Positions 1 through 54,628 of a stretch of DNA of 54,628 bases are shown here, piece after piece. The position numbers and the translations under genes are program-made. The notes beneath the pieces are model-generated. The model did not search any database and was not told the origin of the DNA. It was given only the letters and a program-made list of their open reading frames with translations. The number at the start of each line of letters is the position of its first letter. The first letter of the stretch is position 1. This DNA is from Tidjanibacter sp. GTDB lineage: Bacteria; Bacteroidota; Bacteroidia; Bacteroidales; Rikenellaceae. The DNA lies in assembly GCA_017390585.1 (NCBI GenBank), contig JAFPBB010000083.1, forward strand, positions 1 through 54,628, in the 5' to 3' direction.

Positions 1-7
1 ACAAGAC

Positions 8-127
8 GAGGAAATTTCGCGGAGGAAATTTTGTGCCAAATGAGAAAGCGGCTCCGCAGTTTGCTTGACGCAAATGAGGAAGCCGCTTTGGAAGTTTGGT
101 GCGAAATTTACCCGCGAAATTTTCTCG
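8..127. repeat. Long imperfect inverted repeat abutting the CotH gene stop
   Basis: The arms pair over most of their length. Bases 8-23 match the reverse complement of 112-127 at 15 of 16 positions. The next segments inwards (about 24-42 and 93-111) pair imperfectly, and an inner AAGCGGCT/AGCCGCTT pair closes a loop near 60-80. It begins directly after the TAA of the minus-strand CotH gene, so in that transcript it would be a long hairpin at the 3' end. It has no long T-run, so it may be a terminator-like or processing structure, or a dispersed repeat. Only one copy is visible here. Confidence 0.5.
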
Positions 128-2023
128 TTACCAGGAGGTGGTGAAGATATGATTAATATCCTCCACACGCTCAAAAAATATGGACTTCACACGCGCAGCA
201 GCCTCCGCATAGGGCAGACGCTCGTCGCCATTGACACCGCCCGTGTCCATAGGGTCCCACATTGCAAAGTTGCGCTCGGCAGAGGTGGCAAGGTAGGCAA
301 TCTGCTCATCCACAAAGCTCTCCAGAGCCAACAACTTGGGATAGATCTCCGTCCAACGCTCCTTGGCCAAAGCCTTGAACTCGGGGTCGCCAAACATACG
401 GCCATACCAGAGGGTGCCCTGGAGGTAGAGTCGCTGAGGGGCCCAAGTGGAGACATTGTAGGAGAAGGTGCCCCAGTCGAAATCCCAAATGGGGCCCGCA
501 GTGAGTTTGCCGCCACGGTCTTTGTGCATATAGACACTACCGGGGTTGCCAATTTCGTGGTTGAGACAGAGCTCAAAGACGAGCCAATAGTCGACAAAGG
601 ATTGGCGGTCGACGTAGTTCATATAGCCCGTTTCGGGGTCGAGATACTCCTTGGTGTGGATGAGAGCCTCGAGGTTGTTGATGTAGTTTTGTGCCCAGGC
701 AAACTGCTCGTTGGTGAGATCCTCCTCGTCGGGCGACTTGATTGCAAAGGGGAGGTTGCGAGGTGTGCGCCACTGCTTCTCGTTGTCGAAGTGGAAGTCG
801 AGCTCGAAGAGGTAGCCGCCCGTGATTGCCTCGCCCGAGTTGTCGGAGGGCTCCATCTCGGTGATGTTGACGCGGTTTTTGTCCACCCTGATGTGCTCGG
901 TCACGAGGTAGGTGCCCATATGGCGACCATTGAGGAAGAACTCGGCGTACTCATTGCGGGGGGTCCAAGCGAGGGAGGTCTGCTGCGAGACGCGGAAAGC
1001 GAGTCGGTTGCGGATCATACTCTTGTCCATAGCGTTGGCGAGCAGCACCCAGCGTTTGTGCTTGGGCATACCGAGGACCTCGGTTTTCGACTCAAACTTG
1101 AGTGCATAGGGTTTCTTGGGCCATCCCCAAGTGGTGTTGCCGCGTCCGCGGATGTTGACCACGGTCTCGGCCAGGTCGTCGAACTTACCCGCGCCATCGA
1201 TGGTGATGGTGGCCGATTTCCACACCTCCTTGGAGGTTACGGGGCCACGGTCGTCGGTGAAGATGGAGACGATGGGGAGTCCCGTGAAGTTGGCCAGAGC
1301 CACGGTGTAGGTTTTGGTACCAGCCTCATAGTCGACCACAAACTCCACGGGGGTGGAGAAGTTCACCTTCGAGATGCCACTCTCGATCACCTCGCCTCCC
1401 ACCTTGACGGTGGCGTTGCACTCAAAGCGAGGGATGAGATTCATATCCTGGAGAGGCAACTCGGTGGCACCACGGAAGGTGGTGGTGGTCGCTTCGTAGA
1501 CCATCGTGACGTCGTTGGTGAGCGAGGGGTTGTCCTCGCGGAGGAAGGAGATGCTCTTGAGAGTGAAATCCATACCACGGCTGAGGATGGCAATTGGCTC
1601 GGTGTAGAGACTCTTGCCCTCGGCACTCACCTTCACCCTCACTCGCTCGGCAAATTCGTCGGCCACAAAGGTGTCGGCCACAAAGAGTCGCCAGCGACCC
1701 GCGGTTTCGCTCTCTTCCACCTTGCGGAGTCGGAGAGTCTCGGGGCAATTGTCGTCCTTCTCGCCCACAAGTGCGAAGGCCTCGGGGGTCACAACCGAGT
1801 GTGGATGGTCGATGCGGAGGTAGATGGTGGCCTCGTCGGAGAAGTCGAGGGTGAGAGCCGTGGCTTCTGCCTCCACGGAACGGAACTCCACAACCTCGTC
1901 TGTGGTGCCCGGATTCTCGGGATCTTCAACATCGGGAGGGGTCACCGGATCATCCACGGGGGGAGGTGTGCAGGCCACAAAGAGGCCCAGTAGGAGGGTG
2001 GCAAGGAGTCTTGGTGTTTTCAT
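128..2023 (-). CDS. CotH kinase family lipoprotein
   Basis: This is a predicted surface or periplasmic lipoprotein of 631 aa. The start is the ATG at 2023, which begins a typical signal peptide (MKTPRLLATLLLGLFVAC) with a lipobox Cys followed by a Pro/Asp-rich linker. The frame is open further upstream, but that stretch does not look like a signal peptide. The CotH core is visible: RGRGNTTWGWPKKPY near residue 290, the KRWVLLANAMDKSMIRN segment after it, and DFDWGTF near residue 510. In spore-forming bacteria and some bacterial effectors CotH-fold proteins are atypical protein kinases. In Bacteroidales they are common secreted proteins of unknown substrate, so the activity here is inference. 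The N-terminal 200 residues look like beta-sandwich domains. It reads away from the glucan locus and follows another minus-strand lipoprotein gene 214 nt upstream. Confidence 0.85.
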   Translation of the reverse strand: MKTPRLLATLLLGLFVACTPPPVDDPVTPPDVEDPENPGTTDEVVEFRSVEAEATALTLDFSDEATIYLRIDHPHSVVTPEAFALVGEKDDNCPETLRLRKVEESETAGRWRLFVADTFVADEFAERVRVKVSAEGKSLYTEPIAILSRGMDFTLKSISFLREDNPSLTNDVTMVYEATTTTFRGATELPLQDMNLIPRFECNATVKVGGEVIESGISKVNFSTPVEFVVDYEAGTKTYTVALANFTGLPIVSIFTDDRGPVTSKEVWKSATITIDGAGKFDDLAETVVNIRGRGNTTWGWPKKPYALKFESKTEVLGMPKHKRWVLLANAMDKSMIRNRLAFRVSQQTSLAWTPRNEYAEFFLNGRHMGTYLVTEHIRVDKNRVNITEMEPSDNSGEAITGGYLFELDFHFDNEKQWRTPRNLPFAIKSPDEEDLTNEQFAWAQNYINNLEALIHTKEYLDPETGYMNYVDRQSFVDYWLVFELCLNHEIGNPGSVYMHKDRGGKLTAGPIWDFDWGTFSYNVSTWAPQRLYLQGTLWYGRMFGDPEFKALAKERWTEIYPKLLALESFVDEQIAYLATSAERNFAMWDPMDTGGVNGDERLPYAEAAARVKSIFFERVEDINHIFTTSW

Positions 2024-2237
2024 TGTTCGGGGTGTGTTGATGGTGAGAGTGGTACAAAACGACGGGCGACGGGTTGCCCGCCCTAAAACAGCCGAGGCTC
2101 CCCCTTTCAATCAAACTATGGGGAAGCCCCGACCTCCAAAAAACAGATGAGAGTGTGTGCAACTAACCTAATGTATTTCTTGTGGCCGCGGGCCCACCCA
2201 TCCGAGAAGGCCCACGGTCGTGTCATTCGTGGCCCTA

Positions 2238-4616
2238 TTAGTTGGCGGGCTGAGTAACCTTCACAACAAGACAGGGATCGGGGATGTCGTAGCCCTCATA
2301 GGCCTGTCCGGGTGCGGTTGCGGGGTGAACGTGGATGTAGCCCACGCGGAGTGCGCCTGTGTTGTTGGCCTCGGCGGAGTAGTTGAGCCAGTCGCCACCC
2401 ACACCTGCAGAGAGCCACGAGATGGGCCTACCCTCGCCATCGACATAGGAGTAGGTCATAGCGTGTGCCTCGTCACCGAAGGTGTTGTCGCGGGTGGAGT
2501 CCACCACGCCCGAGATGATCTTATAGACCGACATCCAGGTGACGCCCACATTCTGAACGCCATTGGGAGCAGCCTCAACATCGCGGCGCACGGAGAGGTT
2601 ATTGGGGTCGTTACCGAAGGTGTAGATTGCCACATTACCCTCCGTAGTGGCGGGCATCTGGGTAACCTCAATGGTCACTGCGGGGTTGCCGCCGCGGAGA
2701 GCCACCTCGGTGTCGCTCTCGGGATAGGAGATGGTCACCACACCCTTGCGCCAGCCATCTGCCTGGGAAGCGTCGACGGTGATGTAGAGGTGGTTGCCAC
2801 CGATGCGTGCGGTGATCCAGGGCACATCGACGCTGATCTCGAGCGAGGCGAAATATTTGGAGGTGCCATCGTCGGTCTGCATACCGTCGACCATAGCGAA
2901 GAAGTAGCCGAGGTCGCGCTCCACAACACCTGCTGCGGAGAGCACGGTCGAGGTGGAGAGGTTGGCGGTGGTGTAGTAGAGCTCGGTGGTCTCACCTGCT
3001 GCCTTGGCGGGCTGCTGCACCACGCGGAGGATGAAGGCGGTGTTGTCGGGCTCCATCTTGTAGGTATCGGTGTCGCCCTTGAAGGTTGCGGTGATGGTGG
3101 CCACACGCTCCTCGGTGGTCGAGGGGTTGGCACCCACAGCCTCGAGCTGGAGGTTGTTGGAGTTGCCGCCCACAACGGACACCTGACACCAATCGGCGTC
3201 GCTGGTCACCTCCACGGTCTTGAAGAAGGACTCGATAGCCTCTGCATCGGGCACAGCGGTGGCCGAACCGTCGAGGTAGGCAAGGAAGTAGCCGAGGCCC
3301 TTGGCGCCACTCAGACCGCCACCGGGGATGATGATCTCCGCATCGCCAAACCACTGGTAGGAGAGGGTGCTCACTGCCGAGGCACCATTCTGGGCCACAG
3401 CAATGGTTGCGACGATGGGGTTCTCGATAGCATAATCCTTGGTGGAGGGGGTGTAGATGATGTCGATGGTGCAGGTGCGGCCCTGCTCGGAGGTGTTGCG
3501 CGCCACATTCACAATGGGGTGGTTGTAGTTGGCAATGGAGCAGCTCACCCAATCGACAGCCTCGCCATTGTCGCTCTTGATGTCGAAGGAGATGGCGGAG
3601 TAGTAGTCGGCCTCGTAGTTGGTGGTATCCTGCACACCGTCAACAGCGGCGAGGTAGTAGCCCAAATCCTGCTGACCACCCATTGCGCTCATCTGGAGTG
3701 CGGTGGTGAGGTAGGTGGTGTCGTAGGTGACAATCTGTGCGTTGTTCTCGAGTCGGGAGGTGGCGTTCTTGAGGTCGAAGTAGATGTTGTGGATGGTGCC
3801 GGCCTCGAAGTTCACGTCGCCCTCCATCACGAAGGTATATTTTGCCACGTCGGTCTTGACGGTGTAGGTCACACCTGCGGAGGTGGCGGGGGCAATCTGT
3901 GCATAGAGACCCTTGGCGGAGTCCTTCTCGGCACCGATGGCATAGGTGGTAGCCAGGCCGAGCTCGATGGTGTTGGTGCCACCCTCGAGGGTTCCGCTCT
4001 TGCGGGCAAGGTCATACTTGAAGGTGCCGTTGATGGGCTGCGAGGCAGCAACCACCACAGAACGGATGGTCTCGCCCACATAGGCCTCCTCGGAGGAGTA
4101 GATGCCAAAGCGCACTACGGAGGTGACCAACTCGGAGGTGGCAACCACGGCGGTTGCCTCGGCCTCAATAGCCACAGGCTCCTTGCCCACGAGAGTGAAG
4201 TTCTCCAGCAGACCGGCCTCACGCTGGGTGGGCGCAGCTGCAATGTTGATGTTCACTGCGGTAGGAGTGAGCGTGGAGGCACGGTAGAAGGCTGCGAGCG
4301 AGGCAGTTGCCTCGGGCACCTCCACGGTAAAGACGGGTTTGCCACTCTCGAGCGAGAATGCCTTGGGTGCGTAGATTTTGCCGTCGGCGAGTGCAACAAA
4401 CTGGTTTGCATCGCCGTCGTTCCAACTGAACGCAGCGCTATCGTTGATGGCGGCGCGAGTCTTCACCACGGGCTGGAGTTCCACCTCGATGGTGCGAGTT
4501 TTGGCGGGCTCATCGGGGATGTCGGGAGTGGGAGGAGTGGGTTCGTCAACAGGCTGGCAAGCCACGATGGCGAGTGCGGCGAGGATGTAGGCGCCGATGC
4601 GGAAAAGTTTTTTCAT
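2238..4616 (-). CDS. Large repeat lipoprotein with fimbrillin-like N-terminus and BACON-like repeats
   Basis: A 792-aa lipoprotein (MKKLFRIGAYILAALAIVAC, then a Pro/Asp linker). Residues about 40-280 resemble the fimbrillin-like or DUF-type N-terminal domain seen in Bacteroidales surface proteins (a TRA..NDSAAFSWNDGD start). From about 300 there are four units of about 120-130 aa. Each opens with a signature such as DLGYYLAAVDG, GLGYFLAYLDG or DLGYFFAMVDG (the fourth is degenerate) and ends in a strand like VxVTQxPA, as in BACON domains. The same LGYxxxxVDG module occurs in the lipoprotein at 17280-19763, at the far end of the glucan locus. No catalytic motif is visible. A carbohydrate- or mucin-binding role is inferred from the BACON resemblance. 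It is divergent from the regulator at 4901. Confidence 0.75.
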   Translation of the reverse strand: MKKLFRIGAYILAALAIVACQPVDEPTPPTPDIPDEPAKTRTIEVELQPVVKTRAAINDSAAFSWNDGDANQFVALADGKIYAPKAFSLESGKPVFTVEVPEATASLAAFYRASTLTPTAVNINIAAAPTQREAGLLENFTLVGKEPVAIEAEATAVVATSELVTSVVRFGIYSSEEAYVGETIRSVVVAASQPINGTFKYDLARKSGTLEGGTNTIELGLATTYAIGAEKDSAKGLYAQIAPATSAGVTYTVKTDVAKYTFVMEGDVNFEAGTIHNIYFDLKNATSRLENNAQIVTYDTTYLTTALQMSAMGGQQDLGYYLAAVDGVQDTTNYEADYYSAISFDIKSDNGEAVDWVSCSIANYNHPIVNVARNTSEQGRTCTIDIIYTPSTKDYAIENPIVATIAVAQNGASAVSTLSYQWFGDAEIIIPGGGLSGAKGLGYFLAYLDGSATAVPDAEAIESFFKTVEVTSDADWCQVSVVGGNSNNLQLEAVGANPSTTEERVATITATFKGDTDTYKMEPDNTAFILRVVQQPAKAAGETTELYYTTANLSTSTVLSAAGVVERDLGYFFAMVDGMQTDDGTSKYFASLEISVDVPWITARIGGNHLYITVDASQADGWRKGVVTISYPESDTEVALRGGNPAVTIEVTQMPATTEGNVAIYTFGNDPNNLSVRRDVEAAPNGVQNVGVTWMSVYKIISGVVDSTRDNTFGDEAHAMTYSYVDGEGRPISWLSAGVGGDWLNYSAEANNTGALRVGYIHVHPATAPGQAYEGYDIPDPCLVVKVTQPAN

Positions 4617-4669
4617 AGTAGCAATGATAGGTTATTTTGGATTCGTGGAACAATCTGCTTTCTCGACAA

Positions 4670-4677
4670 CAAATTTA
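4670..4677 (-). promoter_or_regulatory. Possible -7 element for the minus-strand lipoprotein gene
   Basis: On the minus strand this reads TAAATTTG, matching the Bacteroidetes -7 consensus TAnnTTTG, about 54 nt before the ATG. No TTTG lies at the expected 19-20 nt upstream, so the assignment is weak. Confidence 0.3.
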
Positions 4678-4850
4678 ACCACTAATTTCGGCCCTTCCGA
4701 GCCCCCATAGACAAAAAGTAGACACCCAAGCCCACCAAAAACCAATAACACCCTGATAATGGACACATTAACCCCACCCTTCCCCCTCCAGAAAAGTAGA
4801 TTTGTCGGACCCGCCAACCAAATAAATCGGTACTAAAAAAGAGCTGATAT

Positions 4851-4881
4851 TTTGAACCTTTTGAGAAAATTTCTACATTTG
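4851..4881 (+). promoter_or_regulatory. Bacteroidetes-type promoter of the regulator gene
   Basis: TTTG at 4851-4854, a 19-nt spacer, then TACATTTG at 4874-4881. This matches the Bacteroidetes primary-sigma consensus (TTTG, N19-21, TAnnTTTG) exactly. The start codon at 4901 would lie only some 13 nt from a start site placed 6-7 nt after the -7 box, giving a very short leader. Confidence 0.8.
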
Positions 4882-4900
4882 TGAAACTGATAAAGCCGCT

Positions 4901-6574
4901 ATGAACCGACACCTCTACCCGACCATCACAACCCTCCTGATAGCACTCCTCACAGTGAGTTGCACCCAACCCGAAAGCAGCACCCTCTCCGAGGCTCTCC
5001 GTCAGCTCGACAAGGCCATTGCACTCCGCGACGACGTGGCCGACATCAAGGAGACCAAGATAGAGGTGCGACGTGGCTCGCTCCGCGAGACCAACCTCAC
5101 CTACGCCCAACGCATAGAACTCGTGGAGGAGATCATTGAGGAGTACTCCAAATACCAGCTCGACTCCACCATCACCTGGCTCGAGCAGGGCATAGCTCTG
5201 GCACGCAAAAACAACGACCACAAGCGAGTCAACCTCCTAACCCTCAAGGCATCGCAGTTCTACTCCGCAGCGGGATTCTACAACGAAGCCGCCACCACAC
5301 TCGCGAGTGTCGACACCCTCGCTATGGACACGGATGAGAGGATGGCCTACTACCACGCCGCCTACTCCTTCAACCGCGAGACCCGCGAGTACTCGCCCAA
5401 CAAGCAGCTCCGCCAGCAAGCGGCACAAAAAGAGCACTACTACATCAACCGACTTGTCGACACCGCCACCGACTCGCTCGAACGCCACAAACTCCTGTGC
5501 ACTAAATATTTCAACGAGTCCAATTGGGAGGCTATGAACCACGAATTGGACCACATCCTCCCCACCCTCTCCCCCGACGAGCAGGAGTATGCCTACTTCT
5601 CCTACTTCAAGGCCATAGGTCTGGGCAACGAGCGCGGCTCGGGAGAGGCCTATATGACCCACTTGGCACAATCGGCAAGGGCCGATATGCGTAGTGCCAC
5701 CACCGACCACGGCTCCCTCAGCCTCCTCTCCGAGATTCTCTTCTACAAGGGCGACATCGAGAGAGCCTTTGGCTACATCCAGATTGCCCTTCAGGATGCC
5801 ACCTTCTACAACTCGCGCCTGCGTCCGTGGCAGGTGGCCTCGATGATGCCACTCATTGAGCGCAACTACCGCGAACGCATCGAGAAGCAGCAGGACATCC
5901 TCATCGTCTCTGTGTTGCTCATCTCGCTCCTGCTTGTGGCCATCCTCCTGACACTCATCAACAAGAGCCGCCACGCACGTCAACTCGAGCAAGCCAAAAC
6001 TATGCTCGAGCAGATGAACAAACAGCTCGACGACTACGTTCGCCAACTCTCCGAACAGAACGCCATCGAGCACCAACTCTCGGCCGAACTGAGCGAGGCC
6101 AACACCGTCAAGGAGCAGTACATAGGTCTCTTCCTTGTCATCTGCTCCAACTACATCGACCTGCTCAAATCCTACCACAACAACGTGCGTAAGAAGCTCT
6201 CGCAAGGCTCGGTGGATGCACTCCGCGGTGAGATCGAACGTTCGCGCATCATCGACGAGGCCGAGGAGGAGTTCTATGCCAACTTCGACAACGCCTTCCT
6301 GAGTCTCTATCCCACCTTCGTCGAGGAGTTCAACTCGCTGCTCAAGGATGAGTGCCGCATCAGCCTGAAGAATCCCAGGCAGCTCAACACGGAGTTGCGC
6401 ATAGTGGCGCTGATAAAACTCGGCATCTCCGACTCCTCGCGCATCGCCTCGCTGCTGCGCTACTCGGTCAACACCATCTACAACTACCGCTCCGGAATGA
6501 AGAATAAAGCAAAAGTGCAGCGCGACGATTTCGAGGAGAATATCCGCAATATCGGCTCCCTGAAGAGCAACTAA
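4901..6574 (+). CDS. SusR-like membrane-spanning transcriptional regulator (TPR, TM, coiled coil, HTH; DUF6377-like)
   Basis: A 557-aa protein with an N-terminal signal or anchor (TLLIALLTVSC) and a helical TPR-like region from about 30 to 320. One transmembrane helix follows at about 332-353 (DILIVSVLLISLLLVAILL), then a charged coiled coil to about 420. The C-terminal region is helical and ends in a helix-turn-helix-like stretch (LIKLGISDSSRIASLLRYS, near 500-520). This architecture is that of Bacteroidales one-piece regulators that sense in the periplasm and bind DNA in the cytoplasm; proteins of this build are often labelled DUF6377. It lies just upstream of the glucan locus on the same strand, with its own promoter and terminator. 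No ECF sigma/anti-sigma pair or hybrid two-component regulator is nearby, so it is the best candidate regulator of the locus (inference). The cysteine at 21 also fits a lipobox, which would be unusual for such a protein. Confidence 0.75.
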   Translation: MNRHLYPTITTLLIALLTVSCTQPESSTLSEALRQLDKAIALRDDVADIKETKIEVRRGSLRETNLTYAQRIELVEEIIEEYSKYQLDSTITWLEQGIALARKNNDHKRVNLLTLKASQFYSAAGFYNEAATTLASVDTLAMDTDERMAYYHAAYSFNRETREYSPNKQLRQQAAQKEHYYINRLVDTATDSLERHKLLCTKYFNESNWEAMNHELDHILPTLSPDEQEYAYFSYFKAIGLGNERGSGEAYMTHLAQSARADMRSATTDHGSLSLLSEILFYKGDIERAFGYIQIALQDATFYNSRLRPWQVASMMPLIERNYRERIEKQQDILIVSVLLISLLLVAILLTLINKSRHARQLEQAKTMLEQMNKQLDDYVRQLSEQNAIEHQLSAELSEANTVKEQYIGLFLVICSNYIDLLKSYHNNVRKKLSQGSVDALRGEIERSRIIDEAEEEFYANFDNAFLSLYPTFVEEFNSLLKDECRISLKNPRQLNTELRIVALIKLGISDSSRIASLLRYSVNTIYNYRSGMKNKAKVQRDDFEENIRNIGSLKSN

Positions 6575-6663
6575 GTGCAATGTAGTAGGCTCATAGGAAT
6601 CTACTTTTCGCGCCACCCGAACGACGAGTCAACAACCTGATTCATACGACATTAATTTTATTT

Positions 6664-6707
6664 GAGGGCTTGGAGAATCTACTAATTTTCCAAGCCCTCT
6701 CGTTTTT
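6664..6707 (+). terminator. Rho-independent terminator after the regulator
   Basis: Arms 6664-6677 and 6686-6699 pair over 14 bp with one G-U pair and an 8-nt loop, followed by a T-rich tail (6700-6707). It separates the regulator from the glucan operon, so the operon needs its own promoter in 6700-6818. I see no convincing TTTG/TAnnTTTG pair there, which would suit an activator-dependent promoter. Confidence 0.8.
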
Positions 6708-6818
6708 CCGCCCGAAAAATCCTACCTTAGAGGTGCCAAAATGCGCGCAATCGCGCGCACACGCACGAGGACCACTCCTTACAGCTACCGAAGCAAACTA
6801 ACTAAACACATAAAGAAA

Positions 6819-9047
6819 ATGAATCGACTCTTCAAATCCATCGCCACAGTAGCACTGTGTGCTATGGCTGTTGGCTGCTCCGCCAACGACCCCATCGAAA
6901 AACGTATCGACTCGCTCCTCTCGGAGATGACCCTCGAGGAGAAAATCGGTCAGCTCAATCAGGTGACCCACTTCCACGGCGAAAGCCTCTTCAATGAGGT
7001 TGCTGCCGGCAACATTGGCTCCATCCTCAACATCGCCGACCCCGCAGAGATCAACAGGATCCAAAGGGCCGCTGTGGAGCAGAGCCGCCTGGGCATTCCT
7101 CTGGTCTTCGCCCGCGACGTCATCCACGGTTTCCACACCATCTTCCCCATCCCCCTCGGTCAGGCCGCCTCGTTCGACCCCGCCATCGTGGAGCAGGGTG
7201 CGAGGGTTGCAGCCGAGGAGGCTGTGGCCGCAGGTATCCGCTGGACATTCTCGCCTATGGTGGACATCTCCCGCGACAACCGCTGGGGCCGCATAGCCGA
7301 GAGCTTCGGCGAGGACCCCTACCTCACCACCGAGTTTGCACTCGCAATGCTGCGTGGCTATCAGGAGAATGAGAAACCCTTGGCCGCTTGTGCCAAGCAC
7401 TATGTGGGCTACGGCGCCTCGGAGGGTGGTCTCGACTACGCCCCCATCCACATCACCGAGCGCGAGCTGCGAAACTACTATCTTCCCCCCTTTGAGGCTC
7501 TGGCCAAGGCTGGCTGTATGACCCTTATGCCCTCCTTCAACGACAACGACGGCATCCCCTCGGCAGGCAACAAATTCCTCCTGCGCGACGTATTGCGCGA
7601 CGAGTGGGGCTGGGATGGCTGCGTAGTGAGCGACTGGGGCTCCGTGGGCGGAATGATCAACCACGGCTTTGCTGCCGACCTCAAGGAGGCCACCAAGAGG
7701 GGCCTCACCGCAGGTACCGACGTCGATATGATGTCCTTTGCCTACATCTCCCACATCAAAGAACTCGTGGAGAGTGGCGAGCTCAGCGAGAAGGTTGTGG
7801 ACGAGAGCGTTCGCAACATCCTGAGGCTCAAATTCCGCCTCGGACTCTTCGAGAACCCCTATGTGGAGGAGGAGAAATATGCCACCTCCATCTACACCCC
7901 CGAGTCGCTTGAGGCCGCAAGGGTGGCTGCTGTGGAGAGCGCCGTGCTGCTCAAAAACGACAAGCAGACCCTCCCCCTCAACCCCGCCAAGACCAAACGC
8001 ATCCTCGTTGCAGGCCCCTTGGCCAAAGCTCCCCACGACCAGCTCGGCACCTGGGTATTCGACGGCCAGAAGGAGCACACCGTGACTCCTCTGCAGGCTC
8101 TGATGGAGAACTATGGCGACCGCGTTAAGGTGGGCTATTCCGACATCCTCTCCTTCAGCCGCGAGAAGTGCAGCGAGCGCGAGCTCCGCAACTTCACCTC
8201 GCAGGCAGCCTCCTACGACGCAGTGGTACTCTTCATCGGCGAGGAGTCGATTCTCTCGGGTGAGGCCCACAGCCTCGTGAACCTCGACCTACAGGGCAGC
8301 CAGAGCGACCTCCTCGAGGCCGCACGCCGCAGTGGCAAACCCGTTGTGGCTGTGGTGATGGCAGGCCGCGCACTCACCGTGGGCAAAGACCTCGAGAACA
8401 TCGACGCACTTTTGTGGTCGTTCCACCCCGGCACTATGGGTGGTCCCGCCCTGGCACAGCTTCTCTTCGGTGAGGAGGTGCCCAGCGGCAAACTCCCCAT
8501 CACCTTCCCCGTGGCAGCAGGCCAGGAGCCCATCTACTACAATGCACACTTCCCCGAGAGGCCCGCAAGTGGCAACGAGGTGCTCCTCAACGACATTCCC
8601 CTCGAGGCGGGTCAGACCTCACTCGGTTGCTCGGCCTACTGGCTCGACGGCGGCTTCGGCCCCCTCTACCCCTTCGGCTACGGCTTGAGCTACACCACCT
8701 TTGAGTACTCCAACATCCGCACCGACAAGAGCACCTATGGCAAGCAGGAGAGCATCAAGGTGAGCTTCACCCTCTCCAACACCGGCAAATACGACGCCAC
8801 CGAAGTTGTTCAACTCTACGTCCGCGACATTGCCGGCTCCACCGCACGTCCCAAGAAGGAGCTCAAAGCCTTTGAGCGCGTGAACCTGAAGGCAGGCGAG
8901 AGCCGCGAGATGACCATCGAACTCCCCGTGGAGCGTCTTGCATTCTGGAACATCGATATGGAGAAGGTTGTCGAGGCTGGCGAATTCCACCTCTGGCTCG
9001 CTGGCGACAGCGCCTCGGGTGAGAGACTCGTTGTTGCCGTAAAATAG
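6819..9047 (+). CDS. GH3 beta-glucosidase, exported lipoprotein
   Basis: A 742-aa glycoside hydrolase family 3 enzyme that releases glucose from the non-reducing ends of beta-gluco-oligosaccharides, probably in the periplasm. The start at 6819 gives a clean lipoprotein signal (MNRLFKSIATVALCAMAVGC); the frame is open upstream, but the earlier start would put Arg-rich sequence ahead of it. Visible features include the N-terminal (beta/alpha)8 domain with KHYVGYGASEGG and the nucleophile motif VVSDWGS with Asp at about residue 272. The alpha/beta sandwich follows (AAVESAVLLKND, FHPGTMGGPALAQLLFG), then a C-terminal fibronectin III-like domain ending near VVAVK. It is the first gene of the operon and lies 39 nt before susC. 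With GH16 and GH128 downstream, the likely substrate is oligosaccharides of beta-1,3-glucan. Confidence 0.93.
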   Translation: MNRLFKSIATVALCAMAVGCSANDPIEKRIDSLLSEMTLEEKIGQLNQVTHFHGESLFNEVAAGNIGSILNIADPAEINRIQRAAVEQSRLGIPLVFARDVIHGFHTIFPIPLGQAASFDPAIVEQGARVAAEEAVAAGIRWTFSPMVDISRDNRWGRIAESFGEDPYLTTEFALAMLRGYQENEKPLAACAKHYVGYGASEGGLDYAPIHITERELRNYYLPPFEALAKAGCMTLMPSFNDNDGIPSAGNKFLLRDVLRDEWGWDGCVVSDWGSVGGMINHGFAADLKEATKRGLTAGTDVDMMSFAYISHIKELVESGELSEKVVDESVRNILRLKFRLGLFENPYVEEEKYATSIYTPESLEAARVAAVESAVLLKNDKQTLPLNPAKTKRILVAGPLAKAPHDQLGTWVFDGQKEHTVTPLQALMENYGDRVKVGYSDILSFSREKCSERELRNFTSQAASYDAVVLFIGEESILSGEAHSLVNLDLQGSQSDLLEAARRSGKPVVAVVMAGRALTVGKDLENIDALLWSFHPGTMGGPALAQLLFGEEVPSGKLPITFPVAAGQEPIYYNAHFPERPASGNEVLLNDIPLEAGQTSLGCSAYWLDGGFGPLYPFGYGLSYTTFEYSNIRTDKSTYGKQESIKVSFTLSNTGKYDATEVVQLYVRDIAGSTARPKKELKAFERVNLKAGESREMTIELPVERLAFWNIDMEKVVEAGEFHLWLAGDSASGERLVVAVK

Positions 9048-9086
9048 CCCCACACCTTCCAAGCGAACTAAATCTAAGTGCACAAT

Positions 9087-12000
9087 ATGAAACGACTATT
9101 GGTAATCCTTGCCTGCCTGCTGGCTTGTGGCCAAATGGTGGCGCAACGCACCGCCCCCATCTCGGGCGTGGTGACCGACAAGAGCAACGGCGAACCCCTG
9201 ATTGGCGTGACCGTGAGCCTCGAGGGTACCTCCACGGTTACTATCACCGACTATGCCGGTAAATACACCATCAACGTTCCTTTCGGCAACGCCACCAAAA
9301 AGGAACTCACCTTCTCCTATATGGGCTACAACGACCTCACCGTTGCTGTGACCCCCACTCAGAGCCGTCTCGATGTGGCCCTCGAAGTGGGAGCCGACGT
9401 GATTGAGGATGTTGTGGTGGTGGGCTATGGCACGATGAAACGCAGCGACCTCACGGGTGCTGTTGCCTCCGTAGACTCGGAGGATATCCAGCGGACCCCC
9501 GTGGCGACCATCGACCAGGCCTTTGCGGGCCGCATCGCAGGTGTCACCGTCAACTCCTCGACAGGTCAGCCCGGTGCTGCTGCCGAGGTGAGAATTCGTG
9601 GTATCGGTACGGTGAACAACTCCGCCCCCATCTATGTGGTCGACGGCGTGATCACCGAGGACATCGGCTTCCTCAACCCGGGCGACATCGCCTCCACCGA
9701 GGTGCTCAAGGATGCCTCGAGTACGGCCATCTACGGTTCGCGTGGTGCCAACGGTGTCATCATCGTCACCACCAAGACGGGTGCCAAGGACCGCGCTCCA
9801 CAGATCTCGCTCAGCGCCTACGCCGGCGTGCAAAATAGGTGGAGAAAACTCGACCTGATGGGCCGCGACGAGATGGCTGCAACACTCATTGCCATCGGCG
9901 GCGTGAAGTCGGAGATGAGTTTCTATGAGAAACACGGCTTCTACAAGTGGCTCAAGGCCTACCGACTCGGCAAATCGCCCTACTACCCCACCAACCTCGA
10001 CTACTCCACCGTGGAGACCGATTGGCAGGACGAGGTCTTCAGGGCCAACGCACCCATCCACAACTACCACCTCTCCGTGGAGGGCGGTAGCAGCAAGAGT
10101 CAGTACTCCTTCAGTGCGGGCTACTTCTCGCAGGACGGCACCATCATCGGCTCCAACTACGAGCGTCTGACCCTCCGCCTGAACTCCTCCTACAACCTCA
10201 ACAAGTGGCTCAAAGTGGGCGAGAGCCTCTCGCTCATCACCTCCTCGTCGCGTTGGGCAATGAACAACAGCAGCAGCGCCGGTGCCTCCATCCTCTCGGC
10301 AGCCCTCGCAATGGCTCCTTGGGACCCCACCCACTACCCCGAAGGCTCGGTGAATGTCGATGGCAAGGACCTCAGCGGTGAGATCGCCGCAGGCTCCAAC
10401 TTCAAGAATGTGGTCAACCCCTTCTCGATGGTGGAACACTCCCACCCCAACAACTCCGACCAACGACTCCTGGGCAACATCTACCTCGAGGCCAACCCCA
10501 TCAAGGGTCTCACGTTCCGCTCCTCGGTGAGTATGGACCAGAACACCTCGATGAGCCGCAGCTACTCCGACAAGTATCTCCACTCCGACTACGACAAGGC
10601 CGACAAAAACTTCATCTCCTCCAACATCGGTGTGGGCCGCACAATGTTCTACGAGAACACCCTCACCTATGCACTCGAGCAGGGTGACCACCGCTTCTCG
10701 GCAATGGTGGGTCAGACCACCGAGGAGTATACCTATTATTCTATGGGCGGCGCAGGCGCCTCGATTGCCAACCCCTCCGAGAATAACTGGTATCTCAACC
10801 AAGCCACCGAGGACAAGACCGAGTCGGGCGACTCGGCAGCACGCACACGCCGCTTCTCGCTGCTCGGACGACTCTTCTACAACTACGCCGACCGCTATAT
10901 GGCCACCATCAACTTCCGCGCCGACGCCTCCTCGAAATTCCCCGAGAACCTCTGGGGCTACTTCCCCTCTATGGCTCTGGCGTGGCGACTCTCGGAGGAG
11001 TCCTTCCTGGAGGATGTGGATGCTGTGGACAACTTGAAGGTGAGGTTCGGTTGGGGCCGCATCGGCAACGATAAGATTGCCGAGGGCGCCTTCACCCAAT
11101 CGGTGTTCTCCTCGAGCAACACCTTCACCGGCTACCCCTTCGGCACCAACCAGGAGCTGGCCACCGGCTCGACCATCCTCACCTACGTCAACAACAACGG
11201 ACGCTGGGAGGCAACCGAGCAGCTCAACTTCGGCGTGGACTTCAGCCTCTGGAACAACCGCCTCTACGGTACGGTTGACATCTTCGAGCGCAACACCTAC
11301 GATATGCTCCTCTCTGTAACCGCACCCGCACACGTCGGCAACCGCTATGCCGCAACCGCCAATGTGGGCACCGTGCGCAACCGAGGCGTTGAGCTCACCA
11401 TCGGCCACGGCGGCAGCTTCGGCAACGGCTGGGAGTATGACGTGAACATCAACGGCTCGGTCATCTCCAACCAGCTCACCCGACTCAATGGCGGCGAGAG
11501 GGTCTACGGCGCCTACACCATCTGCGACGAGGGCCTGCCTCTCTACTCCTTCTGGGGCTATGAGTATGAGGGCATCTACCAGAGCGACGAGGAGGTGAAG
11601 CAGCACCAATACAGTGTGGAGGCTGTGACCGAGAAGATGGGCGACGCACGCTACAAGGACCAGAATGGCGACGGCGTCATCAACGACGACGACCTGGTGG
11701 CCATCGGCAGCGCATTCCCCTGGCTCACCTATGGTGCCAACTTCTCGCTCCGCAAGGGCGGTTTCGACGTGAGCCTCTTCTTCCAGGGCGTCTATGGCAA
11801 CCAGATCTACAACGCCGTAAGGCTCCGCACCGAGGGCGACGGCACCCAATCGACCCTGAGCACCACTATGCGCGACGTGTGGAGCTCCACCAACCTCACG
11901 GGCACCATCCCCAACCCCGGAGCCTCGGGTTCGAGCCGCAACTTCGAGTCGTCGAGCCGCTATGTGGAGGACGGCAGCTACCTCCGCCTCAAGAACCTCC

Positions 12001-12194
12001 AGATTGGCTACACCCTCCCCGAGAAACTCGCCTCCAAGGTGGGCATCGGCTCGTGCCGCCTCTATGTCACTATGAGCAACCTGCTGACCTTCACCTCCTA
12101 CACGGGCTACGACCCCGAGGTGGGCGGCGGCGTGGATTGGGGCAACTACCCCCAATCGAGGACCATAACTCTCGGCACGAACATCAACTTCTAA
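9087..12194 (+). CDS. SusC/RagA-type TonB-dependent outer-membrane transporter
   Basis: A 1,035-aa outer-membrane receptor that imports oligosaccharides with its SusD partner. The order is signal peptide, carboxypeptidase-regulatory-like domain (about 24-105, ISGVVTDKSNGEPLIGVTV), TonB box and plug start (DVVVVGYGTMKRSDLTGAV), and the SusC signature in the plug (APIYVVDGV, then ASTEVLKDASSTAIYGSRGA). A long beta-barrel follows, ending in a C-terminal aromatic residue (TLGTNINF). The start at 9087 is preferred over an in-frame GTG at 9078 because it begins the signal peptide directly. It sits between the GH3 gene and susD (13-nt gap). The reading frame is intact, which makes the broken partner SusD conspicuous. 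Confidence 0.95.
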   Translation: MKRLLVILACLLACGQMVAQRTAPISGVVTDKSNGEPLIGVTVSLEGTSTVTITDYAGKYTINVPFGNATKKELTFSYMGYNDLTVAVTPTQSRLDVALEVGADVIEDVVVVGYGTMKRSDLTGAVASVDSEDIQRTPVATIDQAFAGRIAGVTVNSSTGQPGAAAEVRIRGIGTVNNSAPIYVVDGVITEDIGFLNPGDIASTEVLKDASSTAIYGSRGANGVIIVTTKTGAKDRAPQISLSAYAGVQNRWRKLDLMGRDEMAATLIAIGGVKSEMSFYEKHGFYKWLKAYRLGKSPYYPTNLDYSTVETDWQDEVFRANAPIHNYHLSVEGGSSKSQYSFSAGYFSQDGTIIGSNYERLTLRLNSSYNLNKWLKVGESLSLITSSSRWAMNNSSSAGASILSAALAMAPWDPTHYPEGSVNVDGKDLSGEIAAGSNFKNVVNPFSMVEHSHPNNSDQRLLGNIYLEANPIKGLTFRSSVSMDQNTSMSRSYSDKYLHSDYDKADKNFISSNIGVGRTMFYENTLTYALEQGDHRFSAMVGQTTEEYTYYSMGGAGASIANPSENNWYLNQATEDKTESGDSAARTRRFSLLGRLFYNYADRYMATINFRADASSKFPENLWGYFPSMALAWRLSEESFLEDVDAVDNLKVRFGWGRIGNDKIAEGAFTQSVFSSSNTFTGYPFGTNQELATGSTILTYVNNNGRWEATEQLNFGVDFSLWNNRLYGTVDIFERNTYDMLLSVTAPAHVGNRYAATANVGTVRNRGVELTIGHGGSFGNGWEYDVNINGSVISNQLTRLNGGERVYGAYTICDEGLPLYSFWGYEYEGIYQSDEEVKQHQYSVEAVTEKMGDARYKDQNGDGVINDDDLVAIGSAFPWLTYGANFSLRKGGFDVSLFFQGVYGNQIYNAVRLRTEGDGTQSTLSTTMRDVWSSTNLTGTIPNPGASGSSRNFESSSRYVEDGSYLRLKNLQIGYTLPEKLASKVGIGSCRLYVTMSNLLTFTSYTGYDPEVGGGVDWGNYPQSRTITLGTNINF

Positions 12195-12207
12195 TCTCTC
12201 GGCAAGT

Positions 12208-13761
12208 ATGAAAAAATCAACAATAATCTTGGCACTCATTGCCACCGCAACACTCCTCGGAGGTTGCAACGACTGGCTCAGGGAAGACGCACCCGGCAAG
12301 ACCGAGCTCGACGACTTCTTCACCAGCGGACAAACCGCACTCCAGGCTGTCAACGCAGCCTACTACCCTATGGCGTGGGAATACCACGGCACCTACTACC
12401 CCGAATGGTTTGTGGGCGATGTGGCCTCCGACGACGCGGTGAAGGGCGGACAGAACCTCACCGATATGGCCGATGCCTACGACATCGAGAACTTCAAGAC
12501 CGTGGCCAGCAACGGACTCCTCTTGGACTACTATAGGGCCCAGTATCAGGGCATCTCGAGGTCCAACTTCGCACTCACCTACATCCCCACCCTCGCCACC
12601 GACGAGAGCTTCACCGAGGAGACCAAAAATCGCTACCTCGGCTAGCTCAAGTTCCTCAGGGCCTTCTACTACTTCCGCCTGGTGAGAATGTTTGGCGATG
12701 TGCCCCTGGTGGACTTCATCATCGACTCCTCGGAGAATTGGAAACAACCCCGCGCAAAGAGCGAGGAGATCTACAACTTCATCCTCGAAGAGCTGGAAGA
12801 TGCAGAGGGTATGCTCAAGGAGAAGAGCCAGATGAGCGCCGAGGAGCTGGGTAGGGTGACCAAAGGTGCTGCACAGGCTCTGCTGCTGAAGGTCAACCTC
12901 TATCGCAAGAACTACGACGCAGCCATCAGTTGGGGTGAGAAGATTATCGCAAGTGGCGAATACTCGCTCAATGCCAACTATATGGACAACTTCTACCTCG
13001 AGGGCGAGAATGGCCCCGAGTCGGTCTTTGAGATTCAGTATGCCGAGGACCCCACCAGCGACTACGGCGAGGGCAACGGCTTCACTCGCGGCACCTTCAC
13101 CGTGATTCTCACCCGTTCGCGCTCCACGGTGCTCTGTCAGGGCAACGCAGGTTGGGGCTTCAACAAGCCCACTCAGGACCTCTACGACGAGTATGAGGAG
13201 GGCGACCCCCGCAGGGACTACACCATCATCAACCCCACCGACGCACAGATCGAAACCCCCGCACAGGAGATCTATCTCGGTTGCCGCTATATGAGCAACA
13301 AGTATGCTCTGCGCAATCAGGATGGCAACTACATCGCACTCTCCCACGCCACCCGCGCACCCATCAACCACAAAGAGATTCGCTACACCGACGTGTTGCT
13401 GATGTATGCCGAGGCCTGCATCGAGAAGGGAGAGAATCTCGCCGCGGCCAAAGATGCCATCAACGAGGTGAGGGCCCGCGTGGGTCTGGAGCCTATTGCG
13501 AGTGCCACCCGCGAAGCACTGCGCCACGAGCGTAGGGTGGAGCTGGCTATGGAGGGTCACCGCTGGTTTGACCTCTGCCGCTGGGGCATCGTGGGCGAGA
13601 CTATGAATGCCTACAAGGCCAAGTATGGCGCGAGCAACCCCAATGGCAACACCGAGGGCGCCGAGATGGCCGACTTCGTTGTGGGCAAACACGAGCTTAT
13701 GCCCATCCCCTCGGAGGAGGTGCGCCTCGGCGGTCTTACGCAGAACAACGGCTACAATTAG
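12208..13761 (+). pseudogene. SusD-family glycan-binding lipoprotein interrupted by an in-frame TAG
   Basis: The reading frame from 12208 to 13761 encodes a full-length SusD (517 codons) in one frame, but codon 146 is TAG (12643-12645). It sits between NRYLG and LKFLRAFYYFRLV, a region where SusD proteins normally carry a single residue such as Gln or Glu. A C-to-T change of CAG would create it. The rest is well preserved: lipobox LGGC, DDFFTSGQTALQAVNAAYY, RYTDVLLMYAEA, and a C-terminal HERRVELAMEGHRWFDLCRWG motif. TAG is used as a normal stop elsewhere in the window (GH3, GH16, GH128, enolase), so recoding is unlikely. The choices are a recent nonsense mutation, a base-call error, or low-level readthrough. 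Restart at the ATG at 12682 would give a 359-aa fragment without a signal peptide. Confidence 0.88.
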
Positions 13762-13839
13762 TCGCCGCCGCCAAACAGTGGAAACACAACAACCAATATA
13801 TTTTTACACAATTCAACCTAATTAAACAAACAAAAAACT

Positions 13840-14592
13840 ATGAAAAAATTCTTTGCACTTGCAGCTATTGCTGCTCTCTTGTTTGCTTGCGGCGAGAAGC
13901 CCAACAACGACGAGCCCAACAACAAGCCCAACCCCAACGAGCCCGAGCAGCCCGTGACCCCCTCGGTAGACTACGACTGCCTCAAGGGTACCAACTACTT
14001 CCCCATCATTATGGACGCAACCACCTACAACTCCATCAGCAGCAAAGTTGTTGCCGACCTCCGCGTTGACGACTACAACACCTGGCTCTGGATCTGGGAG
14101 AACACCTACGTTGCCGGCACTTCGACCGGTCCCAACTACTTCGGTGAGGTAGACGGTTGGGTTGCACTCCAGGTTGGTTCGATAGGTTGGTCGGGTGCAG
14201 GCTTCTGCTGCTACGACGCTGCCAAGTTGAGCAAACTCGCCGACATCACCGCCAATCCCCAGGACTACGTATTCCACGTTGCTATGAAGTCGCAGGACAC
14301 CGCCACCCACGAGCTCGTTATGTACAGCGACGATGGTAGCGAGGCTAAAGTTCAGATCGACGTTGATGGTCTCTATGGCTACGCACGCGACGGCGAGTGG
14401 TATGGAATCGAGATTCCTATGACCACCTTCACCAACCAGGGCCTCCTCTGGACCGCCAACCTCGGCGCAGGTTCGGTTCCCGGAACCGAGGAGACCGGCC
14501 GTACCGGTGGCCACAACGTGTTGGCAGTCCTCAGCGGCAACTTCGGTGCCCTCAATATGGACGCTTGCTTCATCTACAAACCCGCAAAATAA
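13840..14592 (+). CDS. Small lipoprotein in the surface glycan-binding (SGBP) position
   Basis: A 250-aa lipoprotein (MKKFFALAAIAALLFAC) with a long Pro/Asn/Glu linker (residues about 19-45), which is typical of proteins held away from the outer membrane. The rest is a single beta-rich domain with many aromatic residues (TWLWIWENTYVAG, GWVALQVGSIGWSGAGFCC). I do not recognise the family. Its place directly after susC/susD and before the endoglucanases is where Bacteroidales loci encode SusE/SusF-like or SGBP-B proteins that bind the target polysaccharide at the cell surface. Glucan binding is therefore an inference from position and composition. Confidence 0.65.
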   Translation: MKKFFALAAIAALLFACGEKPNNDEPNNKPNPNEPEQPVTPSVDYDCLKGTNYFPIIMDATTYNSISSKVVADLRVDDYNTWLWIWENTYVAGTSTGPNYFGEVDGWVALQVGSIGWSGAGFCCYDAAKLSKLADITANPQDYVFHVAMKSQDTATHELVMYSDDGSEAKVQIDVDGLYGYARDGEWYGIEIPMTTFTNQGLLWTANLGAGSVPGTEETGRTGGHNVLAVLSGNFGALNMDACFIYKPAK

Positions 14593-14613
14593 ATTTGTAG
14601 CATAGGCTCAAGA

Positions 14614-14639
14614 CTCGGAGGGATTGAACCCCCTCCGAG
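14614..14639 (+). other. Intra-operon hairpin between the SGBP and GH16 genes
   Basis: A perfect 9-bp GC-rich stem (14614-14622 with 14631-14639) with an 8-nt loop and no T-run after it. It lies 21 nt after the stop codon at 14592. It could act as a partial terminator or an mRNA-stabilising structure that sets lower expression of the downstream enzymes. Confidence 0.5.
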
Positions 14640-14693
14640 CCACAAACAGAAATAAAACGAACAAACAAGTGAAACCCTAATCAATAATCAACT

Positions 14694-15620
14694 ATGTTAC
14701 GACACCTCTTCGCAACACTCACACTCACCGCTGCGCTGCTGACCGCTTGCGACAACACCAACGGCACCAACAACGAAGGCGACAAATTCCCACCACAGGT
14801 AGGCTCGGGCGAGACCGACGGCTACAAACTCGTTTGGCAAGACCTCTTCGATGGCGAAGCACTCGATATGACCGCTTGGAACATCGAGGTCAATGGCAAC
14901 GGCGGTGGCAACGCCGAGCTCCAATTCTATCGCGCCGAGAACGTGTCGATTGAGACCGAGCCCACCAGCGGCCGCAGCTGCCTCACCCTCACCGCACGCC
15001 GCGAGGAGTTCTCGGGCAAGCACTTCACCTCGGGCCGCGTGAACTCTATGCACAAGAAATACTTCAACCACGGCAAGGTGGAGGCCTACATCGCTCTGCC
15101 CAAAACCGCCAACGGTCTCTGGCCCGCATATTGGATGATGGGCAACGACTTCTCCGAGGTGGGCTGGCCCCGCTGCGGCGAGATCGACATCCTCGAGATG
15201 GGCAACTCCCACGGCATCAACACCGGCACCCAGGAGACCTACTTCAACGGTGCTTGCCACTGGGGTTTCTACAAAAACGGCAACTATCCCAACTATGCCA
15301 AAGCATCCAATGCCCCCTACTCGTTGCAGGATGGAGAGTTCCACCTCTACACCCTCATCTGGGACGAGAAGAGCATCAAGATGTATCTCGACCTGGACAA
15401 AAACCCCAACGTAGCCCCCTACTATGAGATGGGTATCGAGGGTACCGACGACGAGTGGGCCACCGGCCGCTACTTCCACCACGACCACTTCATCCTCTTC
15501 AACCTCGCCATTGGCGGACGCTTCACCGGCATCCTCAACGAGAAGGGCATCACCGCACTCCCCACCGCAGGTAGCGAGGCCAAGATGTATGTCGACTTCG
15601 TGCGCGTCTACCAGAAATAG
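14694..15620 (+). CDS. GH16 endo-beta-1,3-glucanase (laminarinase type), lipoprotein
   Basis: A 308-aa family 16 endoglucanase that should cut internal beta-1,3 (or mixed-linkage) glucan bonds at the cell surface. It has a lipoprotein signal (LTACDNTN) and the single beta-jelly-roll catalytic domain starting at GYKLVWQDLFDG. The active-site signature EIDILEMG places the nucleophile at Glu163 and the acid/base at Glu168. Aromatic substrate-cleft motifs include GLWPAYWMMG just before it and HHDHFILFNLAIGG towards the C-terminus. Length and motifs fit the laminarinase-like subgroup rather than kappa-carrageenase or agarase types. It lies 48 nt before GH128. Confidence 0.93.
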   Translation: MLRHLFATLTLTAALLTACDNTNGTNNEGDKFPPQVGSGETDGYKLVWQDLFDGEALDMTAWNIEVNGNGGGNAELQFYRAENVSIETEPTSGRSCLTLTARREEFSGKHFTSGRVNSMHKKYFNHGKVEAYIALPKTANGLWPAYWMMGNDFSEVGWPRCGEIDILEMGNSHGINTGTQETYFNGACHWGFYKNGNYPNYAKASNAPYSLQDGEFHLYTLIWDEKSIKMYLDLDKNPNVAPYYEMGIEGTDDEWATGRYFHHDHFILFNLAIGGRFTGILNEKGITALPTAGSEAKMYVDFVRVYQK

Positions 15621-15668
15621 CCTCCCCAATCAACAGATTTTCAACACAATAGAGAGATAATGCAATCT

Positions 15669-16985
15669 ATGAAACTCACACACACCCTTCTGCTCTCCCT
15701 CGCCGCTGTGGCTCTGCTCTCCTGCACCCCCATCGACGAGCCCAACAAAGAGAACATCGAGGACCTCACGATGGAGTACACCATCCGTCAGGCCCGCAGC
15801 GCAAAACGCGGTATCAGCGGCCCTATGCAGCTCAACACCGACATCACCCTGCTCGCTCCCGGCGTGTGCTGGCAGTACAACTGGGGCTCGAGTGTGCCCC
15901 TGGCACAGGTTATGCACGACAACGGTATGGCCTTCTACCCTATGGCTTGGAACAACCACTTCGGCGCCAACGAGATGAGGAACTACAAAAATAACTTCCC
16001 CGACGACGCACAGTTTATCCTCGCCTACAACGAGCCTAACCTCACCGACCAGGCCAATATGACCCCCGAGGTGGCAGCCTCCTATTGGCCCGAGCTGAAG
16101 AACTTTGCCAACGAGGTGGGCTACAAACTCATCTCCCCCGCTGTGAACTACGGCACCCTCGCAGGCTACAGCGACCCCATCAAGTGGCTCGACGAGTTCT
16201 TTGCACAGCCCGGCGTGAGCCTCGACGACGTGGTGGGCATCGCCGTACACTGCTATATGCCCACAGGTGAGTCGCTCAAGAGCTTCATCCGCCGCTTCGA
16301 CAAGTACAACAAACCCATCTATATGACCGAGTTCTGCCACGCCGGTAGCGGCATCACCAACGATGTCCCCACACAGCAGAGGTTTATGGCCGATGTGCTC
16401 AACTATATGGAGGCCGACGACAAGGTGGGCGGCTACTCGTGGTTTATGTCGCGCGGCTCGGGCAGCTGGAAGGCCATCAGCCTGCTCAACACCAACGCCA
16501 ACAACCCTGCACTCACCGAGCTCGGCCTGGAGTATGTCTACTTCTCGAGCTTCGACAAAAATTGCTACTACCCCACCGGCGAGGCCTTCCCCGCAGCCCA
16601 CTTCCGCGCAAACAACGCAGAGGCTCTGGCCGAGGGTAACGGATGGGAGAACACCCCCCGCATCAAGGCTTCGAGCGACGCTACGGGCCCCGTGGTGCTA
16701 TGTGACTTCTTCGCCAACTTTATGTGGGTGGAGTATGGCATCGAGGTGGTGGAGGATGGCACCTACGAGCTTCTGGCACGCTATGCCAACCTCGTGGACG
16801 GCACCTTCGGCTTTGAGATCGACGGCAAGAGGGTGGCCACCCACACCTTCCCCGCCACAGGCGCTGTGGATGCGTGGAAAACCAACCGCATCGAGGGCTT
16901 CAAACTCACCAAGGGTCGCCACACCCTCCGCGTAGTGCTCGACGGTGGCAGAGCCGACTTCAACTGGTTCTGCTTCCGCAAGTAG
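15669..16985 (+). CDS. GH128-like endo-beta-1,3-glucanase with C-terminal CBM6/35-like domain
   Basis: A 438-aa lipoprotein (signal LLSLAAVALLSC). The catalytic part, about residues 30-270, has the glycosyl-hydrolase catalytic-core (Asl1-like) fold of family GH128: KRGISGP at the start, GVCWQYNWGS, the acid/base in LAYNEPN (about Glu122), AVHCYMP, and the nucleophile in YMTEFCHAG (about Glu221). GH128 enzymes act on beta-1,3-glucan. Residues about 310-438 form a beta-sandwich resembling CBM6/35 (VVEDGTYELLARYANL ... DFNWFCFRK), probably a glucan-binding module. An in-frame ATG lies 9 nt upstream at 15660; the 15669 ATG gives the more usual signal peptide. Together with GH16 and GH3 it forms a complete depolymerising set. 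Confidence 0.85.
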   Translation: MKLTHTLLLSLAAVALLSCTPIDEPNKENIEDLTMEYTIRQARSAKRGISGPMQLNTDITLLAPGVCWQYNWGSSVPLAQVMHDNGMAFYPMAWNNHFGANEMRNYKNNFPDDAQFILAYNEPNLTDQANMTPEVAASYWPELKNFANEVGYKLISPAVNYGTLAGYSDPIKWLDEFFAQPGVSLDDVVGIAVHCYMPTGESLKSFIRRFDKYNKPIYMTEFCHAGSGITNDVPTQQRFMADVLNYMEADDKVGGYSWFMSRGSGSWKAISLLNTNANNPALTELGLEYVYFSSFDKNCYYPTGEAFPAAHFRANNAEALAEGNGWENTPRIKASSDATGPVVLCDFFANFMWVEYGIEVVEDGTYELLARYANLVDGTFGFEIDGKRVATHTFPATGAVDAWKTNRIEGFKLTKGRHTLRVVLDGGRADFNWFCFRK

Positions 16986-17065
16986 GCCCACGCCCCCGAG
17001 TTGCAAATCACAAGAAAACAACTACATAACACATTAAAATCTTCAACCAAAAAAACCAACAAACT

Positions 17066-17215
17066 ATGAGAAAACAAATCTATGAGCGCCCCGAGATTGA
17101 GCAAACTCAATGCTCGGTGGAGAACGGTATCGCCTCGAGCGAGACTCTGTGGTATGAGAAAGGTGGCGAAGGCGACTTCGACTACGTCATCACCGACGAC
17201 GAGACTTGGGGATAG
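17066..17215 (+). CDS. Small 49-aa peptide, family 1 of a related pair
   Basis: ATG at 17066 to TAG at 17213. The sequence begins MRKQIYERPEIEQ, has a central SVENGIASS, and ends in an acidic tail (ITDDETWG). It has no classical signal peptide. It aligns with the 45-aa product at 35170-35307 (shared pattern IYxxPxI, five to six residues, VENGIAxS, then an acidic C-terminus), and both lie just upstream of a large surface lipoprotein gene (here 64 nt). Small MKKxYxxPxI peptides occur in other Bacteroidales but I know no established function. Possibilities are a secreted peptide with a leader cleaved near NG-I-A, or a partner of the adjacent lipoprotein. The codon use matches its neighbours, so it is likely real. 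Confidence 0.7.
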   Translation: MRKQIYERPEIEQTQCSVENGIASSETLWYEKGGEGDFDYVITDDETWG

Positions 17216-17279
17216 CGCCAAGACAAAACTCCCTAATTCCCAAAAAAAGTAGAGTAAAAGCAAAAAACGACAGAAAAAT

Positions 17280-19763
17280 ATGAAAAAGATTTTCAGCTAC
17301 GCAATCGCTCTCGTTGCAGGCTTGGCCGCAATGACAGCTTGTACAAACGAGCCCGAAGAGGGCATCCAGCCCGGCGCCGACAAGGAGTATGTCATCGTCA
17401 AAGCCTCGCTCGGCGAGGAGACCCGCGCAACCTTCTCCGATGTGGAGGGCCTCAAATGGCAGGTTGGCGACAAGATTAAATATGCCGGCGGCTGGGAAGG
17501 TTCCTCCGAGCCCCTCACCGCAGAGGATATCGAGGATGGCGGCTACACCGCAAACTTCAAGTTCCCCGCAGCCCTCAACCAGGTGGACCGCACCGGTTGG
17601 TTTGTGACCACCACCTGCCACCCCGGCAACTACAACGAGGTGGAGTTCACCCTCGGCACAGCAAGTGGTGCCGCCTACGCACAGGAGGTGGCCGGCTTGA
17701 TGAACAGCCGCTACATCTTCCTCCACTCCGGCACCGGCATCATCAACATCACCAAAGATGAGGCTCCCGAGGTGACTATGAACATCGCAGGCTCCATCTT
17801 CCGCTACATCCCCTACACCGAGACCTACAACACCGAGTCCGTGAAGTATGTGGAGCTCACCGCCAAGGGTGGTAACGGCATTGTTGGTACTGTGGCCTAC
17901 GACCGTGGTGCAGGCAAATACAGGGGCGTGAACGACGTCAACTGGCAGAAATCGTCCGCCGTACACATCGACCTCACCGAGCCCTTCGCACTCGAGGGTG
18001 TGAACTCGCGCGAGAAATCGAAAGGTATCTATATGGCACTTGCAGCCACCACTGCTACTCACACCATCAACGGCTACACCATCACCGTGAAGACCGATGT
18101 TGCCACCTACATCTTCGACTCCAACGAGACCCTCGAGATCAAGGAGAACGAGCTGAAGAACATCTTCCTCAAGCTCGAGAACGCAAAACGCATCGACGAC
18201 ACCGCCTTCAAGGGCGACCTCCAGTATATCGGTGACCTCGCCGAGGCAACCAAACCCCTCTCGTTCCAGGGCGCAGATAGACTCTATGGTGGCTACTGGT
18301 ATGCACAGACCCGCGATGCAGGTAGCGACGCTTGGGTAAACCGCGACGGCGCAGCCAACAAAGCATTCTACGAAAATGTTGTCTTCACCTACACCGACGA
18401 GGCTACCGGCGAGCCCGTAGATTGGATCTCGGTGGTTTACGGTGGTGACGGCGGTTCGCACTGGCTGCTCACCGCACAGTCCAACGACGGTGCAGAGCGC
18501 AAGGCTGTGGTTACCGCAACCTTCCCCGATGTGAACGGCTACTACGTTACTGAGGCTTGCAAGACCAAGAGCATTACCGTGACCCAGAGTGCCTACAGCC
18601 AGAACAACATCCTCAGCTTCTTCGGCGGCATCGGCGACCAGACCATCTCTGGTGATGCTGTCACCAAACAGAGCCTCGGCTACTGTGTAATTCAGGTCAA
18701 TGGCGTCAACGCCGAGAGTTGGGGCGACAACAAGCACAACGAGCAGGAGCTCTATGGCGCAGTTGAGATCGTATGCCGCGAGGGTGGCGCAGCCGGCCCC
18801 GTTGTGGATTGGCTCACCGTGGAGTATGGCAAAGATGACCAGGGTAAATTCAACACCACCCACCTGCTTGCAACCGCAACCGAGAACACCACCGGTGCCA
18901 ACCGTCAGGCTCTGGTATGCTGCACCTACAACGCTCCCGAGGGCTACATCTTCGAGAACGGCCAGACCAGCTTCTTCCGCCAGTTTATGGTGACCCAGAA
19001 GGCCAACGACGCAATGAAGGTCATCAGCTTCTGGGGTGGTCTTGCTCCCGAGTACACCCACAACGCAGCTGCACAGAACGATTGGGGCCTGAGCTACTGG
19101 GTTGTTAATGTCGACGGCCAGACCGCAACCGATTGGGGCGGCGACAGCCACAACGAGCAGGCCATCTATGGCGGCGCAGAGTTCAAGTGCTACGACTACA
19201 CCAATGGCGTGCGTGGCGCAGAGATCGACTGGGTGACCGTAGACTACAAGAAGGACGGCGACGGCAAGGTTATCGACACTTGGTGGCTCGCCAACATCCA
19301 GGAGAACACCGGCGCTCCCCGCGCAGCAGAGATCGTCTGCACCTTCCCCGAGATCCAGGGCTACACCTTCGAGCACGGCCAGAATGTGAGGAGCACCATC
19401 ATCCGTCAGGATGGCGTTGTGGTTGAGGAGCCCGCCAAACAGCTCTTCCTCAAACCCAACTCCAACTGGAAGGTTGACAACGCTCGCTTTGCAGCCTACT
19501 TCTTCGGTGGCACCCCTGCCGAGGTGTGGGTAAGTATGACCGACGAGGATAAGGACGGCATCTATGAGCTCACCATCCCCGAGGGCTACGACTACGGTTG
19601 CAACGTGATCTTCTGCCGTATGAACCCCGGCGCAGCCGACAACAACTGGAACAACAAGTGGAACCAGACCTCCGACCTCAAGGCTCCCACCGACGGTAAG
19701 AACCTCTACACCGTAACCGAGGGTGCTTGGGACAATGGCGGTGGCACTTGGAGCGTGAAATAG
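17280..19763 (+). CDS. Large repeat lipoprotein with BACON-like modules and C-terminal putative carbohydrate-binding domain
   Basis: An 827-aa lipoprotein (MKKIFSYAIALVAGLAAMTAC). Residues about 35-300 form a fimbrillin-like N-terminal region (EETRATFSDVEGLKWQVGD). Three modules follow between about 320 and 720, each with a YWxxxVDG/VNG-type opening (SLGYCVIQVNG, GLSYWVVNVDG; the first degenerate), a WGxxxHNEQ motif in two of them, a (V/I)DW(I/L/V)(S/T)V core and a final VTQ-like strand. The last 110 residues (from LKPNSNWKVDNARFAAYFF) form a separate domain with NVIFCRMNPG and a WNQTSDL segment. It resembles modules on Bacteroidales glycan-binding and amylolytic proteins, so glycan binding is plausible but unproven. 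It closes the glucan operon and shares its modules with the lipoprotein at 2238-4616. Confidence 0.75.
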   Translation: MKKIFSYAIALVAGLAAMTACTNEPEEGIQPGADKEYVIVKASLGEETRATFSDVEGLKWQVGDKIKYAGGWEGSSEPLTAEDIEDGGYTANFKFPAALNQVDRTGWFVTTTCHPGNYNEVEFTLGTASGAAYAQEVAGLMNSRYIFLHSGTGIINITKDEAPEVTMNIAGSIFRYIPYTETYNTESVKYVELTAKGGNGIVGTVAYDRGAGKYRGVNDVNWQKSSAVHIDLTEPFALEGVNSREKSKGIYMALAATTATHTINGYTITVKTDVATYIFDSNETLEIKENELKNIFLKLENAKRIDDTAFKGDLQYIGDLAEATKPLSFQGADRLYGGYWYAQTRDAGSDAWVNRDGAANKAFYENVVFTYTDEATGEPVDWISVVYGGDGGSHWLLTAQSNDGAERKAVVTATFPDVNGYYVTEACKTKSITVTQSAYSQNNILSFFGGIGDQTISGDAVTKQSLGYCVIQVNGVNAESWGDNKHNEQELYGAVEIVCREGGAAGPVVDWLTVEYGKDDQGKFNTTHLLATATENTTGANRQALVCCTYNAPEGYIFENGQTSFFRQFMVTQKANDAMKVISFWGGLAPEYTHNAAAQNDWGLSYWVVNVDGQTATDWGGDSHNEQAIYGGAEFKCYDYTNGVRGAEIDWVTVDYKKDGDGKVIDTWWLANIQENTGAPRAAEIVCTFPEIQGYTFEHGQNVRSTIIRQDGVVVEEPAKQLFLKPNSNWKVDNARFAAYFFGGTPAEVWVSMTDEDKDGIYELTIPEGYDYGCNVIFCRMNPGAADNNWNNKWNQTSDLKAPTDGKNLYTVTEGAWDNGGGTWSVK

Positions 19764-19812
19764 TTCACCCCGCACCGCTTGGAGTGCAAGAGTTGGCACT
19801 CCGAGTTTGCAA

Positions 19813-19852
19813 CAAAAAAAGGAGAGAGCATCCCGACGCGGGATGCTCTCTC
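19813..19852. terminator. Bidirectional terminator between the glucan operon and the glycerophosphodiesterase gene
   Basis: A perfect 14-bp stem (19822-19835 with 19839-19852) and a 3-nt loop. A run of seven A residues lies just outside the left arm, so the minus-strand transcript from 20649 ends in hairpin plus U-run. For the plus-strand operon the tail is less T-rich. The genes are convergent here. Confidence 0.8.
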
Positions 19853-19887
19853 TGCTATTAGTAGTCTTGGTTCCCCCTACCTATGTT

Positions 19888-20649
19888 TTATTTATATAGC
19901 TCGAGGGCAAGTTCGGGGTAGTCGGTGGTGATGTAGTCGAGGTTGTGGCGCTTCACCCAGAGCATATCCTGCTCCTTATTGACGGTCCAAACGTTCACCT
20001 CGAGGCCCAGCTTGTGGAGCTGCTCAACCATCTTTGGAGCAACCTTATAGACGCCAATGTGGTAGTCGGCACCCGCAAATCCCTCCTCGAGGAGTCGCTT
20101 GGGCAGAATCTCGCCACCCAGATAGTAGACCTTTGCAGAGGGTGCCAAGCGGATAAACTCGAGACACGCATTGTGGGAGAAGCTGATGTACTCCGTGCGC
20201 TCGGCAAGACCCATAGCCTCCACCATCTTCACCGAGGCCTCCACAGCCTTTCGCTCCTGCTCCTTGTTGTTGTGGGGCTTGAGCTCGAAGATAAGTTGCA
20301 ACTCGGGATAGCGTTGAGCCACGGTCAGGAAATCCTCCAGCAGGGGGAGTGGCTCGCCATTTTCGAGTGTGTAGTCCTTCATCTGAGCCATAGTGAGCTT
20401 CTCCACTCGCTGGCCGTTCATCTCGTCGTCGTGGTAGAGAAACAGCACGCCGTCGGCCGAGAGCCACACGTCAAATTCGGAGCCCCAGCACCCTATTTCT
20501 GCCGCTGCAACAAGCGAAGCTACAGAGTTTTGTGCGCTTCCCTCGGCGCGCCAATAGCCCCTGTGGGCGATGACCTTGGGCTGTGCGGAGAGGGAGAAAA
20601 GGGTGGCCGAGAGGAGTGTCAGGGCGGCGGTTAGGAGGTGGCGTTTCAT
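19888..20649 (-). CDS. Exported glycerophosphodiester phosphodiesterase (GDPD) family protein
   Basis: A 253-aa protein with a cleavable signal peptide (LLSATLFSLSAQ). GDPD enzymes hydrolyse glycerophosphodiesters to glycerol-3-phosphate and an alcohol in a TIM barrel with a metal site. The key motifs are present: AHRGYW near residue 28, EFDVWLSADGVLFLYHDD near 58-75 (metal-binding Glu/Asp and catalytic His), FELKPH in the middle, and VNVWTVN with ITTDYPE near the C-terminus. It is the length of a single-domain GDPD. It is transcribed divergently from the DUF4015 lipoprotein gene and ends in a shared terminator with the glucan operon. A role in phospholipid-headgroup or teichoic-acid-like scavenging is inference. 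Confidence 0.9.
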   Translation of the reverse strand: MKRHLLTAALTLLSATLFSLSAQPKVIAHRGYWRAEGSAQNSVASLVAAAEIGCWGSEFDVWLSADGVLFLYHDDEMNGQRVEKLTMAQMKDYTLENGEPLPLLEDFLTVAQRYPELQLIFELKPHNNKEQERKAVEASVKMVEAMGLAERTEYISFSHNACLEFIRLAPSAKVYYLGGEILPKRLLEEGFAGADYHIGVYKVAPKMVEQLHKLGLEVNVWTVNKEQDMLWVKRHNLDYITTDYPELALELYK

Positions 20650-20695
20650 AGTGTTGGTGTGATTAAAGTGTTGTTTTGGTCCAATATTCTACCTA

Positions 20696-20703
20696 CAAAT
20701 ATA
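20696..20703 (-). promoter_or_regulatory. Likely -7 element for the GDPD gene
   Basis: The minus strand reads TATATTTG, a full match to TAnnTTTG, 46 nt before the start codon at 20649. No TTTG lies at the expected distance upstream. Confidence 0.4.
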
Positions 20704-20724
20704 ACGTTTCTCACACAAAAAACG

Positions 20725-20732
20725 TACATTTG
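20725..20732 (+). promoter_or_regulatory. Likely -7 element for the DUF4015 lipoprotein gene
   Basis: TACATTTG, a full match to TAnnTTTG, 32 nt before the ATG at 20765. The upstream -33 box is poor. It lies back to back with the minus-strand element at 20696-20703. Confidence 0.45.
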
Positions 20733-20764
20733 CACCTCAAGACAAACACAAAAACCCAATTGCG

Positions 20765-22564
20765 ATGAGAAAAAACCTACGATATGCACTCCTGCTCGGC
20801 ATCGCCGCACTGTTGGGAGGTTGCAAGGACCCCGAAGTGACCGAAGTGAGATACCTCGCCTCGGCCACACCCACAGCAACCCTCTACTCGCTCGACGCCG
20901 AAGGTAACCTCTCCGAAGCGGGCGACTTCCTGCGCGGAGCCACCCTCACCATCTATCCCAACTGCACCCAAAAAGATGGCGAAAGACGCCTCACCAAACT
21001 CCTGCTCGACGGAGTGGAGTTCTACGCCCCCGAGGAGAACCTCGCCATTGAGCCAAGGGATGTGGTGCGCGAAAAGAATATGTGGGTGCGTACACCTGCC
21101 ACCATCCTCGGCGACCTCGGCCTCTCCACCATCGCAGGCCACGCCGACAAAAATGCCGAACTCACCATCCTCGACTACGACTCCCTGCGAGCCGACGGCA
21201 CCGTGGCTACCTATAGGGTGAGTCTCGATGGTGTGGAGGGCTACGTCTATGGCAAATACCTCGTCTTCACCCCCGAGGAGGCAGCCAAGCGCTACAAAGC
21301 CGACCTCTACGACCCCATCCACAACGCCATCAAAAACCCCTTTGGAGGCGGAAAGGCCATAGGGTGCGACTTCTATCCCGTGGAGAAGCCCTCCTTTGAG
21401 CACAACCCTATGCCCGTGGCTTGCTACTCGCTCTATCTCAACTCGGGCACCAATGTGCTGAAGAACATCGAGAGCTACATCGCCCTGGCCAAGCAGAGCA
21501 AAATCAACACCTTCGTCATCGACATCAAAGACAACGAAAGCCCCGGCTTCAAGGCCGACGCTATGGCCACCTACTCCCCCACCAACTACAAACGTGCCGG
21601 CGACAAGGAGGCCCTCTATCGCAAGGTTGTGGCCCGCCTCCACGAGGAGGGATTCTATGTGGTGGGACGCATCACCTGCTTCAAGGATAGCTACTTCGTG
21701 AAGGACAACCCCAAGAGCGCCATCACCGAGAAGGCCACAGGAGAGCCCTTCAAGCACAACAAAGCATTCTGGCCCAGCGGCTTCGACAGGCGCGTGTGGG
21801 AGTTCAATGTGGCCTTGGCCAAGGAGGCTGTGGAGAAGTTTGGCTTCAACGAGATCAACTTCGACTACGTTCGTTTCCCCGACCGTATGACCAAGGTGGA
21901 GGAGCTTGTGGACTACCACAATCGCTATGGCGAGAGCAAGGTGCAGGCTATCCAGAGGTTTGTGCAGTATGCCTGCGACGAGATCCACAAGGTGGGAGCC
22001 TACGTTTCGGTGGATGTCTTCGGCGAGAGTGCCAACCCCGGCTACACCACCGCCTACGGCCAATATTGGCCCGCCATCAGCAACGTTGCCGACGTCATCA
22101 GCGGTATGCCCTACCCCGACCACTTCTCCAACGGCTACTATGGCATCACCAAACCCTGGAACCACCCCTACGACATTCTCTATGAGTGGGGTAAGCGTGT
22201 GCAGGACAGGCAGAAAGTGACCCCCACCCCCGCAGTGGTCCGCACCTGGGTGCAGGCCTACAATGTGATGCGCCACGTCGACCGCAACGGCATTGCCTAC
22301 AATGCGGAGAATGTGGAGAAGGAGATCCGCGGACTCTATGGCGCAGGACTCACGGGTGGCTACATCACCTGGCTCGCCTCCTCCAACATCGAGAAGTATC
22401 GCCAGCAGCTCGGCGCCTTCCAGAAGGACTACTACGCCGATTGGCGCAACCCCAACTTCCACTACGACCCCAATGCCGTAGTCGAATTGGAGCAGAGCAG
22501 TGAGCAGAGTGTCGACCAGCAAAGTGCCGCAGAGCCCACTGCACCACAGCCACAAGCCGAATAG
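20765..22564 (+). CDS. DUF4015-type putative glycoside hydrolase lipoprotein
   Basis: A 599-aa lipoprotein (LLLGIAALLGGCKDPE). Residues about 20-170 form an N-terminal region that may hold an SH3-like domain (VSLDGVEGYVYGKYLVF). The TIM-barrel domain of the DUF4015 or GHL group covers about 220-560: NTFVIDIKDNESPGF, VVGRITCFKD, FNEINFDYVRFPDR, YVSVDVFGES and GGYITWLASSN. The acidic residues at barrel strand ends (Asp in IDIKD, Asp in NFDYVRFPD) are those conserved in the family, but the substrate is not established. The tail is Gln/Ser/Ala-rich and looks disordered. It is followed by a strong terminator and so is monocistronic. Confidence 0.8.
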   Translation: MRKNLRYALLLGIAALLGGCKDPEVTEVRYLASATPTATLYSLDAEGNLSEAGDFLRGATLTIYPNCTQKDGERRLTKLLLDGVEFYAPEENLAIEPRDVVREKNMWVRTPATILGDLGLSTIAGHADKNAELTILDYDSLRADGTVATYRVSLDGVEGYVYGKYLVFTPEEAAKRYKADLYDPIHNAIKNPFGGGKAIGCDFYPVEKPSFEHNPMPVACYSLYLNSGTNVLKNIESYIALAKQSKINTFVIDIKDNESPGFKADAMATYSPTNYKRAGDKEALYRKVVARLHEEGFYVVGRITCFKDSYFVKDNPKSAITEKATGEPFKHNKAFWPSGFDRRVWEFNVALAKEAVEKFGFNEINFDYVRFPDRMTKVEELVDYHNRYGESKVQAIQRFVQYACDEIHKVGAYVSVDVFGESANPGYTTAYGQYWPAISNVADVISGMPYPDHFSNGYYGITKPWNHPYDILYEWGKRVQDRQKVTPTPAVVRTWVQAYNVMRHVDRNGIAYNAENVEKEIRGLYGAGLTGGYITWLASSNIEKYRQQLGAFQKDYYADWRNPNFHYDPNAVVELEQSSEQSVDQQSAAEPTAPQPQAE

Positions 22565-22596
22565 AGAGAGTCGGCATAGTTGCAAACCAATATGAC

Positions 22597-22649
22597 GCGG
22601 GCCGCATCCACAGCGAGAGAGAAATGGATGTGGCCCGCCTCTTTTTTTT
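22597..22649 (+). terminator. Rho-independent terminator after the DUF4015 gene
   Basis: A 14-bp stem (22597-22610 with 22625-22638, one G-U pair) followed by a run of eight T residues at 22642-22649. The 348-nt gap between the DUF4015 gene and thiM is filled by this terminator, a -7 box, the TPP riboswitch and its terminator. Confidence 0.9.
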
Positions 22650-22682
22650 GGAGCAGAGAGAACATCGAACCATAATATTGCT

Positions 22683-22690
22683 TATATTTG
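22683..22690 (+). promoter_or_regulatory. -7 element of the thiamine operon
   Basis: TATATTTG, a full match to TAnnTTTG. A start site about 7 nt later would place the 5' end of the RNA right at the beginning of the TPP aptamer, which supports the call. The -33 element is not obvious. Confidence 0.6.
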
Positions 22691-22699
22691 TGGTGCTGT

Positions 22700-22805
22700 T
22701 AGGGGTGCCGCGCCCAAAGCTGTGTGCCACACAAGGCTCATCGCACAAAGGCCGGCTGAGATTATACCCTCCGAACCTGATATGTATAATGACAGCGCAG
22801 GGAAA
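22700..22805 (+). promoter_or_regulatory. TPP (thi-box) riboswitch aptamer
   Basis: The conserved thi-box segments occur in order: GGGGTGCC at 22702-22709, GGCTGAGA followed by TTATACCC, then GAACCTGAT, and the 3' part ending in AGCGCAGGGAA. The P3 arm (about 22710-22750) is somewhat extended. It precedes a thiamine operon, as expected. TPP binding should promote the downstream terminator at 22848 and switch off thiM-thiE/tenA-thiL-thiD. Confidence 0.95.
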
Positions 22806-22847
22806 CGGTAGTCTTATGGTCGCATACTATAATTGATGTATAGACGC

Positions 22848-22881
22848 GCCGTATTCCCCGCCATCGGAATACGGCATTTTT
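22848..22881 (+). terminator. Terminator of the TPP riboswitch expression platform
   Basis: A perfect 10-bp stem (22848-22857 with 22866-22875) followed by TTTTT at 22877-22881, 32 nt before the thiM start. Its position after the aptamer and before the first codon indicates control by transcription attenuation rather than by hiding a ribosome binding site. Confidence 0.88.
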
Positions 22882-22912
22882 GTTTACACACTCATAAACA
22901 CACTTTAAGACT

Positions 22913-23698
22913 ATGAAATGTTCGATTTCCACCCAGGAACTCTCGCGCACGCTCGCAGCAATGAGGCAGCAAAGCCCTCTGGTACACAACATCACCAACT
23001 ATGTGGCAATGAACAACTCGGCCAACGCCCTGCTTGCACTTGGCGCCAGCCCCGTAATGGCCCACTGGAAGGATGAGATGGAGGAGATGGTGGCCATTGC
23101 AGGCGCTCTGGTCATCAACATCGGCACTCTCGATGGCCAGTGGATTGAGGGTATGATTGCCGCAGGCACCGCCGCACACCGCAAGGGTACCCCCATTGTG
23201 CTCGACCCCGTGGGCGCAGGAGCCACCTCGCACCGCACGGAGACCGCTTGGCGAATTATCCGCGAGTGCCACCCCACCATCATCCGCGGCAACGGCAGCG
23301 AGATTATGGCCCTCGTGAGGGCCGACGTGAAGAGCAAAGGAGTCGACAGCAGCGCCTCGAGCCACAGCGCACTCGACTCGGCCAAGGAGTTGGCCCTCAA
23401 GGCGGAGTGCGTGGTTGTTATCAGTGGCGAGGTGGACTACATCACCGATGGCCACACCACCCACACTGTGGAGGGTGGTCACCCCATAATGACCGCCGTG
23501 ACAGGAATGGGTTGCACCTCCTCGTCCGTTGTGGGCGCTTGCGCGGCTGTGGAGCCCAATCCAATGGTGGCATCCACCGCGGCAATGGCAATTATGAGCC
23601 TCGCAGGCGAGAGGGCAGCCTCCGTCGCCCGAGGTAGCGGCTCGATGCAGGTGGCCTTCCTCGACGAGCTCTACAACCTCACCCCCGAAACCATCTAA
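22913..23698 (+). CDS. thiM: Hydroxyethylthiazole kinase
   Basis: A 261-aa cytosolic enzyme that phosphorylates 4-methyl-5-(2-hydroxyethyl)thiazole, so the cell can salvage the thiazole half of thiamine. Motifs of the ribokinase-like ThiM family are present: PLVHNITNYVAMNNSANALLA at the N-terminus, IVLDPVGAGAT in the middle, and VTGMGCTSSSVVGA with the catalytic-site Cys. Length matches the usual 260-270 aa. It is the first gene after the TPP riboswitch and is followed by thiE-tenA after 8 nt. Confidence 0.96.
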   Translation: MKCSISTQELSRTLAAMRQQSPLVHNITNYVAMNNSANALLALGASPVMAHWKDEMEEMVAIAGALVINIGTLDGQWIEGMIAAGTAAHRKGTPIVLDPVGAGATSHRTETAWRIIRECHPTIIRGNGSEIMALVRADVKSKGVDSSASSHSALDSAKELALKAECVVVISGEVDYITDGHTTHTVEGGHPIMTAVTGMGCTSSSVVGACAAVEPNPMVASTAAMAIMSLAGERAASVARGSGSMQVAFLDELYNLTPETI

Positions 23699-23706
23699 GA
23701 AAAACA

Positions 23707-24993
23707 ATGAACAAAGATCAACTCTCTCTCTACCTGGTCACCGACCGCCCACTCTCGCTCGGCCGCCCCATCGAACAAATCGTGAAGGAGGCGGTGGCAG
23801 GAGGTGTGACCATAGTGCAACTCCGCGAGAAGGATTGCCCCACGGGTGAGTTCGTTGCCCTGGCACGCCGACTCAAGGAGATACTCGCGCCCCTGAATAT
23901 TCCGCTTATCATCAACGACCGCGTGGATGTGGCCCTTGCGGTGGATGCCGAGGGGCTCCACATCGGTCAAAGCGATATGAACTACGAGGATGCAAGGCGA
24001 CTGCTGGGCCCTGAGAAGATCATTGGCCTCTCGGTGGAGAGTTTCGAGGACTTGGAGGTGGCCAACCTCTTGGATGTCGATTATGTGGGCATCTCGCCCG
24101 TCTACGGCACCCCCACCAAGAGCGACACCGCCGAGCCTTTCGGTCTGGAGGGTTTGCAGAAGGCTGTTGCCCTCTCTGTCCACCCCACCGTGGCCATAGG
24201 CGGTATGAATGCCTCGACCATCGGGGAGGTGGTGGCTGCGGGCACCGACGGCGTGGCCGTAGTCTCGGCCATCTGTTCGGCCCCCTCACCCCAAGCCGCC
24301 GCCCGAGAGCTCAAGGAGATTATCAACCAGCATAAACCCACAACTATGAGTTGGACCAAAGAGATATGGCAGAAGTCGCTGCCCATCTATGAGCGCATCA
24401 TCGCCCACCCCTTCATCAAGGAGTTGGCCGACGGCTCTCTCGCCACAGAGCGATTTGTGCGCTACATTGCACAGGACGAAATCTACATCAAAAACTATGG
24501 CGAGGAGATGTTCCTCCTGGCCGATATGATGCCCAATGAGCAGATGCGCGAGATGTTTCGCGAGTTGGCCAAGGGAGGTATGGAGGCCGAGGGTGCAATG
24601 CACGCTCTGCTGATTGAGCGCTTCGGCATCGACACCGCCGTGGAGCCCTCGGAGGTGACGGCCGGCTATATGGCCCACACCCGAGGCCACATCAACAGCG
24701 GCTCACTCGCCCACGCAATGGCAGCAATGCTCCCCTGTATGTGGATCTACAACGAGGTGGGACTCTACATCTACTCCCACCGCAACCCCAATCCCAACCC
24801 CTATGCCGAGTGGGTGGCAACCTACGCTTCGGAGGACTTCACCGAGGTCACTCGCCTGATTCTGGAGCTCTGCGACCGCATAGCCGCAGAGGCCACACCC
24901 GAGGTCAGGGCCGAGATGGAGGAGGCCTATCTCATTGCCGCCGAGTATGAGTGGGCCTTCTGGAATTGGGGCTACTACGGCAACAATCTGTGA
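23707..24993 (+). CDS. thiE/tenA: Fused thiamine-phosphate synthase and thiaminase II (ThiE-TenA)
   Basis: One 428-aa frame joins two enzymes. Residues about 1-208 are ThiE, which couples HMP-PP with thiazole phosphate: VTIVQLREKD, PLIINDRVDVALAVDAEGLHIGQ, GISPVYGTPTKSD and AIGGMN. Residues 214-428 are TenA, which hydrolyses aminopyrimidine precursors to recover HMP: AQDEIYIKNYG, MLPCMWIYNEVG with the active-site Cys, and a C-terminal YEWAFWNWGY with the conserved Glu. An ATG at 24346 starts the TenA part. A TAA one frame off at 24333-24335 lies 10 nt before it, as if two adjacent genes had been joined by a small indel. Both domains look intact. The fusion could be natural, recent, or an assembly error. 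Confidence 0.9.
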   Translation: MNKDQLSLYLVTDRPLSLGRPIEQIVKEAVAGGVTIVQLREKDCPTGEFVALARRLKEILAPLNIPLIINDRVDVALAVDAEGLHIGQSDMNYEDARRLLGPEKIIGLSVESFEDLEVANLLDVDYVGISPVYGTPTKSDTAEPFGLEGLQKAVALSVHPTVAIGGMNASTIGEVVAAGTDGVAVVSAICSAPSPQAAARELKEIINQHKPTTMSWTKEIWQKSLPIYERIIAHPFIKELADGSLATERFVRYIAQDEIYIKNYGEEMFLLADMMPNEQMREMFRELAKGGMEAEGAMHALLIERFGIDTAVEPSEVTAGYMAHTRGHINSGSLAHAMAAMLPCMWIYNEVGLYIYSHRNPNPNPYAEWVATYASEDFTEVTRLILELCDRIAAEATPEVRAEMEEAYLIAAEYEWAFWNWGYYGNNL

Positions 24994-25004
24994 GAGAAAA
25001 GCGT

Positions 25005-25958
25005 ATGGCAAAAGGTGAATTTTCGCTGATAGACTTCATCAGCACCCACTTCAAGGTACCCGAAGGTATGGTGGGCATAGGCGACGACTGCGCCATCATC
25101 CCCAGCTATGGGGAAGATACGCTCGTCTCCACCGATATGCTCCTCGAGGGCATCCACTTCCTCCGCACGAAAGCCTCTCCCGAGGATATCGGTTGGAAGG
25201 CTGCGGCAGTGAACCTCAGCGACATAGCTGCAATGGGAGGTGTCCCCACCGCAACATTCCTCTCGATGGCTCTGCCTGCCGACGCACAGGGCGAGTGGGC
25301 CGAGCGTTTCATTGTGGGCTATGCCGAGATCAGCCGACTCTACAACGTCCCCCTGCTGGGTGGCGACACCACCTCCTCCCTGCGCGACATTGCCATCAAC
25401 GTGGGTGTCAAGGGGCGTTGCCCACAAGGCAAGGCCATAGGTCGCAACGGCGCCAAGGTGGGCGAGACAATCTTCGTGACGGGACCCCTCGGCGACTCGG
25501 GAGCAGGTCTCAAAGCCATCCTCGAACAGCTCCCCTCCACCCCCCTCGTAGACCATCTCATAGGCAAGCATCTCCGCCCCACCCCCAGGCTCGCCGAGGG
25601 TGTGGCACTCCGCCAGACGGAGAGAGTGGGTGCAATGATGGATATCTCGGACGGTATTGCGTCGGACCTGAGGCACATTCTCCGCTGCTCGGGTGTGGGT
25701 GCGACCATAGAGCTCTCCTCCCTCCCCCTCTCGGAGGAGTTGCGCCAGATGTGCACTCTCCACGATTGGAACCCCACCGACCTCGCGCTCACAGCCGGAG
25801 AGGACTATGAACTCCTGCTCACAGGCCCCGACAACCTCCCCGAGCTCGTGGAGTTTCCCCTCCACCCCATCGGCACCATCACCGAGGATAGGGAGCTCTG
25901 CTGGATGCACAACGGACGCAAGGTCCGCTACAACAAGAAGGGTTTTTCGCACTTTTAG
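25005..25958 (+). CDS. thiL: Thiamine-monophosphate kinase
   Basis: A 317-aa ATP-dependent kinase that makes thiamine pyrophosphate from thiamine phosphate, the last step of the pathway. Family motifs: GIGDDCAII near the N-terminus, STDMLLEGIHF, the LSDIAAMGG segment, LLGGDTTSS, and MDISDGIASDL in the second half. The start at 25005 (MAKGEFSLIDFI) is 11 nt after tenA; an upstream in-frame ATG at 24951 lies inside tenA and adds no conserved sequence. It belongs to the riboswitch-controlled operon. Confidence 0.95.
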   Translation: MAKGEFSLIDFISTHFKVPEGMVGIGDDCAIIPSYGEDTLVSTDMLLEGIHFLRTKASPEDIGWKAAAVNLSDIAAMGGVPTATFLSMALPADAQGEWAERFIVGYAEISRLYNVPLLGGDTTSSLRDIAINVGVKGRCPQGKAIGRNGAKVGETIFVTGPLGDSGAGLKAILEQLPSTPLVDHLIGKHLRPTPRLAEGVALRQTERVGAMMDISDGIASDLRHILRCSGVGATIELSSLPLSEELRQMCTLHDWNPTDLALTAGEDYELLLTGPDNLPELVEFPLHPIGTITEDRELCWMHNGRKVRYNKKGFSHF

Positions 25959-25991
25959 CACCACCACAACACAAAACACACATAATCGCAG

Positions 25992-26810
25992 ATGAGCAAA
26001 CTACAATACCCCACAGTACTCTCCGTTGCAGGCAGTGATTCGGGCGGCGGAGCAGGCATACAGGCCGACATCAAGGCCATCTCCGCAATGGGAGCCTATG
26101 CCGCCACAGCCATCACCGCCGTTACGGTGCAGAACACCCTCGGAGTCACCGACGTTCACCCCATCCCCATCCCCGTCATCTGCGGCCAGATTGAGGCCGT
26201 GCTCTCCGACATAGGGGCCAATGCCATCAAAATCGGTATGCTCCACTCCTCGGAAGTGGTGGAGGCGGTGGCCGCAACCCTCCTCAGCCACAAGGCAGAG
26301 AACATCGTGCTCGACCCCGTGATGGTCTCCACCTCGGGCCACCGACTCATTGAGGAGAGTGCCATTGAGACGCTCCGACGCCAACTGCTCCCCCTTGCGC
26401 GCGTCATCACCCCCAACATCCCCGAGGCCGAGATTCTCGCGGGGGTGAAAATCGACCACAACGACCAACTCCCCGAGGTGGCCCGCGCCCTCGCAAAGAG
26501 TGCAGGATGCTCGGTGCTGATGAAAGCCGGCCACTTGGTGGGTAGGGAGATTGTGGACTATCTCTACAATGCCGAGACCGAGGAGCTCATTGCCCTCCCC
26601 TCGGAGCACATCGACACCCCCAACACCCACGGCACGGGTTGCACACTCTCCTCCGCACTTGCTGCTGCCCTCGCGCAGGGACTCTCCCTCAACGAGGCTG
26701 CCCGCAAGGCCAAGGAGTATATCCACTCGGCCATCTGCAGCGGAGCCAACTACACCATCGGCCACGGCCACGGTCCCGTGGACCACTTCTGGAAGATGAA
26801 AGACCTATAG
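25992..26810 (+). CDS. thiD: Hydroxymethylpyrimidine/phosphomethylpyrimidine kinase
   Basis: A 272-aa ribokinase-fold enzyme that phosphorylates HMP and HMP-P to HMP-PP for the ThiE reaction. Diagnostic motifs are SVAGSDSGGGAGIQADIK at the N-terminus, VLDPVMVSTSG in the middle, and THGTGCTLSSALAAAL with the catalytic Cys near the C-terminus. It is the last gene of the operon and is followed by a strong terminator. With thiM, TenA and ThiE it lets the cell assemble thiamine from salvaged pyrimidine and thiazole; thiC, thiS, thiG and thiH are not in this window. Confidence 0.95.
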   Translation: MSKLQYPTVLSVAGSDSGGGAGIQADIKAISAMGAYAATAITAVTVQNTLGVTDVHPIPIPVICGQIEAVLSDIGANAIKIGMLHSSEVVEAVAATLLSHKAENIVLDPVMVSTSGHRLIEESAIETLRRQLLPLARVITPNIPEAEILAGVKIDHNDQLPEVARALAKSAGCSVLMKAGHLVGREIVDYLYNAETEELIALPSEHIDTPNTHGTGCTLSSALAAALAQGLSLNEAARKAKEYIHSAICSGANYTIGHGHGPVDHFWKMKDL

Positions 26811-26843
26811 GAGAGACCCTCTCCTCTTCGGACACCCACACAT

Positions 26844-26890
26844 ACGCAAAAACTCCCTCCTGCGACTCTGGCAGGAGGGAGTTTTTGCGT
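26844..26890. terminator. Bidirectional terminator between thiD and the S9 peptidase gene
   Basis: A perfect 20-bp stem (26844-26863 with 26871-26890) with a 7-nt loop. The outer part of the stem is AAAAA paired with TTTTT, so each strand has a T-run at the 3' side. It serves the convergent genes thiD and the peptidase at 26936-28912. Confidence 0.9.
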
Positions 26891-26935
26891 ATAAACCGAC
26901 GACCATCGGTCGCCAATGTCTCTCGGGTGATTGTG

Positions 26936-28912
26936 CTACTTGAGGTAGTCGTCGAAGTACATAGTCACCTTATCCATCAGATGGACACGGTCTTTGCCGA
27001 GAACGTTGTGCTCGTGGCGAGGATAGGGGAAGTAGTCCACCTGGATGTTGTTGACCACACAAGCCCTCACGAAGCTGAGGCTGTGCTGCCACACCACCAC
27101 GGGGTCGATGGCACCCTGACAGATGAGGAGTTTACCCTTCAGATTGGGGGCCTGATTGATGAGCGAAGTGGCCTCGTAGCCCTCGGGGTTCTGCTCGGGG
27201 GTGTCCATATAGCGCTCGCCATACATCACCTCATACCACTTCCAATCAATCACAGGGCCACCGGCAACGCCCACCTTGAATACCTCGGGATAGTGGGTCA
27301 TCAGCGAGATGGTCATAAAACCGCCGTAGCTCCAGCCGTGGACACCAATGCGGTCGGCGTCGACCCACTCGTGGCCGAGGAGCCACTCCACGCCCTTCAT
27401 CTGGTCCTCCATCTCGGCCTTGCCACACTGGCGGTGGATCACCTTCTCATACTCGGCACCGTGGTTGAGCGTGCCTCGGTTGTCCATCACAAAGACCACA
27501 TAGCCCCTCTGTGCCATATACATCTCCCAGCGACGCAGGCTGGCCAGATAGGAGTTGTTGACCATCTGGCTGTGGGGACCACCGTAGACATAGACGATGG
27601 CGGGATACTTCTTGGCGGGGTCGAAGTCGATGGGGTAGATGAGTCGATACCAATTCTCCCACTTGCCGTCGGCGGTGGGGATGGTGCCCAACTCTATGGG
27701 GGTGTAGTTGTAGCCTTCGGTGGGGTCGGGTGCGGTGAGGAGGTTGGCGGCCACCTTGCCGTCGGTGGTGGAGGCCACGTTCACGATGCGAGGCACATAG
27801 AGAGCCGAGTAGTTGTCCACAAACCACTTACGGTCGGGGCTGAGGCTGCAGTTGTGCCAACCCGCCTCGTGGGTCAGGCGCACGCGCTTGCCATTTTTGA
27901 GGTTGACCTTGCAGAGGTGCTGCTCGGCGGTGGAGAACTCAAAGGAGTAGTAGTAGACCCACTTGCTGTCGTGACCCACATAGGCCACATCGGCATCGAC
28001 CTCGGTGAGACGACGGTGGTTCCACTCACCCGTTTTGGCATTGCGCTCATAGAGGTAGAGGTTCCAATAGGCATCGCGCACATTGGTTGCGTAGAGGAAT
28101 CTGTTGCCGCTCTCGTCGAGCCAACGCAGAGGATGGAGAGGCTCCACATAGCGGGGGTCGGTCTCGGTGAAGAGCGACTCCACGAGCTCACCCGAGGTGG
28201 CCGAGTAGCTATTCAGGTGCATCTCGTTCTGGTCGCGGTTGAGCACCTGGATGTAGATGAGCTTGCCATCGGGGCTCCAAGTGATGTTGGTCAGGTAGCG
28301 CTCCTCGTCGAAGTCGTCGACCTTCATCCAAGTGGTCTCACGGGTTGCGGAGTTCCACACACCCAGCGACACCACCTCGGAGGGAAGACCCGCCATAGGG
28401 TACTTAATCTCCTTGAGAGAGCCTGTGCGTGTGGTGATGTCGAGCAGCGGGAAGGCGGTGATGCGACTCTCGTCCTTGCGGTAGAAGGCCACGCTGAGTC
28501 CGTCGGGCGAGGGGAAGATGCCTCCCTCGATGCCAAACTCGTTGCGGCTGACGTGGGAGCCGTTGACGATATTCCTATCCTCGTCGGCGGTGATAGCTAT
28601 CTTCTCGTCGCCAATCTGGGCGTAGAGATTGTTCTCTTCGGTGAAGTAGCGTGGGCGCTCGGTTTTGGTGGTCTCGGCGGGTGTGGCGGGCTTACCCGAT
28701 TGGGGGTAGAACCACTCGATGTTGTCGCGCGAGACGACCTTGCCATAGATGGCTTTTCCCTTGGCATCCTCGCCCCAAATGACGAAGATGTTCTGTGGAA
28801 CGAGTTCGCGAGAGAGGATTGTCTCTTCCATAGTCAACAGTTTTCTCTCCTGGGCCTGAGCACAATAGGGCATCAGCAGTCCGAGGAGGATGGTGCAAAA
28901 TAGAGGTTTCAT
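26936..28912 (-). CDS. S9 family dipeptidyl peptidase IV-like serine peptidase
   Basis: A 658-aa exported enzyme (signal LLGLLMPYCAQAQ) that probably removes dipeptides, often X-Pro, from peptide N-termini in the periplasm. The N-terminal part, to about 400, is a beta-propeller (IFVIWGEDAKGK ... SPDGLSVAFYRKDES). The C-terminal alpha/beta-hydrolase domain has the Ser nucleophile in GWSYGG (about Ser528), Asp in GAIDPVVVWQHS (about Asp603) and His in YPRHEHNV (about His635). Length is slightly shorter than typical 700-plus-aa DPP IV enzymes. It stands alone between the thi operon and the surface-lipoprotein operon. Confidence 0.92.
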   Translation of the reverse strand: MKPLFCTILLGLLMPYCAQAQERKLLTMEETILSRELVPQNIFVIWGEDAKGKAIYGKVVSRDNIEWFYPQSGKPATPAETTKTERPRYFTEENNLYAQIGDEKIAITADEDRNIVNGSHVSRNEFGIEGGIFPSPDGLSVAFYRKDESRITAFPLLDITTRTGSLKEIKYPMAGLPSEVVSLGVWNSATRETTWMKVDDFDEERYLTNITWSPDGKLIYIQVLNRDQNEMHLNSYSATSGELVESLFTETDPRYVEPLHPLRWLDESGNRFLYATNVRDAYWNLYLYERNAKTGEWNHRRLTEVDADVAYVGHDSKWVYYYSFEFSTAEQHLCKVNLKNGKRVRLTHEAGWHNCSLSPDRKWFVDNYSALYVPRIVNVASTTDGKVAANLLTAPDPTEGYNYTPIELGTIPTADGKWENWYRLIYPIDFDPAKKYPAIVYVYGGPHSQMVNNSYLASLRRWEMYMAQRGYVVFVMDNRGTLNHGAEYEKVIHRQCGKAEMEDQMKGVEWLLGHEWVDADRIGVHGWSYGGFMTISLMTHYPEVFKVGVAGGPVIDWKWYEVMYGERYMDTPEQNPEGYEATSLINQAPNLKGKLLICQGAIDPVVVWQHSLSFVRACVVNNIQVDYFPYPRHEHNVLGKDRVHLMDKVTMYFDDYLK

Positions 28913-28938
28913 AATTTATGGTTTCTTGATTTGTGGTG

Positions 28939-28946
28939 TAAAGGTA
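28939..28946 (-). promoter_or_regulatory. Possible -7 element of the S9 peptidase gene
   Basis: The minus strand reads TACCTTTA, one mismatch to TAnnTTTG, about 27 nt before the start codon. The -33 element is weak. Confidence 0.3.
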
Positions 28947-29056
28947 CAAAATTTTTTGTGATTAAATCCGACACGGGGCAATAATTCCGTCTCAACCCCT
29001 CGCCCCACCCATCGAAAAGCTATCCGGGGGAACAGTTGTGAAAAAGATAACATTTG

Positions 29057-29088
29057 TTTGTATTTCTTCAAAAAAAAGAATATATTTG
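29057..29088 (+). promoter_or_regulatory. Promoter of the surface-lipoprotein operon
   Basis: TTTG at 29057-29060, a 20-nt spacer and TATATTTG at 29081-29088, a full match to the Bacteroidetes consensus. It lies 42 nt before the start at 29130. The six genes up to 39628 follow with gaps of 21-55 nt, so this is probably their only promoter. Confidence 0.82.
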
Positions 29089-29129
29089 CGATAGCTTATT
29101 CACTACTGTTAACGATTGATTCTCCAAAA

Positions 29130-30272
29130 ATGAAACGTGCACTTAGGGCCCTGTTTGCAATGGTCCTTATCTCTGCATTGGTACTCAACGGCTGCGACAC
29201 CAATGATGTGTCAGACCTCGGAGCCGTGAGACTCTCTTCCAATAGCGTTGTTTTCGACTGCTTTGGTGGCAGCAAAACCATCGAAGTAGAGACCTATCCT
29301 CAGGGTGTGGATTGGGCCGTGGAGTGCCCCGACCTCACTTGGGCCACCATCGAGACCCAAGAGGGTAAGGTTGTGGTCACAACCCAGGCCAATGCTTCCA
29401 CCTCAACACGCACCTCCGCATTCACCATCTCCAACAGCAACGCTCTCTTCGAGCCCATCGAAGTGGAGATTCTGCAGGAGGCCGCTCCCGAGGAGAGCTT
29501 CTCCACCAGCGCACCCATCGACGAGGTCTACGCTATAGACTCCGAGGGAGGCACCATCACCTTCACGGTGATTGCATCGACCGAGTGGGATGTGGAGTGC
29601 GCGGCCGAGTGGGTGGCCATCGAGTGCGACAAGAGTTCGGGCAGGATGAGCCTCACCGTGGAGAAGAACGAGACCGAGCAGGCGAAGGAGTGCTTCGTGA
29701 GCATCATTGTGGGCGAGGGTGAGCGCACCGAGCGCCACAACTTCCTGCTCACCCAGGATATCAGGGCCAACAACCCCTACTACAAACTCGTGGGCAACTG
29801 GGAGATTACCGCCACCAAGTGGTTCTACTCCCCCAACGGCTCGCTCAACTCCCTCGACTATGCCCCCAACCCCACCGACTACTACCTCATCTTCGCCATC
29901 GAGGAGGGAGTCTATGGTCAGACGCTCGTGATGAAAGATTTCCTCTACCCCGGCACCGAGTTGGAGGTGAGGTACGACAGCCAAACGGGTGGTTTTGTCA
30001 TCCCCTTCGGATGGTCGGTTTTGGGCTACGACGTATTTCTCTATGTGACCGTTGTTTCGGACCGCCAATTCTCCTACGCCTCCGTGGAGGTCGACGTTGT
30101 TCCCACCGAGGATGGCACACTCGCTCTGGAGATGCCCACCGTGGCGGGATTCAACCACGTCGGCTTCGGCCTGTGGACCTACAACGACAATGGAGCCAAG
30201 GTGGCCTTCGGCTCCACCTACCGCCCCACGATGTTCCCTATGGATGAGATTGTCCTCCGCAAGCAGTTCTAA
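29130..30272 (+). CDS. BACON-domain lipoprotein
   Basis: A 380-aa lipoprotein whose signal (ALVLNGCDTND) sets the start at 29130. The earlier in-frame ATG lies at the promoter and cannot be used. Two BACON-like modules are visible at about 25-115 (FGGSKTIEVETYPQGVDW, then ATIETQEGKVVVTT) and 125-210 (SEGGTITFTVIASTEWDVEC, then HNFLLTQDI). A third beta-rich domain follows at about 215-380 (YYKLVGNWEITATKWFY ... EIVLRKQF), similar in pattern to the domain at the end of the 491-aa lipoprotein encoded at 38153. BACON domains are Ig-like and are thought to bind carbohydrate or mucin. No enzyme motif is seen. Confidence 0.78.
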   Translation: MKRALRALFAMVLISALVLNGCDTNDVSDLGAVRLSSNSVVFDCFGGSKTIEVETYPQGVDWAVECPDLTWATIETQEGKVVVTTQANASTSTRTSAFTISNSNALFEPIEVEILQEAAPEESFSTSAPIDEVYAIDSEGGTITFTVIASTEWDVECAAEWVAIECDKSSGRMSLTVEKNETEQAKECFVSIIVGEGERTERHNFLLTQDIRANNPYYKLVGNWEITATKWFYSPNGSLNSLDYAPNPTDYYLIFAIEEGVYGQTLVMKDFLYPGTELEVRYDSQTGGFVIPFGWSVLGYDVFLYVTVVSDRQFSYASVEVDVVPTEDGTLALEMPTVAGFNHVGFGLWTYNDNGAKVAFGSTYRPTMFPMDEIVLRKQF

Positions 30273-30293
30273 CCACCCCAAAACACCACCGCT

Positions 30294-33200
30294 ATGAAAT
30301 TTCGCAACCTGATATACACCTTAATCCTCGCTATGGGCTTGGTTGCCTGCAACAACCCCCACAGCGACGAGATTGTTTTCCCCAACTCGGAAGGTCGCAT
30401 CACCCTTGAGGTCAGTGCCAAAAACCCACTCCTGAAAGTGGACGAGAGTGGCCTCGCAGGTGAGGTTACGTTCCTCTCGCGCGGAGGCGAAATAGTCCTC
30501 GATGTGCTGACCAACCAATCCGCGTGGAGCTACACCAAGAGCCAAGACTCCTCCTGGCTCACCGCCAAAGATAGCGACTACTTCCTCCGACTCTCCACCG
30601 AGGAGAACAACACCGGAGAGATTCGCACCGCAACCATCACCATCACCGCCGAGCGCGAGGGTGAGAGGGTGGAGTTTGTGCTCACCGTGTCGCAGAACTT
30701 CATTGGTCAGGCCGAGTTGGGTCTGTCGACCTCCTCTCTGAGGATGGAGGCCCACACCTCGCTGCGTCAGGTGGTGAGGGTGGAGAGTAGCGACGACGAG
30801 TGGGAGTTCGACTGCACCTGCTCGTGGCTCCTCATCGAGAAGAACGGAGAGGAACTCATCCTCACCGCCGACGACAACCGCCGCAACGCCCAGCGCGAGA
30901 CCTTCATCAGGCTCTTTGTGGAGCGCGAGGGCGCGGTGGCCCTGGAGAGTGTGCTCACCGTGCGTCAGGATGGCAACGCCTTTGTCACCCTGGCCTCCTA
31001 CAATGTGGCCACCGACGACGAGGGTGCCAAGAAGAGTCTCGCCGTGAAAGCCAACCCCGAGTTGGAGTGGGCTGTCGAGAGCGATGGTAGCAGTTGGTTC
31101 TCCGTGAAAAAACTCTCTGCCGAGGAGCTGGAGGTGGAGATCAACCCCAACGATGCGGGCTTGGAGCGCAAGGGTAGCTTCACCATCGAGGTGGGCGACG
31201 AGAACAACTCGGCACAAGCCACCGTGAAGGTACACCAGATTGGCACCGACACCGAGGAGCTGATCTATGAGATAGAGATTGTGGAGCCCTTCCACCTCAT
31301 CACCGCAGCGCCTGTGTTGACCACCTCCACGGGAGGCAGCATTGCTGTCGATTGGGGCGATGGTTCCGAGGTGGAGACCTTCGAGAGCCGACGCGGCACC
31401 CACACCTACAAGGAGCCCGGTCTCTACACCATCTCCATCACCGGCGAGGCCCATCAACTCAAGTTCAGCGACGGCAGTAGCTTTGCACCCGAGCTGAAAA
31501 ACATCATCTCGTGGGGTCAGTTGGGACTCAAGAATGCCGCCGATATGTGTTTGGGTTGCTCGGGCTTGGAGAGCATTCCCAACGACGTGGCAGGCTCATT
31601 TGCCAACGTCAAGTCCTTCCTCGGCGCCTTCTCGGCTTGCGAGAGCCTCAAGGAGATTCCCGCCGGCCTCTTCCGCCACGCCACCCTGGCCAAGAACTTC
31701 GAGGACTGCTTCAGCCACTCGCGCTCCATTAGCGAGATTCCCGCGGGCCTCTTCGACAACTGCACCGCCGCCGAGCGATTTATCAACACCTTCTACGCCA
31801 CCGGCACGGGCTACGTCAGCACCTCCTCCACCCTCCCCAACTTCTCGGAGGTGAAGGCTATGGTGCAGCAGGGTGTGCTCCGCGCCATCCCCGAGGGACT
31901 CTTCGACAAGTGTACCGCCGCGCAGAAGTTCGACTACGTCTTTGGCGCCACCGCCATCGAGAGCATCCCCGAGGGGCTGTTTGCCAACAACTCGGCCGCC
32001 ACAATCTTCACGGGTGCATTCTCGGCCTGCGTCAACCTCACGGAGATTCCTGCAGGGCTGATGAGGGGTGCAACGGGTGCGCTCGACATCAAATATATGT
32101 TTGCGGGTTGCGATGGCATCAAGGAGATTCCCACAGGGATGTTCACCAACAACTCGGCCGTCACCAACCTCGAGTATATCTTCTACAAGACCGGCATCTC
32201 GAAGCTCTCGAAGGGCACTTTCGAGGGTCTCTCGGGTGTGAAAACCGTGGGCGCCGTATTCCAAGACTGCCTCTCCCTGTGCGAGATTGAGGAGGGAGCC
32301 TTCGACGGTCTTTCGGCTGCCAAGTCGTTCAAATACTGCTTCTCGGGCTGCACCTCCCTGAGGAGCATTCCCGAGGGTCTGTTTGCAGGCCTCACAGCCG
32401 CCTACGAGTTCAAGTCGACCTTCGAGGACTCGGGTTTGGAGAGCATCCCCGCAGGACTCTTTGCCGACGCAAGGGACTACTCGGGTGCCGACCTGACCTA
32501 TATGTTGGCAGGTTGCAAGAACCTCAAAACCGTGCCCGCAGGCCTCTTCGACACCTTCACCACCGTCACCTCGCCCGGCTTCAGGAGCCTCTTTGAGCAC
32601 TCCGGCATCGAGAGTGTGCCCGCAGGATTGTTTGCCAAGAGCGTGAAGATCACCACCGGCTTCGAGGACCTCTTCTATATGTGCGAGGAGCTCAAGACCA
32701 TCGAGGGTTCCATCTTCCCCACCTCGGAGAATGTGAGCTCGCTGGCCTACACCTTCTCGGGCTGTAGCTCGCTCGAGTCGCTCCCCGCCGACCTCTTCAC
32801 CCCCCTGGCTGCATCGAAGACCAAGTTCACCGCCACCTTCTATGGTTGCACCTCGCTCGCGTCGCTCCCCGAAGGTCTCTTTGCCGAGAACACCGCAGCC
32901 ACACAATTCACCAACACCTTCAACTCCTGCACCTCACTCAAGAGCATCCCCGCCAACCTCCTCGGCAGCAAGGAGAAGGTGACCACCGTCAAGGGCATCT
33001 TCGATGGTTGCAGCTCGCTGGAGTCGATTCCCGCAGGGCTCTTTGCCGAGTGCCCCGCCATCACCAGCTTCGAGCGTGCCTTTGCCGAGTGCAGCTCGCT
33101 GAGGTCGCTCCCCGCAGAGCTCTTTGCCGCCATCGGCACCAAGAGCTCGAGCGTGACCTTTGCCGAGTGCTTCCAGAACTGCTCGTCGCTCGAGTCGCTC

Positions 33201-33458
33201 CCCGCAGGGCTCTTCGACACGGTGCGACGCATCAACTACGTCGACTACTGTTTCGACGGTTGCTCATCGCTGAAAGGCGAATCGCCCTACACCATTGTGG
33301 TGGATAGCGAGGGCGTGGAGCAGAAGGTCCACCTCTATGAGCGCGTCAAGGGCGACGACTTTGCAACGGTGCCCTCCTCGTCGTCGGCACACACCAAGTG
33401 CTTCGCAGGGTGCAACGGACTGACAGACTACGACAACATCCCCAGCGACTGGAAGTAA
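30294..33458 (+). CDS. Surface lipoprotein with BACON domains and about 20 leucine-rich-like repeats
   Basis: A 1,054-aa lipoprotein (LAMGLVACNNPHSDE). Three BACON-like modules cover about 20-315, each ending in a VxQ strand. A PKD-like WGDGSEVETF segment at about 345-385 introduces the repeats. From about 415 to 1000 there are roughly 20 units of 24-30 residues built on the pattern Phe-x(2)-Cys-x-Ser-Leu-x-Ser-Ile-Pro-Ala-Gly-Leu-Phe (for example CSSLESIPAGLFAECPAITS). These resemble BspA-like or DUF285-type leucine-rich repeats of bacterial surface proteins. The C-terminus (CNGLTDYDNIPSDWK) caps the array. Such arrays often mediate protein or host-surface adhesion, which is inference here. 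The cysteine before each core is mostly conserved. Confidence 0.8.
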   Translation: MKFRNLIYTLILAMGLVACNNPHSDEIVFPNSEGRITLEVSAKNPLLKVDESGLAGEVTFLSRGGEIVLDVLTNQSAWSYTKSQDSSWLTAKDSDYFLRLSTEENNTGEIRTATITITAEREGERVEFVLTVSQNFIGQAELGLSTSSLRMEAHTSLRQVVRVESSDDEWEFDCTCSWLLIEKNGEELILTADDNRRNAQRETFIRLFVEREGAVALESVLTVRQDGNAFVTLASYNVATDDEGAKKSLAVKANPELEWAVESDGSSWFSVKKLSAEELEVEINPNDAGLERKGSFTIEVGDENNSAQATVKVHQIGTDTEELIYEIEIVEPFHLITAAPVLTTSTGGSIAVDWGDGSEVETFESRRGTHTYKEPGLYTISITGEAHQLKFSDGSSFAPELKNIISWGQLGLKNAADMCLGCSGLESIPNDVAGSFANVKSFLGAFSACESLKEIPAGLFRHATLAKNFEDCFSHSRSISEIPAGLFDNCTAAERFINTFYATGTGYVSTSSTLPNFSEVKAMVQQGVLRAIPEGLFDKCTAAQKFDYVFGATAIESIPEGLFANNSAATIFTGAFSACVNLTEIPAGLMRGATGALDIKYMFAGCDGIKEIPTGMFTNNSAVTNLEYIFYKTGISKLSKGTFEGLSGVKTVGAVFQDCLSLCEIEEGAFDGLSAAKSFKYCFSGCTSLRSIPEGLFAGLTAAYEFKSTFEDSGLESIPAGLFADARDYSGADLTYMLAGCKNLKTVPAGLFDTFTTVTSPGFRSLFEHSGIESVPAGLFAKSVKITTGFEDLFYMCEELKTIEGSIFPTSENVSSLAYTFSGCSSLESLPADLFTPLAASKTKFTATFYGCTSLASLPEGLFAENTAATQFTNTFNSCTSLKSIPANLLGSKEKVTTVKGIFDGCSSLESIPAGLFAECPAITSFERAFAECSSLRSLPAELFAAIGTKSSSVTFAECFQNCSSLESLPAGLFDTVRRINYVDYCFDGCSSLKGESPYTIVVDSEGVEQKVHLYERVKGDDFATVPSSSSAHTKCFAGCNGLTDYDNIPSDWK

Positions 33459-33494
33459 GAGAATTGTAGGACCGAAAAAAATGAGAACGAAAAT

Positions 33495-35114
33495 ATGAAA
33501 CTACACAAGATAGCACTCATCACACTCGCTGCTCTGGCAGCCGGTTGCCAAAGTAGCGAGGAAATGGAAATCAAGCCCGACTATGCCAACGTCGAACTCT
33601 CGTCGGAGTCGGTGGTTGTGGCTCCAGAGAGCCAGATGAAAACCCTCTTTGTCTCCTCCAACCGCAAGGAGTGGAGCGTGGAGGAGGCGTGCGGATGGCT
33701 CGACGTGAACATCGACGGCAACGCCATCACCCTCTTCATCGACGAGAACACCTCGGCAGAAGGCCGCCTGTGCGTGGTGGAGATTGTGGCAGGCGAGCAG
33801 CCCGATGTGGCCAAAGCACGACTGAAAGTCTATCAGGAGGGCAAATCCACCGCCAACCTCTCCGCAGAAGCGACCGCCAACTGCTACATAGCTCCCACCG
33901 GAGGCTCCTATCGCTTCGATGCCCAGGTGAAAGGCAACGGCAAAGGCGACGGCAACAGCCGCTACATCGAGTTGGAGGGCGTGGAGATTGAGGGCGCCAC
34001 CTATGCCGAATTGGCGTGGGAGTCCACCTTCGACGGCGACAAGACCCGCAGCACAAAGATCATCCTCAACGAGCCCGTCTACTCCGCCGAACAAGAGGCC
34101 ATATTCTTCACCACGGGCGAGTGTGAGGGCAACGCACTCATCACACTCCACAATGCCGCAGGCAAGATTCTCTGGAGTTGGCACATCTGGGTGGTGAACG
34201 AGCGAATCGGAAGCACCAGCATCGCGGGCATAGATTGGATGGATCGCAATCTGGGCGCCTTGAACAACACCCCCGGAGATATCAACAACCGCGGCTTGCT
34301 CTACCAATGGGGCCGCAAAGAGCCCTTCCTCCCCTCCTCCAAACCCTACGACAAGGTGCCCACCCACAAGTACGACGCCGAGGGCAACCTGCTGGAGAGC
34401 GAGGAGGAGTACTACGCCACAGAGAATGCCATCGTAGCCGCACGCGAGAGGCTCAATGTGAACAACGAGCAGGTGGGCAACGGCTCACAGGAGTGGCAAT
34501 ATGCGGGCTACATTGCCCCCGTAGCCCTCAGCGCACCCGGCAACATCGACTACGCTCTCAACCACCCCACCACCTTCCTCGGTTGCAGGGTGGATATCCC
34601 CATCGGTGAGTATGTCTTCGATTGGTATCTCCAGCAGGACCTGGAGGGCAAGGGCAGCGTGATGCAGCAGTCCGACTCCTACCTCTGGGGCGACAGCCGC
34701 ACGACCGACAACTACAAGACCATCTTCGACCCCTGCCCTGTGGGCTACGTCGTTCCCCCCACGGGCGCCTTTGGTGAGATTCCCGCGGGCTACGCCTGCA
34801 CCTATGGCGATAGGGATTGGTCGATGGGCGACTATGGCTGGGATTGGAACGTCGGCGAGGGTCTCCACTTCCCCAGGGTGGGCAACTTCGACGTCTCGGG
34901 CCTCATTGGCGAGACCAGCGAGCGCATCCTCTACTGGACCGCGGAGAGCTTCGGCTCCAACTATGAGGGTTTTGGCAAGGCCGCAATGCTGTTTGAGGCC
35001 TTCGACGAGATTTTCTACGGCATCTACCCCATCCTCGACCCCGCCGAGATGGCCGCGTGGTACTCCTATGGAGCCAAATGTATAGGTGCTTCCGTAAGAT
35101 GCGTGAAGGAGTAG
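33495..35114 (+). CDS. BACON plus FISUMP (fibrobacter succinogenes major paralogous) domain lipoprotein
   Basis: A 539-aa lipoprotein (LAALAAGCQSSEE). One BACON-like domain spans about 30-120 and a beta domain about 125-235. From about 240 the FISUMP domain is recognisable: IDWMDRNLGALNN, GLLYQWGRKEPF, KTIFDPCPVGYVVPP, and the C-terminal ending GASVRCVKE. FISUMP domains are common on Bacteroidetes and Fibrobacteres surface proteins, with no firm function. It is the third gene of the lipoprotein operon, 36 nt after the repeat protein and 55 nt before the small peptide gene. Confidence 0.85.
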   Translation: MKLHKIALITLAALAAGCQSSEEMEIKPDYANVELSSESVVVAPESQMKTLFVSSNRKEWSVEEACGWLDVNIDGNAITLFIDENTSAEGRLCVVEIVAGEQPDVAKARLKVYQEGKSTANLSAEATANCYIAPTGGSYRFDAQVKGNGKGDGNSRYIELEGVEIEGATYAELAWESTFDGDKTRSTKIILNEPVYSAEQEAIFFTTGECEGNALITLHNAAGKILWSWHIWVVNERIGSTSIAGIDWMDRNLGALNNTPGDINNRGLLYQWGRKEPFLPSSKPYDKVPTHKYDAEGNLLESEEEYYATENAIVAARERLNVNNEQVGNGSQEWQYAGYIAPVALSAPGNIDYALNHPTTFLGCRVDIPIGEYVFDWYLQQDLEGKGSVMQQSDSYLWGDSRTTDNYKTIFDPCPVGYVVPPTGAFGEIPAGYACTYGDRDWSMGDYGWDWNVGEGLHFPRVGNFDVSGLIGETSERILYWTAESFGSNYEGFGKAAMLFEAFDEIFYGIYPILDPAEMAAWYSYGAKCIGASVRCVKE

Positions 35115-35169
35115 GAGGCATACAAACAAAAGAGAAAAAAAATCTAACAACTAACAAACTAACGATACG

Positions 35170-35307
35170 ATGAAAAAAATTTACACACAACCCGCTATCG
35201 ACATTGAGAATGTGGTGGTGGAAAATGGCATCGCCGTGAGCTATGGCGAGCCCGGCTATCCCGGTCAGGACTCCGGTTTCAACGACGGCTATGACGAAGA
35301 TTTGTAG
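35170..35307 (+). CDS. Small 45-aa peptide, family 1 of a related pair
   Basis: ATG at 35170 to TAG at 35305. It starts MKKIYTQPAIDIENVVV, has the central VVENGIAVS, and a Gly/Asp-rich acidic end (FNDGYDEDL). It matches the 49-aa peptide at 17066-17215 in the IYxxPxI start, spacing and VENGIAxS core. Like that gene it stands directly before a large lipoprotein gene (25 nt here). It lacks a signal peptide and cysteines. The function is unknown; a precursor peptide or a lipoprotein-associated factor are the two ideas worth testing. Confidence 0.7.
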   Translation: MKKIYTQPAIDIENVVVENGIAVSYGEPGYPGQDSGFNDGYDEDL

Positions 35308-35332
35308 TTCTCCAAAAAAATCGCTTTGAAGT

Positions 35333-38131
35333 ATGAAAAGTATTGCTAAATCTCTGGCCCTGATTGCAGTAGCTGCAATGGGCCTCACCGCTTGCCAAAA
35401 CGATTTTGAGGAACAAATCGAGGCAAAAAATAGTGTTATCGTGAACTTCGTGGCCGACCAGGATGCAACCCGCACCTCGGTGGATACCACCGGCGATGCC
35501 CCCGTGTTCGCTTGGGGCGAGCAGGAGAGTTTCGCCGTGCTGGAGCAGACCGCCACTCTCGCCGAAGCTACCGCAGTGACCTACGCGAAGGTCGACGGCA
35601 AGGCCAACATCACAGCCGAATTTGCCGCAAACGAGGGCGCACAAGAGTATAGGTATGCCACCATCCACCCCGCAAGTGGCTATGTGAGCGCCGAGAGCCT
35701 CGAGGCAGCCACCCTCTCGCTCCCCGCCGAGCAGACTATGGACAATGGCTCCTACGACCCCAAAGCCGACCTTATGGTGTCGAAAGTGGTGACCACCACA
35801 GCACAGCCCACCGAGACCCAGCTCCTGCAATTCACCCGCGTGGCTGCCGTTGTGAAGATGAACATCAAGAACTTCGGCGTGGAGTTGGGCGACCAGATTG
35901 AGAGCGTGAGCTTCGTTGCCGAGGGCAAAACCCTCGCAGGCACGGTGAGCACCAACCTCTCCAACCCCGAAGAGTTCACCGTAGTCTCGGGTAGCAACAG
36001 CGTGAAGGTTGCAACCACCTCCGCATCGGAGATCCTCTTCACCACCCTGCCCGCAACCCTCGAGGCAGGCACCCCCTACACCATCATCATCACCACCAAC
36101 AAGAAGCTCTACATCAAGAAGAGCACCATCGCCGAGGGTAAGAGCCTCGAGTTTGTGGCCGGCAAGGTTACCCGCGTAGGTGTGGATATGCAGGGCGTGG
36201 TGGCCAGCGACAAGTGGGTGCTCGTGAGGGACGCCTCCACTCTCAAGCAGGGTGATGTTGTGGCCATCGCATCCTATGGTTCCAACTACGTTCTGGGCGC
36301 CGATATGGCAAACAACTACCCCTATGCCTCCGACACCGAGGTCACCAAGGTGGGCGACTACCTCTACCACCCCATCGCCTCCGAGCCTGAAAATATGATT
36401 CAGCCCTTCACCATCGCACAGCGCGACGCAACTCGCACCGCCTTCGACTTCTACAACGGCACCACCGACTACGAGGGCGACGAGGATAGCGGTTTCCTCT
36501 GGGCTCCCGACAGCGGCAGCAAGTATCTCAAACTCCAGGGCTACTACAGCGCCAACACCCAATTTGACGTAACCATCGACGAGCAGGGCGTGGCCACCGT
36601 CATCGCCACCAACGGCTCTGGTAGCTCGAAGCAGATGATGTACAACAGCAGCACCTACGCATCCTCGCGCTACTTCCACTGCTACAGCGAGATCTCCGAG
36701 GCCAAGTATATCGCCATCTACCGTCTCGAGGGCGCCGTGGGCACCATCCCCACCATCCCCGCCAACATCGAGGTTCCCGAGGCCGACGAACCCGTTGAGA
36801 TTGCCGAGGAGGGTACGACAACCGCAACCACCATTGAGGAGGTGGTGTTCAACTACGTTGGCGATTGGGACATCACCGTCAGTGCCAGCGAGGCTTGGCT
36901 CACCGTGGGCTATGCCGATGGCGCACTCACCTACACCGCCGAGGCCAACACCGGTAGCGTGCGCGAGGCTGTGGTGACCATCACCGCAACCAAGGGCGAG
37001 GAGAGCCTCACTTGGAGCTTCACCGTGAGCCAGAAGGGCGCCCCCGCCGAGATCACCATTGCAGAGTTTATCACCAAGGGTAAGGACCTCACCGCCGTCT
37101 ACAAACTCACCGGCAAGCTCACCGAGATCCCCAGCTCCACCTCTGGCACCTTCAAACTCTCGGATGAGAACGGCAACATTGCACAGATCAAATACCTCAA
37201 GAGAGAGGATGGCTCCTATGTAAAAGGTAATATCGACCTCAAAGTCGGTGACATTATGACCGTCACCACCGTCGTTACGGGCACCACCAAAGGCACGGGC
37301 GGCAGCAGCACCTACCCCTCCATCTACAAGGGCCACTACACAATGTCGGCCACCGCATCGGATGCAGTTGCATTTGGTGGTGGCGACGCAACCATCAGTG
37401 TCAAGGTGGAGAAATTTGGCCACATCACTGCCCCCGCAACAATCGTTAGCGGCGAGGTGGCCGAGGACAACAACCCCGTGGCAGCCTACAGCTTCACCGA
37501 CAACGGCGACGGCACCGCAACCGCAGTCGTGACCTTCGGCGAGAACACCACGGGCTCGGCTCGCAAGGTGACTCTCTCCTTCAGCACAGGCTCCGCACAT
37601 CTGGATGTTGCAACCTCCGTCACCGTGATGCAGGATGTCAATCCCGCACTCAAGAAGGGTTGGTATCTGGTGACCGACGTCAACGACCTCAAGGCTGGCG
37701 ACAAGATCATCATCGCCGCCACCGGCTTGGACTACGCAATCAGCACCGACAAAAACACCAACAACCGCAAGTCGACCGCCATCACCAAGGAGGGTACAGC
37801 ACTTGTGGATGTGAGCGACTCCGTGCAGCAGTACGACCTCGAGATCGACGACAAGGGTCTCTACGCCTTCAAGGGCACACTCGGCACCGACGCAGGTAAG
37901 TATATCTACGCCTCGAGCTCGTCGAACAACTATATGAAGGTTTCGACCACCCTCGACGACAACGGCAGGTGGACCATCGACATCGCTGCCGATGGCGCTG
38001 CAACCATTGTGGCACAGGGTAGCAACACTCGCAATCAAATGCAGTACAACAACAAGTCGACCTCCTCGCCCGCATTCTACTGCACCGATGGCTCCTTCGG
38101 CGCCGTTTGTCTCTACAAATTCTACGAGTAG
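35333..38131 (+). CDS. Large lipoprotein with fimbrillin-like N-terminus, duplicated module, BACON and OB-fold-like domains
   Basis: A 932-aa lipoprotein (VAAMGLTACQNDFEEQ). Residues about 30-290 form a fimbrillin-like domain (TRTSVDTTGDAPVFAWGEQ). A module of about 160 residues appears twice, at about 300-465 and 775-932. Each begins with WVLVRDASTLKQGD or WYLVTDVNDLKAGD, and both carry a GSxxxxxMxYN segment near the end. Between the copies lie a BACON domain (about 500-575) and an OB-fold-like domain (about 578-680, TAVYKLTGKLTEI, FKLSDENGNIAQI, LKVGDIMTV). A further beta domain (GGDATISVKVEKFGHI) precedes the second copy. This mixture is typical of large Bacteroidales surface lipoproteins without known enzymatic role. 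Confidence 0.75.
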   Translation: MKSIAKSLALIAVAAMGLTACQNDFEEQIEAKNSVIVNFVADQDATRTSVDTTGDAPVFAWGEQESFAVLEQTATLAEATAVTYAKVDGKANITAEFAANEGAQEYRYATIHPASGYVSAESLEAATLSLPAEQTMDNGSYDPKADLMVSKVVTTTAQPTETQLLQFTRVAAVVKMNIKNFGVELGDQIESVSFVAEGKTLAGTVSTNLSNPEEFTVVSGSNSVKVATTSASEILFTTLPATLEAGTPYTIIITTNKKLYIKKSTIAEGKSLEFVAGKVTRVGVDMQGVVASDKWVLVRDASTLKQGDVVAIASYGSNYVLGADMANNYPYASDTEVTKVGDYLYHPIASEPENMIQPFTIAQRDATRTAFDFYNGTTDYEGDEDSGFLWAPDSGSKYLKLQGYYSANTQFDVTIDEQGVATVIATNGSGSSKQMMYNSSTYASSRYFHCYSEISEAKYIAIYRLEGAVGTIPTIPANIEVPEADEPVEIAEEGTTTATTIEEVVFNYVGDWDITVSASEAWLTVGYADGALTYTAEANTGSVREAVVTITATKGEESLTWSFTVSQKGAPAEITIAEFITKGKDLTAVYKLTGKLTEIPSSTSGTFKLSDENGNIAQIKYLKREDGSYVKGNIDLKVGDIMTVTTVVTGTTKGTGGSSTYPSIYKGHYTMSATASDAVAFGGGDATISVKVEKFGHITAPATIVSGEVAEDNNPVAAYSFTDNGDGTATAVVTFGENTTGSARKVTLSFSTGSAHLDVATSVTVMQDVNPALKKGWYLVTDVNDLKAGDKIIIAATGLDYAISTDKNTNNRKSTAITKEGTALVDVSDSVQQYDLEIDDKGLYAFKGTLGTDAGKYIYASSSSNNYMKVSTTLDDNGRWTIDIAADGAATIVAQGSNTRNQMQYNNKSTSSPAFYCTDGSFGAVCLYKFYE

Positions 38132-38152
38132 TAACCACGAAAAAAGCAAGCA

Positions 38153-39628
38153 ATGAATCTCGTGAAACATATCGCAACGATGGCTATGGTGGCTTTTGCC
38201 GCCATAGCCATTGGCGCTTGCAACGGCAACAATGAGCCGGATGAGAATCCCAAACTCAACCACAACCTCACTCTCGAGGTGGACATCGACAACATCCTCT
38301 CCGAGAGCGCCAAGGTGAAAGTGACCCACAACGGCACCTCGGAGGATACTTGGTATGGTTTCCTCACCTCGGAGGTGGAAAAGAGCGAGAAACTCCTCAT
38401 CGACGAGGAGGTGGCTCGCTACCTCGCAAGCTCCGCACCCACGGCACTCCGCTCCACCAAGAGCTATGTGCAGATTCTCACCAACCTCACCCCCGGCACC
38501 ACCTACAAGTACATCGCCTTCGGCCTCTCCGAAGAGGGCGAAGTCTATGGCAACTACGGCGCACTCGAGTTCACCACCCAAGGCAACTCGGGAGATAATG
38601 GCGGCGGCAGTGGCGACAACGGCGAAGGTGGCGGCGGTGGCGGCGAGGTGAACGGAATGAGGGAGAACAGCGCCTGGAGCGTGGAATACATCGGCGCAGG
38701 CACCCTCTATGAGCAGAACTTCGACCACATCGTGAAGGTCACCAGCGTCGACAAAAACCCCTACCTTATGACCGTGGTCTACGCCACCGAGTGGGACCCC
38801 ACCCAACTCCGCGAGCTGGCCAACTATGTGGTGGCCGACCTGAAGAACTACATCGACGAGTTCAACGACTACTACGGCTCCACCTACACCATAGCCGATT
38901 GGCTCTTTGTGGGCGACGGCTACGACGCCTTCAATCTGGTTCCGGGCTACTACAAGGCCGTGGCACTCGGCGTGGATGAGAAGGGCGAGGTCACGGGGCT
39001 CTACGCCGTCTCGGAGACCTTCGAGGTGAAGGAACAGACCGCCTCGGCAGCCTTCCGCGCTTGGCTGGGCAACTGGGACATCGTGGGCAACAACGAAGTT
39101 ACCTACACCATCAACCTCTCCAACGGCTTGGCCAACAAGTTCTTCTATATGTCCTATTGGGAGGGAGATATGGACTTCGTGGTGCAGGTGGACTACAACG
39201 CCGAGCTCGACGCCCTGTTCTTCTACTCCCAGACCATTCAAGAGGATGTCAACTTCGGCGACTATGGCTATGGCGACCTCTACTTCTTGGGCCTCGACCG
39301 CGATGGTGGGCTCTACACCACCGAGAGTGGCGACTATGGCATTGCCATTGGAGGCATTCTCGACGGCGGCCAGAGGGCCATCGTTCGCTACGACGACGAT
39401 AGCGTGCAGGGCTACCCCTTCTTCGACTATATGCAGTTCATTGCCGACATCGACGGCAAGTACTACCGACTCACCAACAGCGAGCTTCTCCAGCTGCCCG
39501 CAGCAATGAATCCCGCAGGAGGTCAGGTGGCTGTGTCGCCCAAGGTGGCCGAGCGCAACGTGCCCACGCCCCTCCGTACCAAGGTGTCGCGCCCCAGGAA
39601 TCACATCCACAAGGTGTTCAACTTCTAA
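38153..39628 (+). CDS. Lipoprotein with fibronectin III-like domain and Gly-rich linker
   Basis: A 491-aa lipoprotein (AFAAIAIGACNGNNEPDEN). Residues about 35-140 look like a fibronectin III-type domain (LTNLTPGTTYKYIAFGLSEEGEVYG). A Gly-rich linker sits at about 145-168. A second region (about 175-295) again ends in a strand like YYKAVALGVDEKGEVTG. The C-terminal domain (from about 305, AWLGNWDIVGNNEVTYTIN) resembles the last domain of the first lipoprotein in the operon. The tail is basic (KVSRPRNHIHKVFNF). It is the last gene before the terminator. I do not recognise a function. Confidence 0.7.
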   Translation: MNLVKHIATMAMVAFAAIAIGACNGNNEPDENPKLNHNLTLEVDIDNILSESAKVKVTHNGTSEDTWYGFLTSEVEKSEKLLIDEEVARYLASSAPTALRSTKSYVQILTNLTPGTTYKYIAFGLSEEGEVYGNYGALEFTTQGNSGDNGGGSGDNGEGGGGGGEVNGMRENSAWSVEYIGAGTLYEQNFDHIVKVTSVDKNPYLMTVVYATEWDPTQLRELANYVVADLKNYIDEFNDYYGSTYTIADWLFVGDGYDAFNLVPGYYKAVALGVDEKGEVTGLYAVSETFEVKEQTASAAFRAWLGNWDIVGNNEVTYTINLSNGLANKFFYMSYWEGDMDFVVQVDYNAELDALFFYSQTIQEDVNFGDYGYGDLYFLGLDRDGGLYTTESGDYGIAIGGILDGGQRAIVRYDDDSVQGYPFFDYMQFIADIDGKYYRLTNSELLQLPAAMNPAGGQVAVSPKVAERNVPTPLRTKVSRPRNHIHKVFNF

Positions 39629-39651
39629 CGGTCAACACCCAACGCCACAAT

Positions 39652-39695
39652 GGAGTGCCACTCGTTTTGCACCGAGCAATAACGAGTGGCACTCC
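39652..39695 (+). terminator. Terminator of the surface-lipoprotein operon
   Basis: A perfect 15-bp stem (39652-39666 with 39681-39695) and a 14-nt loop, 23 nt after the last stop codon. The tail is only moderately T-rich (TTCGTTT). Confidence 0.75.
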
Positions 39696-39791
39696 TTCGT
39701 TTGGGCATACCACCACACAATTTGCAGCACCGCCGAAACCACCCACAGCAGAGGGGATGGGGTGTAAAGATGGGCTCTTTGGTAATAAAAT

Positions 39792-39822
39792 TTTGTTTTT
39801 TCGACAAAATGCCCTACCTTTG
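39792..39822 (+). promoter_or_regulatory. Promoter of the phosphoribosyltransferase gene
   Basis: TTTG at 39792-39795, a 19-nt spacer and TACCTTTG at 39815-39822, a full consensus match 34 nt before the start codon at 39857. Confidence 0.82.
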
Positions 39823-39856
39823 GAATAGCATTTTTTGACATAATATATTTTTTGAA

Positions 39857-40447
39857 ATGAAAGAGAAAATGGTCTCGCTCGACGAGGCAAAACAACTTAT
39901 CAAATTCTACCCCGATTGGCCCAAAGAGGGTGTGAACTTCGTGGACCTTCTTCCTCTGCTCAGCGACGCCGACACCTTCGGCGTTATCGTGGAGGAGCTG
40001 GGTAAGCACGTCACCACCCCCAACATCGCAGCACCCGAGGCTCGCGGCTTCCTCTTTGCCGCACCTCTGCTCGTCACAGATAGCAAAGCACACAACCTCA
40101 TCACCTTCCGCAAAAGCGGCAAGTTGCCCGCAAATGAGGGCGACCTCCAGAAGGTGGCCATCGTCAAAGAGTATGGCGAGGACAACCTCTTCTTCCGCAA
40201 GAGCGACCTCTGCAACGCACTCGTGAGCAACGGCGTGGTGGAAATCACCATCCTCGACGACATTCTCGCCACCGGCGGCACCGCACTCGAGATGGCACGC
40301 CACTTGGAGGCCCTGAGGGTGGAAAAAGATGGTGTGGAGTATCCCGTGAAGGTCAAAGAGTTCATCTTCCTGGCCGACCTGAGTTTCCTCCACGGCAAGG
40401 AACTCCTGGAGGAGATTGCACCCGTCTACTCGCTCATCACATTCTAA
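39857..40447 (+). CDS. Adenine phosphoribosyltransferase-like enzyme
   Basis: A 196-aa type I phosphoribosyltransferase that transfers ribose phosphate from PRPP to a base, probably adenine. The APRT-type segments are present: [14 protein letters not shown], the loop FRKSGKLP, and the PRPP-binding motif [15 protein letters not shown]. The N-terminal [19 protein letters not shown] matches the APRT pattern FPDxPxxGIxFxDxxPL. It is a little longer than most APRTs (170-185 aa). An alternative is a related salvage enzyme such as an orotate or xanthine type, but the RGF and KxGKLP motifs favour APRT. It has its own promoter and a weak terminator. Confidence 0.82.
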
Positions 40448-40472
40448 GGAAAACAATTCTCATCACACACGC

Positions 40473-40508
40473 AACTGCCTGACATCCACAACGATTCGGG
40501 CAGTTTTG
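40473..40508 (+). terminator. Weak terminator between the phosphoribosyltransferase gene and nagB
   Basis: A 10-bp stem with one G-U pair (40473-40482 with 40496-40505) and a short TTTT at 40504-40507, just before nagB. Readthrough into nagB is likely, as no separate nagB promoter is evident. Confidence 0.55.
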
Positions 40509-40529
40509 CTCACAAACCCACAAACGATT

Positions 40530-41327
40530 ATGAGATTGCTTATACACCACAACTCGGGCAGCGGCTCCCGCTGGACCGCACGCTACATCGCCGACGCCAT
40601 CAACCGCAAAGCCGCCTCCACAAGCGCACCCTTTGTGCTCGGACTCCCCACCGGCTCCACCCCCGTGGAGACCTACAAGGAACTCATCCGACTCAATCGT
40701 GAGGGCTACGTCAGCTTCGCCAATGTCGTCACCTTCAATATGGACGAATATGTGGGACTCCCCGAGGAGCACCCCCAGAGCTACCACACCTTTATGTGGG
40801 AAAACCTCTTCTCCCACATCGACATCAAGCCCGAGAATGTCAACATCCTCAATGGCAATGCCGACGACCTCGAGAAGGAGTGTGAGAACTACGAGAAGCG
40901 CATTGAGAGCGCCGGAGGCATCGACCTCTTCCTCGGTGGCGTGGGCGAAGATGGCCACATAGCCTTCAATGAGCCCTTCTCGTCGATGTCGTCGCGCACC
41001 CGCGTGAAGACCCTCACAGAGGACACAGTATTGGTCAACTCCCGCTTCTTCGACGGCGACATCAGCCTCGTGCCCCGCTTGGCACTCACCGTGGGTGTGG
41101 CCACCATACTCTCCGCCAAGGAGGTCGTGATCCTCGCCTTTGGCCCCAAGAAAGCACGCGCGGTGCAGCAGGGTGTGGAGGGCCCCTACAGCCACAGTTG
41201 GACCATCACAGGACTCCAGACCCACCGCCACGGCATACTCGTGACCGACGAGGAGGCCGCAGGCGAACTCAAGGTCAACACCTACAGATACTTCAAGAGC
41301 ATCGAGAAAGATGCCTTAGAGGAATAG
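40530..41327 (+). CDS. nagB: Glucosamine-6-phosphate deaminase
   Basis: A 265-aa enzyme converting glucosamine-6-phosphate to fructose-6-phosphate and ammonia, so amino sugars enter glycolysis. The start at 40530 ([10 protein letters not shown]) matches the family N-terminus; the longer frame upstream overlaps the preceding gene and hairpin. Catalytic residues fall at the positions known from E. coli NagB: Asp72 in MDEYVGL, and Asp141, His143 and Glu148 in [15 protein letters not shown]. The substrate loop GLPTGSTP is also present. Length is nearly identical to the 266-aa E. coli enzyme. Confidence 0.96.
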
Positions 41328-41342
41328 GCTACCAGACACAAA

Positions 41343-41383
41343 ACAACGACAGCGCTCCCCATTGCAGGGAGCGCTGTCGTTGT
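41343..41383. terminator. Terminator between the convergent nagB and thioredoxin-fold genes
   Basis: A perfect 17-bp stem (41343-41359 with 41367-41383) and a 7-nt loop, 16 nt after nagB. There is no clear T-run on either side, so efficiency is uncertain. Confidence 0.65.
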
Positions 41384-41452
41384 GTTGTACCCAATCGTGG
41401 TGGAGGGGAATGAGGCCCCGAAAAAGGATAATGGGGGTCAAGGCGGGTCGCC

Positions 41453-42364
41453 CTACTTGCTGCGTGCAATGCCATCCAAGACCATCAACAAATCCTCCAC
41501 GGTGGGGTCTTTCATCAACACGGTTTTCTGCGCGTCGAGCAGATAGATGGTGGGGATGGCCTTGAGGTCGTAGAGGTCGCGGGAGCGAATCTGCTCACCC
41601 TTGTCGTAGGAGGAAATCCACCATTCGGGGTTCTCTTTCAGATACTTGCGCCATTCGCTGAGGTCGCTGTCGGGATGGATGGCCAGCACCTTCAGCAGCC
41701 CCCTCGAGCGCAACACCTCCAGCAGTCCGGAAGCCTCAATCTGTGCCTTGGTGCGGGCACACTCGCTGCAACCGGGATTGTAGAAATAGAGGAGCAGATA
41801 GGGGCTCTTGATGGAGTGCATACGCCCCTGACGTCCGTCGGGGAGAGTGTAGACAAAGTCGTTGGCGAGGGAGCCCTGCTGGTTGCGCGAGACAAGGGCG
41901 AGGAGAGTGCGATAGCGCACCTTGGAGGCCTCGTCGAGCGGGCTCTTGGCCCCCACGGCGTGGCGCAAGAATGGCTCCCAAAGGAGGTCGTTGCGCGCCG
42001 GCGAAGAGGGGTCGTAGAGAATCGTCTCGGCCACCTCGAGGATGTGCCAATAGCCATCCTCTGTGGCTGCCGCACGACCAAGCAACCCCTCGATGGCCTT
42101 TGCCGAAATGACGGGGTCGGTGGCGTAGAGCACATCGAGGTAGTGGAGGAAGGCGACCTTGGGGGTGTTGGGGTCGAAGATCTCATCGGCCCTATCGAAG
42201 GGGTAGTTGTTCCAGAAATTCATTGCAAGCCACTGGTCGGCAGCGGCTCCATCGGCAATGTAGGATGGAATCTGCACATAGGGAAACGGCGCGTAGGACT
42301 GCGCACGAAGCTCACCCCAAGAGGTGACAACGAGCATCAGCAGAGGTAAAAACAACTTTTTCAT
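41453..42364 (-). CDS. Exported DUF5106 plus thioredoxin-fold protein
   Basis: A 303-aa exported protein (signal LFLPLLMLVVTSWGELRAQ; ATG at 42364, an in-frame TTG two codons upstream being less likely). Residues about 25-160 resemble the helical DUF5106 domain (AMNFWNNYPFDRADEIFDP ... LHYLDVLYATDP). Residues about 165-300 form a thioredoxin-like domain with the active-site motif NPGCSECARTK (a CxxC pair) and the cis-Pro segment KAIPTIYLLDAQ. Proteins of this build act as periplasmic thiol-disulfide oxidoreductases, often TlpA/ResA-like. The partner protein is unknown. It is transcribed divergently from frdC. Confidence 0.85.
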   Translation of the reverse strand: MKKLFLPLLMLVVTSWGELRAQSYAPFPYVQIPSYIADGAAADQWLAMNFWNNYPFDRADEIFDPNTPKVAFLHYLDVLYATDPVISAKAIEGLLGRAAATEDGYWHILEVAETILYDPSSPARNDLLWEPFLRHAVGAKSPLDEASKVRYRTLLALVSRNQQGSLANDFVYTLPDGRQGRMHSIKSPYLLLYFYNPGCSECARTKAQIEASGLLEVLRSRGLLKVLAIHPDSDLSEWRKYLKENPEWWISSYDKGEQIRSRDLYDLKAIPTIYLLDAQKTVLMKDPTVEDLLMVLDGIARSK

Positions 42365-42389
42365 AGACAAAAAACACTTGTTGCTCCGA

Positions 42390-42420
42390 CAAAGTTACCC
42401 AAATAATTGTGTTATTCAAA
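42390..42420 (-). promoter_or_regulatory. Promoter of the thioredoxin-fold gene
   Basis: On the minus strand TTTG (42417-42420), a 19-nt spacer and TAACTTTG (42390-42397), a full consensus match 26 nt before the ATG. Its -7 box is one arm of an inverted repeat shared with the frdC promoter. Confidence 0.82.
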
Positions 42421-42437
42421 AAACGATGGTAACTTTG
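42406..42437 (+). promoter_or_regulatory. Promoter of the fumarate reductase operon
   Basis: TAACTTTG at 42430-42437 with ATTG at 42406-42409 at N20, one mismatch in the -33 box. It overlaps the divergent promoter: the 10-mers 42390-42399 and 42428-42437 are perfect inverted copies. The leader to frdC is about 105 nt. Confidence 0.7.
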
Positions 42438-42549
42438 CGGAATTAAAGGGCTCATTGCGCGAGCGTGTGGCGAACAACTCGCCCCGGCCCCCACTGTCAC
42501 AAGAGAAACGAACAAACAAACCAATTTTAATTCTTTAACCTAATTAATT

Positions 42550-43263
42550 ATGAGTGGAAGTATTTTTACCTCTTCAATCGGCAAGAAGATGTTTATGAGC
42601 ATCTCGGGCTGTATCCTCATCCTGTTCCTCACATTCCATATGTGTATGAACTTGGCATTAATCTTCTCCGACAGCGCCTACAACGCTATCTGCGGTTTCC
42701 TCGGCGCCAACTGGTATGCCGTTGCTGCAACCGCTGCATTGGCACTTGTTGTGTTGCTTCACTTTGGTCTTGCCATCGTTCTGACCATCCAGAACCGCAA
42801 GGCTCGTGGCACCATCCGCTACCGCGTTACCGAGCGTGAGAACGGTGTTGAGTGGTCGTCGAAGAATATGCTGGTACTTGGCTTCGTTGTAGTCATCGGC
42901 CTCATCGTTCACCTCGCCAACTTCTGGCTCAAGATGATGTACACCGAGCTTATGGGTGCCCACGAGGTTGCTCTCGGCGCCGCTACCGTAGCTCCCACCG
43001 ACGGTGCTGCAATCGTTCGTTTCTACTTCAGCCAGTGGTACTATGCCGCCATCTACATCGTATGGTTCGTAGGTCTGTGGTTCCACCTCACTCACGGCGT
43101 GTGGAGTATGATGCACTCGCTCGGTCTGAACAGCAAAGTGTGGTTCAAACGTATGAAATGCATCTCCACCATCGTTGCTACCCTCATCTGCGGCGGCTTC
43201 GCTCTGGTGACCATCGTACTTTTCTTGCAGGGCAACGGCATCCTGCCCAACCCCCTTTTCTAA
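42550..43263 (+). CDS. frdC: Fumarate reductase/succinate dehydrogenase cytochrome b subunit
   Basis: A 237-aa integral-membrane subunit that anchors the flavin and iron-sulfur subunits and passes electrons from menaquinol. Five hydrophobic segments are visible, beginning with MSISGCILILFLTFHMCMN. Histidines placed for haem b ligation include those in TFHMC, LLHFGLA, IVHLANFW and WFHLTHGVWSMMHS, as in the dihaem Wolinella/Bacteroides type. There is no FrdD partner, which fits the single-subunit type. It is first in the operon frdC-frdA-frdB (27-nt gap to frdA). Confidence 0.94.
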   Translation: MSGSIFTSSIGKKMFMSISGCILILFLTFHMCMNLALIFSDSAYNAICGFLGANWYAVAATAALALVVLLHFGLAIVLTIQNRKARGTIRYRVTERENGVEWSSKNMLVLGFVVVIGLIVHLANFWLKMMYTELMGAHEVALGAATVAPTDGAAIVRFYFSQWYYAAIYIVWFVGLWFHLTHGVWSMMHSLGLNSKVWFKRMKCISTIVATLICGGFALVTIVLFLQGNGILPNPLF

Positions 43264-43290
43264 TCTGAAACCAAAAATACCATACGTCAT

Positions 43291-45237
43291 ATGATTAAGC
43301 TTGATTCCAAAATCCCCGCAGGCCCCATCGAAGGCAAGTGGACAAAACATAAAGGTGATATCAAAGTCGTTAGCCCCGCTAACAAACGCAAACTCGACGT
43401 TATCGTTATCGGTACCGGCCTCGGTGGTGGCGCTGCTGCTGCTTCGCTCGGTGAGCTCGGCTACAACGTAAAAGTATTCTGCATCAGCGACTCGCCCCGT
43501 AGGGCCCACTCGATTGCAGCTCAGGGCGGTATCAACGCCGCAAAGAACTATCAGAACGACAACGACTCCGTCTACCGTCTGTTCTACGACACCATCAAAG
43601 GTGGTGACTACCGCGCACGTGAGGCCAACGTCTACCGTCTGGCCGAGGTTTCGAACCTCATTATCGACCAGTGCGTGGCTCAGGGCGTACCCTTCGCTCG
43701 CGAGTACGGCGGCCTTCTGGCCAACCGTTCGTTTGGTGGCGCACAGGTATCGCGTACCTTCTATGCCCGCGGTCAGACCGGTCAGCAGCTCCTCTTGGGT
43801 GCCTACGCAGCCCTCAACCGCCAGATCGCTGCCAAGACCGTGAAGAGCTACCCCCGCCACGAGATTCTCGACATCGTTCTCATCGATGGCAAAGCAAGAG
43901 GTGTGATTGCTCGTAACCTCGTTACCGGCGAGCTCGAGCGCCACGGCGCACACGCTGTGGTTATGGCAACCGGTGGCTACGGCAACGTATTCTTCCTCTC
44001 GACCAACGCAATGAACTCCAACGGTTCGGTGGCTTGGCAGGCATTCAAGAAAGGCGCCGCCTTCGCTAACCCCTGCTTCACTCAGATCCACCCCACTTGT
44101 ATCCCCGTACACGGCACCCAGCAGAGCAAACTCACCCTTATGAGTGAGTCGCTCCGTAACGATGGCCGCATCTGGGTTCCCAAGAACCTCTCGGATGTGA
44201 AGGCTCTCCGCGCAGGTGTTAAACAGCCCTCCGACATCGCCGAGGAGGATAGGGACTACTACTTGGAGCGTCGCTACCCCGCATTCGGTAACTTGGTTCC
44301 CCGCGACGTGGCTTCGCGTGCAGCCAAGGAGCGTTGCGATGCAGGTTATGGTGTGAACGAGACCGGCCTCGCCGTTTACCTCGACTTCAAGACCGCCATC
44401 AACCGCCTCGGTATCGACAAGATCCGCGAGCGCTACGGCAACCTCTTCCAGATGTATGAGAAGATTACCGCAGTGAACCCCTATGAGCAGCCTATGCAGA
44501 TCTACCCTGCTGTTCACTACACTATGGGTGGTACCTGGGTTGACTACAACCTTATGACCACCGTTCCCGGTCTCTACTCCATTGGCGAGGCCAACTTCTC
44601 GGACCACGGTGCAAACCGCCTCGGTGCTTCGGCTCTGATGCAGGGTCTGGCCGACGGCTACTTCGTGCTGCCCTACACCATCGGTGACTACCTCTCGAAG
44701 GAGATCCAGTCGCCCAAGGTGGACACCAACGATCCCGCATTCGAGGAGGCAGAGAACGCCATCCGCGCTAAGATCGAGAAACTCTACGCCATCAAGGGTA
44801 ACCAGACTCCCGACGAGCTGCACAAGAAACTCGGTTGCGGCATTATGTGGGAGAAAGTTGGTATGGCTCGTACCAAAGAGTCGTTGGAGCAGGCTATCGT
44901 TGAGATTCAGGCCTTGAGGAAAGAGTTCTGGAGCGACCTGAAACTCACCGGCAAGCCCGATGAGTTCAACCAGGAGCTTGAGAAGGCACTCCGTCTGGCC
45001 GACTTCCTGGAGCTCGGCGAGCTTATGGCACGCGACGCACTCAACCGTAACGAGAGCTGCGGTGGCCACTTCCGCGAGGAGTTCCAGACTCCCGAGGGCG
45101 AGGCTCTGCGCGACGACGAGAACTACGCCTATGTAGCCGTATGGGAGTATCAGGGTGAGGACAAAGAGCCCGTGCTCTACAAAGAGCCTCTCACCTTCGA
45201 GACCATCCACCTCCAGCAGCGTAACTACAAAGACTAA
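43291..45237 (+). CDS. frdA: Fumarate reductase/succinate dehydrogenase flavoprotein subunit
   Basis: A 648-aa catalytic subunit that reduces fumarate to succinate during anaerobic growth, or the reverse. It has an FAD-binding [17 protein letters not shown] near residue 40, the covalent-flavin segment [39 protein letters not shown] with an active-site Arg, and [12 protein letters not shown]. The C-terminal helical domain has [19 protein letters not shown]. Length agrees with Bacteroides enzymes, which are longer than E. coli FrdA. The complex lies on the cytoplasmic face of the inner membrane. Confidence 0.97.
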
Positions 45238-45307
45238 AACAAGAGGATTGAACAGGAACTATCCCGAATCCAAACGATTAACGTAAGCAAAAAAACAGAA
45301 CAACGAT

Positions 45308-46051
45308 ATGAATTTAACACTTGAAATCTGGCGTCAGCCCAACGCCAAAGCAGAAGGCAAATTCGAGACCTATGTGGTTAAGGATGTTTCGACCGAGAGC
45401 TCGTTCCTCGAGATGCTCGATATCCTCAACAACCAGCTTATCCACGAGGGTAAAGAGCCCGTAGCATTCGACCACGACTGCCGCGAGGGTATCTGTGGCG
45501 CTTGCTCGCTCCGCATCAACGGCCACGCACACGGCCCCGAGAGCGAGGTGACCACCTGCCAGCTCCATATGCGTAACTTCAAGGACGGTGACAAGATCGT
45601 CATCGAGCCCTGGAGGAGCCGCGCATTCCCCGTAATCAAAGACCTCGTGGTGGACCGCACCGCCTATGAGACCATCCTCCAGGCAGGTGGTTTCGTGTCG
45701 GTGAACACCGGCGGTGTGCCCGATGCCAACGCTATTCCTATCGCCAAGGACGACGCTGAGGAGAGTATGGACGCAGCTGCTTGTATCGGTTGTGGTGCTT
45801 GCGCCGCTACCTGCAAGAACGGCTCGGCAATGCTCTTCGTGGCTGCACGCGTTTCGTCGCTCGCCAAACTGCCCCAGGGTCAGGTGGAGGGCGCACGCAG
45901 GGCCAAAGCTATGGTTGCCAAGATGGACGAGCTCGGCTTCGGTAACTGCACCAACACCGGTGCTTGCCAGGCAGAGTGCCCCAAAGGCATCACCATCAAC
46001 CACATCGCTCGCCTCAACCGCGAGTACCTCAAAGCTAAATTCCGCAGCTAA
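45308..46051 (+). CDS. frdB: Fumarate reductase/succinate dehydrogenase iron-sulfur subunit
   Basis: A 247-aa electron-transfer subunit. The N-terminal ferredoxin domain carries the [2Fe-2S] ligands in [16 protein letters not shown]. The C-terminal domain carries the other cluster ligands in [17 protein letters not shown] and [15 protein letters not shown]. It bridges FrdA and the cytochrome b subunit. It follows frdA after 70 nt and is followed by a hairpin terminator. Confidence 0.97.
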
Positions 46052-46087
46052 GAGGTTGCTTCCGTAGGAGCAAAACAGAACCATAAT

Positions 46088-46117
46088 CAAGGGTAGGTGC
46101 ACTGTCGCCTACCCTTG
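46088..46117 (+). terminator. Hairpin after frdB
   Basis: A 10-bp stem (46088-46097 with 46108-46117), 36 nt after frdB. It has no T-run, so termination may be partial and eno may be partly co-transcribed; I see no consensus promoter in 46118-46184. Confidence 0.55.
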
Positions 46118-46169
46118 CTATGGGAATGATATATGTGAACAACACACAGTTAGGTTAATTATTAATTAA

Positions 46170-47477
<1,308 letters not shown>

Positions 47478-47572
47478 TTGCTTCACTCAGCCGCGGGTGG
47501 TGCCCACGAGGTGCCTCCCACGGCGAGAGTGGTGGGAATACCACAAGATAGGCATCAGAAGATGCAACGCAG

Positions 47573-47605
47573 AGAGGTCCACCCGCTGGGGTGGACCTCT
47601 TTTTA
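47573..47605 (+). terminator. Rho-independent terminator after eno
   Basis: A perfect 12-bp stem (47573-47584 with 47589-47600), a GCTG loop and TTTTT at 47601-47605. Confidence 0.92.
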
Positions 47606-47695
47606 TTTGCAACGGTGCCTGGGACTACCAACCTCTATCGGCTCCCGAGCGGTGCATCTATTTATATATATAAGAAAGAATAGGTGGGGCTATAA

Positions 47696-47730
47696 AAAAG
47701 AAGGGAGGGCACAGGGCCCTCCCTTCTTTT
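47696..47730. terminator. Terminator of the alpha-glucan cluster (minus strand), bidirectional
   Basis: A perfect 15-bp stem (47696-47710 with 47716-47730) with a 5-nt loop and A/T ends. On the minus strand it is followed by a T-run, 16 nt after the GH57 stop codon. Confidence 0.85.
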
Positions 47731-47746
47731 CGCTGCCACTCTCTCA

Positions 47747-49054
47747 CTATTTGGCAGCCGTAGTTTTCCTCTTGCAAGTACGCTTCTTGGGAGCGGGCTT
47801 GACCGCAGGCTCCTCCTCGGTCGCCTCCTTTGCAGGAGCGGGAGTCTCCGCGCAGCAACCCTTCTCATTGAGGGCAATCTGCAACTCGTTGGCGAAGTCG
47901 GAGAGAACGTTCATATAGTTGATGAAGGCGTTGTAGGCGGAGTCATAGGGGTTGAAGTAGCTATGTACATCGCCGTCGGAGAACCACTTGGTTGCCATAT
48001 AGTAGAAGTGGTCCGAAGCCTTCATAAAGTTCCAAACGTAGTTGAAATCGGGATTGTTGAGAGCGTGGACACTCTCCTGAAGACCATAGAGCTTACCGAA
48101 GGCCTCGTTCTGGAGCTCATTGCCGAGCCAAGCGGTCACGTCGCGCTCCTCATCTGCCCACGACATTGCGTGGGTGCAGTAGAGCACACCTGTGGGCTGG
48201 TTGGCAGCAGCGGTCTCGGTGACGGTGCCAAACTTGAGGGCGCCGGTGGAGAGCATAGCCTTGGGCAGCGAAGCCACAAAGTCGAAGATGCCGCTGGCAG
48301 CCTTCTGGTGCTCACCGAAGGTCTCGTAGTCCATAAAGAGGTTGACAATCTCGCCGGTGGTGTTCTCATCGGCAATCCAACCTGCATACTTGTCGGCGGT
48401 CAGAGGCCACTCGCCCCAACCCTGATTGGAGAAGCGGAAGGCGATGTCGTCGCTGAGCTTGTAGTTCCTCAGCAGCACGCGGAGCTTCTGGTCCAAAGCG
48501 TTGGCATAGACAAAGTTGGGACTCTTCCAACCCAAGACGTGCTTGGCACCCTCGGCCAACATTGCCTTGAAGCCCATAGAGGCCACCATCTCGCCAATCT
48601 GGTCGGAGTAGATGAGCTCGGTGTTGCGGAACGAGGTGGGGGTGTAGCCAAACTCCTCCTTGATGAGAGCAACGTGCTCCTCCACCTCGCGCTTGAACTC
48701 CTCGGGGGAGATGAGCGCCGAGAGGGAGTGGGAGTAGGTCTCGGCGAGGAACTCCACGCAACCCGTTGCGGCCAACTCACGGAACGAGTCGAGCACCTCG
48801 GGGGTGTAGCTGCGGAACTGCTCGATTGCCAAACCCGAGATGGAGAAAGTCACCTTGAAGGCGCCCTCATTCTCGCGGATGAGGCGGAGCAGGAGGTTGT
48901 TCATAGGGAGATAGCACTCCGAGGCCACACGCTGCATAATGATGCGGTTGGTGGAGACATCGAGATAGTTGTGGTCCTTGCCCATATTGAAGAACCTATA
49001 GGTTTTGAGCCTCAGAGGCTGGTGAACCTGAAAGTATAGACAAACTGTTTTCAT
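47747..49054 (-). CDS. GH57 alpha-amylase-type glucanohydrolase with basic C-terminal tail
   Basis: A 435-aa cytosolic enzyme (no signal peptide) of family 57, acting on alpha-1,4-glucans. The family regions are present: YFQVHQPLRL at the N-terminus, a nucleophile Glu in SFRNTELIYSD, the acid/base Asp in LFMDYETFGEHQ, and the helical THAMSWADEERDVTAWLGNE region. The C-terminal 40 residues are an Ala/Pro/Glu stretch ending in a Lys/Arg-rich tail (PAPKKRTCKRKTTAAK), which is not part of the GH57 fold. It is last in the cluster phosphorylase, debranching enzyme, GT4, GH57, and likely trims or recycles intracellular glycogen. Confidence 0.92.
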   Translation of the reverse strand: MKTVCLYFQVHQPLRLKTYRFFNMGKDHNYLDVSTNRIIMQRVASECYLPMNNLLLRLIRENEGAFKVTFSISGLAIEQFRSYTPEVLDSFRELAATGCVEFLAETYSHSLSALISPEEFKREVEEHVALIKEEFGYTPTSFRNTELIYSDQIGEMVASMGFKAMLAEGAKHVLGWKSPNFVYANALDQKLRVLLRNYKLSDDIAFRFSNQGWGEWPLTADKYAGWIADENTTGEIVNLFMDYETFGEHQKAASGIFDFVASLPKAMLSTGALKFGTVTETAAANQPTGVLYCTHAMSWADEERDVTAWLGNELQNEAFGKLYGLQESVHALNNPDFNYVWNFMKASDHFYYMATKWFSDGDVHSYFNPYDSAYNAFINYMNVLSDFANELQIALNEKGCCAETPAPAKEATEEEPAVKPAPKKRTCKRKTTAAK

Positions 49055-49123
49055 ATCTATTGGTTTTTCTCTTATTATCGTTTTATAGAAATGGTATGGC
49101 GAGCCAAGAGCCTCGCTGTGAGG

Positions 49124-50431
49124 CTATTTCTTGCTCTCCTGCTCCTTGATTACTCTCTCGTAGCCGGCCTTGATCTTGGCTGCGGCATTGTTCCACTTGA
49201 GTCCTGTAACCTCCTCGAGACCCTTGCGTGCAAAGAGCTGTCCGAGCGCGGGGTAGGTCACCAGACCATAGATGGCGTCTGCCATAGAGTCCACATCCCA
49301 GTAGTCCACCTTCACAGCATAGTCGAGAACCTCGGCCACGCCGGACTGCTTACTGATGATGGTGGGCACATTGGACTTCATAGCCTCCAGGGGAGAGATG
49401 CCAAAGGGCTCACTCACCGATGGCATAACATAGACGTCGCTGAGGGCAAACATCTTCTGCACATCGGCACCCCTGAGGAAGCCTGTGAAGTGGAAGCGGT
49501 CCGAGATACCCAGACGAGCCACACGGCGGATGACGTGATTCATCATATCGCCGCTACCTGCCATCACAAATCTCACATTGGGGGTACGTTTGAGCACCTT
49601 CGCAGCCGCCTCGACAAAGTAGTCGGGACCCTTCTGGAAGGTGATACGTCCGAGGAAGGTGACAATCTTGTCCTTCACGCCGCGCTCCTCCTCGATGTTG
49701 CTCTCGGCAAAGCGCACCGCGTTGTGGACAGTGATTACCTTCTCGGCGGGGATACCATACTTATTGATAATAATATTGCGTGTGAGGTTGCTCACAGCCA
49801 TAACCAAGTCGGCAGCCTCCATACCACCTCGCTCGATGGCATAGGTCTGCGTGTTGATGTTCTCGCCACTACGGTCATACTCCGTAGCGTGCATATGGAC
49901 CACGAGTGGTTTGCCCGAGACCTCCTTTGCAGCAATACCTGCATAGTAGGTGAGCCAGTCGTGGGCGTGGATCACGTCGAACTGGCCCTCCAACTCGAGT
50001 GCCACCTGACGGGCAACAACCGCATAGCGTGCAACCTCCTCAAGCAGGTTGGCGCCATACTTACCGGAGAAGTTGTACCTCTCCCTCCACACGTCACCCT
50101 CGTGGTGGATGTGTCCCACCTTCTCGCTGCGGTGCCTTTCGGTTTCCCACTGCTCGGGCGAGATGTAGGGGACCATATTGGAGTTGATCTCCATAAACTT
50201 AACGTGCTTCCAGATTTCGCTGTCGGCCTCGCCGCTACGATAGACTGCATCGACATCGCTGGCATTGACCACACGGATGAATCGCTGGTCCTCATCACCA
50301 TAGGCCTTGGGGACAACAAAAATCACTTCCACATCGTTGCGAGCCAAGCCGCGGGTCAGACCATAGCAAGCCGTACCCAGACCGCCGGCAATGTGGGGAG
50401 GAAATTCCCAACCAAACATTAATACTCTCAT
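49124..50431 (-). CDS. GT4-type glycogen-synthase-like glycosyltransferase
   Basis: A 435-aa GT-B-fold retaining glycosyltransferase. The N-terminal MFGWEFPPHIAGGLGTACYGL and the HAHDWLTYYAG segment are those of starch/glycogen synthase-like GT4/GT5 enzymes. The C-terminal nucleotide-sugar site has FLGRITFQKGPDYFVEAA and the E-x7-E region in SEPFGISPLEAMKS. The gene pairs with a debranching enzyme (5-nt gap) and GH57 amylase, the arrangement found around glycogen metabolism in Bacteroidales, so it probably elongates glycogen from UDP- or ADP-glucose. Donor specificity cannot be read from the sequence. Confidence 0.88.
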   Translation of the reverse strand: MRVLMFGWEFPPHIAGGLGTACYGLTRGLARNDVEVIFVVPKAYGDEDQRFIRVVNASDVDAVYRSGEADSEIWKHVKFMEINSNMVPYISPEQWETERHRSEKVGHIHHEGDVWRERYNFSGKYGANLLEEVARYAVVARQVALELEGQFDVIHAHDWLTYYAGIAAKEVSGKPLVVHMHATEYDRSGENINTQTYAIERGGMEAADLVMAVSNLTRNIIINKYGIPAEKVITVHNAVRFAESNIEEERGVKDKIVTFLGRITFQKGPDYFVEAAAKVLKRTPNVRFVMAGSGDMMNHVIRRVARLGISDRFHFTGFLRGADVQKMFALSDVYVMPSVSEPFGISPLEAMKSNVPTIISKQSGVAEVLDYAVKVDYWDVDSMADAIYGLVTYPALGQLFARKGLEEVTGLKWNNAAAKIKAGYERVIKEQESKK

Positions 50432-50436
50432 AGCGA

Positions 50437-52371
50437 CTATTTTTTCTGTTTTTCAATCATCTCGTTAATACGCAAAAGGGCTCCCACGCTCCAAGCCTGG
50501 GAAATCGAACCGCGAGCATCGTGTGGTGGATCACCCTCGTAGATCTCCGAAATGGAGCCGATACCCTTGGTGCTCATCTCCTCCTTGAAGGCCTCCAGAA
50601 TCTCCTCGGCCCTATAGAGGAAGCTCTCGCCCTTCACATCGAAGCGAGCCTTAACGTAGTGCTCCAGGGGCCACACCCACACCGTACCCTGATGGTAGGC
50701 CTCGTCGCGCGAGCGCTGATCGCCATTGTAGCGTCCCTTGTAGAGGGGGTTGCGGGGCGAGAGAGTACGCAGACCGCGGGGGGTGAGCAGGTGGCGCTTA
50801 ACAACGTCGGCCACAGCCTCCTGCTGCTCCAGAGAGAGCATCTTGAAGTTAAGCGAGCAAGCCACAATTTGGTTGGGGCGGATGAAGTTGTTGGCACCAT
50901 CGACACCCACATAGTCGGCCAGATAGCCATCCTCCAGCCAGAAATGCTTCAGGAACGACTCCTTGGTCAGTGCGGGAAGTTCCTTCCACTCCTCCACAAA
51001 GGCCTTGTCCTTAGCCTCGGTGGCGCACTCGAGTGCATAGCAGAGTGCGTTGTACCAGAGGGCATTGACCTCAACCTGGTAGCCATCCCTGCCGGTCACG
51101 GGTTTGCCATCCACGCAAGCATCCATCCAGGTGATGGCATACTCGGGATGCGAAGCCCAAATCAGGCCATTGGAGTGGAGTGCAACCACGCCGTCGATAC
51201 CGCGACGGTAGGCCTCCAGAAGCTCTTTGACCTTGTCGCCATAGCGTTTCCAGGTCTTCTTCCTGCCGATGTGCTCCTCGAGTTGCTGGAGGGTCCACAC
51301 AAACCAGAGGGGGGCGTCGACGGAGTTGTAGGCGCTACCCACATTGGGGAAGAGTCCGTTTTTCATCTCCGAGGTGATGGTGTCGAGCACATCCTCACAA
51401 GCCTGCACATCGCCCTGCGAGAGGGTGATACCGGGCAGCGAGATGAAGGTGTCCCTACCCCAGCGACCAAACCAAGGATAGCCTGCAACAACCTCGCTAC
51501 GGCCGCCCGAACGGGTCACAAATTGGTGTGCAGAGTGGCGGAGCAGCGAGATGAAGTCGGTCTTGGCATTACGCTCGGAGAGCTCCTTCTCGAATCGCTC
51601 ATTGAGAGCTTCGGGGTCGATCTCCTCGAGCGAGGCGGAGAAGACGAGGGGTTTGTTCTTTTCGAGTTTCACCTCGAAGTAGCCGGTTGTGAGCAGGTCT
51701 TCGTGGTGGTCGTAGCCACGTTTAGCCTCCTCGGCATACTCGAAGTCGTAGTACCAATCGGGGGCTGCTGCAAACTCCGCATAGGGGTCGGAGCACTGCA
51801 TATAAAGGTAGGGGAAATCCTCATAGAGGCGGCACTTAACACCACCTTTAACATCCCACGAGTGGCCGTTGGCATACATATTTGCTTTGCTCAACGAGTG
51901 TTTCTCTCGGAAGGCGAGGAAGGGGCGCAGACGGAGTGTGGTCTCGCTCTTTGCCTCCAAGAGGGTGTAGCGAATAAAGAGTCTCGAGTGTGAGGTGTGC
52001 TGACGCCAGAGGATCTCCTTCTTGAGCAGCACGCCGCCCACACGATAGAGAATCGTGGGCGTAGGGTTGTACTCGAAGTCCACAATATACTTGTGACCGC
52101 GAGGCTCATAGATGCCGGGGAAACGGTGTAGAGCGAGGTTGAAGTGCTGACCGTGCTGAATGACGGTCTCATCGAGCGACGAGAGGAGCACATAGCTCTT
52201 GTCGTCACCCTCCTTGATTGGGCAGACCATAAGTCCGTGATACTTTCGTGTGTTGCAACAGACGATGGTGGTGCTCATATAGCCACCCGTTCTGTTGGTC
52301 GAAAGCATCTCGCGTTGGAGCGAATACTCGAGGTTACCCAGACTGTTTTTGTCGAATGTTAGTACTGCCAT
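50437..52371 (-). CDS. Glycogen debranching enzyme (amylo-alpha-1,6-glucosidase type, GH133-like)
   Basis: A 644-aa cytosolic enzyme. The N-terminal beta-rich domain has NRTGGYMSTTIVCCNTRKYHGLM-type sequence characteristic of bacterial and archaeal debranching enzymes. The C-terminal (alpha/alpha)6 domain has the hallmark GYPWFGRWGRDTFISLPG near residue 300, later NALWYNALCYALE, and a C-terminal QGTVWVWPLEHYV. It removes alpha-1,6 branch points left by the phosphorylase. The start codon is preceded by an unusually strong Shine-Dalgarno sequence. It is separated by 5 nt from the downstream GT4 gene, so the two are co-transcribed. Confidence 0.93.
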   Translation of the reverse strand: MAVLTFDKNSLGNLEYSLQREMLSTNRTGGYMSTTIVCCNTRKYHGLMVCPIKEGDDKSYVLLSSLDETVIQHGQHFNLALHRFPGIYEPRGHKYIVDFEYNPTPTILYRVGGVLLKKEILWRQHTSHSRLFIRYTLLEAKSETTLRLRPFLAFREKHSLSKANMYANGHSWDVKGGVKCRLYEDFPYLYMQCSDPYAEFAAAPDWYYDFEYAEEAKRGYDHHEDLLTTGYFEVKLEKNKPLVFSASLEEIDPEALNERFEKELSERNAKTDFISLLRHSAHQFVTRSGGRSEVVAGYPWFGRWGRDTFISLPGITLSQGDVQACEDVLDTITSEMKNGLFPNVGSAYNSVDAPLWFVWTLQQLEEHIGRKKTWKRYGDKVKELLEAYRRGIDGVVALHSNGLIWASHPEYAITWMDACVDGKPVTGRDGYQVEVNALWYNALCYALECATEAKDKAFVEEWKELPALTKESFLKHFWLEDGYLADYVGVDGANNFIRPNQIVACSLNFKMLSLEQQEAVADVVKRHLLTPRGLRTLSPRNPLYKGRYNGDQRSRDEAYHQGTVWVWPLEHYVKARFDVKGESFLYRAEEILEAFKEEMSTKGIGSISEIYEGDPPHDARGSISQAWSVGALLRINEMIEKQKK

Positions 52372-52377
52372 ATCTCT

Positions 52378-52383
52378 CTCCTT
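52378..52383 (-). promoter_or_regulatory. Strong Shine-Dalgarno of the debranching-enzyme gene
   Basis: The minus strand reads AAGGAG, 6 nt before the ATG at 52371. Most genes in this window have A-rich starts without such a motif, as usual in Bacteroidetes. It confirms the chosen start. The 200-nt gap up to 52571 holds no clear promoter; it contains a 12-bp palindrome (AATCCGCGGATT) near 52455-52470. Confidence 0.6.
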
Positions 52384-52571
52384 ATTCTGTGTGTTATAAG
52401 ATTTGTTTTATGGTATTTGTTTAGGTTTCGGTCTTGGTAGGTTAGTCGTAGGTCAATCCGCGGATTGCCCAGCCACCCTACGGAGTGGAGGGAGGGGGGC
52501 TTGTGGGCCACCCCACCCTATTCCGCAGCGTGTTGATTATGTATTCTGTGGTCTCCGGTTGGCGGCCCTCA

Positions 52572-54628
52572 TTAGGCCCACTTAACCAGAGCGAAGTCCA
52601 TCCTGTGGGGGAGCTTGCTGTTCTTGGGGAACACCCTGAGGGCAGCGTCGTAGGAACCGGTGTGCTCCATCAGTGCGTCTACGGCGTAGACAACCTTGGA
52701 GCCATCCACTGCCACCACCTCGAGCTCCACCTTCTCGGCGATCTTCACATCCTGGCCGCTCTCAATCTGGCTGGCAAGGAGCAACTCAACGCCGATATCC
52801 TCGGGCTTCAGGCCGTCGATATCGAGGGTTGCCTCGAAGCGATATTTGCTACCCACAACCATTGTCTGCTTCGACATATCGGCCTGGCGGGTCTCGAGCA
52901 CCTTCACCTTATCCCAAGCGGCGCTCACCCTACGTTTCCAAGCGGCAATCTCGCGTGCCAAGAGGTAGTCGCTCTTAACGATCTCGCGGTGGCGCTCATA
53001 GAGGGGGTTGTAGAACCTCTCCTCATAGTCGGTGAGCATACGGTTGGTGGTGAACTCCGAAGCGATGTCGGCAATACAGCTCTTCATACTCTCAATCCAG
53101 CCGCGAGGCATACCGTTCTCATCGCGGTTGTAGTAGAGGGGCACGATCTCCTCCTCGATGGTGCGGTAGATCATCTCGGCGTCGAGCTCGTTCTGGTGGT
53201 TCTGGTCGGTGTAGGTGCGCTCCATAGGCAGCATCCAACCGGCGCCCTCCTTGTAGCCCTCAACCCACCAGCCGTCCAAGACGCTGAACTGCATAACGCC
53301 GTTCATCACAGCCTTCTCACCGCTGGTACCCGAAGCCTCCAGAGGACGGGTGGGGGTGTTCAGCCAGATGTCCACGCCCTGAACCATCTTCCTCGAGATG
53401 TCCATATCGTAGTTGGGCAGGAAGAGAATCTTACCCGCAAACTCGGGCATCTGCGACACAGCAACGATGCGTTTGATGAGGTCCTGACCGGGGATATCCT
53501 GGGGGTGGGCCTTACCTGCAAACACAAACTGCACGGGGCGCTCGGGGTTGTTGACCAGAGCCGAGAGGCGCTCGAGGTTGGTGAAGAGCAGGTGGGCACG
53601 TTTGTAGGTTGCAAACCTTCGTGCAAAACCGATGGTCAGCACATCGGGCTTGAAGTTCTCCTTCACGGCCACCATCTGGCGAGGCGACACCACGGGCGAC
53701 TTCGACTTGTCGCTCATAATCTTGCCAACGGCCTTATAGAGGCGCTGTTTGAGTGCCAAACGAGCCTCCCACAACTCTGCGTCGGGAATCTCTTTGGCCT
53801 TCTGCCAAGCGGGAATATCATACTGCTCCTTGCTGAAGCCCTCGGCAAAATATTTGGCGTAGAGCTTGCGGAGGATAGAGGAGGTCCAGGTGGGGAAGTG
53901 AACACCATTGGTCACATAGCCGATGTGCAACTCATCCTTGAAGTAGCCGGGCCACATACCGCCCAACACATCTTTGCTCACCTCGCCGTGGAGCCAGCTC
54001 ACACCGTTGACCTCCTGCGAGAGGTTGCAAGCCAGGAAGCTCATCGAGAACTTCTCGCTGGGATCGTTGGGTCTGGTCTTACCGAGGTTGATGAACTGCT
54101 CCCAGGTGATACCGAGCCTATCGGGATAGTGGCTCATATACTGGCGAATCATCTGCTCGGGGAAGGCGTCGTGGCCTGCAGGCACGGGAGTGTGGGTGGT
54201 GTAGAGCGACGAGGAACGCACAACCTCGAGTGCCTCGCTGAACGAGAGGTTCCTACCCTTCACATAGTTGTGGATGCGCTCCAGACCGATGAAGGCTGCG
54301 TGGCCCTCGTTGCAGTGGTAGATATCCGACTTGATGCCCAGGGCATTGAGTGCGCGGATACCGCCCACGCCCAGCAGCAACTCCTGCTTGAGACGGTTCT
54401 CCCAATCGCCACCATAGAGGTGGTGGGTGATGCTCCTATCCTCCTCGATGTTGAGCTCGTGGTCGGTATCGAGCAGGTAGAGGTCGGTGCGGCCCACCTC
54501 GCACTTCCAGATGCGGGCAGTGACCGTACGGCCGGGAAGAGCCACCTGCACCGAGCACCAGTTGCCGGTCTCGTCACGCGCAGGCGAGATGGGGAGTTTC
54601 AGGAAGTTCTGTGCCTCATAGGCAGCCT
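52572..54628 (-). CDS. glgP: Alpha-glucan (glycogen) phosphorylase, 5' end beyond the window
   Basis: The frame runs open to the last base of the window, so about 685 C-terminal residues are present and the start is missing. It is a GT35 phosphorylase of the shorter alpha-glucan-phosphorylase group, releasing glucose-1-phosphate from glycogen or maltodextrin. Visible motifs: YHCNEGHAAFIGLER, TTHTPVPAGHDAF, HIGYVTNGVHFPTW, FARRFATYKRAHLLF, VQFVFAGKAHPQD, and the PLP-site region LEASGTSGEKAVMNG with Lys. An apparent GTG start at 54551 is internal; the sequence upstream (LKLPISPARDETGNW) continues the protein. It precedes the debranching enzyme by 200 nt. Confidence 0.93.
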   Translation of the reverse strand, partial: AAYEAQNFLKLPISPARDETGNWCSVQVALPGRTVTARIWKCEVGRTDLYLLDTDHELNIEEDRSITHHLYGGDWENRLKQELLLGVGGIRALNALGIKSDIYHCNEGHAAFIGLERIHNYVKGRNLSFSEALEVVRSSSLYTTHTPVPAGHDAFPEQMIRQYMSHYPDRLGITWEQFINLGKTRPNDPSEKFSMSFLACNLSQEVNGVSWLHGEVSKDVLGGMWPGYFKDELHIGYVTNGVHFPTWTSSILRKLYAKYFAEGFSKEQYDIPAWQKAKEIPDAELWEARLALKQRLYKAVGKIMSDKSKSPVVSPRQMVAVKENFKPDVLTIGFARRFATYKRAHLLFTNLERLSALVNNPERPVQFVFAGKAHPQDIPGQDLIKRIVAVSQMPEFAGKILFLPNYDMDISRKMVQGVDIWLNTPTRPLEASGTSGEKAVMNGVMQFSVLDGWWVEGYKEGAGWMLPMERTYTDQNHQNELDAEMIYRTIEEEIVPLYYNRDENGMPRGWIESMKSCIADIASEFTTNRMLTDYEERFYNPLYERHREIVKSDYLLAREIAAWKRRVSAAWDKVKVLETRQADMSKQTMVVGSKYRFEATLDIDGLKPEDIGVELLLASQIESGQDVKIAEKVELEVVAVDGSKVVYAVDALMEHTGSYDAALRVFPKNSKLPHRMDFALVKWA

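Follow-up and report, generated by a model that had tools for sequence, protein, structure and literature searches.

Near-complete avoidance of CATG in a lineage of Rikenellaceae, probably caused by CATG-specific restriction

The stretch of DNA analyzed here, 54,628 bases of a Tidjanibacter genome that we refer to as the window, raises the question of why a single tetranucleotide, CATG, should be missing from all of it, and what could have removed it.

Absence of CATG from the window and its genome

We counted all 256 tetranucleotides of the window and compared the counts with maximal-order Markov expectations. CATG occurred 0 times against 233.6 expected (Poisson P ~1e-101), the lowest ratio of any 4-mer, which bears out the original prediction that it is absent from the entire window; the same count recovered the other palindromes that had been named there as present. 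GATC (79 observed/219 expected), CCGG (115/248) and GTAC (83/157) were moderately low. CTAG occurred once against 139.0 expected, and in coding DNA 0 times against 18.9 expected from synonymous shuffling. This tetranucleotide was low in nearly all members of the genus, avoiders of CATG or not, which fits the general pattern given in the available part of Rusinov et al. 2015 (PMC4687349), according to which most genomes have few copies of CTAG in any case.

The coding DNA comprised 30 open reading frames taken as genes (46,818 bases). When synonymous codons were shuffled inside each gene (200 shuffles), 160.1 copies of CATG were expected (sd 8.6; minimum 140) and none was observed; the depletion thus exceeds what codon and amino-acid usage would give. 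The noncoding remainder (7,885 bases) likewise held 0 copies against 21.0 expected. The features of the window that concern tetranucleotides are as follows.

Positions 1..54628, either strand (CATG being a palindrome): CATG-free stretch, in coding and noncoding DNA alike.
Positions 11859..11870, plus strand: codon switch AGC ACC ACT ATG (Ser-Thr-Thr-Met), as read from the sequence.
Positions 12642..12645: the sole CTAG of the window.
Positions 42637-42648, plus strand: CAT ATG TGT ATG, inside the open reading frame at 42550..43263.

The two codon runs had been offered as examples of avoidance and were found to be correct. At the 225 codons that precede ATG and in which the choice between C and T is synonymous, the third base was T in 157, G in 34, A in 34 and C in none, compared with 7,917 C-ending codons out of 12,252 comparison codons elsewhere (65%). 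The two remaining phases behaved in the same manner: His before G was CAC in 88 out of 88 cases (elsewhere 227 CAC and 28 CAT), and NCA before TG was found at 0 of 98 sites, compared with 519 of 3,488 elsewhere. Under the genetic code, a synonymous change can remove CATG in all three phases, and protein sequence accordingly does not require the tetranucleotide in any of them. Since no C-ending codon precedes ATG and both coding and noncoding DNA are clear, the loss of CATG acts at the level of DNA.

The genome to which the window belongs (G000; 1.75 Mb, 84 contigs, 84.7% complete) was sampled as the window plus 45 further stretches, in total 648 kb including separators and four stretches reading N, so that about 36% of the genome was covered as letters. 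In this sample, the genome-level count proposed with the original prediction gave 31 copies of CATG against 2,659 expected, far below expectation, and 21 copies of CTAG against 1,392 expected. Six of the 31 residual CATG sites lay within the first 2.4 kb of one contig (L266), in a low-GC island, and two in the first 110 bases of another (L016), where, judged by eye, an rpoD-like fragment passes into a frame that has no relation to it and the sequence is probably an assembly chimera. The L266 island contains two genes that by eye resemble RloA and RloB. Among labelled records, the best match to the SdhA protein of the window was one named uncultured Alistipes (84% identity), a genus of Rikenellaceae, Bacteroidales.

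Avoidance and return of CATG within the genus

We scored avoidance as the ratio of SSCATGSS to its reversed control SSGTACSS; GTAC is itself variable, and the ratio reaches 6.8. By this score the 23 genomes of the genus divided into avoiders and others. An unrooted enolase tree held 19 of them (G020 through a 94-residue piece), whereas G003, G006, G008 and G012 yielded no enolase match and are unplaced. The tree separated an avoiding group of 12 genomes from a normal group of 7 with a split support of 1.000. Ratios ranged from 0.56 to 1.18 in the normal group and were at most 0.07 in ten genomes of the avoiding group, the exceptions being G019 and G010. CATG was counted in stretches of 8 to 30 kb, taken from one to three contigs per genome; observed and expected numbers were 0/84 in G013, 0/50 in G018, 1/121 in G022, 5/70 in G005 and 7/73 in G014, whereas the site was partly back in G019 (78/127, or 0.61) and G010 (31/63, or 0.49). 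G019 is the closest sampled relative, and the sister, of the genome of the window (support 0.987). CATG avoidance is a trait of the lineage, as the comparison with relatives that had been suggested as a check makes clear.

For ortholog comparison we used four adjacent genes of the window, in which two sites are of particular concern.

Positions 42550..43263, plus strand: open reading frame directly upstream of the flavoprotein gene, without a Pfam match; named by its position, presumably sdhC.
Positions 43291..45237, plus strand: succinate dehydrogenase/fumarate reductase flavoprotein gene (sdhA).
Positions 45308..46051, plus strand: open reading frame downstream of sdhA, which by its position we take to be sdhB.
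Positions 46185..47477, plus strand: enolase gene, the basis of the genus tree.
Positions 46206..46208, plus strand: relic site at enolase codon 7 (His), CAC before G in 11 of 11 avoiding-group genomes and CAT, giving CATG, in 7 of 7 others.
Positions 46563..46568, plus strand: relic site at enolase codon 126 (Gly), T-ending (GGT before ATG) in 11 of 11 avoiding-group genomes and C-ending (GGC, giving CATG) in 7 of 7 others.

In these four genes, C before Met was rare among avoiders, and the exceptions in 32 listed sites numbered two in G017, four in G014 and one in G005. The genes were concatenated, and false CATG occurrences at the junctions (sdhC 236, sdhA 647, sdhB 246) were discounted, although adjacencies made by gaps may remain. 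The 11 avoiding-group genomes in the relic-site comparison included G019 and G010. Because the relics at enolase codons 7 and 126 are common to all avoiding-group genomes compared, we infer that G019 and G010 would be descendants of an avoiding ancestor from which selection was later released. That G019 instead keeps an ancestral, CATG-rich state is not preferred, since the same relics favor release.

Among sites in six genes that carry T before Met in the genome of the window, G019 had C at 16 of 29, compared with 53 of 323 T sites elsewhere, and C was present in both G019 and G010 at 8 of 29 pre-Met sites (Fisher P 0.05). The changes from T to C before ATG in G019 may represent a return to preferred codons; alternatively, the rate above that of the control and the sites common to the two genomes leave room for a partial retention of old CATG sites.

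Restriction-modification cassettes in the family

Across the family, 67 of 268 genomes avoided CATG at a cut-off ratio of SSCATGSS to SSGTACSS of ≤0.25. The enzymes NlaIII and iceA1 cut CATG. An endonuclease of the ICEA family (Pfam PF05315) was found in 10 of the 268 genomes, and all ten were among the 67 avoiders (hypergeometric P 5.6e-7; product of within-genus probabilities 1.6e-5); in the genus, it was found in 3 of 23 genomes, all of them avoiders. Family membership and this association in ten out of ten genomes suggest that the cassettes of these relatives cut CATG.

As in the NlaIII/ICEA systems (iceA1, HpyI), the endonuclease is paired with a D12 methylase, which in each of the ten loci sits at or close to the ICEA gene, although interrupted by contig ends in G148. 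The present loci differ from those systems in that eight of the ten have an additional upstream methylase gene, resembling a gene of G017 (N6_N4_Mtase), and three have an extra gene of 376-381 aa with weak EVE/NucS similarity below cut-offs; these neighbors were assigned by eye, with one example each of the upstream methylase and the extra gene scanned. The ICEA protein of G017 gave no convincing relative in the PDB. The cassette looks mobile, since flanking genes differ by eye among the five readable loci (G012, G013, G017, G132, G285). Furthermore, pooled cassette DNA contained 21 copies of CATG against 70.2 expected and the flanks 10 against 178.6; the weaker depletion inside the cassettes suggests that the present copies arrived after the surrounding DNA had been purged.

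ICEA relatives elsewhere need not accompany avoidance. Among 18 viral contigs with ICEA-like genes, 17 (34-43% identity) had CATG at 0.67 to 1.08 of expectation, and the eighteenth and closest (66% identity) had 7 copies against 29.9 expected. In Helicobacter pylori, according to the available part of one report (PMC10423294), the CATG methylase M.HpyI is universal and CATG is the densest motif, at 9,036 per Mb; a genome so rich in CATG despite a universal methylase indicates that possession of an NlaIII-type system is not enough to bring about avoidance.

We further searched the family with a profile of the cassette D12 methylase (A1) and obtained matches in 23 of 268 genomes. Close matches (>550 bits) occurred in 11 genomes, all avoiders, namely nine ICEA carriers together with G105, where the match lies near a contig edge, and G286; in the tenth ICEA carrier, the avoider G148, the match is split across two contigs. 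More distant matches were found in the avoiders G035 and G161, and also in genomes that are non-avoiders by the cut-off, such as G115, G244 and G001. In G286, which avoids CATG and is without ICEA, the NlaIII-type methylase adjoins a 304-aa protein for which we found no Pfam match above cut-off, no PADLOC match at 0.001, no convincing PDB match and no matching plasmid or phage record. In G035, an avoider assembled as a single 3.15-Mb contig (SSCATGSS 18, SSGTACSS 364), the methylase (358.9 bits) follows, at a distance of 24 bases, a segment that matches residues 4-98 of the 304-aa protein at 44% identity (46.7 bits). We read this locus as a putative CATG system with a decayed nuclease, in which methylase and avoidance have been kept. 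The distant match of G161 (238.8 bits) was not counted as a CATG system, because the same arrangement is present in the non-avoiders G146 and G244.

Other palindromes offer a parallel within the genus, where GATC, ACGT, GGCC and CGCG have been lost in some lineages and not in others. A DpnII-type system, which has a different target, is carried by G018 as a D12 methylase, a DpnII endonuclease (Pfam match) and a second methylase, and GATC counts there were 0/27 and 0/36; G014 has look-alike open reading frames with D12 and N6_N4 matches and GATC counts of 12/58 and 4/63. GATC was also low in G015 and G019, both without a D12 match, and enzyme and avoidance are therefore not neatly matched for GATC either. 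In G021, two C5 methylase matches accompany the absence of GGCC and CGCG; the link is only suggestive, since G007 has three C5 matches and lacks neither tetranucleotide.

Among 80 Bacteroidota loci retrieved through SdhA, CATG was below a quarter of expectation in 5 (L137, L139, L142, L190, L191).

Explanations of the avoidance and what they imply

Strong and long-lasting selection against CATG, as the original prediction had proposed, is supported at the levels of codon, genome and lineage. Its suggestion of NlaIII-like restriction proved a good lead, given that all ten ICEA genomes avoid CATG, but was not supported for the genome of the window itself. In that assembly, 84.7% complete, the family search found no ICEA gene, the D12-profile search no NlaIII-type methylase, and further searches neither the 304-aa protein nor any match to PF02086 (D12), PF01555 (N6_N4), PF00145 (C5) or PF02384 (N6_Mtase). 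The same searches for ICEA, methylase and 304-aa protein were empty in G005, which is 99% complete and has 48 copies of CATG against 1,642 expected in a 409-kb sample. G019 and G010 also showed no ICEA, NlaIII-type methylase, 304-aa protein or match in the four methylase families searched and have partly regained CATG, yet G000 and G005, in which the same genes were not found, still avoid it. Overall, a clear CATG system was not detected in 54 of the 67 avoiders, that is, in those left after subtraction of G035 and of the 12 genomes that carry ICEA or a close methylase match. The enzyme of the window's genome would lie in unassembled DNA or in other strains, have been lost very recently, or be of an unrecognised kind.

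We consider it likely that orthodox Type II restriction-modification systems specific for CATG drove its elimination, through selection against cleavage of the host's own DNA. Such systems would have entered the ancestor of the avoiding group long ago and would since then have come, gone and been exchanged as mobile cassettes; they would include cassettes of the NlaIII/ICEA type and, probably, one or more further endonucleases that share this kind of methylase. Each unmethylated CATG would carry a risk of being cut; given that risk, and given that every coding CATG can be removed synonymously, the purge would become nearly total. What we observed is the purge itself, the synonymous nature of the changes, its extent across a lineage, its relaxation in two members and its association with the cassette. 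These observations suggest that cleavage at CATG would be the selective force, that the two members would have been released secondarily, and that the window's own lineage would have had a CATG system in the past or would carry an undetected one; CATG-specific restriction over a long time is probably the cause. The empty enzyme searches in G000, G005 and the 54 avoiders count against this explanation, as do the 17 viral contigs that retain CATG beside ICEA-like genes, the abundance of CATG in H. pylori and the loose match between enzyme and avoidance for GATC.

Two other explanations concern whether a system is still at work. One possibility, which we regard as rather unlikely, is that a still active, unrecognised CATG system, with a methylase outside the searched families or in the 15% that the assembly lacks, keeps CATG away in the genome of the window and in most of the 54 avoiders. 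The ratios of SSCATGSS to SSGTACSS in G000 (3.6%) and G005 (3.3%) are as low as those of the ten cassette carriers (0.3% to 20.5%), and G286 offers a candidate in the 304-aa protein, which has no Pfam family assignment. Moreover, the branch of G019 measures only ~0.06 substitutions per site (one conserved locus), and its CATG count has reached 0.61 of expectation; should its release postdate the split from G000, CATG comes back quickly, and the ~1% seen in G000 would imply that selection ran there until very recently. Nevertheless, no such system was found: the 304-aa protein has matches in only 2 of 268 genomes, one of them partial, and the low-GC islands in the sampled parts of G000 (~34% of the genome beside the window) and G005 (~22%), read by eye, contained no CATG candidate. 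These islands did yield the RloA/RloB-like pair and an Mrr-like gene, also by eye.

The other possibility, equally doubtful, is that the absence of CATG is purely the trace of a system lost recently in the lineage of the window. Traces of lost systems are documented in the available part of PMC4687349, the sequence before the methylase of G035 matches the 304-aa protein only in part, and the six residual CATG sites in the island of L266 suggest that unpurged DNA is tolerated there. If, however, G019 shows the speed of return, many lineages would have to have lost the system independently and very recently.

Mutational decay without selection, for example by deamination of methylated C in CATG, is very improbable. 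Many avoider sites do read TATG; however, avoiders have His CAC where the normal group has CAT before G, and Ala GCT where G019 has GCA before TG. Deamination yields neither CAC nor GCT, and under it protein-constrained sites would stay CATG, whereas CATG is at zero in all three phases. An artefact of assembly or library, such as DNA cut at CATG before sequencing, might be suspected from the 84 contigs of G000 but can practically be dismissed, since orthologous codons are present and differ synonymously rather than being missing, and since other assemblies show the pattern as well, among them G035, a single contig (0/58 in 20 kb), and the named strain Capnocytophaga felis KC07070 (0/51 expected in a 20.7-kb stretch).

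Selection against self-cleavage by CATG-specific Type II systems places the present finding as an extreme case of a known phenomenon, restriction-site avoidance. In the available part of Rusinov et al. 2015 (PMC4687349), avoidance is reported for 850 of the 1,774 orthodox Type II pairs, and lost systems commonly leave traces. The present case is alike in that a 4-bp palindrome is lost where relatives carry a matching system, with traces after loss. It differs in its depletion of ~99%, far past the cut-off of Kr ≤0.78 used there, and in being lineage-wide, with an enzyme detectable in some members only and the site partly regained in a close sister. We found no title on CATG loss in this group in a search whose coverage left out most subscription journals.

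A more speculative idea, to which we give less weight than to any reading above except decay and artefact, is that the CATG-free genomes of the family, with that of the window among them, are mostly kept purged by an unrecognised CATG-directed restriction system, of which the 304-aa protein is perhaps one member, or by cassettes passing so frequently that the lineage stays purged ahead of their arrival. If this were true, purged genomes could take up a CATG nuclease with little self-damage, and elimination of sites, not methylation, would be their main self-protection.

Restriction-site avoidance is itself known, but in the present case it is close to total and amounts to a natural experiment, with a group that avoids CATG, a sister group with normal counts and two members to which the site is returning. 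From these it would be possible to measure how strongly and for how long restriction enzymes have exerted selection, and the case also predicts where to look for CATG enzymes that are still undiscovered. With its lineage-specific losses of GATC, ACGT, GGCC and CGCG, the genus is a possible model for the way in which defence systems shape genome composition.

Residual CATG in the genome that carries the window

In the sampled part of this genome, two places accounted for several of the CATG copies that persist.

L266:1-2400 (contig C13): low-GC island resembling, by eye, an RloA/RloB pair
L016:1-200 (contig C1): contig end of chimeric appearance by eye, with an rpoD-like fragment joined to a reading frame to which it is unrelated

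The island contained 6 of the 31 CATG copies found in the sampled part of the genome, which indicates that it is probably a recent arrival, and two further residual copies lay in the contig end.

A candidate CATG endonuclease and an apparently orphan methylase in CATG-depleted relatives

Adjoining the NlaIII-type methylase of one relative, we found a gene whose product matched no Pfam family, together with a partial counterpart in a single-contig relative.

L099:2496-3410, minus strand: 304-aa protein
G035:C1:922540-922797: partial match to residues 4-98 of the 304-aa protein

This protein is a candidate CATG endonuclease of an uncharacterized family. Elsewhere, an N6/N4 methylase gene, apparently an orphan, recurred in a common neighborhood in three avoiders of CATG (G012, G008 and G006; stretches L069, L071 and L073, respectively). 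By eye, its neighbors resemble a phosphoesterase gene together with a ClpB-like one on one side and, on the other, a gene of RarA type; the one copy that was scanned showed a below-cut-off likeness to an adenine-specific methylase model.

Other palindromes in the window, genus and family

The window contained a single CTAG, at 12642, and its coding DNA contained none, compared with 18.9 expected from synonymous codon shuffling. This scarcity extended to nearly all members of the genus, avoiders and non-avoiders of CATG alike. Near-total loss of GATC, ACGT, GGCC or CGCG was lineage-specific, with other lineages spared, as read in stretches of G004, G005, G006, G011, G013, G015, G018, G019, G021, G022 and G035. 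These differences between lineages suggest that the genus and family host many different restriction systems.

A separate feature of the window is a riboswitch, a short way upstream of genes whose products carry domains for the salvage and synthesis of thiamine.

22691-22820: TPP riboswitch

Capnocytophaga felis KC07070

In a 20.7-kb stretch (L190) of this named Bacteroidota strain, CATG was absent (0 observed, 51 expected), as were GGCC (0/22) and GCGC (0/18), and GATC was reduced (5/55). The strain is possibly a culturable model of the same phenomenon.
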